Origin: Prauserella flavalba
Lineage (GTDB): Bacteria > Actinomycetota > Actinomycetes > Mycobacteriales > Pseudonocardiaceae
Assembly (NCBI RefSeq): GCF_003202235.1
Contig: NZ_MASU01000005.1
Span: forward strand, 1,736,001-1,800,000
Direction of reading: 5' to 3'
DNA length: 64,000 bases
In this document: in pieces, positions 1 through 64,000 of the stretch
How the letters are laid out: every line of letters starts with the position of its first letter
Numbering within the stretch: the stretch's first letter is position 1
Notes under the pieces: model-generated
Database searches by the model: none
The model's input: only the letters and a program-made list of their open reading frames with translations
Told to the model about the DNA's origin: nothing
Translations under genes and position numbers: made by a program

Positions 1-70
1 TGCCGCGGCGACCGCGAACACCACCCCGCCGCGGAAGCCCGGACGAGGACACCCGCGAGCCGCTCCCTAA

Positions 71-2835
<2,765 letters not shown>

Positions 2836-2847
2836 TCCCGTCCGCAC

Positions 2848-2883
2848 CGGCGAGCCCGGCCGAGCGATCGGCCGGGCTCGCCG
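2848..2883. terminator. Strong hairpin terminator after katG
   Basis: A 15-base-pair perfect stem (left arm 2848-2862, right arm 2869-2883) with a six-base loop begins 13 bases after the katG stop. There is no T-run, which is usual for actinobacterial terminators. Confidence 0.8.
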
Positions 2884-3249
2884 CGTCATCGCCACCCGCG
2901 GCGCGGCGAACCTCAGTCACCGACCGGCGGGCACGGCATCCGGCAAGGGCGACGTGCTCATGGATGCTGATCTTTCGTGTGAGGTTCCCGCCGGACGATC
3001 CGATTCGCCAGGCGGAGAGGCTGGAGCGGAGACAAGTCGCGTCGGCGCTGTCGTCAGGTCGGCGACCGCGTCTCGGTCCTCTGCACAGCGATCACCTTCG
3101 CTCTCACGACCGGGAACGGCGCGCTGAGGCGAGAGAATGGGAAGTCCGTCCATTTCGGGCGTATCTCACCGAAACGGAAGAATCAGCCGCGCGACAGCAA
3201 GGGGCGCTTCGCGTCCAAGACGAGCTGGGCCGCGGTCGCCACGGCGGGA
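2884..3249. other. Spacer with unresolved 5' end of the next gene
   Basis: No complete gene is convincing here. From about 3124 the frame of the gene at 3250 stays open and encodes a plausible N-terminus (KRKNQPRDSKGRFASK, then a hydrophobic segment), but it has no ATG, GTG or TTG back to the in-frame TGA at 2980. A CTG at 3124 with GGGAA about eight bases upstream is one possible start. A 78-codon open frame on the minus strand (2917-3153) has no recognisable features. Confidence 0.4.
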
Positions 3250-3825
3250 GTGGTCGCCTTCGGCGCCACCACGGGCGGGGCCGGCGGCACCGCCGGCTCA
3301 CTGGGCAGCGGCGCGAGCTCCACCGCGGGCAAGAACCTGGTGGTGCGCAAGGCGGACAGCAAGAAGTCGGCACGCGCCGGGCGGATCGACGAAGCGTGGG
3401 GCCGCCTGGGCATGCGCACGCTGCGAAAGGCGACCCGGAAGCACGCCGAGTGCGTGCGCCATTCGTTCGGCGAGGTGAGGCAGTTCCTCACCCGTACCCC
3501 TTGCACATCCTTGGACCGTGCGCTGTTCACGGTGGGCGACGGCGACGACGCGGTGGTGGTCTCGGTGGCCTGGGTCGGTTTCCGCACCCGGACGCAGGCG
3601 GTGCGGTTCCAGAGCCTCATCGATGTGCACGCCACCGGAGACATCTCCCCGCTGGGCGGCGAGCTCGTCGGCGCGGCCGGTGTTCGGTTCACCGGGCACA
3701 ACTACGACTCCCAGCTCAACCGCACCGTCCTCACGGTCGCCAAAGCCGAGCCGCTGTCGGGAGAGTTCAGCGCGGACGACCTCGACACGGTGGCCGAGGT
3801 CGCCGCCTTGTCACCTCGGCCGTGA
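3250..3825 (+). CDS. Hypothetical membrane-anchored or exported protein
   Basis: No family recognised. At least 191 residues: a Gly/Ala/Thr/Ser-rich start, a basic stretch (about 28-45), then a compact 150-residue domain. The listed GTG is only the first canonical start in frame. The frame runs upstream through a basic segment and an Ala/Val-rich hydrophobic stretch (about 3223-3270) that together look like an N-in membrane anchor, so the real start is probably further 5' and non-canonical, or lost by a frameshift. It lies between the katG terminator and a convergent DUF3040 gene. Confidence 0.55.
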   Translation: MVAFGATTGGAGGTAGSLGSGASSTAGKNLVVRKADSKKSARAGRIDEAWGRLGMRTLRKATRKHAECVRHSFGEVRQFLTRTPCTSLDRALFTVGDGDDAVVVSVAWVGFRTRTQAVRFQSLIDVHATGDISPLGGELVGAAGVRFTGHNYDSQLNRTVLTVAKAEPLSGEFSADDLDTVAEVAALSPRP

Positions 3826-3844
3826 AGGCGCCGCGATCAGCGGC

Positions 3845-4168
3845 TCAGGCGGCGGCGCAGCGGGGGCAGTTCGGTTCCGAGGCCGGAACCAGGTGGTGGC
3901 ACGCCGGGTCGTAATAGCTCCTCGACACCCACCGGATCGGGCCGACCGCGCCGAGCGCCAGGACGAGCAGACCGAACAACACCCAGCCGGCCACGAGCAG
4001 CCCCACCCCCACGACGGCCGCGGCCAGAACGCCCAGGGTGAGGAACGTCGATGTGGAGTCCTCCGGCGGGGTCATCCGGCGCAGCCACTTGTCGAGCCGG
4101 GGATCGTCGGCGCGCAGTCCGTGCTCGAGTTCGGACAGTGCGCGTTGTTCCTGCTCACTCAGCGGCAT
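3845..4168 (-). CDS. DUF3040 small membrane protein
   Basis: A 107-residue protein beginning MPLSEQEQRALSELE, the conserved actinobacterial DUF3040 opening (a short helix followed by ADDP). Two adjacent membrane segments follow (about residues 40-75), then a C-terminal tail with HxxxP and a CPRC motif that resembles a small zinc-binding end. The ATG at 4168 fits the family start; an upstream in-frame start would add about 42 unrelated residues. Function is unknown for the family. The 217 bases upstream are AT-richer than their surroundings and probably hold its promoter. Confidence 0.8.
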   Translation of the reverse strand: MPLSEQEQRALSELEHGLRADDPRLDKWLRRMTPPEDSTSTFLTLGVLAAAVVGVGLLVAGWVLFGLLVLALGAVGPIRWVSRSYYDPACHHLVPASEPNCPRCAAA

Positions 4169-4385
4169 GGCCTGCCACCCGGGAATGGTGCGCCGAATTG
4201 AACAAGAGACGTTTTCTCCTTCGGGGTCCACGGAGTTTGAGGCGGGGGATTTCTCCGTCGCAGACATCCTGGTCAGCCTGGGGAGTTCACGCAATGACGG
4301 TGGTCACAAATATCAACCGGAATGGGAATTGGGAATTGCACGTTCGCGCAGCGGACAAAGATCGACACTTTTCGTCAGCACCGGT

Positions 4386-4784
4386 TCACGCGAGGCTCAC
4401 CCTGCGACCGGTGATCTGTTCGATGTCGATCACGACGACCACGTCGCGGACGCCGGGTGCCCACGGCCGGTGCTCCTGATCGAACAGGGCCACGAGTTCG
4501 TCGACGTCGGTCACGCGGCGGGCTCGTCCGAGCACCACCACGCTCCATCCGGTCCTGTCACCCTCGTCGATGCGGTCGGCCTCGAACGCCACCACCTCGC
4601 GGTGCAGCCGCCGCGTCCACGAACCGGCGGGGCCGCGCAGGACGATGCGGCCCGCGACGACCCGGAAGTTGACCGGACGGATCGCGGGCAGGGCCTGCTC
4701 GGTGTACACGACGCGCCCGACCGGTACGGAGCCCAGCAGCCGCAGGCTCTCCGAGACGCCGAGCCTGTCCATCACAGCGGTCAT
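4386..4784 (-). CDS. Pyridoxamine 5'-phosphate oxidase-fold protein
   Basis: A 132-residue split-barrel flavin-binding protein of the PPOX-like family common in actinobacteria. It has an N-terminal helix (MDRLGVSESLRLLGSV), a beta strand with PVNF, and a C-terminal VVVIDIEQITGRRV strand. Relatives bind FMN or F420, and many are redox or stress proteins of unknown substrate. The ATG at 4784 is chosen because GGGAGG lies four bases upstream; a downstream ATG at 4772 lacks this. It faces away from the transporter gene at 4974. Confidence 0.75.
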   Translation of the reverse strand: MTAVMDRLGVSESLRLLGSVPVGRVVYTEQALPAIRPVNFRVVAGRIVLRGPAGSWTRRLHREVVAFEADRIDEGDRTGWSVVVLGRARRVTDVDELVALFDQEHRPWAPGVRDVVVVIDIEQITGRRVSLA

Positions 4785-4973
4785 AGCGCCTCCCACCACA
4801 CGAGCCATGCCCTCTGGACCCGAGGATCCACCCCGCGACCTCCGGCGAGCAGGGACGGAAGTCCTCACTACCGGTGACCTGCAGCCGGGACGGGCGGACG
4901 AGCGACTCCCGGCCCCCGTGCACGGGACTTTCGTCCCTGCCGCCGGAGGCTGCGAGGGCGCACGCTGTGGCCG

Positions 4974-5879
4974 GTGATGCTCGTCGTCCTTCTCTCGGTG
5001 CTCGCCGCGGCGGCCAACGCCGCGGGGTCGGTGCTGCAACGGCTCGGCGTCCGCACCGTGCCTCACGGCATGCGGATGTCGGTGCCCGTGCTGCGCACCC
5101 TCGTGCGGAGGCCGGCCTGGGTGCTGGGTGTTGCGGCGATGCTCACGGGGCTGGCGCTGCAGGCCCTGGCGCTCGCCTCCGGTCCGATCGTGCTGATCCA
5201 GCCCCTCCTCATCAGCGAGCTCGGCTTCGCCCTGCTGCTGTCGGGGCTGGCCTTCGGCAGCAGGCTCCGCCCCCGGGAGTGGGCGGCGGTGCTGAGCACG
5301 GCCGGCGGTGTCGCGCTGCTGCTCGGCGCGCTGGCACCGGGTGGTGGCGACCCGAGCCGGGCCTCGGCGGGCTCCTGGCTGTCCGGATGTGTGCTCACCG
5401 TCGGGGTGGTCGGGGCGCTCGTGACACTGGGCCACCGTGACCGGCATGCTCATCGCGCGGTGTACCTCGGGATGGCGGCGGGGACGTGGTTCGCCTTCAC
5501 CGCGGCGCTGGTGGCGGCCATGACCGACGCGCTCGGCGACGGCGGCGTCAGCGCGCTCGTGTCGGCCTGGCAGACCTACGCCATGATGCTCGCCGGGCCC
5601 GCCGGATTCCTGTTGCTGCAGAGCATGCTGCGGGCGGGGAGGCTCGAGGCCTCCCAGCCCGCTCTCGTGCTGTCGAACCCGCTGGCGGCACTCGCCTGGG
5701 GTGTCGTGGCCTTCGGCGAGACGGTCCGTGGCGGGGCCTGGATCGCCGCCGCGGCGGTCGCGGCCATCGTCATCGCCGTGTCCACGGCGACGCTCGCGCG
5801 CTCGTCCCTGCTCACCGACGACGGCCGCCGCACCCGCGACGCCGAGGAGGGCCTCGTTCACCGGGCGGCGACGAGATAG
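4974..5879 (+). CDS. DMT-superfamily transporter (EamA/NIPA-like)
   Basis: A 301-residue integral membrane protein with about nine to ten hydrophobic segments in two repeats, such as VVLLSVLAAAANAAGSVLQR near the start and a matching repeat from about residue 165. The drug/metabolite transporter fold and the opening with an early Gln-Arg resemble NIPA-like members, but the substrate cannot be read from sequence. The start is GTG at 4974 or ATG at 4977. The last 22 bases overlap the convergent methyltransferase gene. Confidence 0.75.
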   Translation: MMLVVLLSVLAAAANAAGSVLQRLGVRTVPHGMRMSVPVLRTLVRRPAWVLGVAAMLTGLALQALALASGPIVLIQPLLISELGFALLLSGLAFGSRLRPREWAAVLSTAGGVALLLGALAPGGGDPSRASAGSWLSGCVLTVGVVGALVTLGHRDRHAHRAVYLGMAAGTWFAFTAALVAAMTDALGDGGVSALVSAWQTYAMMLAGPAGFLLLQSMLRAGRLEASQPALVLSNPLAALAWGVVAFGETVRGGAWIAAAAVAAIVIAVSTATLARSSLLTDDGRRTRDAEEGLVHRAATR

Positions 5880-6691
5880 GCGGTACCCAGCCACCGCCGG
5901 GCGCCGCGGCTCACCGTGGTCTCCGGGTGGGCTCGCCACCGGCGCGCCCATTTCCGCACGATCCGGTCGAACGGCGGCAAAAGGGGTGTCACGTCGTAGT
6001 AGGCGATGTCGACCGGGCGCAGCCCGAGCCCGCGGAACAGCCGGCACAGTCGTCGGCGGGACAAAGCGCGGATTCCGGTTCTGCTCGCCGCGTGCCTGCG
6101 CTCCGGCGGCACCCCGGCCCATCGCTCGGCGTGGCCCAGCAGCCGGACCGCCGGCCAGTAGACCGACCACTCGAACAACCGGTACGGGCTGCGCGGGTTG
6201 AGCATCGTGACCACGACAAGGCCGCCGTGACGGACCACGCGCGCCAGCTCACGCAGCGCGCGCAGCGCGTCCGTGTACTCGAGGACCCCCATCGCGACCA
6301 CGACGTCGAAAGACCGTTCCGGAAACGGCAAATCCTCGATGTCCGCCACGGTCAGGCGGACATCCGCCGCGCCGGCGAGTCTCTCCCGGGCAACCTCGAT
6401 CATGGCGGCCGACTGGTCGCAGCCGGTGATCCCGAAGTCACCCGGCCGCGTATCGACCAGCCGGCGAAGCAACACGCCGGGACCACAGCCCGCGTCCAGC
6501 AGCTCACCGCCAGGACACGTGCGCAGAACTTCGTCCACGACGTGCAACCGCGAGTGGAGATATCGTGCGCCAGGGCTCCAACCCTGATGCGACCCGGCGT
6601 ACTGTCGTGCGTCGGTCAGCGTTTCGTATTGCGCGGCAACGGTTTCGGCGCGCTGGCGCCGGGATCGCAGGACGTGCACATCTGCCTCCAT
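5858..6691 (-). CDS. Class I SAM-dependent methyltransferase
   Basis: A 277-residue methyltransferase. The SAM-binding motif I is LLDAGCGPGVLL (about residues 64-75), an acidic residue follows in TGCDQSAAMIEVA, and VADIEDLPFPERSFDVVVA carries motifs II-III. The C-terminal third (about 170-277) is Arg/Trp-rich, as in UbiE-like or lipid methyltransferases that act on membrane substrates. Substrate is unknown. It stands alone and overlaps the end of the DMT gene tail to tail. Confidence 0.82.
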   Translation of the reverse strand: MEADVHVLRSRRQRAETVAAQYETLTDARQYAGSHQGWSPGARYLHSRLHVVDEVLRTCPGGELLDAGCGPGVLLRRLVDTRPGDFGITGCDQSAAMIEVARERLAGAADVRLTVADIEDLPFPERSFDVVVAMGVLEYTDALRALRELARVVRHGGLVVVTMLNPRSPYRLFEWSVYWPAVRLLGHAERWAGVPPERRHAASRTGIRALSRRRLCRLFRGLGLRPVDIAYYDVTPLLPPFDRIVRKWARRWRAHPETTVSRGARRWLGTAYLVAAR

Positions 6692-6841
6692 CGGATCGAC
6701 TTTCCTGCCGATAGCCGGAAGATGCCGTGATCAGTACTGGCTCGCCACGAGAAGACGAGCAATAGCCAGGAAGTCGCAGTCCGGGCCTCGCCGTTACGGC
6801 TACGACACAAAGGGGGGCGAGGGAGATGAGGGGTTCGCCGG

Positions 6842-8155
6842 TCAGGGCTGCGGCGTCGTGACCTTCGGTGCCACGGGTGGCGACTCGATGTCACGACGCC
6901 GGGTCTCCGGTCCCGCCGCGAGCGCGATCAGGGTGAACGCCGTGAGCAGGCCCAGATACACGGCGACCGGCCACCAGTGCCCCGACCACGCGAGCAGCGC
7001 GGTCGCGACCAGCGGCAGGAAGCCGCCTGCCAGCACCGAACCGATCTCCCTGGCGAACGCGAACCCGGCGAGCCTGGTCTTGGTGTCGAACAGCTCCGCG
7101 AACCACGCCGCCTGCGGCGCCAGCATCGCCGGGTAGCAGATGCCGAGCCCCACGACGAACGCGGCGACGACCGCGACCGGGGAGCGGCTCTCCAGCATGA
7201 GGAAGAACGGCACCGTCCACAGCGCGGAGGCGATCGCCCCCGCCGCGTACACCGGTCGGCGTCCCCACCGGTCGGACAGCCAGCCGAACAACGGCACCCC
7301 GGCCACCTGCACCGCGGAGGCGATGATCACCGCGGTGAGCCCGAGCGACTCGTCGAGGCCCAGGGTGCCGGTCAGGAACGACACGGCGAACACCGGGAAC
7401 AGGTAGGCGAACCCGTTCTCGGCGAAGCGGGCACCGATCACGACGAAGAAGCTCCTCGGGTGCCGCCGCACGGCCGCGAACAACGGCACCTTGACCGCCT
7501 CGGCCCGTTGCGCGTTCTCGAACGCCGGGGTCTCGTCGACCGCGCTCCGCACGAAGTAGCCGACCGCGAGCATCACGATCCCCAGCAGGAACGGAACCCG
7601 CCAGCCCCACTGCCGGAACTGCTCGTCGGGCAGCAACAGGAAGAGCTGGAAGACGCCGGTCGCCAGCAGGGTCGCGAGCGCGAACCCCGCCGGTGCCCAC
7701 GCACCGGCGAGACCTCTCCGCCGCTGGTCACCGTGCTCGACGGACAGCACCACCGCTCCCGCGTACTCGCCTCCGGCGCCGAAGCCCTGCAGCAGTCGCA
7801 GCACGATCAGCAGCACCGGCGCCCACGCGCCGATCTGGTCGTACGTGGGCAGGACGCCGATCAGCGCGGTGGCCACGCCCATCAGCACGATCGTCAGCAC
7901 CAGCATGGTCTTGCGGCCCACACGGTCGCCGAGGCTGCCCAGCACGATGCCGCCCAACGGGCGGGCGAGGAAGCCGACCGCGTAGGTGGCGAACGTGGCG
8001 AGCGTGCCCGCGACGGGGCTGACGGTGGGAAAGAACAGCTCGTTCAGGATGAGCGCGGCGGCGGTGCCGTAGATGAGGAAGTCGTACCACTCCAGGGTGG
8101 TGCCAACGAGCGCGGCGATACCGGCGCGCCGGGCCTGGCGTCGGGTGTCGGACAT
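6842..8155 (-). CDS. MHS-family (MFS) metabolite:proton symporter
   Basis: A 437-residue, 12-helix major facilitator of the metabolite:H+ symporter type. The GGIVLGSLGDRVGRKTMLV loop between helices 2 and 3 and the RLLQGFGAGGEYAGA motif at helix 4-5 are diagnostic. Such carriers import carboxylic acids (for example dicarboxylates, shikimate or aromatic acids). Last gene of a three-gene operon after the FAD oxidoreductase and IlvD-like dehydratase; the ATG follows an AGGAGA site 28 bases after the dehydratase stop. It probably imports the acid those enzymes process. Confidence 0.88.
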   Translation of the reverse strand: MSDTRRQARRAGIAALVGTTLEWYDFLIYGTAAALILNELFFPTVSPVAGTLATFATYAVGFLARPLGGIVLGSLGDRVGRKTMLVLTIVLMGVATALIGVLPTYDQIGAWAPVLLIVLRLLQGFGAGGEYAGAVVLSVEHGDQRRRGLAGAWAPAGFALATLLATGVFQLFLLLPDEQFRQWGWRVPFLLGIVMLAVGYFVRSAVDETPAFENAQRAEAVKVPLFAAVRRHPRSFFVVIGARFAENGFAYLFPVFAVSFLTGTLGLDESLGLTAVIIASAVQVAGVPLFGWLSDRWGRRPVYAAGAIASALWTVPFFLMLESRSPVAVVAAFVVGLGICYPAMLAPQAAWFAELFDTKTRLAGFAFAREIGSVLAGGFLPLVATALLAWSGHWWPVAVYLGLLTAFTLIALAAGPETRRRDIESPPVAPKVTTPQP

Positions 8156-8183
8156 GGGGCCATCTCCTTTGGTGGCGGGGAGG

Positions 8184-9839
8184 TCAGGGGCGGCGCAGGA
8201 CGGCGCCGCGCTGGATCGGGCCGACGAGCGCGGCGTACTGGCCGAGCCAGCCGTGCTCGGACGCCGGGTCTCCCGCGGTGACGGGCGCTCCGTCGCGGAG
8301 CGGTTCGGCGTCGATGCGCCGCGCGTCGAGATCGATCGCGACGACGTCGCCGTCGCGCAGGCCGGCCAGCGGGCCGCCGTCGGCCGCTTCGGGCATGACC
8401 TGCCCGACGACGAGACCGTGGTTGAGCCCGGACAGCTCGCCGTCCGTCACCACGGCCACCTGGCCACCCAGCCCGGCTCCGTTGAGCGCGGCCACGAAGC
8501 TCGCCGCGAAGACCGTGCCGGGGCCACCTCGCGGGCCCATGCCGCGCAACACGATGACGTGCCCGGGAACGATCTCGCCGTCGCCCAGCGCAGTGATCGC
8601 CTCGTCCTCACCGGCGAACACCTTGGCGGGCCCGGAGAACTGGCGGCGCGCGGCGCCCACGCCCGCGACCTTCACGATCGCACCATCGGGCGCGAGCGAC
8701 CCGCGCAGGATGAGCAGTCCGGGCTCCTCCGCGATCGGCTCGTCCAGCGGGTGCACCACGTCACCGTCCACGTCGGACGCTTCGGTGATCAGTTCGGCCA
8801 CCGTCCGCCCGGACACCGTCAGTGCCCCGGTGTGCAGCCGCGGCTCCAGCGCCCGCAGGACGGTCTGCACGCCGCCCACCCGGTCGAGGTCCCACACCTG
8901 GTGTGTCCCGTTCGGACGGATCGCGGCGAGCTGCCTGGCATCGCGTCCCTGCGATTCGAACGACCCCACCACGTCGAGGTCCAGCCCGGCCTCGGCGGCC
9001 ACCGCCGCGAGATGCCGGACGCAGTTGACGGAGCCGCCCAGCGCCAGCGCCACCTCCACCGCGTTCCGGATGGCCGCCGTGGTCAGCACCTGCCGTGCGG
9101 TGAGCCCTTCGCCGACGAGCTCGACGATCCGCCGGCCCGCGGCGGCCGCGCGTTCGAGCATCGACTCCGAGTTCGCGCGGGTCGGCGCCGAACCGGGCAT
9201 GGTCATGCCCAGTGCCTCGGCGAGCACGTGCATGGTGTTCGCCGTCGCCAGTCCGGCGCACACCCCGGGGCCCTGTATCGCGTTGTCGGCCATCTCCCCC
9301 AGCTCGTCAACGCTCAACCGGCCGGAGGCGACCGCGCCGACCGACTCGTAGACCGAGTCGATGTCGACCGTGCACCCGCTGAAGGTGCCGCCGCGCTGGT
9401 AGCCGCCGATCACGAGCACGGAGGGCAGGTCGAGCCGCGCCGCGGCCATCAGGTGTGCCGGCGTCGTCTTGTCGCAGCTGGACAACAGCACCATGCCGTC
9501 GAGCTGGGCGCCTTCGACGGCCGCCTCGACGTCGTTGACGATCAGGTCCCGCGTCGGCATCAGGTAGCGCGCCTTGCGGCCCGCGCTGGTGACGAAGTCG
9601 CTGGGCGCGGTGGTGCGGATCTCCAGCGGCAGCCCGCCGGCCTCCCGCACGGCGCCTGCGACGACCTCGGCCACGTCGTCGAGGTGGGCGAAGCACACCG
9701 ACAGCTTCGACGACGTGTTGACCACGGCGATCTTGGGTTTACGCTGGTCTTCGGCGCTGATGCCCATCGCGCTCCACTGCGCGCGCCGCACCGCCCAGCG
9801 GGTGGTGCCCGGCTCGAAGTTGCTTCGCAGCCGATCCAT
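8184..9839 (-). CDS. IlvD/Edd-family (sugar-acid or dihydroxy-acid) dehydratase
   Basis: A 551-residue dehydratase of the dihydroxy-acid / phosphogluconate / aldonic-acid dehydratase family, which removes water from 2,3-dihydroxy acids with an Fe-S cluster and Mg. Putative cluster cysteines are C49, C122 (SSCDKTTP) and C194 (GVCAGLATANTM). The catalytic GELSGLNHG-type serine loop lies near the C-terminus. The start at 9839 is set by AGGAG upstream; the open frame extends 50 codons further but without coding character. The operon (FAD oxidoreductase, MHS symporter) suggests sugar-acid catabolism rather than valine synthesis. Confidence 0.88.
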   Translation of the reverse strand: MDRLRSNFEPGTTRWAVRRAQWSAMGISAEDQRKPKIAVVNTSSKLSVCFAHLDDVAEVVAGAVREAGGLPLEIRTTAPSDFVTSAGRKARYLMPTRDLIVNDVEAAVEGAQLDGMVLLSSCDKTTPAHLMAAARLDLPSVLVIGGYQRGGTFSGCTVDIDSVYESVGAVASGRLSVDELGEMADNAIQGPGVCAGLATANTMHVLAEALGMTMPGSAPTRANSESMLERAAAAGRRIVELVGEGLTARQVLTTAAIRNAVEVALALGGSVNCVRHLAAVAAEAGLDLDVVGSFESQGRDARQLAAIRPNGTHQVWDLDRVGGVQTVLRALEPRLHTGALTVSGRTVAELITEASDVDGDVVHPLDEPIAEEPGLLILRGSLAPDGAIVKVAGVGAARRQFSGPAKVFAGEDEAITALGDGEIVPGHVIVLRGMGPRGGPGTVFAASFVAALNGAGLGGQVAVVTDGELSGLNHGLVVGQVMPEAADGGPLAGLRDGDVVAIDLDARRIDAEPLRDGAPVTAGDPASEHGWLGQYAALVGPIQRGAVLRRP

Positions 9840-9853
9840 GGTGGTTTCTCCTG

Positions 9854-11218
9854 TCAGGAAGGGGAAAGGGCGCTTCCGTTGGCCGCCATCGACGCGCGGA
9901 CGTCCCGTCCGTCGAGCTCGCGATAGGCCACGTCCTTGTCGAGCGAGAGCAGCGTCGCCATCGCGGCGGCGTGGCCGTATTCGAAGCACTGCGCGGTGAC
10001 CCGCGCGGAGGCCAGTGCCTCGTGCTCGGCGCTCAGGCAGCGCCCGGCGACGATGACGTTCTCGCCGCGTTCGGGGACGAGGGTTCCGTAGGGCACCTCG
10101 TAGTAGTCGTCGAGCAGCCAGGTCAGTTTCGGCTTCTCGCCGGCGTGCAGCTCGATGGGCCAGGGCACCCGGCAGATCCCGTCAGGGCGCTTGCGGGCGG
10201 CGAGCACGTCGTGGTTGGTCAGCCGCTCGACACCGGTGATCGTCCGAGTCTGGCGGATGCCCGCCTCGACGCCGGTGTCGAGCACGAAGGCGTCCTCGCA
10301 GCCGGGGATCCGCTCGGTCAGGAACCGCGCGTAGGAGCGCACCTGGCGGCGTCCCAGGACCTCGGCCTCGGTGAAGTCGGCCGGGTCGATGACGTTGAGC
10401 AGCCGCCCGTCCCTGCCCTGGAGCCGGGTCGCGTTGACGAGCAGTTCGCCGGGCCGGGAGGTGGTGAAGATCCAGATCTTGCGGCGGGGCAGGTCCATGC
10501 CCTCCGCGCGCGCCTGGTCGATCGCCTCGGTGACGTACGGCGGGCAGATCGTGTCCTCGCCGTAGAACTCCTTGAAGCGCCGGACATCGACGTTGCCGAG
10601 CCGGAAGAACATGGTGGGGTTCTGGATGACGCCGCCGTCGCCGAAGGTGTAGCGGTAGCCCGCGCGGGCAACGACCGCCGCGTCGCCGGAGGCGTCGATC
10701 GTGCGCGCGGCGAGGATCACCGCGCGGCCGGCGTTCGACTCGACCACGACACCGCGGTGTGCGTCACCGTCGAGGACGACGCCGGTGACCGCGGTGTGGT
10801 ACAGGATCTTGACGTCGGCCCGCTCGAGCAGGTCGTCGGCGGTTTCGCGCCACCGCAACGGGTCGTGCGCGACCGTCCAGGTCTTGCCGTACACCTGCGG
10901 TCCGGTCAGTCCACCTCGGGCCAGCAGCTCGCTCCGGAAACGTTCGGTGAACCCGGCGACGACCTGCCGCGGCTCGCGGTGGCTCTCGGACGCCAGGTAC
11001 AGGCCGCAGATCGTGCCGGACATGCCCGCGACGGCCGCGCCACCGGCGAAGCCGTACCGCTCCACGATGAGCACCGACCGGCCGGCTTCGGCGGCGACCG
11101 TGGCGGCCGCGACGCCCGCCGCCCCGGCCCCGACCACGAGCACGTCGACCTCGGCCAGCACGTCGAGCCCCTGATCAGGGTGGGTGTCCGCGAGCGACCA
11201 CACCGATATATTGGTCAT
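9854..11218 (-). CDS. FAD-dependent oxidoreductase (FAD_oxidored family)
   Basis: A 454-residue flavoprotein. The dinucleotide-binding motif VLVVGAGAAGVAAATVAAEAG lies at about residues 24-44, followed by ERYGFAGGAAVAG, the early Gly-rich loop typical of the pfam12831 family. The C-terminal VIVAGRCLSAEHEALASARV completes the FAD site. Members oxidise small hydroxy acids or reduce enoates; the substrate is unknown here. First gene of the operon, 14 bases before the dehydratase. Its start lies inside the palindromic element shared with the divergent GntR gene. Confidence 0.82.
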   Translation of the reverse strand: MTNISVWSLADTHPDQGLDVLAEVDVLVVGAGAAGVAAATVAAEAGRSVLIVERYGFAGGAAVAGMSGTICGLYLASESHREPRQVVAGFTERFRSELLARGGLTGPQVYGKTWTVAHDPLRWRETADDLLERADVKILYHTAVTGVVLDGDAHRGVVVESNAGRAVILAARTIDASGDAAVVARAGYRYTFGDGGVIQNPTMFFRLGNVDVRRFKEFYGEDTICPPYVTEAIDQARAEGMDLPRRKIWIFTTSRPGELLVNATRLQGRDGRLLNVIDPADFTEAEVLGRRQVRSYARFLTERIPGCEDAFVLDTGVEAGIRQTRTITGVERLTNHDVLAARKRPDGICRVPWPIELHAGEKPKLTWLLDDYYEVPYGTLVPERGENVIVAGRCLSAEHEALASARVTAQCFEYGHAAAMATLLSLDKDVAYRELDGRDVRASMAANGSALSPS

Positions 11219-11237
11219 ATGCCGGTTGTACATGACC
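11213..11237. promoter_or_regulatory. Candidate GntR operator in divergent promoter
   Basis: An inverted repeat GGTCAT-N13-ATGACC covers the start codon of the FAD oxidoreductase and lies about 50 bases before the GntR start. FCD-type GntR regulators often bind such symmetric sites and control themselves and the divergent operon. Binding is inferred. Confidence 0.45.
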
Positions 11238-11285
11238 GGTCCGGGTAATGTCCAGAGCAACCGGACAGCGAGCAGGAGGCGGACC

Positions 11286-11924
11286 GTGGCGAACAAGGCC
11301 GACCAGGCCTACGACGTGCTGGAGCGGATGATCACGTTCCAGGAGCTTCCACCGGGTTCACTGGTGTCCGAGGCGCGGCTGATGGAGCGCACGGGCCTCG
11401 GCCGCACCCCGGTGCGCGAGGCCCTGCAGCGGCTCGCCCGCGAACGGATGGTCGAGATCCACCCGAGCCAGGGCGTCTTCGTCGCGGCCACGTCGATCGA
11501 GGCGCAGCTCAAGGTGCTGGAACTGCGCCGCTCGCTGGAGGAGCTGGCGGTGCGGCTCGCCGCGCACCGGGCCACGACCGCACAGCGCGAACGCATCCTC
11601 GAACTGGCCGAGGTCCTCGCGGCGTTCGACGGCGACGACCCCCAGGAGTTCGGGGACCTGCTCAAGCAGACCCACACGCTGATCGTGGACGCCGCCCACA
11701 ACGAGTTCATCTCGCTGTCGATGGCGCCGCTGCAAGGACTGTCCCGCCGGTTCTGGTTCGCCCACCTGCGCGACCCGAAGACCGAGCTGCACGAGGCGGC
11801 CGATCTCCACGGGCAGATCCTGCGTGCGATCTGCCACGGCGACGAGACCAAGGCGACCGACGCGTCACTGCAGCTCAACGACTACCTGACCGACTTCACC
11901 TACCGCACGCTGCGGCACCAGTAG
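11286..11924 (+). CDS. GntR/FadR-subfamily (FCD) transcriptional regulator
   Basis: A 212-residue regulator. The N-terminal winged helix includes LMERTGLGRTPVREALQRLARERMVE, the typical GntR recognition region (about residues 25-55). The all-helical FCD ligand-binding domain follows (about 80-205) and contains metal-site candidates H122 and H169 or near neighbours. The GTG at 11286 has AGGAGG six bases upstream. It is transcribed away from the FAD oxidoreductase / dehydratase / MHS operon and presumably senses an acid intermediate of that pathway. Confidence 0.88.
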   Translation: MANKADQAYDVLERMITFQELPPGSLVSEARLMERTGLGRTPVREALQRLARERMVEIHPSQGVFVAATSIEAQLKVLELRRSLEELAVRLAAHRATTAQRERILELAEVLAAFDGDDPQEFGDLLKQTHTLIVDAAHNEFISLSMAPLQGLSRRFWFAHLRDPKTELHEAADLHGQILRAICHGDETKATDASLQLNDYLTDFTYRTLRHQ

Positions 11925-11935
11925 TCCCGGCCCGT

Positions 11936-12324
11936 TCACGCTCCGAAGTAGACGTGCGCGGCTCACAGTGACGGCAGGTTCGGAGAGGCGTCCCTGAGGG
12001 CCTGCCGGGTCGACGCGGGAGCCACGACGTCGTCGATGCGCCAAAGCGTGCCGACGACCTGGGAGAACCCGCGATCTGCAACGCGGCCGCCGGGTGGATC
12101 GCCTCGTCCGACAGGCTCTCGGAAGTGCGCGCGGTCTCGCAGGCGACAGGTAGGCGAACCGCGCGCCGGGCAGGCGCAGCCGGGAGAGGTCGAGCACGCG
12201 CAACGGTGAGCGGGCGTGGTCGTGCAGCACGAGCCTGCTGTCGGACGGGTTGGCGGGGTCGCTGTAGCCGTGGCACGCGAAGTGCGCCCAGCCGCTGCCC
12301 GGACTGCATGCCCACCCTCAGGCG
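11936..12324 (-). pseudogene. Decayed CHAT-domain (caspase-like) protein, C-terminal remnant
   Basis: Read on the minus strand across three frames, this stretch gives the end of a CHAT protease: WAHFACHGYSDPANPSDSRL, then RFAYLS, then (after a shift near 12158) ACETARTSESLSDEAIHPA, then (after a shift near 12085) FSQVVGTLWRIDDVVAP, then a short tail with an in-frame TGA and a final FGA. The catalytic His of HFACHG and Cys of SACET survive, so decay may be recent. CHAT proteins are peptidases of prokaryotic signalling or defence systems. The N-terminal part is absent. It abuts the GntR gene tail to tail. Confidence 0.72.
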
Positions 12325-12439
12325 CCCGTGCCAGCTTCCGCCGCTCAACTTACTGGCAACCCGCGCCTCGCGGGCGCGGTACCGGTGGGCTCCGCCCAAA
12401 CGTCGGCGTCACCGGGCCCGGGCGCCGACGCCCAGGTCG

Positions 12440-12643
12440 CTACTCGCGGACAGGCGCCGCGGGTGACCCGGCAGCAGCAGCGGAGGCCACCACGTCGCCC
12501 GGTTCGTCCCCCTCGCCCGCGACGGTGCGCGGCTGTGGCCCGTCGGCGAGCGGCCAGCCATGACGGCCGACGATCTGGTCGAACAGCGGCGTCGGCTCCC
12601 CTTCCCCGCCGAGCGTCGTCCCCCGCGCCCGTTCTCCGTTCAT
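12440..12643 (-). CDS. Small hypothetical protein (67 aa), second of an overlapping pair
   Basis: No family recognised. A 67-residue acidic, Gly/Pro/Ala-rich peptide with a conserved-looking core, PTPLFDQIVGRHGWPLADGP. Its ATG overlaps the stop of the preceding 58-residue gene as ATGA, the coupling seen in genuine operons elsewhere in this window. The tail is low-complexity alanine. It lies between the CHAT remnant and the dpp-type operon, so it might be part of a lost CHAT-associated module, but nothing in the sequence proves it. Confidence 0.5.
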   Translation of the reverse strand: MNGERARGTTLGGEGEPTPLFDQIVGRHGWPLADGPQPRTVAGEGDEPGDVVASAAAAGSPAAPVRE

Positions 12644-12816
12644 GATGCCCCCTCGACATCCACGATCCGTTCCGCCTGCACCCAGCTCGGCTCGCGATCC
12701 GCGGCCGAACCGGGCGATTTCACCCGGCGGCACACGCGACTCCAATCGCGACGACGGGCGACGAGGTACGTCACCCGGTCACCGATTCGCCAACGGCCGT
12801 GACCACACTCCCCCAT
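12640..12816 (-). CDS. Small basic hypothetical protein (58 aa), first of an overlapping pair
   Basis: No family recognised. A 58-residue peptide starting MGECGHGRWRIGDRVTYLVA and ending QAERIVDVEGAS. The beta-strand-rich pattern GDRVTYLVARR..RVCRRV looks like a compact SH3-like or small-barrel fold. A GGGGGTGAGG ribosome site precedes the ATG, and the stop is coupled to the next gene by ATGA. Coding seems real because the codons have GC-rich third positions and the reading frame ends exactly at the coupling point. Confidence 0.55.
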   Translation of the reverse strand: MGECGHGRWRIGDRVTYLVARRRDWSRVCRRVKSPGSAADREPSWVQAERIVDVEGAS

Positions 12817-12975
12817 GTCGCCTCACCCCCTGCGAACTCGCTCCGACACCCAGCGGAATCGGGCCAGCCGAGGCTAACAGCTCCCTGCGCCGACCGAAAA
12901 CGAGTCACTTACCTGGCGGATGTGACGGCATCGGTCAACGTCCACACCGGATCCTTCCGACGTGGAGGTCCTCCG

Positions 12976-13704
12976 TCACGCCCGGAGCGCGGCCAGCCCC
13001 ACCAGCTCCGCCGTCACCGCCGGCCAGGCCGCACTGAGCGGGTCGATGACCTCGAAGTGGGCGGCATCCGGCACCACGACGAGCTTCGCGGCCGGATGCG
13101 TGTCCACATAGGATTCGCTGACCGCGACCGGAAGCCGGTCCTCGGCGCCGTGCACGAGCACGACCGGTCGCCGCGGTGCCGCCAGCCGCACCGGATCGAG
13201 GTCGGCGCGCTCGTCCGGCGGCCCGCCCAGGAACGCGGCCACCGCACCGTCCCCGAGCCCGAGCCGGTGCCCGAGCATCAAATCGGCGACCGGGGCGAGC
13301 GCCAGTGTTCCGAGCAGGCCGGGCGGCGGGCAGACCGACGACGCCCAGAGCGCGAGATGCCCGCCCGCGGAGTGCCCGGCGAGCACCACCCCCGACGCGT
13401 CCAGCCGCCCCGGCAGCCCCGCCAGCGCGGCCCGCACGTCGGCGACCAGATCGTCCGGTTCGCCCGGTACGCGGCGGTACTCGATCGACAGCACCGGCCA
13501 GCCGTCCTCGCGCAGCGCGGCCGCGAGCGGGCGCGTGTGCGTGCGGTCGTACTCCGGCGTCCAGTACCCGCCGTGGATGAACACCAGCAGCGGATACCGG
13601 GCTGTGCCGGGCAGCCAGGCATCGGCGACGTGTTCGGGCGCGTCGCCGTAGCGCAGCGTGCGGTCGGGCTCCGGCGCGGGGCGCGTGAGCACGGAACGGT
13701 CCAT
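12976..13704 (-). CDS. Alpha/beta hydrolase, kynurenine-formamidase-like
   Basis: A 242-residue esterase/lipase-type hydrolase. The oxyanion motif HGGYW is at residues 44-48, the nucleophile elbow is GHSAGG with S112, and the C-terminal acid and His follow in AEDRLP and DAAHFEV. HGGYW is characteristic of kynurenine formamidase and related small hydrolases. The ATG at 13704 is chosen because GGAGG lies five bases upstream. Last gene of the eight-gene ABC-transporter operon, 25 bases after the LLM gene, so it probably hydrolyses an amide or ester imported by that transporter. Confidence 0.82.
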   Translation of the reverse strand: MDRSVLTRPAPEPDRTLRYGDAPEHVADAWLPGTARYPLLVFIHGGYWTPEYDRTHTRPLAAALREDGWPVLSIEYRRVPGEPDDLVADVRAALAGLPGRLDASGVVLAGHSAGGHLALWASSVCPPPGLLGTLALAPVADLMLGHRLGLGDGAVAAFLGGPPDERADLDPVRLAAPRRPVVLVHGAEDRLPVAVSESYVDTHPAAKLVVVPDAAHFEVIDPLSAAWPAVTAELVGLAALRA

Positions 13705-13729
13705 TACGGCCTCCAACACGGTGTCGTCG

Positions 13730-14746
13730 TCATCCTCGCCCCGCGGACCGGTCGAGCGCGGGCACGACCCTGCTCCCGATCAGCTCGATCCCGCGCAGCG
13801 TGTCGAGCCCCTGCGGGGTACCGAACTCGACGCGGCCGGCGCCCGCGTCGATGAGCCGTTGCGCCTGCGCGGCCACCTGGTCGGGCGTACCGGAGAACGC
13901 GAACAGGTCCAGCAGCTCGTCGGAGATCAGCGAACCGGCGCCGTCGTGGTCCCCGGCGGCGACGCGCGCCTTGATGTCCGTCAGCAGTTCGTGCGGAACG
14001 TCGACGGTGGGATCGAGATCGCCGACGACGCCGAGATACATGGCGACCTCCCGGCGCGCGCGGCGTCGCGCGGCCGCGCCGTCGAGGTCCACGACCGTGA
14101 CGGCGCCGACGACGATGCGAACCTCGCCGGGTTCCCGTCCCGCCGCCCGCTCCCCCGGCTCGAGCCGCCGCCGCATCACGGGCAGCATCGCGGGATTCGC
14201 GGTGCCGCCGATCTTGATCTCCTGGGCGAGCGAGCCCGCCATCGCGACGGCCCGCGGACCCCACGCGCCGATCAGCAGCGGTGGGTCGGGCCGGTGTGTC
14301 TCGTAGCGCAGTGCGACGCCGGGCGCCAGCTCGAAGACCTTGCCCCGGAAGCCGGCACCGTCTCCGGCGAGCAGCCGGTAGATGAACTGCACCGCCTCAC
14401 GCAGGTGCGTGAGCGGGCGCGGCTGCGTGAGCCCGATGTCGCCGAGCCACGTTCCCCGCGCCAGCCCCAGGTAGGCGCGCCCGTCCGAGGCGGAGTCCAG
14501 CGCCGCGAGCTGGCCCGCGATCTCGTACGGATGCATCGAGTACGGGTTCCAGCAGGCCGCGCCGAGGCGCACCCTGCCGGTGACCCTCGCCATCTCCAGC
14601 AGCGCGGGCAGCGGCGGCTGGAACAGCAGGTCCGCGAACACGCTGAGCACGTCGATGCCGTGGGCCTCGGCGGCCGTCGCGAGCCGCGCGTACTCGGGAA
14701 GCGAGAGGTTGCTCTGCAGGCCGAGCCCGATCTCCACCTCCCTCAT
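13730..14746 (-). CDS. LLM-class (F420/flavin-dependent) oxidoreductase
   Basis: A 338-residue luciferase-like TIM-barrel enzyme. It opens with VEIGLGLQSNLSLPEYARLA, has an RVRLGAACWNPYSMHPYEIA strand typical of F420-dependent members, and ends in a GTPDQVAAQAQRLIDAGAGRV segment that contacts the cofactor phosphate. Related proteins are methylenetetrahydromethanopterin-reductase-like reductases or monooxygenases. Its ATG overlaps the TIGR04076 stop (ATGA). Substrate unknown; its place in the ABC-importer operon suggests it acts on the imported compound. Confidence 0.85.
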   Translation of the reverse strand: MREVEIGLGLQSNLSLPEYARLATAAEAHGIDVLSVFADLLFQPPLPALLEMARVTGRVRLGAACWNPYSMHPYEIAGQLAALDSASDGRAYLGLARGTWLGDIGLTQPRPLTHLREAVQFIYRLLAGDGAGFRGKVFELAPGVALRYETHRPDPPLLIGAWGPRAVAMAGSLAQEIKIGGTANPAMLPVMRRRLEPGERAAGREPGEVRIVVGAVTVVDLDGAAARRRARREVAMYLGVVGDLDPTVDVPHELLTDIKARVAAGDHDGAGSLISDELLDLFAFSGTPDQVAAQAQRLIDAGAGRVEFGTPQGLDTLRGIELIGSRVVPALDRSAGRG

Positions 14747-15063
14747 GTCAGGTCGCCGGAACGCAGGTCGCACCGCCGCGTGCGATCGACGCGCATGACG
14801 AGCCGTTCGTCGGGGTCCGGGCAGGCCACGTGGCAGTCCCGTTCGAGCCAGTCCCCCTGGGGCAGATCGCGCTGTTTCGCCGGCAACAGCGGCAGCGCGG
14901 CCTGCAGGGCGTACAGGCAGAAGTGCTTGCCCTCGGGGATGCGCAGCTCCGCGCTGTTGGTCAGCTCGAAGTAGTCGCCCACGTCCATCCCGCACACCGA
15001 GCGCCCCTCGATGCGCTCGACGGTCACCCGCAGATCCCACAAGCTCATGTCCGGTTGTGTCAT
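14743..15063 (-). CDS. TIGR04076-family protein
   Basis: A 106-residue protein of the TIGR04076 type, recognised by VTVERIEGRSVCGMDVGDYF, the central NSAELRIPEGKHFCLYALQAALPLLPAKQR, and the cysteine-rich end DCHVACPDPD. These proteins usually sit next to redox or peptide-modifying enzymes and their function is unknown. Both ends are coupled to neighbours by ATGA (ABC ATPase before, LLM oxidoreductase after). An internal ATG at 15048 is a possible second start. Confidence 0.8.
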   Translation of the reverse strand: MTQPDMSLWDLRVTVERIEGRSVCGMDVGDYFELTNSAELRIPEGKHFCLYALQAALPLLPAKQRDLPQGDWLERDCHVACPDPDERLVMRVDRTRRCDLRSGDLT

Positions 15064-16010
15064 GCCGCCCTTCCCGTGTCGTCGTTGTCCAGCCAGCAGG
15101 CGACCGTGTGGTCGTCGCCCGCGAGTTCCGGTTCGTCGGCGCAGGCGGCGAACGCCCGCGGGCACCGGGCCCGGAACCGGCATCCGGTGCGCACGGCGGC
15201 GGGGTCGCCGACCTCGCCCGCGAGCGCGCGCGGGAGCCCGGCGTCCGGGTCCGCGCTGGGGATCGCCTCGATCAGTGCCCGTGTGTACGGATGTTTCGGG
15301 TCCCGCCACAGCTGCTCGGTCGGTCCGGCCTCGACGATGCGGCCGAGGTACATCACCGCGGTCACGTCGGCGAGCCTGCGCACGAGCGCGAGGTCGTGCG
15401 AGATGAAGAGCATCCCGACCTCGAGCTGCCGCACCAGCTGGGACAGCACCTCCACCACCTGTGCCTGTGACGACACGTCGAGGGCGGTCACCGGTTCGTC
15501 GGCGATGAGCACGTCCGGGCGGGCCACCAGTGCCCTGGCGATCGCGATGCGCTGCAGCTGCCCGCCGGAGAACTGGTGCGGGAACCGCGTGGCGGCCGAC
15601 TCGTCGAGCCCGACGCGGGTGAGCTGGCCGAGCGCGTACCGTTCCCGTTCCTGCCCGCGACCGACGTCGGGTGGCACCCCGTCCAGCAGCTGGCTCAGCA
15701 CCGTGCGCCGCGGGTTGAGTGACGAGTACGGGTTCTGGAACACCATCTGCAGACCGATCTCCGCGCGCCGGCGCCTGCGCCAGCCCAGTGGCGTCACCGG
15801 CTGGCCGCGCAACCGCACGTCGCCGCCCGCGGGCGCGGACAGCCCCGCCGCGACCCTCGCGAGCGAGGACTTGCCGCACCCGGACTCGCCCACCAGGCCG
15901 ACGATCTCGCCCGGCCGGACAGTCAGCGACACGCCGTCGACGGCCCGGACCCGGTGACGGCCCGCGGGCCGGTACTCGACCGCGATGTCGGTCAGCTCCA
16001 GCAGGCTCAT
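15060..16010 (-). CDS. Oligopeptide-type ABC transporter ATPase (second ATPase, DppF-like)
   Basis: A 316-residue ATPase. Walker A is GESGCGKSS (about residues 41-49), the signature is FSGGQLQRIAIARAL, Walker B is DVLIADEPVTALD, and the switch His follows in FISHD. The C-terminal oligopeptide/dipeptide extension (about 240-310) holds four cysteines (GCRFRARCPRAFAAC...VAC) that bind an Fe-S cluster in some relatives. It pairs with the ATPase upstream, which it overlaps by ATGA, to power the two permeases. Confidence 0.93.
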   Translation of the reverse strand: MSLLELTDIAVEYRPAGRHRVRAVDGVSLTVRPGEIVGLVGESGCGKSSLARVAAGLSAPAGGDVRLRGQPVTPLGWRRRRRAEIGLQMVFQNPYSSLNPRRTVLSQLLDGVPPDVGRGQERERYALGQLTRVGLDESAATRFPHQFSGGQLQRIAIARALVARPDVLIADEPVTALDVSSQAQVVEVLSQLVRQLEVGMLFISHDLALVRRLADVTAVMYLGRIVEAGPTEQLWRDPKHPYTRALIEAIPSADPDAGLPRALAGEVGDPAAVRTGCRFRARCPRAFAACADEPELAGDDHTVACWLDNDDTGRAA

Positions 16011-16807
16011 CGCGGCACCTCCGCCGTCTCGGCGCGCGCCGCGAGCAGCGCGCGGGTGTAGGGGTGGCCGGGCGAGCGCAGCAACCGCGCCGTCGGCGCC
16101 GACTCGACGACCCGGCCGTGCTGGAACACGCACGTGTGTGTCGCGAGCGAGGCCAGTACGCCGAGGTCGTGGGTGATGAACAGGACGCTCAGCCCGAACT
16201 CGGAGCGCAGCGAGTCCAGCAGGGCGAGGATCCCCGCCTGCACGGTGACGTCGAGCGCGGTCGTCGGCTCGTCGGCGATCAGCAGCTTCGGCCGGGCGGC
16301 GAGCGCGGAGGCGATGGCGATGCGCTGCAGTTGCCCGCCGGAGAACTGGTGCGGGTACGACCGCAGGGCACGCCCGGGATCGGGCAGGCGAACCTGCTCC
16401 AGCAGCTCGATCGCCCGCGCCTTCGCCTGCGTGCGGGTGAGGCCGAGGTGCACGCGCATGTGCTCGGTGAGCTGCCTGCCGATGCTGAGCATGGGATGCA
16501 GTGCGGCGGTGGGGTCCTGGAACACCATCGCGATGCCGTGCCCGCGTACCGCGTGCATCGCCTTGCGGTCGCGGTGGTCGAGCTCGGCACCGTCGAACCG
16601 CAGCGTGCCGGACACCTCCGCACCGGAGGGCAGCAGGTCGAGCAGGGTCCGGGCGGTCATGCTCTTGCCAGAGCCGCTCTCCCCCGCGATGCCGACGATC
16701 TGTCCGCGTTGGACGGTCAGAGAGACGTCGTTGAGCACCGGCACCGGGCCGTCGGGTCCGGGCAGGCGCACCGCGAGATTCTCCACGGCGAGCAGTTCGT
16801 CGCTCAT
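16007..16807 (-). CDS. Oligopeptide-type ABC transporter ATPase (first ATPase, DppD-like)
   Basis: A 266-residue ATPase with Walker A GESGSGKSM (about 37-45), signature FSGGQLQRIAIASAL, Walker B KLLIADEPTTALD and FITHDLGVLA. It is shorter than usual DppD (about 320) and ends soon after HPYTRALLAA, so it lacks the Cys-rich C-terminal extension that its partner has. Its start is one base after the permease stop, and its end overlaps the next ATPase. Confidence 0.92.
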   Translation of the reverse strand: MSDELLAVENLAVRLPGPDGPVPVLNDVSLTVQRGQIVGIAGESGSGKSMTARTLLDLLPSGAEVSGTLRFDGAELDHRDRKAMHAVRGHGIAMVFQDPTAALHPMLSIGRQLTEHMRVHLGLTRTQAKARAIELLEQVRLPDPGRALRSYPHQFSGGQLQRIAIASALAARPKLLIADEPTTALDVTVQAGILALLDSLRSEFGLSVLFITHDLGVLASLATHTCVFQHGRVVESAPTARLLRSPGHPYTRALLAARAETAEVPR

Positions 16808-16808
16808 G

Positions 16809-17669
16809 TCAGCGGCCTCCCACGAGGTTGGGGTCGAACCGGTCGCGGATGGCGTCGCCCAGGATGTTGCACGCCAGCACCACGGTCAGAATCGCCAGGC
16901 CGGGGAACACGCTGACCCACCACATGCTGATGTCGTTGGAGCCGAGCGCCACCATCGCGCCCCACTCCGGTGCGGGCGGGCGCGGGCCGAGCCCGAGAAA
17001 CGACAGGCCGGCGAGCAGCAGCACCGCGTTGCCGAGCTCGAGCGTCGCGAGCACGATGGCCGGACCGACGCTGTTCGGGATGACGTCGCGGCGGAGCACC
17101 GTCACCGGCCCGACGCCGAGCATCCGGGCGGCGGAGAGGTAGTTCTCGCCGCGGATGCTCAGCACGGCACCGCGGATGACGCGCGCGTACACCGGCCACG
17201 ACACGATCACGAGCGCCAGCACGGCGTTGGTCGCGCTCGGCCCGAAGGCGGCCGTGACCGCCATCGCGAGGATGATCTGCGGGAACGCGAACACCAGGTC
17301 GGTGACGCGCATGATGATCTCGTCGGCGACCCGGCCGAGGTAGCCGGCGACGAGACCCAGCAACCCGCCCACCAGCAGTGCTCCGGCCACGATCGCGAGC
17401 GCGAGCGGGATCGACAGCCGGGCACCGTGCAGCACGCGGCTGAGCACGTCGCGGCCGAGCTCGTCGGTGCCGAACGGGTGTGCCGCCGACGGCGGTGCGT
17501 AGATGTCGGCGCTCTGCGCGAGCGGGTCGTAGGGGCTGAGCCAGCCCGCCAGCACGGCCACCGCGAGCCACGCGGCGAGGACGACGAGCGCGGTGACCAC
17601 GACGGGCTGGCGCCAGACGCGGTGCCGCCGGGTGCGGGCCCCGGACCGGGGCAGGACGGTCGCTGTCAT
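16809..17669 (-). CDS. Oligopeptide-type ABC transporter permease (DppC-like)
   Basis: A 286-residue inner-membrane permease with six predicted segments. The periplasmic opening DPLAQSADIY..HPFGTDELGRDVLSRVLHGAR is the DppC/OppC hallmark (GTDxxGRD). The EAA loop that docks to the ATPases lies in NYLSAARMLGVGPVTVLRRDVIPN. Coupled by ATGA overlap to the preceding DppB-like gene. Confidence 0.93.
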   Translation of the reverse strand: MTATVLPRSGARTRRHRVWRQPVVVTALVVLAAWLAVAVLAGWLSPYDPLAQSADIYAPPSAAHPFGTDELGRDVLSRVLHGARLSIPLALAIVAGALLVGGLLGLVAGYLGRVADEIIMRVTDLVFAFPQIILAMAVTAAFGPSATNAVLALVIVSWPVYARVIRGAVLSIRGENYLSAARMLGVGPVTVLRRDVIPNSVGPAIVLATLELGNAVLLLAGLSFLGLGPRPPAPEWGAMVALGSNDISMWWVSVFPGLAILTVVLACNILGDAIRDRFDPNLVGGR

Positions 17670-18733
17670 GAGAGGCGGATCCTCGGGTCGGCGAGGCCGT
17701 AGAGCAGATCCACGACCAGGTTGATCAGGATGTAGGTCGCCGCGACGAACAGGGTCACGCCGAGAATCGCGGGCCGGTCGAGAGCGCTGGCGCTGGTGTA
17801 GGCGTAGTTGCCGAGGCCGGGCCAGGCGAAGACGCTCTCGATCAGCACCGTGCCGGCGAGCATCGAGGCGAACGTCAGCCCGGCCATCGTCATGATCTGC
17901 ACGAGGCCGGCGCGCAGCAGGTGCCGGAACAGCACCGTGCGCGGCGGCAGTCCCTTGGCGTGCGCGGCCGTGATGTAGTCCTTGCGGAGCACCTCCAGCA
18001 ATGCCGAGCGGACGAACCGGACGAGGGTCGCGGTGGTGACGAGGGTCAGCACGAGCACGGGCAGTGCCGCGTGCTGCACGGCGTCCCAGGCCAGCATCGG
18101 GTCACCGGCGAGCAGGGCGTCCACGGGGTAGAGCCCGGTGACCGAGGGCGGCGGGGAGAACTCGGGACTGAGCCGTCCGCCGCCCGGGGAGAGGCCGAGC
18201 ACGAAGAAGAACAGGTACAGCGCCAGCAGGGACAGCCAGAACGGCGGTGTCGACAGCCCCAGCAGCGAGCCGATCCGCACGGCCTGGTCGGCGGCCCTGC
18301 CGTGCCGCAGCGCGGCGAACATGCCGATGCCGATGCCGAGCAGGACCGACAGCAGGATCGCGGGCAGTGCGATCTCGAGCGTCGCGGGGATGTGGTCGAG
18401 CAGGTCCTCGACCACGGGCCTGCCGGTGTGCTGCGAGGTGCCGAGATCGCCCTGCACCAGGTTCCGGAGGTAGGTCAGGTACTGCACGGGCAGCGGTTCG
18501 TCGAGACCCCACCGCTGTTCGAACGCCGCCACCGCGGCCGGGTCACCGAGCGCCTCGTCGGACAGGTTGGCGGCCACGGGGTCGCCCGGAACGGCCTGCA
18601 CGAGCAGGAAGCCGATCAGCGTCGAGCCGAACAGCAGGCCGACGGCGATGGCGAGCCGCCGCGCGAGGTAGCGCACGATCGGCGGTACGCGCGGGCGCCG
18701 CGCGGGCGGCGCGCTGGTTTCCACTGTGGTCAC
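17666..18733 (-). CDS. Oligopeptide-type ABC transporter permease (DppB-like)
   Basis: A 355-residue permease. The first segment RRLAIAVGLLFGSTLIGFLL leads into VQAVPGDPVAANL, typical of DppB/OppB. The EAA loop is in DYITAAHAKGLPPRTVLFRH, and LIESVFAWPGLGNYAY marks the final third. The N-terminal 20 residues are Pro/Arg-rich and cytoplasmic. It follows the binding-protein gene by 25 bases. Confidence 0.93.
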   Translation of the reverse strand: MTTVETSAPPARRPRVPPIVRYLARRLAIAVGLLFGSTLIGFLLVQAVPGDPVAANLSDEALGDPAAVAAFEQRWGLDEPLPVQYLTYLRNLVQGDLGTSQHTGRPVVEDLLDHIPATLEIALPAILLSVLLGIGIGMFAALRHGRAADQAVRIGSLLGLSTPPFWLSLLALYLFFFVLGLSPGGGRLSPEFSPPPSVTGLYPVDALLAGDPMLAWDAVQHAALPVLVLTLVTTATLVRFVRSALLEVLRKDYITAAHAKGLPPRTVLFRHLLRAGLVQIMTMAGLTFASMLAGTVLIESVFAWPGLGNYAYTSASALDRPAILGVTLFVAATYILINLVVDLLYGLADPRIRLS

Positions 18734-18758
18734 GGGTTCTCCTCCCGGGTCGGCACGC

Positions 18759-20375
18759 TCAGGAAGCGGGCCGGACGGCGGCCAGGTCGACGATCCAGCC
18801 GGCCGGCGTGTACTCGGCTCCGCTGACCTCGGGCGTGCTCACGACCGTGCCCGAGTTGTTGCCCAGCAGCACGTACGGCGCATCGCGGTACATCGCGTGC
18901 TGCCAGCGCACGACCGCGGCGTTGCGTTGTTCGTCGGTGGTGGCGGCGAGGAAGTCGTCCGTCGCCGACAGCACGTCGGCGGACGCCTTGTCCTCGGTCC
19001 AGTTCATGCGCTCGGCGTTGACGCCGCCGGGCGACATCACGCGGACCATCGAGTCGGCCCTCGGGTAGGTCAGCGCCTGCGGCGTCATGCCCATCTGCGC
19101 CTTGCCGCCGCGGTACTGCTCCAGGAACGAGTTCATCGGCAGGGGCCGCAGTTCGATGGTGATGCCCGCCTTGGCCGCGTCACCCTGCACCTTGGTGGCG
19201 ATCGTGCCGAGGTCGACGCCGCGGTAGGTGATGGCAGGGTAGATGAACTCGATGGCCGGGTCGGTGAGGCCCGCGTCGCGCAGCAGTTTCCTGGCCAGCG
19301 GCAGGTCCTGGCGGAGCGTGTCCTGCTTCGGCAGCGTGCCGGGGTACGCGGGTGCGATCAGTCCGCGGGCGGGTCCGCTGCGGCTGCCGAACAGCTCGGC
19401 GAGACCGCGGTAGTCCAGCGCCGCGCGCACGGCCCTGACGAACTCCGGTCGCGAGCCCACCCGCGAGACCTGGGGGTCGGTGTTGACGAACGAGAAGTAC
19501 GACGTGTCCGGCTGCTGCGAGACCGTCAGCGAGGGCGGCAGCCCCTCCAGCAGCGTGCCCGCGATGTCGAGCGCGATCTCCGGGCTCGACGACCGGGTCA
19601 GGGTCAGCTTCTGGTTCTGCGCTTCCATGTTCCGGATCACCACCCGGGCGTAGCCGGGCTTGTCACCCCAGTAGTTCTCGTTGGCGGTGAGCACCAGCTG
19701 CTCGCCGGGCTGGTTCCGCTCGAGCACGTAAGGCCCGCTGCCCGCGGTGTTCTGGTCCAGATAGGACTGTGCGCGATCCTGCGACGCGGCGCTCTCGTCG
19801 GAACGCCCACCGTGCTCGGCGACCACGTCCGCGTTCACGATGGAGGCGGCGGGCATCGCCATGAGCACGGGCACGTTCGGGTTCGGGGCCCGCGAGGTGA
19901 CGCGCACCGTACGGTCGTCGACGGCACGGATGTCCAGATCGGCGAAGTACGCGGACGTGCTGCCCTTGAGGTTCACGAGGCGGTTCAGGGAGAACTCGGC
20001 GTCCTCGGCGGTCACGGGTGTGCCGTCGGAGAACGTGGCGTTCTCGCGCAGCGTGAAGGTGAACCGGGTGGCGTCCGGTGAGGCCTCGTACGACTCCGCC
20101 AGGCCCGGCTTCGGCTCGGTCACGTCGCCGCCCTCGAAGGTGAGCAGCGACTCGTAGAGGACGTGCACGGCCAGGTAACCGGTCTGCTCGTACACCATCC
20201 CGGGGTCGAGTGTCTTGTACACAAAGGACGTGTCGACGACGAGGGTGTTGTCTCTCGCCGCCGAACCGGCCCGGCCTGCCGTGCACGCACTCAGCACGCA
20301 CGTGACGACGGCGGCCAGCGACACGGCGGCGAGCAGCCGACGGCGCCGGGCGGGGACTCGGAACCGACGGGGCAT
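18759..20375 (-). CDS. Extracellular substrate-binding lipoprotein of peptide-type ABC transporter
   Basis: A 538-residue SBP_bac_5-type (DppA/OppA/NikA) lipoprotein. An Arg-rich n-region, an Ala/Val h-region and a lipobox LSAC with C31 define a lipidated export signal. The mature part shows YKTLDPGMVYEQTGYLAVHVLYE and FTLRENATFSDGTPVTAEDAEFSL, both family signatures. It is first in an eight-gene operon, behind the element at 20432-20470. Ligand unknown; peptides or N-acyl amino compounds fit the nearby amidohydrolases. Confidence 0.93.
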   Translation of the reverse strand: MPRRFRVPARRRRLLAAVSLAAVVTCVLSACTAGRAGSAARDNTLVVDTSFVYKTLDPGMVYEQTGYLAVHVLYESLLTFEGGDVTEPKPGLAESYEASPDATRFTFTLRENATFSDGTPVTAEDAEFSLNRLVNLKGSTSAYFADLDIRAVDDRTVRVTSRAPNPNVPVLMAMPAASIVNADVVAEHGGRSDESAASQDRAQSYLDQNTAGSGPYVLERNQPGEQLVLTANENYWGDKPGYARVVIRNMEAQNQKLTLTRSSSPEIALDIAGTLLEGLPPSLTVSQQPDTSYFSFVNTDPQVSRVGSRPEFVRAVRAALDYRGLAELFGSRSGPARGLIAPAYPGTLPKQDTLRQDLPLARKLLRDAGLTDPAIEFIYPAITYRGVDLGTIATKVQGDAAKAGITIELRPLPMNSFLEQYRGGKAQMGMTPQALTYPRADSMVRVMSPGGVNAERMNWTEDKASADVLSATDDFLAATTDEQRNAAVVRWQHAMYRDAPYVLLGNNSGTVVSTPEVSGAEYTPAGWIVDLAAVRPAS

Positions 20376-20431
20376 GTTTCCTCCGGAAGAGTTCGCCGAG
20401 CGGAGACATCGGAGTCAAACCCGCCGCGGAA

Positions 20432-20470
20432 GTATAGTCAAGGTGTACGCGTGTTTATCTTGAGTAAACT
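20432..20470. promoter_or_regulatory. Operator/promoter element, copy 1 (dppA-like side)
   Basis: The element begins GTATAGTCAAG, continues GTGTAC, then TTTA, and ends GAGTAAAC. The same arrangement recurs at 24064-24101 upstream of the amidohydrolase operon with one base of spacer difference. The minus-strand reading contains CTTGACTATAC, which includes a TATAC -10-like box. TAGTCAAG and CTTGAGTA form an imperfect inverted repeat. It lies between the binding-protein gene and the XRE-cupin gene, the likely regulator of both operons. Confidence 0.6.
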
Positions 20471-20545
20471 GGCGCCGAATGCTCCGCGGTTGGCTCCGAA
20501 TAGGGCACTATCGGACAACCGCACCAGCGAAAGGACGGCGACACC

Positions 20546-21079
20546 GTGCTCGGCAACCGGATTCGGGACCTGCGCAAGGAGCGCGGGCTGACGCTGCGGC
20601 AACTGGCGGCACGCATCGAGGTCACTCCCGGTCTGCTGAGCCAGATCGAGAACGGCACCACCGACCCGAGCCTGACCACGATCCGCAAGCTCGCGGGGGC
20701 CTTCGGTACGTCGCTGGCGGAGATGTTCTCCGACGACGCGCCCACCGTGCACGTCACGCGGCCGGGCCACCGCCCGCAGCTGCGCCGGTCCAACGGCCAC
20801 CTGCTCTACGACCGGCTCACCCCGGGACGCGGCGACCTGGAGGTGCTGCTCGGCCAGCTCGCCCCCGGCGAGGCGACCTGCGACGAGCCGTGGGGTCACG
20901 CGTCGACGGAGTGCACGCTCGTGCTGGAGGGCACGATCACGGTCGAGGTGGGCGGCGGCACGTATACGCTGGGCAAGGGCGAGAGCGTCACGTTCGACTC
21001 CCGCCTGCCCCACCGCTACGTCAACACGGGGAAGCGGCCCGCGGAGTTCGTCGTGTCGGTGACGCCGCCCAACCCGTGA
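20546..21079 (+). CDS. XRE-family regulator with C-terminal cupin sensor
   Basis: A 177-residue regulator. The N-terminal helix-turn-helix (residues 2-60) reads RIRDLRKERGLTLRQLAARI..TPGLLSQIENG; the cupin barrel (about 95-175) has GEATCDEPWGHASTECTLVLEG and a PHRYVN motif. XRE-cupin proteins sense a small ligand (often an amino compound) and control adjacent catabolic genes. It is divergent from the ABC operon and convergent, with no gap, with the amidohydrolase operon, which suits a local regulator of both. Confidence 0.88.
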   Translation: MLGNRIRDLRKERGLTLRQLAARIEVTPGLLSQIENGTTDPSLTTIRKLAGAFGTSLAEMFSDDAPTVHVTRPGHRPQLRRSNGHLLYDRLTPGRGDLEVLLGQLAPGEATCDEPWGHASTECTLVLEGTITVEVGGGTYTLGKGESVTFDSRLPHRYVNTGKRPAEFVVSVTPPNP

Positions 21080-22348
21080 CTATCCGAGTGCGGCGGGCTC
21101 CCGTTGTGCCGCGACCGCACGGGCCCGGTCGTCCCGGACCACCTCGCCGCCCCGGAAAACCATCGAGATCGACCGGAACGCCGAGGTGTCGGCGAGCGGG
21201 TCCTCATCCAGGACGAGCAGATCCGCGTACTTGCCCTCGGTGACCGAGCCCAGCACGTCACCGGCGCCCAGCCAGCGCGCGGGCGTGATCGTCGCCGCCC
21301 GCAGCGCCTCGCGGGTCCCGAGCCCTCCGGAAGCCATGTACTCCAGTTCCCGCACGGCGGCACTGGTGCCCTCGAACCTCCAGAACGGCGGCATGTCGCT
21401 GCCGAGCATCACCTCGACCCCGGCCTCCAGCGCCCACGCGTAGCTCTGGAGGTGCCGCTCCCCCGCGCCGAGGGACCGCTGCTGCATCCATTCCGGAACG
21501 CCCAGCTCGTCGAAGAACTCCTTGCACCGTGTCACCACGAGCGTCGGCACGTAGGCGCAGCCGCGCTCGGCCATCAGGCCGGTCAGCTCCCGGGTCAGCT
21601 CGTATCCGTGCTCGACGCAGTCCAGCCCGAGCTCCACCGCTTCCCGGATCACCGGCCACGGACCGGCGTGGGCCGTCACCTTCCGGCCCCACTCGTGGGC
21701 GGTGGTGATGACGGCGGACAGCTCCTCCGTGGTCACCTGCCGGGTGTCGATGGCCTCGTGCCTGCCCGAGATGCCGCCGGAGATCATCACCTTGATCAGG
21801 TCGGCACCGGCCTTGATCTGCGTGCGCACTCCCCGGCGGAACTCCGTGGCGCCGTCGCATTCGAACGCGCCGGACGATCCGTGACCGTGCCCGCCGGTAC
21901 AGGTGAGCGCCCTTCCCGCGGTGAAGATGCGCGGACCCGGCACGAACCCGGAGTCGATCGCCGTGCGCAGCGCGAAGTCCGCGTGGTCCTTCTCGCCGAC
22001 ACACCGTACCGTGGTGACTCCACTGTGGAGTGTCCTTCGGGCGCCGTCGGCCATGTACAGCGCGAGATCGTGCGCGCCCATGCGCTTGACGCGTTCCCCG
22101 AGCGCACCGGGAAGCGACAACGAGAAGTGGGTGTGCATGTTGATCAGCCCTGGCGTGACGTACGCGCCCGCCAGGTCCAGCTCCACACAGCCCGCCGCCC
22201 GGGCACGGGCGGCGAGAGCGGGGCCGGTGCCCACCTCCCTGATCCGGTCGCCCTCGACCCACACGGCGGCGTTTCGCAATGGGGCCTCGGCGAGCGGGTC
22301 GACGACCGTGCAGTCACGCAACAGGTATCCGGGCGCCGTTGCGGTCAT
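21080..22348 (-). CDS. Metal-dependent amidohydrolase (imidazolonepropionase/prolidase-like)
   Basis: A 422-residue amidohydrolase-superfamily enzyme. Metal ligands are H72 and H74 in GLINMHTHF, a Lys in LIKVMISGGISG, His in TAHAGPW and EHGYEL, and the catalytic Asp in LGSDMPPF. The N- and C-terminal small beta domain is complete, and KYADLLVLDEDPL is the usual C-terminal strand. The family includes Xaa-Pro and N-acyl amino acid hydrolases. It follows the YtcJ-like gene by 48 bases in one operon and probably cleaves the imported compound. Confidence 0.87.
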   Translation of the reverse strand: MTATAPGYLLRDCTVVDPLAEAPLRNAAVWVEGDRIREVGTGPALAARARAAGCVELDLAGAYVTPGLINMHTHFSLSLPGALGERVKRMGAHDLALYMADGARRTLHSGVTTVRCVGEKDHADFALRTAIDSGFVPGPRIFTAGRALTCTGGHGHGSSGAFECDGATEFRRGVRTQIKAGADLIKVMISGGISGRHEAIDTRQVTTEELSAVITTAHEWGRKVTAHAGPWPVIREAVELGLDCVEHGYELTRELTGLMAERGCAYVPTLVVTRCKEFFDELGVPEWMQQRSLGAGERHLQSYAWALEAGVEVMLGSDMPPFWRFEGTSAAVRELEYMASGGLGTREALRAATITPARWLGAGDVLGSVTEGKYADLLVLDEDPLADTSAFRSISMVFRGGEVVRDDRARAVAAQREPAALG

Positions 22349-22396
22349 GGGCAGCTCCTTGTCGTGTCGTTCGTCCGGTGTCGAGGAAACGCGGAG

Positions 22397-23989
22397 TCAG
22401 TCGTCGGTCCACACGGGTCTGCCGTCGACGGCGACGAGCGCGGGCCGCAGCGAGGGCCAGTCCTCCGGCGCGCGGCCGAGCGGGTTCTCCGGCCAGACCG
22501 CGAAGTCGGCGACGGCACCCGGCGTGAGCACCCCGACGTCCGGCAGCCCGATGTAGTGCCCGGCCTCGCGGGTGTAGAGCGAGAGTGCCTGGTGCGGCGT
22601 GAGCGCCTCGTGCTCGCCGAGGCTCGAACCGTCCCACGCCTTGCGGGTGACCGCGATCGCCGCGCCCGTGAGCGGGTCGCACGGGTGGGTGTCGGACCCG
22701 CCCGCGAACCGCGCGCCGCGGCGCGCCATCGTGCCGAACGGCACGGCCTGTCCGGCCAGGGCGCCCCACACCGCGCGCATCTCCCGGGCGTAGGTGTAGG
22801 CGAGCGCGGGCTGCACCGAGAGTCCGATGCCGAGCTCGGCGCAGTCGTCGAGATCGCGCTCGCCGATGAGGAAGGCGTGCGCGATCGACACCTGGCCGGG
22901 CGTGAACACCGCACCCCCGGCGCGCAGCTCCCGTACGGCGGCGGTGACGGCGGCGATCGCTCCGCCGCCCATCGCGTGCACGCAGAGCGGCCAGGCCCGG
23001 TCGGCACACAGGCGCAGCACGGTGCGCAGCTCGCCGGGCGAGTAGCGGGCGTTGCGCTCGCTGCCGGGTTCCTCGCCGGGACGGTGCCACGCGCCGGTGA
23101 ACTCGCCGTCGAGGACCAGTTTGAGCGCCCACGCGCGGAGCCGGCCGTCGCCGTCTCCCGGCAGCGCCGTGCTCTGCCGGACGCGGTCGAGCTCCTCGGT
23201 GAAGTCGCGGCGCCAGTCGAAGCGGTTCATCAACAGGACGCGCTGGGCGAGCACGCCGCGGTCGGCGGCGGCGCGGTAGAGCCGCCAGGCGGCGTCGAAT
23301 CCCGCGGGAAGTCCGGGATCGACGACGGTCGTGACGCCCATCTCGAGCAGTCGCCGGGAGGCACAGGCCAGCAGGTCGAGCTGGTGTTCGTGCTCGTGCA
23401 CGCCGGGCCGGTACAGCGCGTCGTTGACCAGCCGCACGCGCGTGCCGTGGAGGTGCCCCGTGGCGGGATCCCACTCACCGTCGCCCGCGTCCGCGAGCAG
23501 TCCGGCCAGTGCCGTCGCGGCGGCGCTGTTCAGTGCACCGTGGTCGGGCCTGCGGTACAGGAACACCGGATGGCCGCCCGCTGCGGCGTCCAGTTCGGCG
23601 CGGGTCGGCAGCCTGCCCTCGGCGAGGTTGCGTTCGTGCCAGCCCCCGGCGTCGCCGAGGCACCGGATCCACGCACCCGGCGCGGTGCCGTCGGCCCGCT
23701 CGCGCACGCGCTCGCACACGTCGGCGACATCGCGGGCGCCGTCGAGCGCGAGCATCGAGAACTCGTGCGAGACCTTCTCGAGGTGCATGTGGGTGTCGCA
23801 GAAGCCCGGCAGCACGGCGGCCCCGTCGAGCCGGGTACGGCGGGTCCGGGGACCGGCGAGCGGTGCCAGCTCGTCGCCGGAACCGACCGCGACGATCCGT
23901 CCTTCGGTGACGGCCAGTGCCGACGCGGCAGGGATCGCCGGGTCGAAGGAGACGATCTCCCCACCGGTGAGCAACCAGTCGACGGACAC
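22397..23989 (-). CDS. YtcJ-like amidohydrolase
   Basis: A 530-residue amidohydrolase of the YtcJ / N-acyl-D-amino-acid type (amidohydrolase_3). The HxH metal motif is FCDTHMHLEK, the Lys is in ALKLVLDGEFTG, further ligands are in CVHAMGGGA and IAHAFLIG, and the acid is GGSDTHPCDPL. The GTG at 23989 is preferred: GGAGGG lies seven bases upstream, whereas the in-frame ATG at 24004 has no ribosome site. It is first in a two-gene operon whose promoter carries the same element as the ABC operon. Confidence 0.85.
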   Translation of the reverse strand: MSVDWLLTGGEIVSFDPAIPAASALAVTEGRIVAVGSGDELAPLAGPRTRRTRLDGAAVLPGFCDTHMHLEKVSHEFSMLALDGARDVADVCERVRERADGTAPGAWIRCLGDAGGWHERNLAEGRLPTRAELDAAAGGHPVFLYRRPDHGALNSAAATALAGLLADAGDGEWDPATGHLHGTRVRLVNDALYRPGVHEHEHQLDLLACASRRLLEMGVTTVVDPGLPAGFDAAWRLYRAAADRGVLAQRVLLMNRFDWRRDFTEELDRVRQSTALPGDGDGRLRAWALKLVLDGEFTGAWHRPGEEPGSERNARYSPGELRTVLRLCADRAWPLCVHAMGGGAIAAVTAAVRELRAGGAVFTPGQVSIAHAFLIGERDLDDCAELGIGLSVQPALAYTYAREMRAVWGALAGQAVPFGTMARRGARFAGGSDTHPCDPLTGAAIAVTRKAWDGSSLGEHEALTPHQALSLYTREAGHYIGLPDVGVLTPGAVADFAVWPENPLGRAPEDWPSLRPALVAVDGRPVWTDD

Positions 23990-24063
23990 GCGCGCACCCT
24001 CCATTTCGGACGCCGTGGCGAGCGGTGGGCTCGCGACTGGCCCATTAGAGCCGGGCGCAGCAC

Positions 24064-24101
24064 GTATAGTCAAGATGCACAGTATTTAGTCCAGGTAAAA
24101 C
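24064..24101. promoter_or_regulatory. Operator/promoter element, copy 2 (amidohydrolase side)
   Basis: It begins GTATAGTCAAGATGCAC and ends GTAAAAC, matching copy 1 at 20432-20470 over most positions with a single-base indel in the middle. Within it TAGTCAAG and TAGTCCAG form a direct repeat. It lies 75 bases before the GTG of the YtcJ-like gene, in the same orientation and at a similar distance as copy 1 before the binding-protein gene (57 bases). Confidence 0.6.
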
Positions 24102-24344
24102 GACCCAGGCAGCTGCGCGGACGCGGCAGGCCGTAGCAGGATCGAAGGGCGAGGGCGCCGACGACCTTGGAATCGTAAGTTCGGCTACCGAGGCACCTTC
24201 CGATGACCATTCAGCCGACGGCGTGCCCGTGAGAAGATGAGCGCGGCCCTGACGGGCCGGATCGCGCCGGCCGGCGACCTCACCGAGGCTCGTCCGGCGC
24301 AGCGCACCGGGACTCGCGGGTTGACCACAGTGGACGGTGAGCGG

Positions 24345-24694
24345 CTACCTGGAGAACCGGTCGATCCGGGCATAGGCGGCTCGCACCGCCTCGGCCGCCG
24401 TCTCGGAGCCGGCGCCGAGGTGGCGCGCGCAGGCGGCGAACCTCGCCGCGCCCGCGTGCAGGAGCGAGTCCGGGCTCTGCCGGTCGGCGAGCCCGGTCCC
24501 CGTGGTGCCCTGGTCCTGCCCGTCGTGACCAGGCCTGCGGCTTCCAGCTCACGGAAGACCCGCGCGACCGTGCCGGAGGCCGGCCCGAGGTCGCGCGCGA
24601 ACTGCCGGATCGGGGGCAACCGCGCACCCGGCGGCAACCTGCCGCCCGCGATCAGGCGCGAGAACTGGTCGTGAACCTGCTTCCACGGCGCCAC
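24345..24694 (-). pseudogene. Frameshifted GntR (YtrA-subfamily) regulator
   Basis: The first part encodes a YtrA-type winged helix: PWKQVHDQFSRLIAGGRLPP, PPIRQFARDLG and VFRELEAAGLVTTGR. Near 24512-24522 the frame shifts, and the expected short C-terminus continues in another frame as DQGTTGTGL, then DRQSPDSLLHAGAARFAACA and AYARIDRFSR before a TAG. The N-terminus also seems disturbed: coding-like ITVDADSG lies upstream of the GTG at 24694 after an in-frame TGA, and VLGLFGLAVMIGAA lies in another frame just before. Sequencing error is possible but two breaks favour decay. Confidence 0.65.
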
Positions 24695-24807
24695 CCCGCT
24701 GTCGGCGTCGACCGTGATCCGCGGCCCCGATCATCACCGCGAGGCCGAACAGGCCGAGGACACCGGGCGCGGCCGGCGTGTCGTCCCAGGCCACGGGACC
24801 GCACGGG

Positions 24808-25395
24808 TCAGCCGCGCGACTCCGCCGTCCAGCGCGCCGTCGCCGGATGCGGCAGGCGCAGGGCGTCGAGCGCCCTGCCGACGGTCTGGGTAATCATCGT
24901 GTCCAGCGAGTCGGGCCGCGTGTAGAACGCGGGCACCGGCGGCATGATCGTGGCGCCGATGTCGCACGCCTGCGCCAGCAGCCGGAGGTGCCCCGCGTGC
25001 AGCGGCGTCTCGCGCACCATCAGCACGAGCGGCCTCCGCTCCTTCAGCGTCACGTCGGCCGCGCGCACCAGCAGGGTGTCGTCGTAGCTGTTGGCGATGC
25101 CCGACAGCGACTTGATGCTGCAGGGCGCCACGAGCATGCCGTCGGTGGGGAACGACCCGCTGGAGATGGCGGCGCCGAGATCGTGCTCGGAGTAGACCTG
25201 GTCGGCGAGCGCCTTGACGTCGGCGACGCTCAGGTCCGTCTCCTGGGCGAGCGTCGCGCGGGCCGCCTTCGTGAACACGAGGTGCGTCTCGACACCGAGC
25301 TGGGACAACAACTCCAGGGCGCGGACGCCGTAGAGCACGCCCGAGGCGCCGCTGATTCCCACGACGATCCTGGGCGGGAACCGCTCCTCTTCCAT
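24808..25395 (-). CDS. ubiX: UbiX-like flavin prenyltransferase
   Basis: A 195-residue flavoprotein of the UbiX/Pad1 family, which attaches a dimethylallyl group to FMN to make the prenylated FMN that UbiD decarboxylases need. The FMN-binding loop IVVGISGASGVLYG opens the protein; PCSIKSLSGIA and RETPLHAGHLRLL carry phosphate- and isoprenoid-site residues. GGGAGG precedes the ATG. It ends an operon with ALDH, SDR and an MHS symporter; the only UbiD in the window is at 43254-44636, so the two halves of the system lie at opposite ends of the island. Confidence 0.9.
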   Translation of the reverse strand: MEEERFPPRIVVGISGASGVLYGVRALELLSQLGVETHLVFTKAARATLAQETDLSVADVKALADQVYSEHDLGAAISSGSFPTDGMLVAPCSIKSLSGIANSYDDTLLVRAADVTLKERRPLVLMVRETPLHAGHLRLLAQACDIGATIMPPVPAFYTRPDSLDTMITQTVGRALDALRLPHPATARWTAESRG

Positions 25396-25399
25396 GTGC

Positions 25400-26803
25400 C
25401 TACCTCCCGGCTCCGAAATGGACGTGCTTGAGCTCCGTGAACTGTTCGATGCCCTCGACACCGCGGGTACGGCCGAGGCCGGAGGCGCCGTGGCCGCCGC
25501 TGGGCATCTCCGCGTACGAGCGGTTGTAGCCGTTCACCCAGACCGTGCCCGCGCGCAGCCTGCGCGACACCCGCCACGCCCGGTCCAGGTCGCTCGTCCA
25601 CAGCGCCGCCGCGAGCCCGTACGGCGTCGCGTTCGCGAGCCGGACGGCATCGTCCTCGTCGTCGAACGGCTCGATGCTGAGCAGCGGGCCGAACAGGTCG
25701 TGCTGTACCAGCGGCGAGTCCGGCGCGGCGCCGGTGACCGCCGCCGGGGTGACGAAGTGCCCCGGCAGGCCGTCGGCATCGGCCGGCTCACCGCCGGTGA
25801 GCAGCCTCGCCCCGGTGCGCGCCAGGTCCACATACCCGGTGAACCGCTCCAGCGCGGGTGCGGAGATGAGCGGGCCGAGGTCGGTGTTCTCCTCCCGCGG
25901 ATCACCGGTACGCAGCGACCGGAGCACGTCGACCACGCGGTCGCGCACCCGGTCGAACACGCCGCGCTGCACGAGCAGCCGCGTACACGCCATGCACATC
26001 TGGCCGGTCGTGATCACCGAGGCCCGCGCCGCCGTCTCGGCCGCGGCGTCAACGTCGGCGTCGGCGAACACCGTCATCGCCGCCTTGCCGCCGAGTTCCA
26101 GCAGGGTGCGGGTCATGTCGGGCGCGGCCGCGGAACGGATGGCCGCGCCCACGGCCGTCGAGCCCGTGAACGCGACGGCCCGCACGAGCGGATGCGTCAC
26201 GAGCGCCTCGCCGACGAGCCCGTCCCCGGCGACGACCCGCACCACGTCCTCGCCGATACCCGCCTCGTGGGCGAGGCGCACGGCCCGCTGCGTGACCAGC
26301 GTGGTCTGCGGCGCGGGTTTCACGAGCGCGGTCACGCCGGCCGCGAGTGCGGGCGCCAGATCCCGCAGGAGCAGCAGCAACGGCCAGTTCCACGGCACGA
26401 TCAGCGCCGTGACCCCCACCGGCTCCCGCACCAGATGCGCCTGCGAGCCGTCCGGCAGGGTCCCCGCCCTGCCGTTGACCAACCGGGTGAGGCCCGCGTT
26501 GTAGCGCAGGGCGTCGACGGCGCCCGCCACCTCGATGCGGGCCTCGCGGACCGGTTTGCCGCTTTCGGCGACGAGTGCGGAGACCAGTTCGTCCCCGTGC
26601 CCGGCGAGCAGGTCCGCCCAGCGCCAGAGCGCGAGCTGCCGCAGCTTGGCGTCCACCGGCCAGCTGTCCCGCATCGCCTGGTCGGCCGCGTGCGCGGCCT
26701 TGTCGAGCTCCCCCGGCGTGACAGCGGCGACCTCGCCCAGCACGCGCAGGGTCGCCGGGTCGGCCGGGGTGGCGTCCTGCGGGATCTTCCAGTCCGTGTC
26801 CAT
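25400..26803 (-). CDS. NAD(P)-dependent aldehyde dehydrogenase
   Basis: A 467-residue ALDH. It has the PWNWPLLLLLRDLAPALAAG region, FTGSTAVG for NAD binding, the base Glu in LELGGKAAM, and the catalytic Cys in TGQMCMACTR; the C-terminal SGLGRTRGVEGIEQFTELK is typical. It would oxidise an aldehyde to the acid. Its start overlaps the SDR stop (TGATG). In the proposed pathway it converts the aldehyde made by the ThDP decarboxylase, as benzaldehyde dehydrogenase does in mandelate catabolism; a furanic aldehyde is the alternative substrate. Confidence 0.9.
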   Translation of the reverse strand: MDTDWKIPQDATPADPATLRVLGEVAAVTPGELDKAAHAADQAMRDSWPVDAKLRQLALWRWADLLAGHGDELVSALVAESGKPVREARIEVAGAVDALRYNAGLTRLVNGRAGTLPDGSQAHLVREPVGVTALIVPWNWPLLLLLRDLAPALAAGVTALVKPAPQTTLVTQRAVRLAHEAGIGEDVVRVVAGDGLVGEALVTHPLVRAVAFTGSTAVGAAIRSAAAPDMTRTLLELGGKAAMTVFADADVDAAAETAARASVITTGQMCMACTRLLVQRGVFDRVRDRVVDVLRSLRTGDPREENTDLGPLISAPALERFTGYVDLARTGARLLTGGEPADADGLPGHFVTPAAVTGAAPDSPLVQHDLFGPLLSIEPFDDEDDAVRLANATPYGLAAALWTSDLDRAWRVSRRLRAGTVWVNGYNRSYAEMPSGGHGASGLGRTRGVEGIEQFTELKHVHFGAGR

Positions 26804-27567
26804 CACACGAACACCCCGCCACCGTCGACGACCACGGTCTGCCCGGACACGAACGCGCTGGCGTCGCTGACGAGCCACAGCACCGCGCCCACCAGATCGT
26901 CCGGCCGCATCGCCCTGGGCAGCGAGCGGCTCGCGGCGGCGTTCGCGACGTAACCGTCGTCGTTGATCGCCCGGGTCGCCTCGTCGTCGACGAGACCCGG
27001 CGAGACGGCGTTGACGCCGATGCCGTCGCGGCCGAGTTCCCTGGCCGCGGCCCTGGTGAGGCCCTCCACCGCGGCCTTCGAGGCCACGTAGTGGGCGAAC
27101 CCGGCGGCGCCGGTGCGCGTGACCACGGAGGCGACGTTGACGATGCGGCCGCCGCCCCGTGCCCGCAGCGCGGGCAGCGCCGCCCGGATCACCTGCCACG
27201 TGCCGCGCACGTTGACGCGCAGCACGGTGTCCCAGTCCGCCGCGGTGAGCTCCTCCAGCGGGCGTTTGTGGCCGAGCGCCTTGTAGACGGCGGCGTTGTT
27301 CACCACCGCGTCCAGTCCGCCGAAGCGGTCCACGGCCAGTCGCACCGCACCGTCCACATCGGAGTCGTCGGTGATGTCGCAGCGGGTGAAGACCGCGCTG
27401 CCGGGCCCGTCGGCGCCCGCCTTCTCCGCCTGCTCCGCCCCGTCGGCGAGGTCGGCGGCGACCACGTCGGCCCCCGCCGCCGTGAGCGCCCGCAGATAGG
27501 TGGCACCGATGTCTCCCGTGCAGCCGGTGAGCAGCACGACCTTGCCACGCAGGTCGGGTGCGGTCAT
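26803..27567 (-). CDS. Short-chain dehydrogenase/reductase
   Basis: A 254-residue classical SDR. The cofactor loop is TGCTGDIG (about residues 15-22), the NNAA motif is present, and the catalytic Ser-Tyr-Lys set ends in YVASK. It ends with the usual GQTVVVDGG. Probably an alcohol dehydrogenase or ketoreductase of the catabolic island (for example furfuryl alcohol to aldehyde), but substrate is not readable. Coupled by ATGA to the MHS gene and by TGATG to the ALDH. Confidence 0.86.
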   Translation of the reverse strand: MTAPDLRGKVVLLTGCTGDIGATYLRALTAAGADVVAADLADGAEQAEKAGADGPGSAVFTRCDITDDSDVDGAVRLAVDRFGGLDAVVNNAAVYKALGHKRPLEELTAADWDTVLRVNVRGTWQVIRAALPALRARGGGRIVNVASVVTRTGAAGFAHYVASKAAVEGLTRAAARELGRDGIGVNAVSPGLVDDEATRAINDDGYVANAAASRSLPRAMRPDDLVGAVLWLVSDASAFVSGQTVVVDGGGVFV

Positions 27568-28916
27568 GAGACTTCCTCTCTGTCCGAAACGGTCGCCCTC
27601 GGGGCTTCCTCGTTCTCCATGGAGCCCTTGGTCTCCGGGCTGATCACGTTCGCCACGAGGAACACGGCGACCATGACGACCAGGAAAACCATGAGCCTGC
27701 CGGGCACGTCGGACAGCCCGGGGCTCGCCAGGTTCACGAACGTGGGCATGAGCCCGCCGACCATGAAGCCGAGGTTCCAGCAGACCGCCGTGCCGCGGGA
27801 ACGCAGCGACGTCGGGTAACGCTCGTTCAGGAACACCATCACGGGCGAGTAGGCGGCGTTGGCCAGGAACGCCAGCAGGATCGAGTACCACAGGATCGCC
27901 GTGGTGTCACCGGGATCGCTGCTCGTGATCAGCCACACCAGCAGCGGCAGCGCGACCAGGTTGACGCCGCCGAAGAGCAGCATCGTGCGGCGCCTGCCGA
28001 GGTGCTCGGACAGCTCCCCGGCGATGATCGTCGCGACCACCACGCCGAGGCTGGAGACGAGCAGGATCACGCCCTGCACCGTGCCCCTGACGCCGGTGAC
28101 CTCACCGAGCAGCGTCGGCAGGTAGCCGGAGGTCAGGTAGTACTGGGAGCCCGCTCCGGCGACGAGCACGATGTTGAGCGCGAACATCCTTCCCCGGCCG
28201 CCGCGCACCAGGTCGCTGATGCGCACCTTCGCGGGCGGGCCCGCCTGCTGGGCGGCCTTCCACAGCGGCGACTCCTCGACGCCGCGCACCACCAGGTAGC
28301 TCAGCATCGCCGCGACCAGACCGGCGAAGAACATCACACGCCAGCCCCACACGTCGAACTCGTCACCGGGGAAGAGGTGGTTGACGAGAATGAACAGCCC
28401 GCTGGCCAGCGCGGCGCCCAGCCCGGCCCCGCCACCGCCGACGAGCCCGGACATCAGGCCGCGCCAGCGCGGCGGCACGCTCTCCGTGCCCAGGGTGTGG
28501 GTGGCCGCGACGACCCCGCCCACGAACACACCCTGCACCAGGCGCAGTGCCAGGAACAGCAACGGTGCGGCGAGCCCGGCGGCGGCGTAGGTGGGCACGG
28601 CGCCCATCGCCGCGGTCGACAGCCCGACCCCGGCGAGCACGATCACCATCGTCTTCTTGCGCCCGCTCCGGTCGGCGACGGCGCCGAAGATCGCCGCACC
28701 CGCGGGGCGCAGCAGCACGCTCACCGCGAACGAGGCGTACACGGCGGCGAGGCTGAGTGTCGGGCTGTGCGCGGGGAAGATCAGCTCGCCGACCGTGCCC
28801 GCGATGTAGAGCAGGATGAACAGGTCGAACAGATCGAACGCCCAGCCCGCGACCGACGTGAAGGCCGCGTACAGGGTGGCACGACGGGAGAGCCCGCCCG
28901 TGGCGGGAGCCGACAT
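27564..28916 (-). CDS. MHS-family (MFS) aromatic/carboxylic acid symporter
   Basis: A 450-residue, 12-helix major facilitator. Signatures are FDLFILLYIAGTVGELIFP, AAIFGAVADRSGRKKTMV between helices 2 and 3, and RLVQGVFVGGVVAATHTLG. It is first in the MHS-SDR-ALDH-UbiX operon and, by analogy with the transporters in hmf clusters, probably imports the acid substrate. Its promoter region (28917-29034) contains a perfect palindrome. Confidence 0.87.
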   Translation of the reverse strand: MSAPATGGLSRRATLYAAFTSVAGWAFDLFDLFILLYIAGTVGELIFPAHSPTLSLAAVYASFAVSVLLRPAGAAIFGAVADRSGRKKTMVIVLAGVGLSTAAMGAVPTYAAAGLAAPLLFLALRLVQGVFVGGVVAATHTLGTESVPPRWRGLMSGLVGGGGAGLGAALASGLFILVNHLFPGDEFDVWGWRVMFFAGLVAAMLSYLVVRGVEESPLWKAAQQAGPPAKVRISDLVRGGRGRMFALNIVLVAGAGSQYYLTSGYLPTLLGEVTGVRGTVQGVILLVSSLGVVVATIIAGELSEHLGRRRTMLLFGGVNLVALPLLVWLITSSDPGDTTAILWYSILLAFLANAAYSPVMVFLNERYPTSLRSRGTAVCWNLGFMVGGLMPTFVNLASPGLSDVPGRLMVFLVVMVAVFLVANVISPETKGSMENEEAPRATVSDREEVS

Positions 28917-28987
28917 GACCCACCTCCTTGTGAGAATCGCGCCTGGTAGGCATTACAGTGCGCCGCGCGACGCGCGGCGATGGGCAG

Positions 28988-29010
28988 TTGCCTACCGCGG
29001 CGGTAGGCAA
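28988..29010. promoter_or_regulatory. Perfect 23-base palindrome upstream of MHS operon
   Basis: TTGCCTACCG-N3-CGGTAGGCAA, with a further GGTAGGCA half-copy at about 28945-28952 nearer the MHS start. Either an operator for the MHS-SDR-ALDH-UbiX operon or a terminator hairpin of the LysR gene that ends at 29035; the extra half-site favours an operator. Confidence 0.5.
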
Positions 29011-29034
29011 CGGCTATGGCAGTGACTGTGAGAA

Positions 29035-29961
29035 CTAGACGCCCAGCCCGAGACCGTCCACTGTGGTGTCAGCGGTGTCGGCACCGAACCGCCTGACCTC
29101 GGTGAGCAGCAGGTCGAGCAGGGCCAGCGCGGCGGGAGCGAGCTGGCCGCCCGCGCGCCACACGACACCGAGCTCGCGGGAGTCCCGTGGATCGTTCAGC
29201 CGGACCGTCGGTTCGTAGCCGGAGGCGACGAGCCGCGGCACGACCGAGACGCCGACGCCGTTGCGGACCATCCCGCACAGCACGGACAGCTGCTCGGTCT
29301 CGACGGTCACCTTCGGGGTGAAGCCGTGCCTGTGGCACGCCGTCTCCAGAATGCTCCGCAGGCCCGAACCCTGTTGCATGCCCACGAAGTCGTCGCCGGA
29401 CAGCTCCGCGAGGTCGAGCTCGGCCCGGTCGGCGAGCCGGTGCCCCGGCGGCAGCATCGCCACCATCGGTTCGCGGATCAGTACCCTGCCGGTGATTCCC
29501 GGCCGTTCCCACGGCGCCCGCACCACGGCGAGGTCCAGTTCGCCCACCTGCACCATGCGCTCGAACTCCGCGGAGACGTTGTGCTCGATCAGCCGCAGTT
29601 CGACGTCCGGGTAGGCGGCGCGATAGTCCGCCAGGACCTTCGGCAGCAGCGTCGCCCCGACGCTCGGCAGCGCCCCGATCGCGAGCCTGCCGCGCTGCAG
29701 GTCGCGCACCGCGACGGCTTCCTCCCGCGCGCGCTCCAGGTGGAACAGCGCCGGGCGAGCGTGTTCGAGGAACGCCTCGCCCGCAGTGGTCAGCGTGACC
29801 TTGCGGCCCAGCCGTTCGAACAACGCGACGCCGAGTTCCTTCTCCAGCTTGCGGATCTGCACCGACAGTGACGGCTGGGCGAGGTAGAGCACCTCGGCGG
29901 CGCGGGTGAAGCTGCCCGCGTCGGCCACTGCCGCCACGTACCGGAGCTGGTGGAGTTCCAT
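29035..29961 (-). CDS. LysR-family transcriptional regulator
   Basis: A 308-residue LysR regulator. The N-terminal winged helix MELHQLRYVAAVADAGSFTRAAEVLYLAQPSLS-type region covers residues 1-60; the periplasmic-binding-protein-like sensor domain spans about 90-300. It lies between two catabolic operons read in the same direction, as LysR regulators do in hmf clusters. An element at 30044-30068, also found at the PadR/ligase promoter, lies 83 bases before its start. It probably activates the flanking operons in response to a furanic or aromatic acid (inference). Confidence 0.88.
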   Translation of the reverse strand: MELHQLRYVAAVADAGSFTRAAEVLYLAQPSLSVQIRKLEKELGVALFERLGRKVTLTTAGEAFLEHARPALFHLERAREEAVAVRDLQRGRLAIGALPSVGATLLPKVLADYRAAYPDVELRLIEHNVSAEFERMVQVGELDLAVVRAPWERPGITGRVLIREPMVAMLPPGHRLADRAELDLAELSGDDFVGMQQGSGLRSILETACHRHGFTPKVTVETEQLSVLCGMVRNGVGVSVVPRLVASGYEPTVRLNDPRDSRELGVVWRAGGQLAPAALALLDLLLTEVRRFGADTADTTVDGLGLGV

Positions 29962-30043
29962 GGGACTAGCGAGGGCGCGGGTGGTCGTGAGTCGTGCTCA
30001 TGCCACCCTCCTGATCGCCGACGGCCCGTCGAACCGGACCATA

Positions 30044-30068
30044 TGTTTCGGACTGTGGAAACAGTATG
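30044..30068. promoter_or_regulatory. Shared catabolic-island element, copy 1 (LysR promoter)
   Basis: A 25-base stretch starting TGTTTCGGACTGT and ending GTATG that matches 18 of 25 bases of 37003-37027. Its first 20 bases also form an inverted repeat TGTTTC-N8-GAAACA. Both copies lie 70-85 bases before a minus-strand start codon, so they may be common regulatory sites. Confidence 0.5.
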
Positions 30069-30085
30069 TTCTGAGCCACGCGACG

Positions 30086-31286
<1,201 letters not shown>

Positions 31287-31300
<14 letters not shown>

Positions 31301-32177
31301 CGGCATCCCTTCCCCGTGTCCGCGTGTAGGCCTTGGCGAGTTCGCGGCTCGCCAGCACGCCGAACAGCCGGCGCCGGTAGTCCCGGGAGGCGTGCACGTC
31401 ACCCTCGGTGTCGACCATGTCCTCGACGACGTCCGCGAGCCGGGACCGCAGGGCCGCCTCCAGGTCACCGGAGTCGAGCGCCTCGGCCAGTTCCGCGCCC
31501 ACCGAGCGCGTCACCGGCCGGTCGGAGATCCCGAAACCGGTCAGCACGGCGCTCGGCTCGCGGCCCTCGGCGTTGACGTGCACGGCGACCCCGGCGAGCG
31601 CGAAGTCGCCGTGCCTGCGGGCGATCTCGGCGAAGCCGTACCCGTCGCCCGGCCCCGCGAGCGGGAACCGGACGGATGTGAGCACGTCGCCGGGACCGAG
31701 GGCGGTCATCATCGCCCCGGCGAAGAAGTCCCGCGCCGCCACCTGCCGCGCGCCGTCCTGCCCGGTGACCGTCAGCGACGCGTCGAGACAGCACGCCACG
31801 GCGGGCAGCTCCGCCGCGGGGTCGGCGTGCGCGAGGCTCCCGCACACGGTCCCCCTGCTGCGCAGCTCCCGGTGCCCGACCCACGGCAACGCCATGCCCA
31901 GCAGCGGAACCTCCCGGCTCACCGGGTCGCGCTCCACCGCGCGCTGCCGCACGGTGGCGCCGATCTCGGCGAAGCCGCCGGAGCGCTCGATGCGCCCCAG
32001 CTCGGCGATCCCGTTGATGTCCACGAGCACGTCCGGCCTGGCCAGGCGCATGGCGAGCACGGGAACCAGTGACTGCCCTCCCGAGATGACCTTGCCTCCC
32101 CCGTCGGAACGGGCGAGCTCGGCGAGCGCCTCGGCGAGGCGGGCCGGGCGGGCGTAGGCGAACGGCGCGGCCTTCAC
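31287..32177 (-). CDS. FAD-binding subunit of Mo hydroxylase (CoxM-like)
   Basis: A 296-residue medium subunit. The FAD-binding motif GGGKVISGGQSLVP lies at about 26-39, and TVCGSLAHADPAAELPA is the second FAD loop. It transfers electrons between the iron-sulfur subunit and the acceptor. It overlaps the CoxS-CoxG gene by 14 bases and follows the enoyl-CoA hydratase-like gene by seven bases. Corresponds to the medium subunit of 2-furoyl-CoA dehydrogenase in the hmf comparison. Confidence 0.92.
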
Positions 32178-32184
32178 TCGCTGG

Positions 32185-32964
32185 TCACCGGCCCTGGAAC
32201 TTCGGCGCGCGCTTCTCGGCGAACGCGGCGACGCCCTCGGCGAAGTCCTTGCTGGAGCGCAGCATCGAGTACGCCTTGCGCTCCAGCTCGATGCCGGAGT
32301 AGAGCGGGGCGTCGACGCCCTTGTCGAGCACCTCCTTGGCGGTACGCGCGGCCAGCGGCGAGAAGCCGAGCAGCACGCCCACGACGCGCTCCACCTCGGC
32401 GTCCAGCGCGGCCCGGTCGGGCACGACGTTGGCCACGAGGCCCCAGTCTCCGGCCTGCCGCGCCTTGATCCTGCTCGCGGTCATGATGTGGTATTTGGCC
32501 CTGGACAGGCCGATGAGCCGCGCGAGCCGCTGGGTGCCGCCGGAGCCGGGGATCATGCCGAGCCGCATCTCGGGCAGGGCGAATTCGCTGCGCTCGGTGC
32601 ACACGCGGATGTCGGTGGACAGCGCCAGCTCGAGGCCCACGCCGAAGCAGTAGCCGTCGACGGCGGTGATCACCGGCTTGGGGCTGCGTGCCGGTGCGGT
32701 CACGTTGTGCCCGAGGTCGGTGAAGTCGATCGGGTCGACCTCCATGAAGCCGGGGATGTCACCGCCCGAGGAGAAGTGCTCGCCCTCGCCCCGGATCACC
32801 ACGACCTGGATGTCGTCGTCGGCGTCGATCTCGGCGAAGCGGTCGGCCATCACCTGCCGCGTCTCCCAGGTGATGATGTTGAACTTGCCGTGGTCGAGCG
32901 TCAGGTAGGCGACGCGGCCGTCGTGGCCGCGCTCCAGCCGGATCTCGCCTCCGGTGAGTGCCAT
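32185..32964 (-). CDS. Enoyl-CoA hydratase-family enzyme (2-oxoglutaroyl-CoA hydrolase-like)
   Basis: A 259-residue crotonase-fold protein. Oxyanion-hole segments are GEHFSSGGDI (about 61-70) and GYCFGVGLELAL (about 104-115); LGMIPGSGGTQRL follows, but its acidic residues differ from classical hydratases. It is inserted between the large and medium subunits of the Mo hydroxylase, which suggests it acts on the hydroxylated acyl-CoA. The hmf pathway uses a crotonase-fold hydrolase (HmfE) to release 2-oxoglutarate, and GEHFSSGG, GYCFGVG and IPGSGG resemble what I recall of HmfE. Function inferred. Confidence 0.78.
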   Translation of the reverse strand: MALTGGEIRLERGHDGRVAYLTLDHGKFNIITWETRQVMADRFAEIDADDDIQVVVIRGEGEHFSSGGDIPGFMEVDPIDFTDLGHNVTAPARSPKPVITAVDGYCFGVGLELALSTDIRVCTERSEFALPEMRLGMIPGSGGTQRLARLIGLSRAKYHIMTASRIKARQAGDWGLVANVVPDRAALDAEVERVVGVLLGFSPLAARTAKEVLDKGVDAPLYSGIELERKAYSMLRSSKDFAEGVAAFAEKRAPKFQGR

Positions 32965-32966
32965 GC

Positions 32967-35384
32967 TCAGTTCTTCCTTTCCGTGGTGAGTGCGCTGCGT
33001 TCCAGCAGCTGGTGCACGACGTTGCCGTGCAGGGGCAGGCTCGTGATCTCCACGCCCTCGGGGCGCAGCGCGTCGGCGACCGCGTTGGCGATGGCGACGG
33101 GCAGGCTCATGCAGCTGCCCTCGCCGCAGCCCTTGGCGCCGAGCTTGGTCAGCGGTGACGGCGTCTCCAGGTGGTCGCTGTCGAGCGCGTAGGTCGTCTC
33201 CGCCGACGTGGGGCACAGGTAGTCCATGAACGTGGCGGTGGGCTGTCCCGCCTCGGAGTAGCGCATCTCCTCGTACAGCGCGCCGCCGAGCGCGTGGGCC
33301 AGCGCGCCGTGCACCTGTCCCTCCAGCAGCACCGGGTCCAGGATGGTGCCCGCGTCGTGGACGGTGAACACCTGCTCCAGCCGCACCTCGCGGGTCTCGA
33401 CGTCGATGCGGACCACGGCGAGTTCGGCGACGAAGCCGTAGCACAGGCTGGAGTTGATCTGGTCGGTCCGGCTCGGCGCCTTCGACTCGGGCGGCGTGAA
33501 CGCGGCTTCCTCGTAGAGCCGCGCGGGCACGCCGGGCGGCAGCGAGCCCGGGTCCCAGTGCACGACTCCGGCGGCGTGCCGGAACGGCACTGACCGCGCG
33601 GGCTCGTCGCGCAGCCGCACCGATCCCTCGGCGAGCTCGACCGCGGCGGCGTCGGCACCGAGCAGCGTCGCGCCCGCGATCCTGATGGTCTCCGCGAGCC
33701 GCTCGCTGGCCTCCACGAGCGCGCTGGTGAGCAGCGGCGCGAACCGCGACGAGTAGCTGCCCGAGCTGATCGTCCACGGGGTGGTGGCGGTGTCCATCTC
33801 CACGACGGGCCGCACCTGCTCGCGTGGCAGGCCGAGTGCGTCCGCCACCACCTGCTGCGCCACCGTCGCGTGGCCCTGGCCCTGCGGGACGGTGCCGAGC
33901 AGCACCGACACCAGCCCGTTCGGATCGACGGAGATCCGCACGTGCTCGGTGGAGCCGGACTTGCCGCGGCCCTTCGCCCGCTGCTCGGCGGGCGTGGCGA
34001 GCCCGACGTAGCCGATGTTGGTGGCCGAGGGGTCGACGATCGTGGCGAGCCCGATGCCCAGGTACTCGCCCCGCTCGCGCGCCCTGGCCTGGTCCTGCCG
34101 CAACGCCTGGTAGTCGGCGTTCTTCAGCAGCAGGTCCAGTGCCGCGTGGTAGTCGCCGGAGTCGTAGATGCCCCCGGTTGGCGTCGCGTAAGGGAAGTCG
34201 GTGCCACGGACGAAGTTGCGCCTGCGCAGCTCCCCCGGGTCGAGGTCGCAGCGCAGCGCGACCTCGTCCATGAGCCGTTCGAGTCCGAAGTAGAGCTGCT
34301 GGCCACCGAACCCGCGGTTGAGGCCCGTGGGCGTCTTGTTGGTGACCACCGCGCGGGACCGGATGGACACGGCGTCGATCCGGTACGCCCCGGTGATGTT
34401 GCCGAAGCAGCGGTAGAGCGTGCTCGGCTCGGGCGGGCGCAGGTAGCCGCCCACGTTGTCGATCAGGTCGGCGCGCAGGCCCCGCACGCGACCGTCGGCC
34501 GAGACGGCGGCCTCGAAGCGCATCCTGCGGTCGGAACCGGCCGAGCTGCCCAGCAGGTGCTCCACCCTGTCCTCGGTCCAGCGCACGGGCCTGCCCGCGT
34601 GCTTGCTGGCCAGCGCCAGCAGCGCGACGTAGGGATAGATCCCGGCCTTGATGCCGAAGCTCCCGCCGTTGTCGGCGGGGATGCGCAGCCGGATCCGCGA
34701 CGCGGGCAGGCCGAACGCCCCGGCCAGCACCGCCACCATCGAGAACGGGCCGTGGAAGTTGGCCCACGCCTCGATGGCGGGCCCGTCGGCCTCGTCCTGC
34801 CACTCGGCCACCACCGAGTAGCACTCCATCGGCGTCGACGAGTAGCGCGGGAAGTCGTACTCGCCGACCACGACGCGGTCGGCGCGGGCGAAGACCTCGT
34901 CCACGTCCCCGAAGGTGAACGTGCGGTCGGTGGCGACGTTGCTCTCGGCCGTGTCGTGCAGCAGGGGCGCGTCCGGCGCGAGCGCGTCGTCGATCTCCAC
35001 GACGGGCGGCAGCGGCTCGTAGTCGATGTGCACCAGCTCCGCGGCGTCCTCGGCGGCATAGCGGTCGGCCGCGACGACGATCGCCACCGGCTCGCCGACG
35101 AACCGCGCCTTGTCCACCGCGGTCGGGTAGTACGGCATCGGGGTCTTCACCGCCAGCGGGAACGGCTTGAGCTCGGCGGCCACCTCCTCGGGCCCGACCA
35201 CCGCGGCGACGCCCGGATGCCTGCGCGCACGCGAGAGGTCCACGCCGCGGATCCGCGCGTGCGGGTGCGGGCTGCGCACGATCGCGGCCGTGAGCGTGCC
35301 CGCGAAGGGGTCGAGGTCGTCGAGGAACCTGCCGCGGCCGGTGAGCAGCGCGGGGTCCTCGATCCTGGCGGTGGTGCGCGTCAT
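32967..35384 (-). CDS. Molybdenum-binding large subunit of a xanthine-oxidase-family hydroxylase
   Basis: An 805-residue catalytic subunit, full length. It has DNGGSFGIKAGIY near 238-250, the active-site loop TGLNRGFGGQQ (353-363) and the catalytic Glu in GAKGCGEGSCM near the C-terminus. The loop lacks the Cys of form I CO dehydrogenase (AYRCSFR), so this is not a CO dehydrogenase. It would hydroxylate a heteroaromatic acyl-CoA or aldehyde with water as oxygen source. Its start is coupled to the ligase stop by ATGA; the order ligase, large subunit, hydratase, medium, small matches 2-furoyl-CoA dehydrogenase context. Confidence 0.92.
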   Translation of the reverse strand: MTRTTARIEDPALLTGRGRFLDDLDPFAGTLTAAIVRSPHPHARIRGVDLSRARRHPGVAAVVGPEEVAAELKPFPLAVKTPMPYYPTAVDKARFVGEPVAIVVAADRYAAEDAAELVHIDYEPLPPVVEIDDALAPDAPLLHDTAESNVATDRTFTFGDVDEVFARADRVVVGEYDFPRYSSTPMECYSVVAEWQDEADGPAIEAWANFHGPFSMVAVLAGAFGLPASRIRLRIPADNGGSFGIKAGIYPYVALLALASKHAGRPVRWTEDRVEHLLGSSAGSDRRMRFEAAVSADGRVRGLRADLIDNVGGYLRPPEPSTLYRCFGNITGAYRIDAVSIRSRAVVTNKTPTGLNRGFGGQQLYFGLERLMDEVALRCDLDPGELRRRNFVRGTDFPYATPTGGIYDSGDYHAALDLLLKNADYQALRQDQARARERGEYLGIGLATIVDPSATNIGYVGLATPAEQRAKGRGKSGSTEHVRISVDPNGLVSVLLGTVPQGQGHATVAQQVVADALGLPREQVRPVVEMDTATTPWTISSGSYSSRFAPLLTSALVEASERLAETIRIAGATLLGADAAAVELAEGSVRLRDEPARSVPFRHAAGVVHWDPGSLPPGVPARLYEEAAFTPPESKAPSRTDQINSSLCYGFVAELAVVRIDVETREVRLEQVFTVHDAGTILDPVLLEGQVHGALAHALGGALYEEMRYSEAGQPTATFMDYLCPTSAETTYALDSDHLETPSPLTKLGAKGCGEGSCMSLPVAIANAVADALRPEGVEITSLPLHGNVVHQLLERSALTTERKN

Positions 35385-36931
35385 GTCCGCTCCTGCAGGT
35401 CGTGTTCGGCGAGCACCTCGTAGTGCCCGGCCCCGAGCTCGCGGCGCAGGATCTTGCCCACGGCCGACTTCGGGATCTCGGTGACGGCGACGACGCGCTT
35501 GGGCCGTTTCAGGGAGGGCAGGCCCGCGCCGTCCCGCGCGAACTCCGACAGCGTCTCGACGGCCAGCGCGGGCTCGGTTCCCGGTTCGGGGACGAAGAAC
35601 GCGGTGACGGCCTGGCCCCAGCGGTCGTCGGCCGTGCCCGCGACGACCACCTCACGCACCGCGGGGCAGCGGACGAGCGCGTCCTCGATCTCGTCGGGGT
35701 AGATGTTCTCGCCGCCGGAGTTGATCATGTCGTCGACGCGGCCCGCGACCCACAGGTCGCCGTCCTCGTCGGCCACGGCGAGGTCGCCGGGGAAGTACCA
35801 GCCGTCCCGGATCGACCTGGCGTCGGCGTCGGGGCGGTTCCAGTACCCGGCGAACGCCTCGGGACCGGACATCGACACGGCGAGCTGGCCCTGCTCCCCC
35901 GGCGCCACTACGTCCCCGGGACTCGCGCCCGGCTCGGGTGCGACGAGCCGGACGCGGGAGAACACCCCGGCCCTGCCCGCGCTGCCGGGTTTCGCGCGGA
36001 CGTCGGGACCGATCGTGAACGTGTAGATCTCGGTGCTGCCGAAGTGGTTGACGAACCGCGACGGCCGCAGGGTCTCCGTCAGCCGCTCGGCCAACGCCGT
36101 GGTCATCGCGGCACCGGCGTAGGCGAGCTTGTCCACCGACGTGGCCTCGCCGAGCCTGCCGGTGTGCAGCAGGGACCAGTAGATCGTGGGCACCAGGTAG
36201 AGGCAGCTCACGCGCTCGCGGGTGATCAGCTCCAGCGCCTCGTCCGCGTCGAACCGCGCCTGGGGCACCCACGTGCCCGCCGAGAGCACCGTCGCGAGCA
36301 GCGTGCGCATGCCCATCGTGTGGAACAGCGGCATGACGCCGAGTGTGGTGTCGAAGTAGGACTGTCCACTCTGGATGAGATGGGCCAGCGCGGCGTAGTG
36401 CTCGGCGGAGTGGCTGCGGGGAACGCCCTTGGGCTTGCCGGTGGTTCCCGAGGTGTAGAGCATGACGCTGGTCGCGGCCGGGTCGGCCGAGCCGAACGGG
36501 GTGCCTGCGCCGCCGCGTGCGGCGAGCTGCTCGATCGTCCCCGCGCCCGGACCCGAGCGCAGGCGCGGCACCCCGGGCACGGCGTCCAGCGCGGCCGTCA
36601 CCAGCTGCTCGTTGGCCTCGTCGTGGATCACCAGCGCGGGAGCGGCGTCGGCGACGCAGTAGGCGAGTTCCTCGGGGCCGAACCGGAACGACAGCGGCAC
36701 CGACACGGCGCCGAGCTTCTGCGCGGCCAGGTGCAGGCTGGCCAACGGAAGCCCGCCGGACAGCACGAGCACCACCCGGTCGCCGGGACGCACGCCCTGC
36801 CCGGCCAGCGCGAGGGCGAGCCGGTCGGTGCGGTCGTCCCATTCGGCGTAGCTGAGGGGCTCGGGGCCTCCGACGGCGCGGCGATCCGGATATCGCTCGG
36901 CGGTCCAGCGCAGCGCTGTGCCCAGATCCAT
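35381..36931 (-). CDS. Acyl/aryl-CoA ligase (candidate 2-furoyl-CoA synthetase)
   Basis: A 516-residue AMP-forming ligase. The P-loop is YTSGTTGKPKG, A5 reads NHFGSTEIY, A7 YFPGDL, A8 VAGRVDDMINSGGENIYPDEIE and A10 ends PKSAVGKILRREL with the catalytic Lys. It would form the CoA thioester of an aromatic or heteroaromatic acid. The start at 36931 has GGAGAG upstream; six codons of extra open frame precede it. It is first in the Mo-hydroxylase operon and corresponds to HmfD in the hmf comparison. Confidence 0.88.
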   Translation of the reverse strand: MDLGTALRWTAERYPDRRAVGGPEPLSYAEWDDRTDRLALALAGQGVRPGDRVVLVLSGGLPLASLHLAAQKLGAVSVPLSFRFGPEELAYCVADAAPALVIHDEANEQLVTAALDAVPGVPRLRSGPGAGTIEQLAARGGAGTPFGSADPAATSVMLYTSGTTGKPKGVPRSHSAEHYAALAHLIQSGQSYFDTTLGVMPLFHTMGMRTLLATVLSAGTWVPQARFDADEALELITRERVSCLYLVPTIYWSLLHTGRLGEATSVDKLAYAGAAMTTALAERLTETLRPSRFVNHFGSTEIYTFTIGPDVRAKPGSAGRAGVFSRVRLVAPEPGASPGDVVAPGEQGQLAVSMSGPEAFAGYWNRPDADARSIRDGWYFPGDLAVADEDGDLWVAGRVDDMINSGGENIYPDEIEDALVRCPAVREVVVAGTADDRWGQAVTAFFVPEPGTEPALAVETLSEFARDGAGLPSLKRPKRVVAVTEIPKSAVGKILRRELGAGHYEVLAEHDLQERT

Positions 36932-36942
36932 GACTGCTCTCC

Positions 36943-36950
36943 GTTGCAAC
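36943..36950. promoter_or_regulatory. GTTGCAAC palindrome upstream of ligase operon
   Basis: An eight-base perfect palindrome 12 bases before the ligase ATG. The same core recurs as CGTTGCAACG at 38906-38915 before the sodium:solute symporter and as a half-like CGTTGCCA at about 37643 before the enolase-superfamily gene. Confidence 0.35.
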
Positions 36951-37002
36951 AGTTCGGGGACGGGAAGGGGAACCAGTCGACGATCATCTGATTGGAATCG
37001 TC

Positions 37003-37027
37003 TGTTTCAGACTGTCCAGAACGTACG
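37003..37027. promoter_or_regulatory. Shared catabolic-island element, copy 2 (PadR/ligase divergent promoter)
   Basis: It starts TGTTTCAGACTGT and ends CGTACG, matching 18 of 25 bases of the copy at 30044-30068. It lies between the divergent ligase operon (start 36931) and the PadR gene (start 37042), 15 bases before the PadR ATG, so a protein bound here could block or activate both. Confidence 0.55.
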
Positions 37028-37041
37028 ATAGCCTTCGAGGC

Positions 37042-37626
37042 ATGTCAAGCGTCCGGCTGTCCACGACGTCCTACGTCGTCCTCGGCATGATCGCCCTGCG
37101 CGGTCCGTCGACGCCCTACGACCTCAAACGCGCGATCGGCCGCTCCGTCGGCTACTTCTGGAGCTTCCCGCACGCGCAGCTGTACTCGGAGCCGAAGCGG
37201 CTCGAGGACGCCGGCCTGCTGGAGCTCGAGGAGGAGCAACACGGGCGCAGGCGCAAGCTCTACACGATCACCACCGAGGGCGAGACCGCTCTGCGGACCT
37301 GGCTCAGCGAACCGGTGAACGCGCATTTCGAGCTGCGCGACGTCGCCGAGATCAAGCTGTTCTTCAACGAGCTGGCCACCCCCGAGGACGTCGCGCGCCT
37401 GGCCTCGGGGCAGATCGAGCAGCACGAACGCCGGATCGCCGAATACGAGTCCATGCAGAAGCGCTACAGCGACATCGACGACGTTGCCAGCCGCATGGTG
37501 ACCCTCGAACTCGGGCTCGGCATGGAACGCGCCGCACTGAGCTTCTGGCGCGATGTGGCCGGCCGGGTCGAACGCGGTGAGTTCCCGGCTCCCCCGGCGC
37601 GGGAGGCGGCGCGGCGCGCCAGGTGA
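37042..37626 (+). CDS. PadR-family transcriptional regulator
   Basis: A 194-residue PadR regulator with a winged helix (residues 8-95: TSYVVLGMIALRGPSTPYDLKRAI, then GRRRKLYTIT) and a long C-terminal coiled dimerisation region (about 100-180: HERRIAEYESMQKRYSDID). PadR itself represses phenolic-acid decarboxylase genes until a phenolic acid binds. It is divergent from the ligase/Mo-hydroxylase operon and 100 bases upstream of the enolase-superfamily gene, so it probably controls entry to the pathway. Confidence 0.88.
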   Translation: MSSVRLSTTSYVVLGMIALRGPSTPYDLKRAIGRSVGYFWSFPHAQLYSEPKRLEDAGLLELEEEQHGRRRKLYTITTEGETALRTWLSEPVNAHFELRDVAEIKLFFNELATPEDVARLASGQIEQHERRIAEYESMQKRYSDIDDVASRMVTLELGLGMERAALSFWRDVAGRVERGEFPAPPAREAARRAR

Positions 37627-37727
37627 CATAGCCGGTCCCTATCGTTGCCATCACGCTTTGCGCATTGCCGCGAGCGGGCCCCGGTCGCAGGGTCATCTAC
37701 GACCGATACCGCCAGAGAGGACGAGCG

Positions 37728-38885
37728 ATGGGGCTGCCCGGCGACGACCTGCGCATCACGGAGGTGACCGCGTTCGGTGTCTCCGTGCCCACCCCGCCGC
37801 ACGCTCAGGTGGATCTCGGCTTCGGCCGCTCGGTCAAGCGCGACGCGGTGCTGGTGCGCGTGCGGACCGAGGCCGGGATCACCGGCTGGGGCGAATCGCA
37901 CCACGGCCGCGCGCCGGGCACCGTCGCGCACCTGATCGACACCGCGCTCGCACCGCTGCTCACCGGCGCCGACGCCGCCGACGTCACCGGGGCAGGCAGC
38001 ACGCTCGCCCGTGCACAGCTGCGGGGGCTCGGTCTCGGCACCGCCGCGGCCATCGCGATGAGCGGCATCGACCTCGCGCTGTGGGACATCCGCGCCAAGG
38101 CGGCGGGCTGGCCGCTGCACCGCCTCCTCGGCGGCGCCCCGCGCGCGATCCCGGCCTACGCGGGCGGCGTCGCGCTCGGCTACCAGCCTCCGCCGGTGCT
38201 CGCCGAGGAGGTGCATCGCCTGCGCGAGCGCGGTTTCCGTGCCGTGAAGCTGCGCATCGGTGACAACCCGGGCGCCGACGCCGAGCGCGTCGCCGCCGTC
38301 CGCGAGGCCCACCCGGACACGACCATCCTCACGGACGCCAACACCGCGTACACACTGGAGCAGGCGCTGGCGGTGCTGCCCGCGCTCGCCGAGCACGAGG
38401 TCGGGTGGCTGGAGGAACCGCTGCCCCGTACCGACGCCGCGGGCTACGCCGAGCTGGCCCGTCGCGGCACCGTGGCGCTGGCCGCGGGTGAGAACCACTT
38501 CACCCGCTACGAGTTCGCCGAGCTCGTGCGGGCCGGCAGCGTCCGCGTGCTCCAACCCGATCTGTCCAAAGTGGGTGGACTGACCGAGGCGCTGCGGGTG
38601 GCGGCGCTGGCCTCGGCGTGGCACCTGCCGGTGCACCCGCACACGGCGAGCACCGGGGTGAACATGGCCGCGACCGCTCATTTCCTGGCCGCGATCGACA
38701 ACGCGGGCTACTTCGAGGCCGACGTCTCGGCGAACGCGGCCCTGCACACCGAGCTCACCTCCGCCCCGTTCACCCCGGGCCAGGACGGGACCGTGCGACC
38801 ACTCGACGCGCCGGGAATCGGCGTCGACATCGACGAGGACTTCCTGGCGGCACACCCCCTGATCGACGGGCCCGGCTTCCGCTGA
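37728..38885 (+). CDS. Mandelate racemase/muconate-lactonizing (enolase superfamily) enzyme
   Basis: A 385-residue enolase-superfamily protein. The lid domain (1-130) is followed by the barrel: K-x-R in AVKLRIG, metal ligands D in LTDANTA, E in WLEEPL and E in AGENHF, and the His base in HPHTAS. The K-x-R rather than K-x-K pair and PHTAS loop place it in the mandelate racemase subgroup, which holds racemases and sugar-acid dehydratases; the two cannot be told apart here. The ATG at 37728 follows AGAGAGG. With the FMN dehydrogenase and ThDP decarboxylase downstream, a mandelate-like alpha-hydroxy acid is the simplest substrate. Confidence 0.85.
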   Translation: MGLPGDDLRITEVTAFGVSVPTPPHAQVDLGFGRSVKRDAVLVRVRTEAGITGWGESHHGRAPGTVAHLIDTALAPLLTGADAADVTGAGSTLARAQLRGLGLGTAAAIAMSGIDLALWDIRAKAAGWPLHRLLGGAPRAIPAYAGGVALGYQPPPVLAEEVHRLRERGFRAVKLRIGDNPGADAERVAAVREAHPDTTILTDANTAYTLEQALAVLPALAEHEVGWLEEPLPRTDAAGYAELARRGTVALAAGENHFTRYEFAELVRAGSVRVLQPDLSKVGGLTEALRVAALASAWHLPVHPHTASTGVNMAATAHFLAAIDNAGYFEADVSANAALHTELTSAPFTPGQDGTVRPLDAPGIGVDIDEDFLAAHPLIDGPGFR

Positions 38886-38905
38886 GGCCCCACGCGGTCC
38901 CCATT

Positions 38906-38915
38906 CGTTGCAACG
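38906..38915. promoter_or_regulatory. CGTTGCAACG palindrome upstream of the symporter gene
   Basis: A ten-base perfect palindrome in the 50-base gap between the enolase-superfamily gene and the symporter, repeating the GTTGCAAC core before the ligase operon. It may be an operator for an internal promoter. Confidence 0.35.
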
Positions 38916-38935
38916 ACGCGACACCGGAGGAATCC

Positions 38936-40348
38936 ATGCAGTCAGCGTGGCTCGTACTACTCATCGTCGGCGGCTACATCGCGATACTGGCCGCCATCAG
39001 CTTCCTGGCGGGCCGGTCGTCACGGACCTCTGGCTCGTTCGCCAGCGGCGGAAAGGTGTTCCCCGCCGTCCTCATCGGCTTCCTGCTGGCCTCGGAGTTC
39101 ATCGGCACCACCGCCAGCATCGGCACGGCGCAGGCCGCGTACGAGTCCGGCATCTCGGCGGCGTGGAACGTCGTCTCGCTCGGCGTCGGCTTCGTGCTGT
39201 TCTCACTGCTGCTCGCGCGCAAGTACCGCGACCTGGGCGAGAACACGATCTCCGGTGCGCTCGCGCGAACCTACGGCCAGCCCGTCCGCATCGCGACCTC
39301 GCTCGTGATGGTGTGCGCGCTGCTCATCGTCGCGGTCTCGGTCTACGCCAGTGGCGGCGCCATCCTGTCGAGCCTGCTGGGCATCGATCGCTCGCTCGCG
39401 ATCGTCCTGGTCGGCATCCTCGCGACGGCCTACGTCAGCGTCGGCGGCATGCGCTCGGTGGTGTACACGAACTTCCTGCACGCGCTGGTGAAGCTCGTCG
39501 GTATCGTCGTACTGGCCGTGGTCGGGGTGACCCGCGTCGGCGGCATGGACCAGCTCACGGCCTCACTGCCGCCGGACATGTTCTCGCTCGACGGCGTCGG
39601 CGTCTCGCAGATCCTGGCCTGGATGATCGCCGGAGTCGGTGCGACGTTCGCGACGCAGTACGTCGTGCAGGCCATCACCACGGTCGGCGACAGCACCAAG
39701 GCGCAGCGTGCGGGCTTCTACTCGGCGGTCGTGCTCATCCCGTACGGCATCCTCGCCGCGCTCGTCGGTGTGTGCGCGGCGGCGCTCTTCCCCGGTATCG
39801 CGAGCATTCAGGCCATGCCCGCGCTGGTCGTGGAACTCGACCCGCTGCTCGCCGGGGTCGTGGTGGCCGGGCTCGCGGGTGCGATGTTCGGCACGATCGC
39901 GGCGCTCACCATCGGCGCCTCGACGCTGCTGTTCAAGGATTTCTACCAGCCGTACTTCAACAAGACGTCCGACGAGCGCAGGAACCTGGTGTTCATCCGC
40001 GTCGCGGCGGGCGTGGCCGGGCTGCTGCCGATCGTGCTCGCGCTCTACGCCTCCGACGTGCTCGCGGTGACGTTCCTCGCCAAGGCACTGCGCGCCACCC
40101 TCGCCGTGCTGGTGCTGCTCATGTTCTACGCTCCGCGGTACGGCACCCGCGGTGGTGCACTGTGGACGATCGTGATCGCGCTCGTGGCGACCATCGGCTG
40201 GTTCCTCGCCGGCAGCCCGTTCGGCGTCGACGAGGCCTACGTGGCGGTCGCGGTGCCCATCGTGGTAATGACGCTGAGCCAGCTGTTCCGCCGCCGGGGC
40301 GCCGACGCACCCGCCGAAACCACGTCGACGGAACCGGTGGCCCGATGA
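38936..40348 (+). CDS. Sodium:solute symporter (SSS family)
   Basis: A 470-residue integral membrane protein with 12-13 hydrophobic segments. SFLAGRSSRTSGSFASGGK after helix 1, ASEFIGTTASIGTAQAAYESG, and the GGMRSVVYTNFLHALVKL stretch (the family's sodium-binding/helix 5 region) identify the sodium/solute symporter family, whose members import monocarboxylates, pantothenate, proline or hydroxy acids. GGAGG lies upstream of the ATG. It is the probable importer for the substrate of the downstream enzymes. Confidence 0.88.
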   Translation: MQSAWLVLLIVGGYIAILAAISFLAGRSSRTSGSFASGGKVFPAVLIGFLLASEFIGTTASIGTAQAAYESGISAAWNVVSLGVGFVLFSLLLARKYRDLGENTISGALARTYGQPVRIATSLVMVCALLIVAVSVYASGGAILSSLLGIDRSLAIVLVGILATAYVSVGGMRSVVYTNFLHALVKLVGIVVLAVVGVTRVGGMDQLTASLPPDMFSLDGVGVSQILAWMIAGVGATFATQYVVQAITTVGDSTKAQRAGFYSAVVLIPYGILAALVGVCAAALFPGIASIQAMPALVVELDPLLAGVVVAGLAGAMFGTIAALTIGASTLLFKDFYQPYFNKTSDERRNLVFIRVAAGVAGLLPIVLALYASDVLAVTFLAKALRATLAVLVLLMFYAPRYGTRGGALWTIVIALVATIGWFLAGSPFGVDEAYVAVAVPIVVMTLSQLFRRRGADAPAETTSTEPVAR

Positions 40349-41988
40349 CCGCGACCGTCGCGACGCAACTCGTCGCCAGTCTCAAGGCCCACGGCGTGCG
40401 CTACGTCTTCGGTGTGCCGTCCGAAAGCTTCACGACCCTGCTGGACGCGCTCTACGCCGACGGCGAGATCACGTTCGTTCCCGCCCGGCACGAGGGCGGC
40501 GCCGCGTTCATGGCCGAGGCGCACGCAGCCGCGAGCGGCGGCATCGGCGTGGTGCTCGGCGGCAGGGCCGTTGGCGCGGCGAACCTGTCGATCGGCGTGC
40601 ACACCGCGCGCGAGAACTCCACCGCGATGCTCGTGCTCGTGGGTCAGCTCCATTCCCGCCACCGGGGCAGGGAAGGTTTCCAGGAGACCGATCTGCCCGC
40701 GTTCCTCGGCCCGGTCGCGAAACACGCCGTCGAGGAGTCGGATCCGCACCGGGTCCCGCCCGCGGTGGCGCGCGCGCTGACCCTCTCCCGCACCGGCCGG
40801 CCGGGGCCCGTGGTGCTGTCGCTGCCGGAGGACGTTCTCGACCACGAGACCGCCGCGGTGCCCGCGCTCCCCCGCGCGGGCACGCGCCCCGCGCCGTCGC
40901 CCGAGGACGTCACCGCGGTGCGGAAGCTGCTGCTCGGCGCCGCACGCCCGGTGGTGATCGCCGGGGCGGGGGTGAAGCTCAGCGGGGCCGAGGACGACCT
41001 CGTCGCGTTCGCCGAGGCGTGGGAGGTCCCGGTGCTCGCGGCGTGGCGGCGCCACGACGTGTTCCCCAACGAGCACCCGCGTTACGCCGGGCACCTGCAG
41101 ATGGGCACCCATCCCGACCTGGTCGCGACGGTGCGCGAGGCCGACCTCGTCGTCGCGCTCGGCACGCGGCTCGGCGAGATCACCACGCAGGGCTACACCG
41201 CCCCCGCCGCGGGCCAGCGCATCGTGCAGGTCGACGTCGAACCGGGCCAGCTCGGCAAGGCCTACCCGGTCGAGCTCGCCGTGCACGCGGACGCGCTCGC
41301 CACGATGCGGGCGCTGGGAAAGCCGGGTGAGCGCCGCGATCCCGACTGGGCGGACGAACGTCAGCGGGTGTACCGGCGGGTGACCACAGTGGACCCCGCC
41401 GAGAACCGCGAGCACGTCGACAACCGGCAGATCGTCCGTGCGCTGCGCGCGGGCCTGCCGCCCGATGCGGTGGTGACCAACGACGCGGGCAACTTCGCGG
41501 GCTGGCTGCACACGTTCTTCCGGTTCCCGCTGGCCCGCACCTACGTGGGCGCGGCCTCCGGGGCGATGGGTTACGCGTTGCCCGCGGCGATCGGGGCGAA
41601 GCTCGCCGCCCCGGACCGCACGGTCGTGTCGGTGTCCGGCGACGGCGGCTTCCTCATGACGGTCCAGGAGCTGGAGACCGCGGTCCGGCTGCGCCTGCCG
41701 CTCGTGTCGCTCGTGTTCAACAACAACATGTACGGCTCGATCAGGATGCACCAGGAACGCCGGTATCCCGGCCGCGTCATCGGCTCCGAGCTCGGCAACC
41801 CTGACCTGGTCGAGCTGGCGCGCGCGTTCGGTGCCTTCGGCACCAGGGTCGCCGCCGACGCGGAGTTCCCTGCCGCACTGGAGGCCGCGCTGGCCGCGGA
41901 CCGCCCGGCCGTCGTGGAGATCGTCACCGACCCCGGGCGGATCTCGGTCTGGAACACCCTCGACGAGCTACGCGAGAGGACGGCATGA
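40345..41988 (+). CDS. ThDP-dependent alpha-keto-acid decarboxylase/acetolactate-synthase-like enzyme
   Basis: A 547-residue thiamin-diphosphate enzyme with the usual three domains. The cofactor-activating Glu is in PARHEGGAAFMAEA (about residue 49), the central domain is near 190-330, and the Mg-ThDP motif runs from SGDGGFLMTV to VFNNNMYGS (about 431-462). The family covers benzoylformate decarboxylase, acetolactate synthase and related lyases; here the adjoining alpha-hydroxy-acid dehydrogenase argues for decarboxylation of an aryl- or heteroaryl-glyoxylate to an aldehyde. Coupled by ATGA at both ends. Confidence 0.86.
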   Translation: MTATVATQLVASLKAHGVRYVFGVPSESFTTLLDALYADGEITFVPARHEGGAAFMAEAHAAASGGIGVVLGGRAVGAANLSIGVHTARENSTAMLVLVGQLHSRHRGREGFQETDLPAFLGPVAKHAVEESDPHRVPPAVARALTLSRTGRPGPVVLSLPEDVLDHETAAVPALPRAGTRPAPSPEDVTAVRKLLLGAARPVVIAGAGVKLSGAEDDLVAFAEAWEVPVLAAWRRHDVFPNEHPRYAGHLQMGTHPDLVATVREADLVVALGTRLGEITTQGYTAPAAGQRIVQVDVEPGQLGKAYPVELAVHADALATMRALGKPGERRDPDWADERQRVYRRVTTVDPAENREHVDNRQIVRALRAGLPPDAVVTNDAGNFAGWLHTFFRFPLARTYVGAASGAMGYALPAAIGAKLAAPDRTVVSVSGDGGFLMTVQELETAVRLRLPLVSLVFNNNMYGSIRMHQERRYPGRVIGSELGNPDLVELARAFGAFGTRVAADAEFPAALEAALAADRPAVVEIVTDPGRISVWNTLDELRERTA

Positions 41989-43244
41989 GCAACGAGACTC
42001 CCCGAGCACTGACCGTCCGGCTGCGGCGGCGGCGCGGCGCGGCCTGGGGGCCCGGCAGCGGCGTGGGCAGGGAGGCCGCGCTGAAGCGGCGGCTGCCCTC
42101 GCTCACCGACGTCGAACGCGCGGCCCGCAGGCGGCTGCCCCGGTTCGCCTACGACTTCGTGGCGGGAGGCACCGGCGACGACCTCGGCGTGCGGCGCAAC
42201 CGGACCGCGCTCGACGGGATCGAGATCGTCCCTCGCTACGGCGAGCTGCCCGCCGTCGGCACCGAGACGACCCTGTTCGGCCAGACCTACGCGAGCCCGA
42301 TCGGCATCGCCCCCGCCGGGCTCGACGGGCTCGCCTGGCCGGACGCGACCCGGCATCTCGCGGCCACCGCGGCGCACGCGAACATCCCCTACATCACCGG
42401 CACGCTCGCGTCCGCGTCCATCGAGGAGGTCGCCGCCCGCGCCCCAGGCCGCACCTGGTTCCAGCTCTACGGGCTGCCCGCCGAGAGTCACCGCGTGACC
42501 TTCGACCTGGTGCGCCGCGCCGCCGACGCGGGAGCCGAGGCGCTCGTCGTCGCCGTCGACGCGCCCGTGCGGTCCAAGCGGCCGAGGGACCTGCGGCACG
42601 GCCTCGTCGTGCCGTTCCGCCCATCGTTCTCGACGGCGCTGCAGGTGGCGAGCGCGCCCAGCTGGTCGCTCGCCGCGCTGCGCAGCCGCGTTCCCGTGTT
42701 CGCCAACATGGGCCGCTACGTGGGCGCCTCACCCACACTCGACGAGATCGCCGGCTTCGTGCAGGGCGGGTTGCGCGGAGGGTTCACCTGGGCAGAGATC
42801 GCCGAGCTGCGCCAGGCGTGGCCACGGGCACTGGTGGTCAAGGGCCTGCTGCATCCCGGCGACGCCGAGCGCGCGGTCGAGGCCGGTGCCGACGGCGTGC
42901 TCGTGTCCAACCACGGCGGCAGGCAGTCCGACGCCGCGCCCGCCGCGATCGACGTGCTGCCCGCCGTCACCCGCGCGGTCGGCTCGGCCGCGACGGTGCT
43001 CTTCGACAGCGGGATCCGTTCCGGTCTCGACGCGGCGAGGGCGCTCGCGCTCGGCGCCGACGCGGTGTTCTGCGGGCGGGCCTTCCTGCTCGGGCTCGCC
43101 GCGGCGGGCAGGACCGGCGCCGATCACGTCGCCGCGTTGCTCACCGAGGAGCTCCGCACCGCATTGGGCCAGTCCGGCGTCGCGGGCCCGAAAGGGCTGC
43201 GCGAGCTCGACATCCGTCACCCCACCGCCTGGAACTTCGGCTGA
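41985..43244 (+). CDS. FMN-dependent alpha-hydroxy-acid dehydrogenase
   Basis: A 419-residue member of the lactate/mandelate/glycolate oxidase family. RLPRFAYDFVAGGTGDD opens the barrel, IAPAGLDGLAWPD binds the flavin, and the catalytic His lies in VSNHGGRQSD with the following DSGIRSGLD and ALGADAVFCGRAF phosphate-binding strands. A 30-residue basic N-terminal extension precedes the fold. It oxidises an (S)-2-hydroxy acid to the keto acid, in a position equivalent to MdlB of mandelate catabolism. Confidence 0.9.
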   Translation: MSNETPRALTVRLRRRRGAAWGPGSGVGREAALKRRLPSLTDVERAARRRLPRFAYDFVAGGTGDDLGVRRNRTALDGIEIVPRYGELPAVGTETTLFGQTYASPIGIAPAGLDGLAWPDATRHLAATAAHANIPYITGTLASASIEEVAARAPGRTWFQLYGLPAESHRVTFDLVRRAADAGAEALVVAVDAPVRSKRPRDLRHGLVVPFRPSFSTALQVASAPSWSLAALRSRVPVFANMGRYVGASPTLDEIAGFVQGGLRGGFTWAEIAELRQAWPRALVVKGLLHPGDAERAVEAGADGVLVSNHGGRQSDAAPAAIDVLPAVTRAVGSAATVLFDSGIRSGLDAARALALGADAVFCGRAFLLGLAAAGRTGADHVAALLTEELRTALGQSGVAGPKGLRELDIRHPTAWNFG

Positions 43245-43253
43245 GAGGACAGC

Positions 43254-44636
43254 ATGACACTTCCACCTGGTGCGCGGTTGCGCACATGGCTCGACAGGTT
43301 GCAGGAGACCGGACGGCTCGCGCTCGCCGAGCGCGGAGTCGATCTCCGCTTCGGCGTCGCCGGTGTCGCGAACCGGCTCGACGGCACCCAGGCCACCCTG
43401 TTCCCGAAGCCGGGCGGGCATCCGGTGCCGGTGGTCTCGGGACTGCTGTCCCAGCGCGCCTGGATGGCCGAGGCCGCCGGGGTCGCCGAGCCCGACCTCG
43501 TGGCTCGATTCCAGCAGGCGTGCCGGGAGCCGGTGCCGTCGGCGCCGGTCACCGACGGCGCGTGCCAGGAGGTCGTGCACACCGACGTCGACCTCGGCAG
43601 GCTGCTGCCCCTGCCCACGCACAACGAGCACGACCACGGCGCCTACCTCACGGCGGGACTGCTGATCACCCGTGACCGGGAGACCGGTACGCAGAACGTA
43701 TCGATCCACCGGCTCCAGGTCAGCGGACCCGACCGGCTCGGCGCACTGCTGCTGCCCCGGCACACCCTCGCGTTCTTCCGTCACCGCGAACGCCTCGGCG
43801 AGGACCTCGACGTGGCGATCGTGATCGGCGCCGACCCGCTCACCCTCATGGCCTCGCAGGCCGCGGTGCCGCTCGGGCAGGACGAGCTGGAGATCTCCGG
43901 CGCGCTGCGCGGCGAACCGCTGCCCGTGGTGCGCTGCCTCGACAGCGACATCATGGTTCCTGCCGACGCCGAGATCGTGCTGGAGGGCAAGCTGCTGGCC
44001 GACGTCCGCGAGCCGGAAGGCCCGTTCGGCGAGTTCCCGCAGTACTACGGGCAGCGCGCCGACCGGCACGTGATCGCGCTGAGCACCGTCACCCACCGGC
44101 GGGACCCGCTCTTCCACACCATCGTCGGCGGCGGCAGGGAACACCTGCTGCTCGGCTGCATTCCGAGGGAAGGCTCGTTCCTCTCCGAGCTGCGCCGCAA
44201 CTTCCCGTGCGTCACCGGCGTGCACCTCTCCCTCGGCGGCACCTGCCGGTACCACCTGTACGTGCAGGTCGACGATCCCGCACCGGGCGAGGCGAAGAAC
44301 GTCCTGCTCGCCGCGCTCGCCGTGCACTACGACGTCAAACACGTGACCGTGGTGGACTCCGACGTCGACGTCACCGACCCCACGGAGGTCGAATGGGCCG
44401 TGGCGACACGGTTCCAGGCCGATCGCGACCTCGTCGTCGTGCAGGGCACCCAAGGGTCCAAACTGGACCCGTCAACCGTGAACGGGGTCGGCGCGAGGCT
44501 CGGCTTCGACGCCACCGTCCCGGCCGGGGCCGAACCCATGCGCTTCCTGCGGATCCGGGTCCCGGGCGAGGAGGACCTGGACGTCGGGGCGCTGACGAGC
44601 CCCGCACCGGCAGCGTGGCGCGACGCGGTGCGCTGA
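43254..44636 (+). CDS. UbiD-family prenylated-FMN-dependent decarboxylase
   Basis: A 460-residue reversible (hetero)aromatic acid decarboxylase. Prenyl-FMN and metal-site residues lie in QNVSIHRLQV and the catalytic E-R-E set includes EGPFGEFPQYYG. Family members decarboxylate hydroxybenzoates, cinnamates, pyrrole-2-carboxylate and furan-2,5-dicarboxylate (HmfF). GAGAGGACAGC precedes the ATG, nine bases after the FMN dehydrogenase stop. It needs the UbiX product from 24808-25395. The pairing with a furoyl-type ligase and Mo hydroxylase favours a furan or pyrrole dicarboxylate (inference). Confidence 0.88.
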   Translation: MTLPPGARLRTWLDRLQETGRLALAERGVDLRFGVAGVANRLDGTQATLFPKPGGHPVPVVSGLLSQRAWMAEAAGVAEPDLVARFQQACREPVPSAPVTDGACQEVVHTDVDLGRLLPLPTHNEHDHGAYLTAGLLITRDRETGTQNVSIHRLQVSGPDRLGALLLPRHTLAFFRHRERLGEDLDVAIVIGADPLTLMASQAAVPLGQDELEISGALRGEPLPVVRCLDSDIMVPADAEIVLEGKLLADVREPEGPFGEFPQYYGQRADRHVIALSTVTHRRDPLFHTIVGGGREHLLLGCIPREGSFLSELRRNFPCVTGVHLSLGGTCRYHLYVQVDDPAPGEAKNVLLAALAVHYDVKHVTVVDSDVDVTDPTEVEWAVATRFQADRDLVVVQGTQGSKLDPSTVNGVGARLGFDATVPAGAEPMRFLRIRVPGEEDLDVGALTSPAPAAWRDAVR

Positions 44637-44788
44637 GCACCCCGGCAGGGCACCGGCGCTCCACCGGTCCCACGGTCACCGCCGTGCCCGCGCGGTAGGA
44701 CACGCCGCTCCGGGGCGTGCGCTGGAGGAATTCCCTGGACACCGCGCGGGCGTCGGCGGCTTCACGTACCACGGGTGGGTGCCGTCGC
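44637..44788. other. Spacer between UbiD gene and riboswitch promoter
   Basis: Non-coding. A short stem CACGCC-N7-GGCGTG near 44701-44719 may be a weak terminator for the UbiD operon; nothing else recognised. Confidence 0.35.
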
Positions 44789-44817
44789 TTTACAGCTTGC
44801 CCGATTTGTCCGATAGT
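44789..44817 (+). promoter_or_regulatory. Promoter of the TerC-family gene
   Basis: TTTACA (44789-44794), a 17-base spacer, then GATAGT (44812-44817). The predicted transcript would begin near 44824, exactly at the 5' edge of the riboswitch. Confidence 0.65.
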
Positions 44818-44824
44818 GGGGGCC

Positions 44825-44918
44825 AGAGGGGAGTACTTCCCGAAAGATCCGGCCGGTCAGTACGGACATCACGACGGTGTCCCCGGCGGGTCGCCCGGTA
44901 CGGGTGAAGGAGACCTCG
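44825..44918 (+). ncRNA. yybP-ykoY (manganese) riboswitch aptamer
   Basis: The conserved elements occur in order: AGGGGAGTAC at the 5' side, GGTCAGTACGG and ATCACGACGG in the middle stems, and GAAGGAGACCT at the 3' side. These are the yybP-ykoY signatures, and yybP-ykoY RNAs sense Mn2+ and commonly precede TerC/Alx-type exporters. The aptamer ends where the ribosome-site hairpin begins, so binding can be linked to translation of the gene at 44944. Confidence 0.85.
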
Positions 44919-44936
44919 AACGTCACGTGTTCGAGG
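44914..44936 (+). promoter_or_regulatory. Ribosome-site-sequestering hairpin of the riboswitch
   Basis: CCTCGAAC (44914-44921) pairs perfectly with GTTCGAGG (44929-44936). The right arm overlaps the GGAGG ribosome site (44935-44939) four bases before the GTG, and the left arm shares its first bases with the aptamer's closing GAGACC strand. Metal binding would hold that strand in the aptamer and free the ribosome site. Mechanism inferred from overlap. Confidence 0.65.
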
Positions 44937-44943
44937 AGGCTTC

Positions 44944-45963
44944 GTGTCCGCATCCCTTGCCCAATCCCAGCCGATGGAGACCATCGGCTCGCCGTGGCTG
45001 TGGGGTCTCAGCATCGGGATCCTGCTCGTGCTGCTGGTCACCGACTTCGCGGTGACCCGCCGGCCGCACGAGGTGTCGATGCGCGAGGCCGTCGGCTGGT
45101 CGGTGTTCTACCTCGCACTGCCCGTGCTGTTCGGCGCCTGGCTGTGGCTGGCGTTCAGCGGTGACCAGGCGATGGAGTTCGTCACCGGCTTCGTCGTGGA
45201 GAAGTCCCTGTCGGTGGACAACCTGTTCGTCTTCATGCTGCTGCTCGCGGCCTTCGCCGTACCGGCTGAGGTACAGCAACGGGTTCTGCTCTACGGCATC
45301 GTCGGCGCGCTCGTCCTGCGCGGCATCTTCATCGCCGCCGGGGCGGCGTTGCTGCAAGCCGGAACGTGGGCGTTCCTCGTCTTCGGGGCGGTCCTCTTCG
45401 CCTCGGCGATCAAGATCCTCCACCAGGCGGTCACCGGGCGGGAGCTCGGCGGCGACGACGCCTCGAACCTGCGCTCGGTCCGCCTGCTGCGCAAGCTCAT
45501 GCCGGTCACCGACGACTACCGGGGCACCCGCCTCACCGTGCGCGAGCACGGCAAACGGGCCCTCACCCCGCTGACCGTGGTGGTGGTCGCGGTGTTCGCC
45601 ACCGACGTGGTGTTCGCCGTCGACTCGGTACCTGCCGTCTACGGCATCACCGAGGACCCGTACCTGGTGTTCATCACCAACGCCTTCGCCCTGCTCGGCC
45701 TGCGTGCCCTGTACTTCGTGCTCCACACCGTGCTCGCGAAGCTGGCTCACCTCAACCACGGCCTGGCGCTGATCCTGGCGTTCATCGGCGTCAAGCTGGT
45801 TCTGCACTGGGCCCACGGCATCTGGCCGCAGGTGCCCGAGATCCCCACGCCGATCTCGCTGGCCACGATCGTCGGCATCCTCGCGGTCGTCACCGTCACC
45901 AGTCTCCGTGCCCACCGCCGCCACCAACAACCCACACAATCCGGAGTCGATCATGCTCGTTGA
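44944..45963 (+). CDS. TerC-family membrane protein (probable Mn2+ exporter, Alx/MntX-like)
   Basis: A 339-residue, about nine-helix protein. The TerC hallmarks EKSLSVDNLFVFMLL and ATDVVFAVDSVPAVYGIT each place an acidic metal-binding motif inside a membrane helix; ALRALYFVLHTVLAKLAHL and KLVLHW follow. The GTG start follows GGAGG. Control by the upstream manganese riboswitch supports manganese efflux rather than tellurite resistance. Its last codons overlap a 37-residue membrane peptide gene. Confidence 0.9.
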   Translation: MSASLAQSQPMETIGSPWLWGLSIGILLVLLVTDFAVTRRPHEVSMREAVGWSVFYLALPVLFGAWLWLAFSGDQAMEFVTGFVVEKSLSVDNLFVFMLLLAAFAVPAEVQQRVLLYGIVGALVLRGIFIAAGAALLQAGTWAFLVFGAVLFASAIKILHQAVTGRELGGDDASNLRSVRLLRKLMPVTDDYRGTRLTVREHGKRALTPLTVVVVAVFATDVVFAVDSVPAVYGITEDPYLVFITNAFALLGLRALYFVLHTVLAKLAHLNHGLALILAFIGVKLVLHWAHGIWPQVPEIPTPISLATIVGILAVVTVTSLRAHRRHQQPTQSGVDHAR

Positions 45964-46066
45964 CTTCCTGATCGAGATCGGTCTCACGCTGCTCGTCCTG
46001 ACCGCCCTGACCATCACCGGCGCGGTACTGCTGGGCATCAACTCACCCCGAGGCCCACACCGCTGA
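45953..46066 (+). CDS. 37-residue membrane peptide overlapping the TerC gene
   Basis: A short open frame starting MLVDFLIEIGLTLL, followed by one hydrophobic helix (VLTALTITGAVLLGI) and a basic tail SPRGPHR. GGAG lies seven bases upstream of its ATG inside the TerC gene. It shares the riboswitch-controlled transcript, so it may be a small partner or regulator of the exporter. No family recognised. Confidence 0.55.
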   Translation: MLVDFLIEIGLTLLVLTALTITGAVLLGINSPRGPHR

Positions 46067-46272
46067 CGGCCGCAGGGGCCCGGCGTTCCGGCCAGGGTCT
46101 GCTGTGGACGGAGCGTCGTGCGGCCAGGACTGGCCGGCCAGCAGACCGGCGAAGAAGTCGACCACGGGTGCCCGGCTCCCCGGTCAGGTTTCGGCCACCC
46201 GATCGAGCTGTCCGGGCCGGCTCGCCGACGAAAAGCAGCACCGGCGCCCGGGCCACCGCGTCCCCGAGCCGA

Positions 46273-46317
46273 TGTCAACATACGTTGACAATCGACCCGG
46301 CGTCAACCTATGTTGAC
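46273..46317. promoter_or_regulatory. Tandem palindromic operators overlapping -35/-10 of a leaderless gene
   Basis: Two copies of GTCAAC-N4-GTTGAC (46274-46289 and 46302-46317), 28 bases apart. TTGACA (46285-46290) and TATGTT (46309-46314) with an 18-base spacer form a promoter whose start would be at or next to the ATG at 46321. A repressor bound to both sites would cover the promoter. The repressor gene is not adjacent. Confidence 0.65.
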
Positions 46318-46320
46318 ATC

Positions 46321-47085
46321 ATGGTGATCGGGAAGCTGGTCGACGTTGGTGGGTATGAGATCTGCGCGCAGGTCCTGGGCTCCGGGCCAGCGGTGGTGCT
46401 GGACGGTGGCGGAGCGGGTCAGGGGCTGGACACGTGGGGACCGGTGCCGGAACGGCTCGCCGAGTTCGCCACCGTGGTGACCTACGACAGGGCCGGGGTA
46501 GGCCGGTCCGGCGGCACGCAGGCGCGGTCCGTCGCGGAGCAAGCAGACGTCCTACGCCGGATGCTTCGCGGTCTGGAACTCCGCCTGCCCGCGGTGTTCG
46601 TGGGCTGGTCGTACGGCGGGCTCGTCACCCAGGTGTACGCGGCCCGGCATCCCGGCGACGTGGCGGGGCTGATCTTCGTCGACCCGACAGCAGCCGGGAC
46701 ACCGCCGGGCTCCGCACTGGTACGGAGACTCTCGTTCGACGTCGCGGCGCGGTTGCTGCGTGCACGGGCTGCACTCGGCGGCCGGAACGCACGTGCGCGG
46801 CGCGAACTGGCCGTGACGCTGGGCGGGATGCAGGACGCGATGGCCGAGGCCAAGAGCACGCGCGAGGAGTACGGGCTGCCGCCCGTGCCGATCCGCGTCA
46901 TCACCGCGGGCAAGCGGCCTCGGATGCCCCGCGCGCAGCTCGACCACCTGACCGCCGATCACGAGGCCCTGGCCGGACCCTCCGCGCGAGGACGGGTTCT
47001 GGTGGCCGAGCACGCGAGCCATCAGGTGCCGTACGAACAGCCGGAGACGATCGTCGAGACGGTCCGCGAACTCCTGTCCGGATGA
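46321..47085 (+). CDS. Alpha/beta hydrolase
   Basis: A 254-residue serine hydrolase. The nucleophile elbow is VGWSYGG, preceded by the oxyanion region VVLDGGGAGQGLDTW and YDRAGVGRS; a C-terminal His is in EHASHQVPYEQP. Fits epoxide hydrolase/haloperoxidase-like esterases; substrate unknown. The ATG lies immediately after the predicted promoter, so the mRNA may be leaderless. Strong inducibility is expected from the paired operators. Confidence 0.78.
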   Translation: MVIGKLVDVGGYEICAQVLGSGPAVVLDGGGAGQGLDTWGPVPERLAEFATVVTYDRAGVGRSGGTQARSVAEQADVLRRMLRGLELRLPAVFVGWSYGGLVTQVYAARHPGDVAGLIFVDPTAAGTPPGSALVRRLSFDVAARLLRARAALGGRNARARRELAVTLGGMQDAMAEAKSTREEYGLPPVPIRVITAGKRPRMPRAQLDHLTADHEALAGPSARGRVLVAEHASHQVPYEQPETIVETVRELLSG

Positions 47086-47507
47086 CACCCCGAACATCAG
47101 TCCTGGGTGAAGGCGTCTCGGTGGTCCTCCGCCCACGTGGCGAACGACCTGGCGGGCCAGGATCCTGGCCACGTCGTCGGCGAGTACGGCGTTGCCGCCC
47201 GCGCGAGCCGAGGACATGCCGGTGACGGCCGTCCCGACCGCCGCGGGCCCGGCTCCGCTCCGCGCGGCATCGAGCGAGAGGTCCACAGTGGAACTTCTCG
47301 CGCGACCCGCGCCCCTACCTCGTTCGGGTGAACCGCCAGGGGCGGCGCGGCGCGATGCACCGGCGCCGGCCAGCGGGTATCCGCCGCAGTTGTCGGTCTA
47401 CCCGCACTTTCTGTTTCCCCGCCCGGTCCTCGCGTTCGTAGCTTCGGCGATGCGCGGCCACCTGTGCCGTGGCCCGGAAACGAGGACGAGAGGGTTGCTG
47501 AGGAGCT
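47086..47507. other. Intergenic region with a possible minus-strand gene remnant
   Basis: No intact gene. On the minus strand, 47100-47210 reads like protein in pieces (LADDVARILARQVVRHV, then in another frame WAEDHRDAFTQD before a stop), which could be the end of a lost regulator. The last 50 bases before 47508 hold the SDR promoter and GAGGAG ribosome site. Confidence 0.3.
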
Positions 47508-48263
47508 ATGTCTGAACAGAGCCTGCGGGGCAAGGTGGCTGTCGTCGGTGGGGGCGCGAAGAACCTCGGTGGGTTGTTGTCCGCCAGGCTGGGCGAGGCG
47601 GGCGCGAAGGTCGTCGTGCATTACCACGGCGACTCCTCCGCTCCGGATGCCGAGAAGACGGTGGAGGCGGTACGCGGCGCCGGTTCGGAGGCCGTGGCGG
47701 TTCAGGGCGACCTGACCCGGGTGGCCGAGGTGCGCACCCTGTTCGACACCGCGGTGGACACCTTCGGCGGGGTCGATGTCGCCGTCAACACGACCGGGAT
47801 GGTGTTGCGCAAGCCGATCCTGGAGACGTCGGAGGAGGAGTACGACCGCATGTTCGCGATCAACGCGAAGGCGGCGTACTTCTTCATCCAGGAGGCCGGC
47901 CGCCGGCTGAACGATCACGGCAAGATCATCAGTCTGGGAACCTCCCTGCTCGCGGCGTTCACCGACGGCTACTCCACCTATGCCGGTGGCAAGGCCCCGT
48001 TGGAACACTTCACCCGCGCCGCGGCGAAAGAGTTCGCCGACCGGGGCATCTCGGTGAACACGGTGGCCCCGGGGCCGATGGACACCCCGTTCTTCTACCC
48101 GCAGGAGACGCCCGAACGGGTGCGGTTCCACCAGTCGCAGGCATTGGGCAACCAGCTCACCAGGATCGAGGACATCGTTCCGGTCATCATGTTCCTGGCG
48201 ACCCAGGGCTGGTGGTTCACTGGGCAGACCCTGTTCCCGAACGGCGGGTACACCACCCGCTGA
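47508..48263 (+). CDS. Short-chain dehydrogenase/reductase
   Basis: A 251-residue SDR. The cofactor loop GGGAKNLGG replaces the usual TGxxxGxG, NTTGM stands in for NNAG, and the catalytic pair is in STYAGGKA (Tyr and Lys). The C-terminus GQTLFPNGGYTTR is typical. It stands alone after a 420-base gap and is followed by a strong terminator; the LysR gene downstream is the probable regulator. Substrate unknown. Confidence 0.85.
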   Translation: MSEQSLRGKVAVVGGGAKNLGGLLSARLGEAGAKVVVHYHGDSSAPDAEKTVEAVRGAGSEAVAVQGDLTRVAEVRTLFDTAVDTFGGVDVAVNTTGMVLRKPILETSEEEYDRMFAINAKAAYFFIQEAGRRLNDHGKIISLGTSLLAAFTDGYSTYAGGKAPLEHFTRAAAKEFADRGISVNTVAPGPMDTPFFYPQETPERVRFHQSQALGNQLTRIEDIVPVIMFLATQGWWFTGQTLFPNGGYTTR

Positions 48264-48268
48264 CGGGG

Positions 48269-48301
48269 GTGGTGGGCGGCCGGAGGGGGGCCGCCCACCA
48301 C
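48269..48301 (+). terminator. Hairpin terminator after the SDR gene
   Basis: A 13-base-pair perfect stem (TGGTGGGCGGCC against GGCCGCCCACCA plus one closing pair) with a seven-base loop, six bases after the stop. Confidence 0.75.
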
Positions 48302-48355
48302 ACCGAGCGTTAACCTTGCGCTCACTTGTCGTCGAGTCAACGGGGAGAAGTCAGG

Positions 48356-49228
48356 GTGGGCCTGGACCTGCGCAAGCTCGATCATCTCGTCGCGGTCGCC
48401 GAGGAAGGCAGCTTCACCCGCGCCGCCGCCAGGCTGCACATCTCCCAGCAGGCTCTGTCCACGTCGATCCGCGCGCTGGAGCGGGAGGTCGGCGTCGAAC
48501 TGCTGGACCGCGACACGACCGGAGTGACGGTGCGCCCCGCCGGCCAGGCGCTGGTCGACGACGCCCGTGTCCTGCATGGCATCACCCGCTCCGCGCTGCA
48601 CCGGGCTCGCCGCATCGGCCGCGGCGAACGGGAGACACTCCGGATCGGGCACACGCCGGCCGTCACCGGTGACGAGGTCACCGCACTGCTGCGGCAGACG
48701 CACGCCACGCACCCGGATCTGAGCACCGAGGTCAACCAGCGTTACCCGGCCGAACTCACCCGGCAGCTCCTCGACGGCGATCTCGACCTCGGCCTGTGCC
48801 GCGCCATGAGTCCCGCACACGGCCTGATCCGGGCGACTCTGCTGCGGCAGCGCCTGCACATCGCCGTCGCCGCCGATCACCGGCTCGCCGGGCGGGACAC
48901 GGTGCGCCTCGCCGAGCTCGCCGACGAGGACATCGTCGTGTGGGGCCGGCCCGACAGCTCCGGCTACACCGACCTGCTCCTCGACCTCTGCCGCACAGCC
49001 GGTTTCGAACCGCGCGCCCGGCGCAACCCCATCCAGGGCACACCGCCGATCACCGCTGTCCTCGGCACCGGCCACGTCGCCTTCGTCACCGCCCAGCCGG
49101 GACCGTCGGCCCACGACGACGTCGTCGTCGTGCGACTGGAGCCACCGGCCCACGTCCCCCTCCAAGCCCTGTGGCCGGAACACACCAGCAACGACGCGCG
49201 CACCACCTTCCTCACCACGTTCACCTGA
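48356..49228 (+). CDS. LysR-family transcriptional regulator
   Basis: A 290-residue LysR regulator. The DNA-binding part LRKLDHLVAVAEEGSFTRAA..LHISQQALSTSIRALE covers residues 4-62; the sensor domain begins near 90. The GTG at 48356 is preferred over a TTG at 48326 because GGAGAAG lies eight bases upstream. It follows the SDR gene in the same direction after the terminator and converges on the ligase gene at 49245. Confidence 0.85.
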   Translation: MGLDLRKLDHLVAVAEEGSFTRAAARLHISQQALSTSIRALEREVGVELLDRDTTGVTVRPAGQALVDDARVLHGITRSALHRARRIGRGERETLRIGHTPAVTGDEVTALLRQTHATHPDLSTEVNQRYPAELTRQLLDGDLDLGLCRAMSPAHGLIRATLLRQRLHIAVAADHRLAGRDTVRLAELADEDIVVWGRPDSSGYTDLLLDLCRTAGFEPRARRNPIQGTPPITAVLGTGHVAFVTAQPGPSAHDDVVVVRLEPPAHVPLQALWPEHTSNDARTTFLTTFT

Positions 49229-49244
49229 CCGAACCCGGCGCCGG

Positions 49245-50900
49245 TCAGTCCCGGTCCCGCAGCCGCCGTCGCAGGATCTTCCCGCTCACGGTCTTCGGGA
49301 TCTCGTCGAGGATCTCGACGGTCCGGGGGTACTTGTAGGCGGCCATGCGTTCCCTGGTGAACGCGATGATCTCCTCGGGCGTCGCGGTGCACGTGCCCTT
49401 CAACGAGACGAAGGCCTTGACCGTTTCCCCGCGGTAGGCGTCGGGAACACCCACGACGGCGGCCTCCCGGACGGCCGGATGCTCGTAGAGCACGTCCTCG
49501 ACCTCGCGCGGCCAGATCTTGTAGCCACCGGCGTTGATCTGGTCCTTCTTGCGGTCGACGAGGTAGAACCAGCCCTGTTCGTCCATGTAGCCGACGTCCC
49601 CGGTGTGCAGGACTCCGCCGGGAAGCGCCTTGGTCGTCTCGTCCGGTTTGTTCCAGTAGCCGGCGATCACCTGCGGGCCCTCGGTGACGAGCTCGCCGAC
49701 CTCACCGGCGGGCAGGTCGTCGCCGTCCTCGCCGACGACGCGGACCACGGTGTCGTACACCGGCACGCCCACGGACACCATGCCGGAGGCCGGGTCCACC
49801 GGCGCCTCGGTGTGCAGCGGCACCGCGTGTGAGGGCGAGGTGGTCTCGGTCAGGCCGTAGATGTTGTGGATGTAGTGGCCGAACGCGTCTTGGAACGCCT
49901 TCAGCGTGCTGGGCGGGATGGGGGCGCCCCCGGAGTAGATCTTCGTGAGCGACACCAGTTTCGCCTGCTCGGCGTTCGGGGCGTTCATCAGGGCGATGAA
50001 CACCGTGATCGACCCGACCGTGAACGTGGCCCGCTCGGCCTCGGCGGTGTCGAGGGTCAGCGCGGGATCGAGCCGGTACATCAACACCAGCGGCGCGCCG
50101 GTCAGCAGCGCGACGGCGATGTGCCCGATCAGTCCCGTGATGTGGAACAGCGGCGCGATGCCGAGCACGACGTCGTCGGAACCCAGACCGATCCAGTCCC
50201 GGTAGGTCCGGGCGTTGAACACCACGTTGCGGTGCGTCGTCATCGCGCCCTTGGGCGGCCCGGTGGTGCCGGAGGTGTAGGTCAGCAGCGCGACGTCGTC
50301 AGGGCGGAGTTCCACCGTGGGCGGAGCCGTCGCCCGGTGCTGGTCGAGGAACGCGACGAGATCGGTGGTGCCCGGGCAGTCGATCCGTTCGATGCCGGCG
50401 AACACGCCCGGCTCGTCCCGTGCCCGCAGGTCCAGTTCGGACGTGGTGAGCACCCGGCGCACCGCCGTACCGGGCAGGACGGCCGCCGCCACGTCGCGGT
50501 GCAGCGACTCGAGGCACACCAGCACCGTGGCACCGGAATCCCGCAGCAGCTCGGCGAGCTCGCGCTCCTTGTACATCGGGTTGACCGACACCGCGATCCC
50601 GCCGGCCTTCCACGTGCCGAGCTGGGCGATGACGAACTGCGGGATGTTCTGGACGTAGATCGCGACCCGCTCGCCCGGCCGGAATCCGTCGGCGGCGAGC
50701 CCGGCGGCGAAGGCATCGGCCAGCTCATCGAGCTCGGCGAAGGTGATGGACCGGCCGAAGTACCGGATGGCGTCACCGCCGGGATCGCGCGCCACCGTGG
50801 CCCGGAACATGCTCACGATGTCGGGAAACCCCGGTTCGGCCGATCGGGGCCGGCCCGCGTCGTACCGGGCCAGCCAGGGTTTGTCGTCGTAGACGGACAT
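49245..50900 (-). CDS. AMP-dependent acyl-CoA ligase
   Basis: A 551-residue long/medium-chain acyl-CoA ligase-type enzyme. P-loop YTSGTTGPPKG, A5 NIYGLTETT, A7 HTGDVGYMD, A8 YLVDRKKDQINAGGYKIWPREVE, A10 PKTVSGKILRRRL. Distant from the ligase at 35381. It is the last gene of an operon behind SDR, DUF59 and amidohydrolase genes, 23 bases after the SDR stop. Confidence 0.88.
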   Translation of the reverse strand: MSVYDDKPWLARYDAGRPRSAEPGFPDIVSMFRATVARDPGGDAIRYFGRSITFAELDELADAFAAGLAADGFRPGERVAIYVQNIPQFVIAQLGTWKAGGIAVSVNPMYKERELAELLRDSGATVLVCLESLHRDVAAAVLPGTAVRRVLTTSELDLRARDEPGVFAGIERIDCPGTTDLVAFLDQHRATAPPTVELRPDDVALLTYTSGTTGPPKGAMTTHRNVVFNARTYRDWIGLGSDDVVLGIAPLFHITGLIGHIAVALLTGAPLVLMYRLDPALTLDTAEAERATFTVGSITVFIALMNAPNAEQAKLVSLTKIYSGGAPIPPSTLKAFQDAFGHYIHNIYGLTETTSPSHAVPLHTEAPVDPASGMVSVGVPVYDTVVRVVGEDGDDLPAGEVGELVTEGPQVIAGYWNKPDETTKALPGGVLHTGDVGYMDEQGWFYLVDRKKDQINAGGYKIWPREVEDVLYEHPAVREAAVVGVPDAYRGETVKAFVSLKGTCTATPEEIIAFTRERMAAYKYPRTVEILDEIPKTVSGKILRRRLRDRD

Positions 50901-50923
50901 CGGACTCCTGTCGGGGAGGCGGG

Positions 50924-51778
50924 TCAATGCATCTCCTGCCCGCCGGTGGTGTTGATCGCCTGGCCGGTGACGTATCCGCCCTGTGCGGACGCGAGGAACA
51001 CGATCAGGTCGGACACGTCCTGCGGGGTCTGGAAGCGGCCGAGCGGGATGGCACCCAGCGTCGCCTGCCGCACCTCCTCCTTCGAGACGCCCTGGAGGCG
51101 GGAGTAGGCGTCCCACAGGCCACCGGGCTGGTCGTTGAGCGGGTTGTCGAGCGTTCCGGGGCACACCGCGTTGACGGTGATCCCGTGCGGGCCCGCCTCC
51201 TTGGCCGCCACCTGGACCAGGCCGTTGACGCCGAACTTGGACGCGCAGTAGGCGCCGAGCAGGGGCCAGCCGGTCTTGCCCGCCTGGCTGGACACCGCGA
51301 TCACCCGTCCCCCTCGGCCCTGCTTGACCAGGCGGCGCAGCGCGGCCCGGAAACACAGGAAGGTGCCCCGCAGGTTGACCGCCAGTGTCTGGTCGAAGGC
51401 CTGGGCCGTCAGCTCGGTGAGGGGCACGTTGCTCGTCGACACCCCGGCGTTGGCGACCATGACGTCGAGCCCGCCGAACTCCTCGACAGCGGCCCCGACC
51501 AGGCCGTCGACCTCGTCCTCCCGCGTCACGTCACACCGCAGGGCCAGCACCTCGGCGCCGGTCGCCGCCAGCTCGGCCGCAGCCTCGTCCAGGTCGGTCG
51601 CGGTCGAGAGCCGGTAGTCCGGCGCGCCGTCCAGCGGCCTCCCGATGTCGGTGATCACCAGGCGCGCGCCCCGGGCGGCCAGGGCACGGGCGGTGGCCCT
51701 GCCGATGCCCCCTTCGCGCCCCACGCCGGTGATCACCGCGACCGTGCCGGCCAGCCCGTCGCCCGCCGCCTCAGTCAT
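50924..51778 (-). CDS. Short-chain dehydrogenase/reductase
   Basis: A 284-residue SDR of the longer NAD-dependent type. TGVGREGGIGRA binds the cofactor, then ANAGV, and YCASK holds the catalytic Tyr/Lys. A 30-residue insertion near 40-70 (PDYRLSTATDLDEAAAEL) resembles mycofactocin-coupled and terpene-alcohol dehydrogenases. Its ATG at 51778 (a GTG six bases earlier is possible) overlaps the DUF59 gene by eight bases. Confidence 0.83.
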   Translation of the reverse strand: MTEAAGDGLAGTVAVITGVGREGGIGRATARALAARGARLVITDIGRPLDGAPDYRLSTATDLDEAAAELAATGAEVLALRCDVTREDEVDGLVGAAVEEFGGLDVMVANAGVSTSNVPLTELTAQAFDQTLAVNLRGTFLCFRAALRRLVKQGRGGRVIAVSSQAGKTGWPLLGAYCASKFGVNGLVQVAAKEAGPHGITVNAVCPGTLDNPLNDQPGGLWDAYSRLQGVSKEEVRQATLGAIPLGRFQTPQDVSDLIVFLASAQGGYVTGQAINTTGGQEMH

Positions 51779-52157
51779 CGGCACGGCGGGACGGCAGCAG
51801 CGACATCAGGACCCGGCGGCGGGCGTCGCGGATCGCGCGGGCTTCACCGGTCATCCGCTCCGGGGTCCAGGTCATCCCGTCGTCGAGGGTCACCTCGGGA
51901 CGGCGTCCCAGCACGGGGCTGACGTGCCGGTCGATCTGGTCGAGCAGCTGCCCGAGCATCATGCACGACGGCGTGGTGAGTGACAGCCGGATCGCGACCC
52001 CGTCGTCGCCGTCCGGTTCGATGCGGTCGACCAGTCCCATCTCCACGATGTCGATCGGCGTCGCGGCGGCGACGCTGCACGGGTCCACGACCTCACGCAG
52101 CGCTGCCAGCACCCGCTCGCCGATCTCGCCGGACACGGCGATCTCGGTGACGGTCAC
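51771..52157 (-). CDS. DUF59/MIP18-family Fe-S or metal-centre assembly factor
   Basis: A 128-residue protein with a DUF59 domain (residues 12-95): VLAALREVVDPCS, then a VEMGLVDRIE strand, and the key Cys in SLTTPSCMM. PaaD/SufT-type relatives mature Fe-S or diiron enzymes. It sits directly after an amidohydrolase, a pair I know from diiron-monooxygenase (prm/mim) clusters, but no such oxygenase is in this window. Confidence 0.8.
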   Translation of the reverse strand: MTVTEIAVSGEIGERVLAALREVVDPCSVAAATPIDIVEMGLVDRIEPDGDDGVAIRLSLTTPSCMMLGQLLDQIDRHVSPVLGRRPEVTLDDGMTWTPERMTGEARAIRDARRRVLMSLLPSRRADD

Positions 52158-52160
52158 GGT

Positions 52161-53255
52161 TCAGGCCCCCGTCCGGATCGGCGTGCGGCTGGTCGACCAC
52201 GGCGCCCGCAACCCTTCGGCGCGCTGCGCGGCCAGCTCGTCGGAGGCGGTGCCCGCCGCGATCTTGTCCAGGTCGAGTCCGAGGGCGGCCGCGTAGTTGC
52301 CGGCCAGGATCTTGGCCTTGTGCTCGTCGGTGATCTGGGAGACGGGCGCGAACTGGCCCGCGCGAGCCAGGTCCTCCTCCGTGAACTGGAAGGCCTCGAA
52401 CGCCTCCAGGCAGGGCCGCGCGTGGTAGGCCATGTGCCCGGTGCCCCACCACAGCCGGTCGTAGACGTGGTCGCCGACCGCGGCGGCCATCCCGAGCACG
52501 GCCGCGGCGAACTGGTCGGGCCGCTTCGCGCAGATGATGTTCAGCGTCTCCAGGTTGACGAAGACGTTGGGGAAGCGGGCCAGCATCCACGCGGTCTCCT
52601 CGACGAAGGCGACACCCCCGTGGACGATCTCGAAGTTCAGGTCGGGGTGGTCGGCGGCGGCGCCGTCGAGGTCGCCGACGCGGTAGGGGTCCATCGGGAC
52701 CGGCCCGAGCGGCACCGCCTTGTGCACGGCCACGGTCGAGATGCCCAGCTGCTTGGCCTTCTCGTAGACGGGGTAGACGATCTCCTCGTCGTCCATCCGG
52801 AAGTGCCGGTGCTTGCCCTCGGCGGTCCACGACGACGGGTAGAGCTTCAGCCCGATCGGCGAGAGCAGCTCGGCCTGCCGCTCCAGCTCGTCGAGCGCCG
52901 CCTGCCCGGCCATCGGGTCGACGGTCGCATAGCTGAGGAACCGGGTCGGGTACTTGGCCACCACCTCGGCGGCCTTCTCCACCGACACGAGCCCGTCGTG
53001 GTAGGCGCCGATGGGCACCGGGTGGTAGATCGCGAAGTCGGTGTCGCTCTCCAGGAACAGGGTCGACACGGTCTCGTCGACGTCCCAGTCGCGCACGTAG
53101 TCCTCGCGCGGCAGCTCGTAGTCCGGCCCGGAACCGGCGACCACGCCGAAGATCATGTCCGTGATGCCCTGGGCGTTGCGGGGCACGGCGTGGTTGCTCG
53201 GATCGAGGTTGTAGGAGTGCACCACCGCGTCGATCACGTACTTGCCGTTGAGCAT
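52161..53255 (-). CDS. Amidohydrolase-family protein (PF04909-like, 2-hydropyran/decarboxylase type)
   Basis: A 364-residue TIM-barrel metal hydrolase of the amidohydrolase_2 group. Candidate metal residues are in VIDAVVHSYN, AVHKAVPLG, FEIVHGGVAFVEE and WGTGHMAYHARP. The group contains hydrolases and non-oxidative decarboxylases. First gene of a four-gene operon (amidohydrolase, DUF59, SDR, ligase) divergent from the LuxR regulator. The amidohydrolase-DUF59 pair suggests help with assembling a metalloenzyme. Confidence 0.8.
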   Translation of the reverse strand: MLNGKYVIDAVVHSYNLDPSNHAVPRNAQGITDMIFGVVAGSGPDYELPREDYVRDWDVDETVSTLFLESDTDFAIYHPVPIGAYHDGLVSVEKAAEVVAKYPTRFLSYATVDPMAGQAALDELERQAELLSPIGLKLYPSSWTAEGKHRHFRMDDEEIVYPVYEKAKQLGISTVAVHKAVPLGPVPMDPYRVGDLDGAAADHPDLNFEIVHGGVAFVEETAWMLARFPNVFVNLETLNIICAKRPDQFAAAVLGMAAAVGDHVYDRLWWGTGHMAYHARPCLEAFEAFQFTEEDLARAGQFAPVSQITDEHKAKILAGNYAAALGLDLDKIAAGTASDELAAQRAEGLRAPWSTSRTPIRTGA

Positions 53256-53348
53256 GTCTGAGGCTCCTGCAGTCGTTCGGGTTCCCCTCGGCGGTGAGGG
53301 GCGTCACCGACGCTAGGAACCCCGTCCGGCCCGCACGAGTCCTCCAAG

Positions 53349-53381
53349 GGGGACAGTGCGGTGCGCCGGAAATGTCCCCCG
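53349..53381. promoter_or_regulatory. Inverted repeat in the LuxR/amidohydrolase divergent promoter
   Basis: GGGGGACA-N17-TGTCCCCC. It lies about 95 bases before the amidohydrolase start and 145 before the LuxR start, and is a plausible site for the LuxR protein. Confidence 0.45.
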
Positions 53382-53524
53382 TGGGTGACTGGGCAGATCG
53401 CCGGTCCGTGCGTAAGGTGGTCGCCGTCCCGCGCCCGCTCGCCGGTGAGCGGGTGGGCACCTGCCGTCATCGGTGATACTGGGGGCTGCCAGGTTTCTCG
53501 GACCATCGAACGGGTGAGGCGACG

Positions 53525-54292
53525 ATGCCGACTCTCGCGCACGATCGAGGTGGCGACCTGCGCCGCTACGAGCTCGCGTTCCGCGTGCTGGAGCAGGTCG
53601 ACGGCGTGACCGACCTGCCTGCGTTCAAGACGGCGCTGACCGGGGCGCTCGCGGATGTCTACCGGGTCCGGTCCACCACGTTCTTCGTCGGGCGCACCGC
53701 GCAGCTCGCGTGCGCCGACCCGAGCCCGACGATCATCGGGATCACCCGGCACATGCTGCCGGAGTACCAGGACATGTGGTTCCAGCACGACATCTTCTCC
53801 ACGCCGCGTGCCTTGCGCTCGATGATCGACACCCGCGTGTCGACGCTGGGCGAGATCAACGGCGGCACCCAGGAGAACCGGCTGTACGTCACGAATTACC
53901 TGCAACGGCACGGCATCGAGTCCGCGACCGCGATGTATCTCGACGTGTGTCACGGCCGCAAGGCACTGGTCGGGTTGTTCGACCGCGACCCCGACCGGAT
54001 CGGCGTGCAGGAGATCTCCTCGCTGCGCCTGCTCGCGAGGCCGCTCGCGCAGATCGCCCGCGGCCTCCCCGAAAGCGCGGCGGACCAGGACACGGTGCTG
54101 GCCAAGCTCTCGCCCCGCCAGGCGGAGGTCGCGCGCCTGGTCGGCGAGGGCTTGTCCAACGCGACGATCGGCGCGATGCTGCACCTGCACCCGGCCAGCG
54201 TGAAGAAGTACGTCACCCGCATCCTGGCGATCACCGGCATGCGCAACCGGACAGAGCTCGCCATCGCCCTGCGCAACACCGGAACGTCCTGA
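53525..54292 (+). CDS. LuxR-family transcriptional regulator
   Basis: A 255-residue regulator. The N-terminal 170 residues form an unassigned sensor domain (FKTALTGALADVYRVRSTTFFVG, then YLQRHGIESATAMYLDVCHG), and the C-terminal LuxR helix-turn-helix reads LSPRQAEVARLVGEGLSNAT..LHPASVKKYVTRIL (about 190-250). Divergent from the amidohydrolase-DUF59-SDR-ligase operon, so it is the likely activator. A 17-base-pair terminator follows. Confidence 0.87.
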   Translation: MPTLAHDRGGDLRRYELAFRVLEQVDGVTDLPAFKTALTGALADVYRVRSTTFFVGRTAQLACADPSPTIIGITRHMLPEYQDMWFQHDIFSTPRALRSMIDTRVSTLGEINGGTQENRLYVTNYLQRHGIESATAMYLDVCHGRKALVGLFDRDPDRIGVQEISSLRLLARPLAQIARGLPESAADQDTVLAKLSPRQAEVARLVGEGLSNATIGAMLHLHPASVKKYVTRILAITGMRNRTELAIALRNTGTS

Positions 54293-54298
54293 CGGGAC

Positions 54299-54336
54299 GG
54301 TGGTGGCGCCGAGCACCCGTGCTCGGCGCCACCACC
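54299..54336. terminator. Bidirectional terminator between convergent genes
   Basis: A perfect 17-base-pair stem (54299-54315 with 54320-54336) closed by a CCCG tetraloop, seven bases after the LuxR stop and five before the SRPBCC gene end. Confidence 0.88.
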
Positions 54337-54340
54337 CGTG

Positions 54341-54748
54341 TTACGACCGCACGCGGTCGGCCAGTGCCCGCAACGAGGACCGGTAGATGTCCCGGATCGC
54401 CTCCGCGAGCGCGGGCTCCTCCTCGGCCGAGCTGGCTTCGAACTCGGCGTCCCACAACACTTCGGCGCCCTCGGCGTGGTCCCGGACGGTGAACGAGGAC
54501 CGGTAGACCCGCAGCGCGAGTGGCCCCGAGACGTACTCGTACACGTAGCTGCGCGCCCGGTCGTCGTGCGTGACGATGCGCTCGACCGCCTCACCGCCGC
54601 CCCCGGCGAACGTCGCGTAGCGCAGATCGTCCACCTGGTGCGACTTCTCGATCGCGGGCACCCAGTCCGCGACGTTGGCGGTGTCGCCGCCGATCCGCCA
54701 CACGGCCGCCGGTTCGGCCGCGATGACCAGCGATTCGTTCACGCGCAT
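54341..54748 (-). CDS. SRPBCC (polyketide cyclase/dehydrase-like) protein
   Basis: A 135-residue START-like fold: opening RVNESLVIAAEPAAVWRIGGD, a middle VERIVTHDDRARSYVYEYVSGPL, and a long C-terminal helix (AEAIRDIYRSSLRALADRV). Such proteins bind hydrophobic ligands or act as aromatases. No operon partner within 100 bases; the acyl-CoA dehydrogenase upstream in the same direction ends at 54880. Confidence 0.8.
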   Translation of the reverse strand: MRVNESLVIAAEPAAVWRIGGDTANVADWVPAIEKSHQVDDLRYATFAGGGGEAVERIVTHDDRARSYVYEYVSGPLALRVYRSSFTVRDHAEGAEVLWDAEFEASSAEEEPALAEAIRDIYRSSLRALADRVRS

Positions 54749-54879
54749 GATGTGCCCTTCCTGTTGGCGACAGTGCCATTGGCCGGACCCTACGAACGCG
54801 CGCGGCGGGCGCCCAGTCCACTCAGGGTGACAGTCGGCCCGTCCGGTTCCGGAGTTCGTCCACAGTGCACTGGCGGCGA

Positions 54880-56106
54880 TCAGGCCGGGGGCAGCACCGG
54901 TTCCCGCCTGAGCTCGGCCTTGGCGAGAGAGCGCAGATGCACCTCGTCAGGCCCGTCGAACAGCCGCATCGCCCGGTGCCAGCCGTACATGGCGGCCAGC
55001 GGGGTCACGTCGGTGACGCCGGCTCCGCCGTGGACCTGGATCGCGCGGTCGATCACGCGGGTCGCCGCGCGGGGTACGGCGATCTTGGCCATCGCCACGA
55101 GATCCCGGGCGGCCTTGTTGCCCGCGATGTCGATCACATGACTGGCGCGCTGACACAGCATGCGCGCCTGTTCGATCTCCACCCGTGACTCGGCGATGTG
55201 CTGCCGCACGACGCCCTGGTCGGCCAGCGGCCCGCCGAACGCGACCCGGTTCTTCGCCCGCTCGACGAGGAGAGCCAGGGCGCGTTCGGCGGCGCCGAGC
55301 GCGCGCATGCAGTGGTGGATGCGGCCGGGTCCGAGCCGGGCCTGCGCGGCCGCGAACCCGCCGCCCTCCTCGCCGATGACGTTCTCGACGGGCACCCGGA
55401 CGTCGTCGAAGCGCACTTCGGCGTGCCCGTGCTGATCGTGGTGGCCGAACACGGGATAGTCGCGCACGACGGTCACGCCCGGCGTGTCCCTCGGGACGAG
55501 CACCATCGTCTGCTGGCGGTGCGCCGGCGCCGACGGGTCTGTCTTGCCCATCACGATGAAGAACGCGCACCGCGGGTCCATCGCGCCGCTGGTCCACCAC
55601 TTGCGGCCGTTGATGACGTACACGTCGCCCTCACGCGCGATGCGGGTGGCGATGTTGGTGGCGTCGCTGCTGGCGACCTCCGGTTCGGTCATGGCGAACG
55701 CGGAACGGATCTCCCCGGCCAGCAGCGGGGCGAGCCACTCCTGCTTCTGCCGCTCGCTGCCGAGCAGGTGCAGCAGTTCCATGTTGCCGGTGTCCGGAGC
55801 CTGGCCGTTGATCGCCTCGGGCGCGAGGTCCAGGCTCCAGCCGGACAGCTCCGCGATCGGCGCGTACTCCAGCTGCGTGATTCCCGACTCGGCGGGCAGG
55901 AACAGGTTCCACAGCCCCTCGGCCTTCGCCTGCTTCTTCAGCTCCTCGACGATCGGCGGCACGACGTGATCGCCCGGTCCCGCGGCCCGGCGATGGGCGA
56001 GGTACCCGGCTTCGGCCGGGAGCACCTGTTCCCGCATGAACACCACCATGCGCTCCCTGAGCTCCCGGGCTCGGGGCGACGGGGCGGGAAGATCGTAGTC
56101 CGACAC
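54880..56106 (-). CDS. Acyl-CoA dehydrogenase
   Basis: A 408-residue FAD acyl-CoA dehydrogenase of the ACAD10/11-like type. FAMTEPEVASSDATNIATRI binds FAD and substrate, WWTSGAMDPRC follows, and the C-terminal IQVHGGAGVTDVTPLAAMYG stretch shows no Glu base at the usual late position; ACAD10/11-like members use other residues. The GTG at 56106 is chosen for AGGAG six bases upstream; the open frame extends nine codons. It lies downstream of the XRE-TetR gene with an ACCGTACGGT site between. Confidence 0.88.
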   Translation of the reverse strand: MSDYDLPAPSPRARELRERMVVFMREQVLPAEAGYLAHRRAAGPGDHVVPPIVEELKKQAKAEGLWNLFLPAESGITQLEYAPIAELSGWSLDLAPEAINGQAPDTGNMELLHLLGSERQKQEWLAPLLAGEIRSAFAMTEPEVASSDATNIATRIAREGDVYVINGRKWWTSGAMDPRCAFFIVMGKTDPSAPAHRQQTMVLVPRDTPGVTVVRDYPVFGHHDQHGHAEVRFDDVRVPVENVIGEEGGGFAAAQARLGPGRIHHCMRALGAAERALALLVERAKNRVAFGGPLADQGVVRQHIAESRVEIEQARMLCQRASHVIDIAGNKAARDLVAMAKIAVPRAATRVIDRAIQVHGGAGVTDVTPLAAMYGWHRAMRLFDGPDEVHLRSLAKAELRREPVLPPA

Positions 56107-56145
56107 GAAGAACTCCTGAACAACACCGAGCAATTGGTCGGCTCG

Positions 56146-56155
56146 ACCGTACGGT
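56146..56155. promoter_or_regulatory. ACCGTACGGT palindrome before the acyl-CoA dehydrogenase
   Basis: A ten-base perfect palindrome 40 bases upstream of the GTG. TetR regulators of fatty-acid genes in actinobacteria use similar ACCG...CGGT sites; the other copy at 57082-57099 has the same ends. Confidence 0.5.
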
Positions 56156-56170
56156 GCGGTCAGCGGGGTG

Positions 56171-57010
56171 TCAACGCGCGAGCCGGACCAGGTCCAGCGC
56201 GAAGCCGACGTACTGGCGGGCCACCATCTCCGGCGACGACGGCCCCGCGGGCGACCACCACTGCGGCAGCGCGGTGCACATGGTCACCACGGCACGTGCG
56301 GCCTCCCTCGGCAACGGCGTGGCCAGCACACCCCGGCGGCAGCCCTCCACCACCTCGTCGTCGACCATGTGCTGCATCTCCTGGCGCACGGCCGCGATGC
56401 GGACCCGGTTGGGCTCCTCCAGGCTGCGCATCTCGCTCGCGCCGATGAAGCCCAGTTCCCGCCGGTGCGTGTGGTACAGCGCCAGGCATTCCACGAGCCG
56501 GGTGAAGCGCTCGACCGGGCCGTCGGCCTCGGCCCGCGCCGCGCGGGCGCGGGTGAGCAGGTCGTCCATCGTGAGGTCCAGCAACGCCACGAGCAGGTCC
56601 TGCTTCGTCGGCCAGTGGTGGTAGACGCCCGGCACGGACAGGCCGGCGCGCTGGGCGATGTCGCGGATGGTCGCGCCGTGGTAGCCGAGCTCCACGAACG
56701 CCTCCAGCGCACCCGCCAGCGGCGGGTCGAGCCGCAACGGCGGGAAGTCCCGCCAGCTCCCCCCGGCCGGGACCGGGTCGTCACGCAGTGCCGCCGGGTC
56801 GATGTTCAGCAGGCCGGCGGCCTTGCCGAGCCGGGTCTCGTCGATCCTGGTGCGGCCGTTCTCGACGGCGCTCCAGGTGCCGGCGCTGACGTCGAGCGAC
56901 CGGGCGACCTCACGCAGCGTCAGCCCGGCCGCACGGCGGGCGGCGCGCAGCCGGGAACCCAGTTCCCTGCGGGCGTTCTGGTCCTCTGGTGCTATCCCGC
57001 GTGCCGCCAC
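56171..57010 (-). CDS. XRE-TetR fusion transcriptional regulator
   Basis: A 279-residue protein with two DNA-binding domains. Residues 18-72 are an XRE helix-turn-helix (RLRAARRAAGLTLREVARSL, then GTWSAVENG); residues 95-145 are a TetR helix-turn-helix (ALEAFVELGYHGATIRDIAQ, then GVYHHWPTKQDLL), followed by the TetR ligand-binding helices. A double reader in one chain is uncommon. It is divergent from the phosphotransferase gene and upstream of the acyl-CoA dehydrogenase, with ACCG/CGGT palindromes in both promoters. Confidence 0.87.
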   Translation of the reverse strand: MAARGIAPEDQNARRELGSRLRAARRAAGLTLREVARSLDVSAGTWSAVENGRTRIDETRLGKAAGLLNIDPAALRDDPVPAGGSWRDFPPLRLDPPLAGALEAFVELGYHGATIRDIAQRAGLSVPGVYHHWPTKQDLLVALLDLTMDDLLTRARAARAEADGPVERFTRLVECLALYHTHRRELGFIGASEMRSLEEPNRVRIAAVRQEMQHMVDDEVVEGCRRGVLATPLPREAARAVVTMCTALPQWWSPAGPSSPEMVARQYVGFALDLVRLAR

Positions 57011-57081
57011 CGGCTCCGTCCTCTCGGCGCTTGACAGTCCTGGCCGTCTGGTGGATCGTACTCGACAGCTTGTTCAGGTTT

Positions 57082-57099
57082 ACCGTTCGATCGCTCGGT
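57082..57099. promoter_or_regulatory. ACCG-type operator in the divergent regulator/phosphotransferase promoter
   Basis: ACCGTTCGATCGCTCGGT: symmetric except for two central-arm positions (ACCGnnCGATCGnnCGGT). It lies 17 bases before the phosphotransferase start and 72 before the regulator start. Confidence 0.55.
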
Positions 57100-57115
57100 T
57101 TGAAGGGTCGTGTCC

Positions 57116-58141
57116 ATGCCGACGGAAGTCAGCCCGCCCGGGGTGTCCGTGCCCGAGCTCGAAGGGTTCCTCCGGAGCGAGGTTCCCGGGCTGCTCGACG
57201 GCCCCCTCCGGGTCGAGCTGTTGTCGGGCGGCCGCTCCAACCTGACCTACCTGCTCACCGACGGGAGCGGCCGGTGGGTGCTGCGCCGGCCACCGCTGGG
57301 GCACGTGCTGGCGACCGCGCACGACATGGACCGCGAGTTCCGGGTCCTCACCGCCCTGCACCCCAGCGACGTCCCCGTGCCCGAGCCGATCGTCCACGCG
57401 GGACCCGGCGTCATCGGCACACCCTTCTACGTCATGGCCTTCACCGGGGGCGAGGTCCTGCGGGAGCGCGAGCAGCTCGAGTCCTTCGGCACCGCCTCGG
57501 CCACCCGCCTGGCCGGCGCGCTCGTCGAGGTCCTGACCCGCTTGCACCGCACCGACCCCGCGACCGTCGGGCTCGGGGACCTCGGACGCCCGGAGGGCTA
57601 CCTCGAACGCCAGCTGCGGCGCTGGGCCCGGCAGCTGGAGGCCTCGCACAGCCGGGACCTTCCCGAGCTCGCGGCGCTGGGCGAACGGCTGGGCCTGCGA
57701 GTCCCGGACAGCGGGGCCGCGGCGATCGTGCACGGCGACTACCGCCTGGACAACATCGTGGTCGAGCCGGACGGCGCGGGTGTCGCGGGAGTCCTCGACT
57801 GGGAGATGGCCACCCTCGGCGATCCGCTGACCGACCTCGCGTCGGCGGTGATCTGGTGGGACGGCATGAACGGCCTGGACAGCCCCGTCGCCGCCGCACC
57901 GGGCGACGTGCCCGGCTTCCCTTCCGGGGAGTTCCTGGTCGAGTCCTATGCGCGGCGCAGCGGCCGGGATCTCTCCGCCCTGCCGTGGTACCTGGGTTTC
58001 GCGTTCTACAAGATCGCCGCGATCTTCGAGGGCATCCACTACCGGACCCGGCAGGGGCTCACGGTCGGCGAGGGGTTCGAGCGCCTCGGCGCCCTGGTGC
58101 CCGCGCTCGTCGAACGCGGGCACGCCGCACTCGATTCCTGA
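57116..58141 (+). CDS. Aminoglycoside-phosphotransferase-fold kinase (ACAD10/11-associated type)
   Basis: A 341-residue APH/choline-kinase-fold protein. The nucleotide region is ELLSGGRSNLTYLLTDG with the Lys replaced by Arg in WVLRRPP, the catalytic loop is VHGDYRLDN, and the metal Asp is in GVLDWEMATLGDP. Proteins of this type are fused to or encoded beside ACAD10/11 dehydrogenases, where they phosphorylate hydroxyacyl groups; the acyl-CoA dehydrogenase at 54880 fits. The ATG at 57116 follows GAAGGG; a GTG six bases earlier is possible. Confidence 0.85.
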   Translation: MPTEVSPPGVSVPELEGFLRSEVPGLLDGPLRVELLSGGRSNLTYLLTDGSGRWVLRRPPLGHVLATAHDMDREFRVLTALHPSDVPVPEPIVHAGPGVIGTPFYVMAFTGGEVLREREQLESFGTASATRLAGALVEVLTRLHRTDPATVGLGDLGRPEGYLERQLRRWARQLEASHSRDLPELAALGERLGLRVPDSGAAAIVHGDYRLDNIVVEPDGAGVAGVLDWEMATLGDPLTDLASAVIWWDGMNGLDSPVAAAPGDVPGFPSGEFLVESYARRSGRDLSALPWYLGFAFYKIAAIFEGIHYRTRQGLTVGEGFERLGALVPALVERGHAALDS

Positions 58142-58156
58142 CCACCACACCACCGT

Positions 58157-58246
58157 GACTTCGTCGACCGGTTGCCCCGCACCCCGGCCGGCAAGCTCGT
58201 CAAGGGCCCGCTCCGCGACCGCTACCGGGCCGTCATCGCCCGCTGA
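58157..58246 (+). pseudogene. C-terminal remnant of an AMP-dependent ligase
   Basis: Thirty codons beginning DFVDRLPRTPAGKLVKGPLR and ending RDRYRAVIAR before TGA. This is the A10 region of an acyl-CoA ligase (RTPAGK with the catalytic Lys), but no ligase body precedes it: it starts 15 bases after the phosphotransferase stop with no start codon. A deletion that removed the rest is the simplest explanation. Confidence 0.75.
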
Positions 58247-58271
58247 CTCCCGCATCGGAGGACGACACACC

Positions 58272-59117
58272 ATGACCACGCTGCAGGGCCGGACCCTGCT
58301 CATGTCCGGAGGAAGCCGCGGCATCGGCCTCGCCATCGCGGTGCGCGCGGCACGGGACGGCGCGAACGTCGTGCTCCTCGCCAAGACCGACCGGCCCGAC
58401 CCCCGTCTGCCCGGCACCGTGCACACCGCCGTCGCCGACATCGAGCGAGCCGGTGGACGGGCGGTGGCCGTGGTCGGGGACGTGCGGCGCGACGAGGACG
58501 CCGAACGAGCCGTCCGGACCGCCGTCGACCGCTTCGGCGGCATCGACGTCGTCGTCAACAACGCCAGCGCGCTCGACCTGCGGCGCACCACCGACATCAC
58601 CATGAAGAGCTACGACCTGATGCAGGGCATCAACGCGCGCGGCACATTCCTGCTCAGCAAGCTCGCCATCCCGCAGCTGGCCGAGAGCGACCGCGCGCAC
58701 ATCCTGACCCTCTCCCCTCCCCTGGACCTCCGTCCACAATGGGCGGGCTCCTACCTCGCCTACACGATGGCCAAGTACGGGATGAGCCTGGTGACCCTCG
58801 GCCTCGCCGAGGAGCTGCGCGGCGCCGGGATCGCGGTCAACTCCCTGTGGCCCCGCACGACGATCGCCACCGCGGCGATCGCGAACCTCCTCGGCGGCGA
58901 GGAGAGCGTCGCCCGCGCCCGTACCCCCGGGATCGTCGCCGACGCCGCGCACGCGATTCTCGTCCGGGACAGCCGCACCTGCACCGGCAACTTCTTCCTC
59001 GACGAGGACGTCCTCGTCGAGGAAGGCGTCACCGACCTCGAGCGTTACCGCGCCGGTGACGGCGACCAGCCGCTGGACGCCGACCTGTTCCTCGACCCGG
59101 TCGGACCCTCGCGGTGA
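58272..59117 (+). CDS. HSDL2-like short-chain dehydrogenase/reductase
   Basis: A 281-residue SDR. The cofactor loop is SGGSRGIGLAI, then NNASAL, the serine strand ILTLSPPLDLRP and the catalytic YTMAK. SPPLD and the LWPRTTIATAAI segment are typical of hydroxysteroid dehydrogenase-like 2 proteins, which act on long acyl or steroid substrates. GGAGGACGACACACC precedes the ATG. It is downstream of the phosphotransferase and flanked on both sides by gene remnants. Confidence 0.85.
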   Translation: MTTLQGRTLLMSGGSRGIGLAIAVRAARDGANVVLLAKTDRPDPRLPGTVHTAVADIERAGGRAVAVVGDVRRDEDAERAVRTAVDRFGGIDVVVNNASALDLRRTTDITMKSYDLMQGINARGTFLLSKLAIPQLAESDRAHILTLSPPLDLRPQWAGSYLAYTMAKYGMSLVTLGLAEELRGAGIAVNSLWPRTTIATAAIANLLGGEESVARARTPGIVADAAHAILVRDSRTCTGNFFLDEDVLVEEGVTDLERYRAGDGDQPLDADLFLDPVGPSR

Positions 59118-59301
59118 ACCTCGTGAACGACGCCTGCGAGACGGCGTCGCCCGGATCCGGCTGTCCGAAGAGGACCAGGCCAACCCGCTCAGTCAGTCCA
59201 CCGTGGACGTGATGGGCGCCGCTCGGGTCGCCACCAAGCGGCTGCTTCGCGAGGCGGCCACCCTCCTGGAGAAACGCCGGCCGCGGTTCGGACCTTCCTG
59301 A
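59117..59301 (+). pseudogene. Internally deleted enoyl-CoA hydratase remnant
   Basis: After VNDACE in one frame, the stretch reads DGVARIRLSEEDQANPLSQS in another: the first beta strands of a crotonase-fold protein. It then passes directly, in frame, into AARVATKRLLREAATLL and EKRRPRFGPS, which is the usual C-terminus of that family. About 180 central residues, including the oxyanion loops, are missing, and a one-base shift lies near 59137. Cannot be active. Confidence 0.7.
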
Positions 59302-59339
59302 GGTCCTTGTCCGGTCCACACGCGACTCCCCGCGGACCG

Positions 59340-59837
59340 TCATCGCGGCGGGTACAGCTCGTCGGCGGCGGCCGTGGCGGGCTGCCAGGTGAACCGCCCC
59401 GCGTCCCAGCCGCGGTCCAGGTCTGCCCACCAGAAGAAGCGCACCCTGCGCTCCTCGAATCGCCAGCAGCCGTCGGCACCGCGGACCATCCGGTCGGTGT
59501 AGCGGCCTGCGGCCAGCTGGGCCTGGCCATCCACCACACACGGCTGGAGCAGCCAGGTCTGTCCCGTCGCGAGGTCACCGTCCAGCTCGAGCGTCTCGTT
59601 CGAGGAGAAGTGCCACCACGAGGTGAGCGCACCGTTCTGCAGCCCGGCGAAGAAGCTCCGGAGCTCCTCGTGGCCTCGCGCGGTGCCCAGGCCGACGAAG
59701 GCGCCGTCCGTCGTGAAGAGCCCGGCGAGCTCGTCCCAGCGTCCGTCGTCGAGGTACTGGCAGTACCTCGCCCGCAGCTGCTGCAGGGCGTGCAGGTCCT
59801 CCAGCCGCCGCACGCGGTCGCTCAGCGACTCGGTCAC
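59340..59837 (-). CDS. SnoaL/NTF2-like protein
   Basis: A 165-residue cone-fold protein: the opening helix LEDLHALQQLRARYCQYLDDGRWDEL is typical of the SnoaL_4 group, followed by FTTDGAFVG and a C-terminal WRFEERRVRFFWW strand. Members include dehydratases, cyclases and ring-hydroxylating dioxygenase small subunits; function is open. Its ATG overlaps the stop of the MHS gene (ATGA). Confidence 0.82.
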   Translation of the reverse strand: MTESLSDRVRRLEDLHALQQLRARYCQYLDDGRWDELAGLFTTDGAFVGLGTARGHEELRSFFAGLQNGALTSWWHFSSNETLELDGDLATGQTWLLQPCVVDGQAQLAAGRYTDRMVRGADGCWRFEERRVRFFWWADLDRGWDAGRFTWQPATAAADELYPPR

Positions 59838-61219
59838 GACCGGCTCCCCTCAGGCGCGGAGACCTGGTACAGATCGCGCCGGAACTGCTCCTTGATCGTG
59901 CTCACCCCGAGGAACGTGACGGCCGCCATCGCCACGATGTACAGCGAGACCGACCACGAGCCGCCGGAGGCGGCGACCAGAGCGGTCGTGATCATCGGTG
60001 CCAGGCCACCCGCGAGCACCGAGGCGATCTGGAAACCGAGTGACGCTCCGGAGAGCCGCACGTCCGCGGGGAACATCTCGGCGTACATGGCGGTCTGGCA
60101 ACCGAACATCGACGCGTGGATGGTGAACCCGACCACGAGCGCGAGCCCGAGTGCCAGCAGGTTGCCCGTGTCGATCAGCCAGAACATCGGGAAGGCGGCG
60201 ACGGCCATCGCCGCGGCACCCGTGACGTAGATCCGCTTGCGGCCGAGCCGGTCCGACAGGGCCCCGAAGAACGGGATGGTGACCACCTGGGTCAGGCCGG
60301 CGACCATGACCACGAGCAGCATCGCCGTCCGGTCCAGGCCCAGCACGGTGGTGCCGTAGTCGAGGATGCCGGAGATGAAGATGTAGAACGTGCCGTTGAC
60401 CACGAAGAAGGCCGCGATCGCCTGGAGGATCTGGCGCCAGTGGAGCCGGATCGCCTGCCCGACCGGAGCCTTGCGCACCCCCGCCTGCTGGGCGGCCTCG
60501 GCGGAGCGCTCCCTGAGCTCGTTGAACACCGGGCTTTCCTCGATCTTCAACTGGATGTAGATGCCGACGAAGACGAGCAGCAGGCCCGAGATGAACGGGA
60601 TCCGCCAGCCCCAGGATTCGAACGGTCCCTCCGGCAGCAGCGCGGTCAGCAGCAGGAAGAATCCGTTGCCCAGCACGGCTCCCATGATGGTGCCCGTGTT
60701 GACGAGTGACCCGTAGAAGCCGCGTTTGTTCACCGGTGCGTGTTCCACGAGCAGCATCGCGGCACCACCCCACTGGGCACCGACCCCGAGCCCCTGGACG
60801 ATCCGCGCGATGACGAGCAGGATCGGCGCCCAGATCCCGATCGCGGCGTAGGTCGGAAGGATTCCGACCGCGAACGTCGCGGCACCCATCAGGAGCATCG
60901 AGCCCACGAGCGGGACCTTGCGGCCGTAGCGGTCACCCACGTGTCCCGCGATGACGCCGCCCAGCGGGCGCGCGATGAACCCGACGGCGAGCGTCGCGAA
61001 CGACGCGAGCGTGCCCTGGACACCGCCCAGGGTCGGGAAGAACAGGTCGCCGAACACGAGCGCCGCCGCCGTCGAGTAGACGAGGAAGTCGAACCATTCG
61101 AGCACTGTCGAGGCGATCGAGGCGAACGCCAGCCGCCTCATCTTGGACTCGCCGACCGACCGATCGACGGGAGGCGTCTCGGCTCCAGCGGGCGAGGACG
61201 CACCGTGGTTTGTGGACAT
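59834..61219 (-). CDS. MHS-family (MFS) metabolite:proton symporter
   Basis: A 461-residue, 12-helix symporter. GGVIAGHVGDRYGRKVPLVG, RIVQGLGVGAQWGGAAMLLVEH and a cytoplasmic linker with KIEESPVFNELRE are typical of shikimate/alpha-ketoglutarate permease relatives. Third MHS carrier in the window. It follows the acyl-CoA ligase gene in the same direction and probably feeds that enzyme. Confidence 0.87.
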   Translation of the reverse strand: MSTNHGASSPAGAETPPVDRSVGESKMRRLAFASIASTVLEWFDFLVYSTAAALVFGDLFFPTLGGVQGTLASFATLAVGFIARPLGGVIAGHVGDRYGRKVPLVGSMLLMGAATFAVGILPTYAAIGIWAPILLVIARIVQGLGVGAQWGGAAMLLVEHAPVNKRGFYGSLVNTGTIMGAVLGNGFFLLLTALLPEGPFESWGWRIPFISGLLLVFVGIYIQLKIEESPVFNELRERSAEAAQQAGVRKAPVGQAIRLHWRQILQAIAAFFVVNGTFYIFISGILDYGTTVLGLDRTAMLLVVMVAGLTQVVTIPFFGALSDRLGRKRIYVTGAAAMAVAAFPMFWLIDTGNLLALGLALVVGFTIHASMFGCQTAMYAEMFPADVRLSGASLGFQIASVLAGGLAPMITTALVAASGGSWSVSLYIVAMAAVTFLGVSTIKEQFRRDLYQVSAPEGSRS

Positions 61220-61273
61220 GACAAGGGACCTCTCAGGAGAGTGACGGGGATTCGCTGTGGGGCACGACGCGGC

Positions 61274-62899
61274 TCAGGGAGCTGTCGTCTCCTCGAGAGC
61301 CAGCTCGCGGAGGGCTGCGGCCCGGATCTTCGTGCCGTTCGTGCCCGACGTGGTCGGCATTTCCTCGATGAACCTGATCCGCGCCGGTACCTTGAACTTG
61401 GCCAGTGTCCGCGCGCACCACTGCTTGAGCTCGTCCTCGCCCGGCCGGTCGGAGCCGTGGGGGACGACGAACGCCACCGCGATGGTGCCGCCACCGGGCC
61501 CCGGCACACCGACGACCTTCGTCATGGCCACCGCCGGGTGCGCGGCCAGCCGGAGCTCGATCTCGGCCGGGTCGACGAGAAAACCGCGCAGGCGCAGCAC
61601 ATCGCCGATCCGGCAGATGTACTGGACGGTGCCCGGCGCCACTTTCCGGCCGAGGTCGCCGCTGCGGAACCAGCCGTCGGCGGTGAACATGCGCTCGGCG
61701 ACGGCGGGATCGCCGAGGTAGGCGTTGACCACGTTGGGGCCGCGGAACTGCAGCTCGCCGTCCCGGCCGTCCGGGAGCTCCTCGTGGGTGACCGGGTCGG
61801 CGACCCTGACCTCGATGGAGGGCATGACGACCTGCCCGCCGCCCGTCCAACGCTGTTCCGGCGGGTAGCCGTCCGGCCAGAACGCCGTGAGGGCGAACAG
61901 CTCCGAGGAGCCGTACACCCCGGCGACAGTCGTCCCGAACTCGCGTTCGGCCCACGCCGCGAGCTCGGCGGAACGGCCTTCGAAGTCGGCGATACCGATC
62001 CACTTCAGCGGCAGGCGAGGCCGCTCGGCCTCCCAGGCGGTGGCGATACGGCCGAGCAGGTCGTCGGCGCCGACGATGTGGGTCACCCCGTGCCGCACCA
62101 GGTCCCTGACGACGCCATCGGCGTCGAAGACCGGCTCCAGCAGCACGGCGGCGCCCGCGAAGACGGCCGCCATCGCGGAGCTGAACCCGAACACGCCGGA
62201 GAGCGGAAGGGCGCCCAGCATGACGTCTCCGGGCTGGAGGCCGATCTTCGCGCCGGCCGCGAGCACGTGCTCGGTGACGCCGGGCTCATCGTGTGCGGCG
62301 AGCTTGGACCTGCCCGTGGACCCCGAGGTCGTGAACGCGGCGGCGAGCCCGGGGGCCGGATGTGGCCTGAGCTCGCCGCGGTCGGCGGACCGGGGGCAGG
62401 CGGCCGCGCCCGCGCCCAGGTCGTACTCCGCCACCTGTCCGGGTTCGGCGGGCTGCGTCCCGGGAGCGGTGACCACGAGAACGGCGGGAGGTTCCGTTTC
62501 CGCGGCCCGGTGCGCCGCCTTCAGCGTGCGCAGCAGGTCGAGGTTCATGAAGTCGTGGGCGACCAGAACGGCCCGTGGCCGCGCCATGCGCAGGACGTGG
62601 GCGACCTCGTCCACGTTGTACCGCGTGTTGATGCCGATGACATGCGCGCCGACGGACAGCGCGGCGAGCTGCACCGCCACCGCCTCCGACCAGTTGGGCA
62701 GCCACACTCCGACGCAGTCGCCCTCGCCGACCCCGCATGCGCGGAGATCCTCGGCCAGGCCACCGGCCAGCTCGCCGAGCCGGCGCCTGGTGACGGGCCT
62801 CGCCGGCGCGCGGCCGGCCTGGCCGTCGTACAGGACGACGGCCTCCGGATCGGCCGCGACGAGATCGCCGAAGACCTCGAGTAGGCGTGGTGTGGTCAT
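61274..62899 (-). CDS. AMP-dependent acyl-CoA ligase
   Basis: A 541-residue ligase. The P-loop TTSGSTGRSKLA is a variant with Arg for Lys and a following HDEPG; A5 is VYGSSELFAL, A7 RSGDLG, A8 YICRIGDVLRLRGFLVDPAEIE, and A10 ends TSGTNGTKIR with the Lys. The VYGSSELFAL and RLRGFLVDP motifs are those of the ligases that act on aryl- or terpenoid acids; substrate uncertain. Its ATG overlaps the hydrolase stop (TGATG). Confidence 0.85.
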   Translation of the reverse strand: MTTPRLLEVFGDLVAADPEAVVLYDGQAGRAPARPVTRRRLGELAGGLAEDLRACGVGEGDCVGVWLPNWSEAVAVQLAALSVGAHVIGINTRYNVDEVAHVLRMARPRAVLVAHDFMNLDLLRTLKAAHRAAETEPPAVLVVTAPGTQPAEPGQVAEYDLGAGAAACPRSADRGELRPHPAPGLAAAFTTSGSTGRSKLAAHDEPGVTEHVLAAGAKIGLQPGDVMLGALPLSGVFGFSSAMAAVFAGAAVLLEPVFDADGVVRDLVRHGVTHIVGADDLLGRIATAWEAERPRLPLKWIGIADFEGRSAELAAWAEREFGTTVAGVYGSSELFALTAFWPDGYPPEQRWTGGGQVVMPSIEVRVADPVTHEELPDGRDGELQFRGPNVVNAYLGDPAVAERMFTADGWFRSGDLGRKVAPGTVQYICRIGDVLRLRGFLVDPAEIELRLAAHPAVAMTKVVGVPGPGGGTIAVAFVVPHGSDRPGEDELKQWCARTLAKFKVPARIRFIEEMPTTSGTNGTKIRAAALRELALEETTAP

Positions 62900-63720
62900 C
62901 ACAGCTCCCGCTTCATCATGTCGCGCAACCAACCGTCGAGCACGTCCGCGAAGTCGCTCATCTCCTCCATCGGGTAGTGCCCGTATCCCTCGAGGAACAC
63001 GTACCTGCCGTCGGCGACGCGCCGGGCTGACTCCGCCACCGACACGGGATCGACCCACAGGTCGTCCTCACCCGCGACGAACGTGATCGGGCACTGGATA
63101 TCGCCGAGCAGCCGCCGGACGTCGTGGGTGCCCCAGCCGATCAGGTCGCTGTTGGACACCAGCGGATCCTCGCGGCAGTGCATGCGCGCGATCAGCTCCG
63201 CCCTGTCCCGGTCGACGTTGCGCCCCACCACCGCCCTGGTGCCGAGGTGGGTCCGGTCGGTCCGCGCCGCGGCGGCGCTGTCCTCGAGCTCACGTTCCAG
63301 CGCGTGGAGCTTGACCCGTCCTGGCCCGGACTCCGCGCACATCGAGACGGCCGCGCTGAACCGCGTGCCGTACCGGGCGGCGAGGTCCTGAACGATCTTG
63401 CCGCCGATGGAGCAGCCGACGGCGACCGGCCGGGTGACGTCCAGGCGGGCCAGCACCTCGACGAGCCAGTCGGCGTAGTGGCCGAGGTCCCGGACGGCCC
63501 CCGAGGGCGCGGGCTCCGAATGTCCGTGCCCCGGAAGGTCGGGCACGAGCGCCCGGTAACCCAGGCGCGCCAGCGCACGCACCGCGTGCCGCCACTGGAC
63601 GCCGCTCTGGCCAGCGGTGTGGATCAGCAGGAGCGTGGTGCCGTTCGAGATGTCCGGCTCGACGTCCTGCACGAAGCCGGTCCGGCCCTCGATGCCGAGA
63701 TGGTGGGCGGTGATCTTCAT
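62899..63720 (-). CDS. Alpha/beta hydrolase (3-oxoadipate enol-lactonase-like)
   Basis: A 273-residue hydrolase. LLLIHTAGQSGVQW is the oxyanion region, DLPGHGHSEP the strand-4 loop, the nucleophile elbow is VGCSIGG, the acid is in AGEDDLWVD and the His in EGYGHYPM. The elbow Gly-Cys-Ser-Ile-Gly is the form found in PcaD/C-C hydrolase relatives. Coupled to both neighbours by overlaps, so it belongs to the ligase-MHS-SnoaL operon. Confidence 0.85.
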   Translation of the reverse strand: MKITAHHLGIEGRTGFVQDVEPDISNGTTLLLIHTAGQSGVQWRHAVRALARLGYRALVPDLPGHGHSEPAPSGAVRDLGHYADWLVEVLARLDVTRPVAVGCSIGGKIVQDLAARYGTRFSAAVSMCAESGPGRVKLHALERELEDSAAAARTDRTHLGTRAVVGRNVDRDRAELIARMHCREDPLVSNSDLIGWGTHDVRRLLGDIQCPITFVAGEDDLWVDPVSVAESARRVADGRYVFLEGYGHYPMEEMSDFADVLDGWLRDMMKREL

Positions 63721-64000
63721 GCGGTCACCCCGGCCGGGTCCCTCCGGCCGGCCGCGGCCAGGTCGCGGGCGACGTCGACGAGGATCTCCAGCGCCTTGGT
63801 GAGGCGGAGATACTCGTACGGATCTCCGGCCGACTGGAACTCACCCGACATGAGCCGGGCGCCGAACCGGCTCTCCGGCGCGGTGAGCAGCTCGGCCCAC
63901 GTCCTGTCCTCGGCGCCGAAGGTGAACGTGGCACCGTGCGGCGCCCTGCGGGTGACGTCGATGATCCTGCCGCGGTAGACGCGCAGGTGGACCTCGTGCT
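63717..64000 (-). CDS. Partial hypothetical protein (SCP2-like C-terminal part)
   Basis: The 3' end of a minus-strand gene that runs off the window; about 94 residues are visible. The stretch GARLMSGEFQSAGDPYEYLR and LTKALEILVDVARDL resembles the end of sterol-carrier-protein-2-like or lipid-binding proteins. The stop overlaps the hydrolase start by ATGA, so it is the preceding gene in that operon. Confidence 0.6.
   Translation of the reverse strand, partial: HEVHLRVYRGRIIDVTRRAPHGATFTFGAEDRTWAELLTAPESRFGARLMSGEFQSAGDPYEYLRLTKALEILVDVARDLAAAGRRDPAGVTA

Follow-up and report, generated by a model that had tools for sequence, protein, structure and literature searches.

The window, a 64,000-nucleotide stretch of the Prauserella flavalba genome, carries 16 intact open reading frames between positions 24808 and 44636. 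Every enzyme that a preliminary description had named in this region is present as an intact frame with Pfam and NCBIfam matches, and the crotonase-fold gene does sit between the genes for the large and FAD subunits of the Mo hydroxylase. The genes form two divergent sets. Ten run on the minus strand from 36931 to 24808 in the order acyl-CoA ligase, Mo large subunit, crotonase-fold protein, FAD subunit, 2Fe-2S subunit, LysR, MHS/MFS transporter, SDR, ALDH and UbiX, and six run on the plus strand in the order PadR, enolase-superfamily protein, SSS transporter, ThDP enzyme, FMN hydroxy-acid dehydrogenase (lox) and UbiD. The predicted functions, with the matches behind them, are as follows.

24808..25395, minus: UbiX flavin prenyltransferase (psfC/hmfG role), prenyl-FMN for UbiD; NF004685 251 bits, cut-off 188; 59% to UbiX of P. 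umsongensis L073
25400..26803, minus: ALDH, PsfA-like (5-formylfuroate to FDCA); ALDH models below cut-offs; 40% to L073 ALDH
26803..27567, minus: SDR, PsfG-like (HMFCA to 5-formylfuroate); SDR models; 45% to L073 SDR, same order
27564..28916, minus: MHS/MFS transporter, HmfT-like (HMFCA uptake); PF07690; TIGR00883 218 bits, under cut-off 443; 49% to L073 transporter
29035..29961, minus: LysR regulator; PF00126, PF03466
30086..31300, minus: HmfC, 2Fe-2S subunit with C-terminal CoxG domain; PF01799, PF00111, PF06240
31287..32177, minus: HmfB, FAD subunit; PF00941, PF03450; 38-46% to FAD subunits of proteobacterial and Geobacillus hmf clusters
32185..32964, minus: HmfE, crotonase-fold, 2-oxoglutaryl-CoA hydrolase role; PF00378; 45-54% to counterparts in proteobacterial and Geobacillus hmf clusters
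32967..35384, minus: HmfA, furoyl-CoA dehydrogenase Mo subunit; PF02738, PF20256; tblastn; tree grouping
35381..36931, minus: HmfD, 2-furoyl-CoA synthetase; PF00501; 41-52% to ligases of non-actinobacterial hmf clusters
37042..37626, plus: PadR-like regulator; PF03551 45.8 bits, cut-off 27
37728..38885, plus: enolase-superfamily protein, K-x-R motif, accessory; PF13378; 3BJS 420 bits
38936..40348, plus: SSS transporter, HmfI-like; PF00474; 62% to L073 SSS
40345..41988, plus: ThDP enzyme, PRK08199 family, type A; proposed 2-oxo-acid decarboxylase; NF006052 642 bits, cut-off 539
41985..43244, plus: lox, FMN 2-hydroxy-acid dehydrogenase, R196 and F58; PF01070 379 bits; collinear with MdlB
43254..44636, plus: HmfF, UbiD-family 2,5-furandicarboxylate decarboxylase; TIGR00148 332 bits, cut-off 245; 6H6V 430 bits

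The genes are tightly packed, with four 4-base overlaps, and their grouping goes beyond chance because the core cluster recurs in many genomes. Because the two sets diverge, only the enolase, SSS, ThDP, FMN and UbiD genes could form a single predicted operon on the plus strand.

Relation of the core to known hmf clusters

The hmf cluster of Pseudomonas umsongensis GO16, whose gene set is listed as hmfABCDE, hmfI, hmfF, hmfT, psfG, psfA, psfB and psfC, has the same 12 functions as the window core: hmfABCDE, hmfI, hmfF, hmfT, psfG, psfA, LysR and UbiX (PMC12064950). In P. umsongensis L073, the sss, ubiD, mhs, sdr, aldh, lysR and ubiX genes follow the order of the GO16 table. The GO16 work also assigns PsfA its role in converting 5-formylfuroate to FDCA, and reports that growth on FDCA is severely hindered without HmfI and abolished by deletion of hmfF (PMC12064950). 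The window differs from GO16 in its two divergent gene sets, in its CoxG fusion, in the placement of hmfE between hmfA and hmfB and in having no XdhC-type gene among its 16. It carries a PadR gene where the GO16 table has AraC, and its enolase, ThDP and FMN enzymes are additions with no corresponding branch in that table (PMC12064950).

The Mo hydroxylase, ligase, crotonase-fold and UbiD set is also shared with Cupriavidus pENH92, Paraburkholderia pBN1 and Geobacillus pHTA426. Both pENH92 and pBN1 contain a GMC oxidoreductase, and no window-like SDR mapped in either, although an SDR is annotated in pBN1 at a distance of about 4 kb from the LysR gene. Neither lox nor the ThDP or enolase gene mapped in the fetched stretches. 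CoxG is a separate gene in pHTA426, whereas in the window the domain (PF06240, residues 228-364) is fused C-terminally to the 2Fe-2S subunit HmfC.

A furoate-type Mo hydroxylase had been proposed here, a reading that clustering with non-furan families would have contradicted. Instead, the window protein groups with the hmfA-position genes of named hmf clusters. It matches those of four plasmids at 599-722 bits by tblastn, and a FastTree phylogeny, which carried a long-branch warning, separates 13 actinobacterial and 19 other hmfA rows from eight paralogues (from 12 paralogue loci fetched) by a branch of 100. We rejected a nicotinate, CO, xanthine or 4-hydroxybenzoyl-CoA identity, as HmfA reaches the cut-off of none of the 13 NCBIfam models it matched and the paralogues separate in the tree. 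By identity rather than by tree, HmfD (41-52%) and HmfE (45-54%) resemble counterparts in other phyla within the same gene set; other ligases mapped to HmfD at only 27-33%, except one at 40% in Geobacillus (L052).

Against solved structures, the window UbiD scores 430 bits with HmfF (6H6V) and 199 with the next match, and no second UbiD turned up in the genome at E 0.001. A histidine has been named as key to the furan specificity of HmfF-type UbiD enzymes. The aligned H297 is present in the window protein and also in 12 of 12 lower relatives, and we discarded it as a non-discriminating marker. Across 297 sampled Pseudonocardiaceae genomes, hmfF-type UbiD occurs in 18 and HmfA in 53; all 18 genomes with the window-type UbiD (at least 69% identity) also hold HmfA (at least 68%; next paralogue at most 42%). 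We infer that the core is an HMF/FDCA/2-furoate hmf cluster and not a patchwork, its functions assigned by homology to a pathway genetically proven elsewhere. The earlier assignment of the furoate half to the hmf set thus holds through the HmfA grouping and the UbiD-HmfF match, and the SDR, ALDH, MHS and SSS genes belong to the known pathway as well.

The lox and ThDP genes beside hmfF

The remaining enzymes had been likened to the mandelate pathway of Pseudomonas putida, mdlABCD. The order of the chemistry is indeed the same, with a 2-hydroxy-acid dehydrogenase, a ThDP enzyme and an aldehyde dehydrogenase, and lox is collinear with the (S)-mandelate dehydrogenase MdlB over residues 37-399. 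Its scores are 231 bits for MdlB and 264 for an L-lactate dehydrogenase model, the latter below that model's cut-off. In contrast, benzoylformate decarboxylase is not the closest relative of the window ThDP enzyme, which among solved structures matches BbmA at 261 bits, acetolactate synthase at 221 and benzoylformate decarboxylase at 153. The enolase has K-L-R (K174, R176) with D278 and H305, in place of the KxK motif of mandelate racemase, and is not a proven racemase. K-x-R recurs in five of five relatives (52-94% identity) and in 3BJS; a sixth relative (L039, 34%) has K-L-K. Close in-cluster relatives occur only in G084 and Salipiger, and those outside hmf (L168-L170) had no clear gene context. 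A GlcD-like flavoprotein near the Roseomonas locus L118 was considered as a partner for the other enantiomer and set aside, the other 85 loci giving only a partial 34% match (L062). Of the mandelate comparison, the conversion of a 2-hydroxy-acid through a 2-oxo-acid to an aldehyde survives as the best reading, while the ThDP and enolase features depart from it. The mandelate-type genes are accessory to the hmf core.

The preliminary description knew of no reported pathway with both halves in one actinobacterial locus. By title and the start of the abstract, none of the matches listed in the hmf, furylglycolic/furylglyoxylic, cortalcerone and mandelate literature joined lox or a ThDP enzyme to hmf, and in that sense the combination is undescribed. 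It is not confined to the window, however: lox and a ThDP gene lie near hmfF in 15 genomes from the Actinomycetota, Gammaproteobacteria and Alphaproteobacteria, including Pseudomonas, Halomonas, Salipiger, Roseomonas and Azospirillum. The lox enzymes near hmfF form one clade on one side of a branch (SH-aLRT 99), and all 15 have arginine at position 196, compared with none of 33 paralogues, which were selected and are not a random sample. The idea of Arg196 was recorded before this comparison, and the residue is one of 13 clade-specific columns in the alignment. MdlB has asparagine at this position, and the alignments suggest to us that Arg196 may hold a second carboxylate of the hydroxy-acid substrate.

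The ThDP partners of lox are of three types (A, B and C) from two NCBIfam families. Among the 80 best-ranked UbiD loci of a capped scan, 25 of which do not exceed 20 kb, lox is present in 12 and absent from 68; all 12 have a ThDP gene, of type A in four, B in one and C in seven. For type C, the top solved relatives are benzoylformate decarboxylases, whose aligned histidine is kept, with a near-tie between benzoylformate decarboxylase (98.5 bits) and 2-hydroxyacyl-CoA lyase (97.5 bits). Nine of the 21 ThDP-bearing loci in this set lack lox, so the ThDP enzyme may have another job.

Within the sampled Pseudonocardiaceae, lox orthologues (at least 66% identity; next 44%) occur in six of the 297 genomes, in each case directly beside hmfF, and the same six hold the ThDP orthologue. 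Among hmfA genomes, lox is found in 6 of 18 with the window-type UbiD and in 0 of 35 without it (Fisher p 0.0008), or 0 of 30 when five genomes with a second UbiD group are removed (p 0.0015). Both values overstate independence, since some of the lox genomes are closely related (five are Azospirillum). In G268 the branch accompanies the FDCA side, as lox, thdp, hmfF, sss, aldh, sdr and mhs form one group that is separated from hmfABCDE by about 326 kb. Neighbors of the lox type can also be accidental, as G026 has an ordinary paralogue (37-38%, alanine at 196) 1.6 kb past hmfF.

A proposed route and its alternatives

On balance we favor, with some reserve, a complete HMF/FDCA/2-furoate cluster joined to a lox/ThDP branch through which a furan 2-hydroxy-acid would feed FDCA. 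HMF-derived acids would be imported by the HmfT- and HmfI-like carriers and oxidized to FDCA by the SDR and ALDH. HmfF, with prenyl-FMN from UbiX, would then decarboxylate FDCA to 2-furoate, which would be activated with CoA, hydroxylated and hydrolyzed to 2-oxoglutarate. In the branch, lox would oxidize the furan 2-hydroxy-acid to a 2-oxo-acid, the ThDP enzyme would decarboxylate this to an aldehyde, and the ALDH would convert the aldehyde to FDCA (or furoate). The core is of an ordinary, known kind, and the two or three extra enzymes probably open a second entry route. Judging from Arg196 of lox, its substrate most likely has a second carboxylate, as in 2-hydroxy-2-(5-carboxyfuran-2-yl)acetate (5-carboxy-2-furylglycolate). 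More tentatively, and at somewhat less than even confidence, one lox clade with an extra pocket arginine, paired with three ThDP types near hmfF in three lineages, may represent an undescribed furan 2-hydroxy-diacid branch, which would imply that this C7 diacid is a common compound in nature whose part as a substrate has so far escaped notice.

The branch might instead take plain 2-furylglycolate, of which the fungal glucosone-cortalcerone route is one conceivable source, and yield furfural and then 2-furoate without involving UbiD. Furylglycolic acid has been prepared from glucose by way of the fungal product cortalcerone (PMC7910265), and the enzyme logic would be that of mandelate. We regard this as unlikely, since lox tracks hmfF and not hmfA in the sampled family, being missing from all 35 hmfA genomes without the window-type UbiD, and since Arg196 suggests a second acid group.

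Two further readings seem improbable to us, and to a similar degree. Under the first, lox and the ThDP enzyme are a small C2/C3 salvage unit, oxidizing glycolate or lactate and performing carboligation, that just happens to sit in the cluster. In its favor are matches of the ThDP enzyme to models of acetolactate synthase and glyoxylate carboligase, and of lox to those of L-lactate dehydrogenase, but among the models listed the ThDP enzyme exceeds the cut-off of PRK08199 alone and lox exceeds none. A single lox clade paired with three ThDP types near hmfF, the lack of Arg196 in the 33 paralogues and the fact that none of the 16 genes was assigned as a tartronate-semialdehyde reductase also speak against salvage. 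Under the second, lox oxidizes HMFCA, as a kind of extended hydroxy-acid, to 5-formylfuroate and so duplicates the SDR, and the ThDP enzyme disposes of toxic aldehydes through carboligation. The carboxylate of such a substrate, though farther off, could be held by Arg196, and F58 stands where MdlB and all 33 paralogues have tyrosine (4-hydroxymandelate oxidase also has phenylalanine). However, the SDR is retained alongside lox in the window, G084, G041, G268 and L092, all 15 lox enzymes conserve the histidine and arginine of the VSNHGGRQ motif, and a ThDP gene is present in all 15 lox genomes.

CoA ligation and Mo hydroxylation would also serve pyrrole or thiophene rings. A core acting on pyrrole- or thiophene-2-carboxylate in place of furans is nevertheless very improbable, given a UbiD that shares 67% identity with its P. 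umsongensis counterpart (L073) and is far from the pyrrole-2-carboxylate decarboxylase PA0254 (4ip2, 79 bits), and given the loss of FDCA growth on hmfF deletion in GO16 (PMC12064950).

Furan acids are sugar-breakdown products, and the production of bio-based plastics has FDCA and HMF among its target chemicals, which makes each enzyme at this node of interest. That a hydroxy-acid branch recurs near hmfF in separate lineages points to an as yet unrecognized furan compound in nature. It also names a testable enzyme pair, the window lox and ThDP enzymes, with Arg196 as the residue to probe, and places hmf clusters in the Pseudonocardiaceae.

Marks of a mobile island were sought and the idea was dropped, with tRNA genes absent from the 64-kb window; the UbiD, HmfA and ThDP genes are absent from two of four sampled genomes of the same genus (G014 and G053). 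A candidate PadR operator, one exact GTCTGTTTCAGAC at 37000-37012, was judged weak, as chance alone would give 0.73 sites when up to 2 mismatches are allowed. The PadR gene itself adjoins hmfD in several relatives.

The hmf core of the island

All 16 genes of the catabolic island named in the preliminary description are present at 24808-44636, where NCBIfam and Pfam assign them to families in two divergent sets. Three of the genes are also listed with their own coordinates:

Minus-strand set: ligase, Mo large subunit, crotonase-fold protein, FAD subunit, 2Fe-2S-CoxG fusion, LysR, MHS transporter, SDR, ALDH, UbiX
Plus-strand set: PadR, enolase-superfamily protein, SSS transporter, ThDP enzyme, lox, UbiD
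30086-31300, minus strand: 2Fe-2S subunit with a CoxG domain fused at its C-terminus
40345-41988, plus strand: ThDP enzyme gene (thdp)
41985-43244, plus strand: FMN 2-hydroxy-acid dehydrogenase gene (lox)

The core of this island is an hmf pathway of a known kind, so the furoate part of the original two-part reading stands. The top solved relative of the UbiD, the only one found in the 8.1 Mb host genome, is 6H6V (430 bits), named as HmfF in PMC8988006; indole-3-carboxylate decarboxylase is second at 199 bits. In Prauserella endophytica (locus L058), a UbiD 97% identical to that of the window is flanked by the same genes. The window UbiD also shares 67% identity with its counterpart in Pseudomonas umsongensis DSM 16611 (locus L073), whose gene order of sss, ubiD, mhs, sdr, aldh, lysR and ubiX is that of the gene table for strain GO16 in PMC12064950. 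Because of this order, we assign the SSS transporter as HmfI and the MHS transporter as HmfT. The L073 contig begins at sss, and hmfABCDE was observed instead in two other Pseudomonas loci, L072 and L075. The GO16 study reports that deleting hmfF abolished growth on HMF and FDCA and preserved growth on furoate, that deleting psfG or psfA abolished growth on HMF and HMFCA, and that deleting hmfI severely hindered growth on FDCA (PMC12064950).

The Mo large subunit matches hmfA-position genes from Geobacillus pHTA426 (722 bits, the best), Dinoroseobacter (642), Paraburkholderia pBN1 (602) and Cupriavidus pENH92 (599). In a 40-row FastTree phylogeny, which drew a long-branch warning and included 8 of 12 fetched paralogue loci, 13 actinobacterial and 19 other hmfA sequences separate from the 8 genomic paralogues on a branch with support of 100. 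The CoxG domain fused to the 2Fe-2S subunit in the window has its own gene in pHTA426, located between those for the Mo and FAD subunits.

Co-occurrence of lox and ThDP genes near hmfF

We surveyed 297 Pseudonocardiaceae genomes, a sample of a larger group. HmfA occurs in 53 (at least 68% identity), and these include all 18 that carry the window-type UbiD (at least 69%; next match 45%). Orthologues of lox (at least 66%; next 44%) are found in 6 of the 297, each directly adjoining the window-type UbiD, and the ThDP orthologue is found in the same 6. A search of 346 Actinomycetota genomes at E 1e-80 gave no lox orthologue beyond the window's own. Among hmfA genomes, lox is present in 6 of 18 with the window-type UbiD compared to 0 of 35 without it (p = 0.0008, ignoring kinship).

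Five hmfA genomes without an hmfF-type UbiD (G284, G236, G121, G211 and G154) carry a second UbiD group, 40-44% identical to the window's, accompanied by sdr, mhs, ubiX and lysR (loci L021, L022, L023, L027 and L028) and lying within 6 kb of HmfA in 2 of the 5. The lox clade is absent from all five, and excluding them leaves lox in 0 of 30 UbiD-less hmfA genomes (p = 0.0015, again ignoring kinship). Loci L035, L036 and L041-L044 have hmf genes without orthologous ThDP, lox or enolase. In genome G268, about 326 kb separates the FDCA side (thdp, lox, ubiD, sss, aldh, sdr, mhs, ubiX) from the genes for the ligase, the Mo hydroxylase and the crotonase-fold protein.

In a scan of named genomes, lox is present in 12 of the best 80 UbiD loci among the matches listed (at least 59% identity), and all 12 also contain a ThDP gene; 25 of the 80 loci do not exceed 20 kb, so absences of lox are soft. 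With the window, G268 and G288, a ThDP gene accompanies lox in 15 of 15 genomes.

Types of ThDP enzyme found with lox in the best 80 UbiD loci
Type A (PRK08199; the window's type): two Prauserella, Pseudonocardia sp. KRD291, Pseudomonas sp. CFII64
Type B (PRK08199): Halomonas
Type C (PRK08327): Salipiger, Roseomonas, five Azospirillum

The top solved relatives of type C are benzoylformate decarboxylases (98.5 bits), nearly tied with 2-hydroxyacyl-CoA lyase (97.5), and a His common to benzoylformate decarboxylases is aligned. Because one dehydrogenase clade pairs with three ThDP types, the conserved feature of the pairing appears to be the joint reaction from 2-hydroxy acid to aldehyde.

Nine more of the 80 loci have a ThDP gene and no lox (8 type B, 1 type C). 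Type B without lox occurs in Alloalcanivorax and Stutzerimonas hmfF loci (L074, L078, L082, L085-L088, L093), and in both L074 and L079, the latter with lox, a DctM-type TRAP gene and an NMT1_3 (TAXI-like) gene precede the ThDP gene. In the lox-less locus L120 of Roseomonas sp. KE2513, hmfF is directly followed by a type C ThDP gene, then by an MHS gene and an hmfA-type operon.

The lox clade and its predicted substrate

In a quick tree search with no bootstrap, a branch with SH-aLRT 99 separates the 15 lox proteins from 33 paralogues. The paralogues are lower-scoring matches selected by hand; a 34th was discarded as a fragment. Arg196, singled out ahead of this comparison, is present in 15 of 15 lox and 0 of 33 paralogues. 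It is one of 13 clade-specific columns, as is position 58 (Phe in every lox, Tyr in every paralogue). Arg196 aligns with Asn in MdlB, Met in 4-hydroxymandelate oxidase and Ser in lactate oxidase, and Phe58 with Tyr, Phe and Tyr, respectively. Position 196 is taken to match Leu161, one of the residues that line the substrate pocket in glycolate oxidase.

An additional Arg at this position, in a gene set with an HmfI-like carrier and HmfF, suggests that the lox substrate has a second carboxylate; 5-carboxy-2-furylglycolate would then be the predicted substrate. Evidence against this comes from genome G026, where an ordinary lox paralogue (37-38% identity, Ala at position 196) is found 1.6 kb past hmfF, so neighborhood alone is little proof. 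The original two-part reading is partly right: its second part, initially interpreted as a mandelate-type front end, is a real and recurrent branch, for which a furan 2-hydroxy-acid route entering at FDCA is a better description than a mandelate pathway. Among the titles and abstract openings listed for the hmf and furylglycolate literature, none describes a lox-ThDP branch, and none reports the core pathway from Pseudonocardiaceae. One lead to a natural source of the branch's substrate is the route, reported in PMC7910265, by which furylglycolic acid has been made from glucose via fungal cortalcerone.

The enolase-superfamily protein and minor features

The enolase-superfamily protein, whose nearest solved relative is 3BJS (420 bits), has aligned Asp278 and His305. 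Because it has a K-x-R motif where mandelate racemase has KxK, racemase activity is doubtful. The protein scored below the cut-off of all 15 matched NCBIfam models, including dehydratases. Close relatives within hmf clusters occur only in genome G084 and Salipiger, and three further Pseudonocardiaceae genomes have a relative outside such a cluster. In the lox- and ThDP-containing cluster of Pseudonocardia sp. KRD291, a distant enolase-family gene (L039:14642-15943, 34% identity) lies about 2 kb beyond UbiX; since it has K-L-K, it may encode a racemase.

The LysR/MHS intergenic region contains an inverted repeat, TTGCCTACCGCGGCGGTAGGCAA (28988-29010), a candidate operator or terminator. A palindrome in the ligase/PadR gap, GTCTGTTTCAGAC (37000-37012), is a possible PadR site, weak against chance expectation; the same gap holds similar sequence in several relatives. 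Outside the island, two amidohydrolase-family genes (21080-24073) lie near a peptide-type solute-binding gene (18759-20375).
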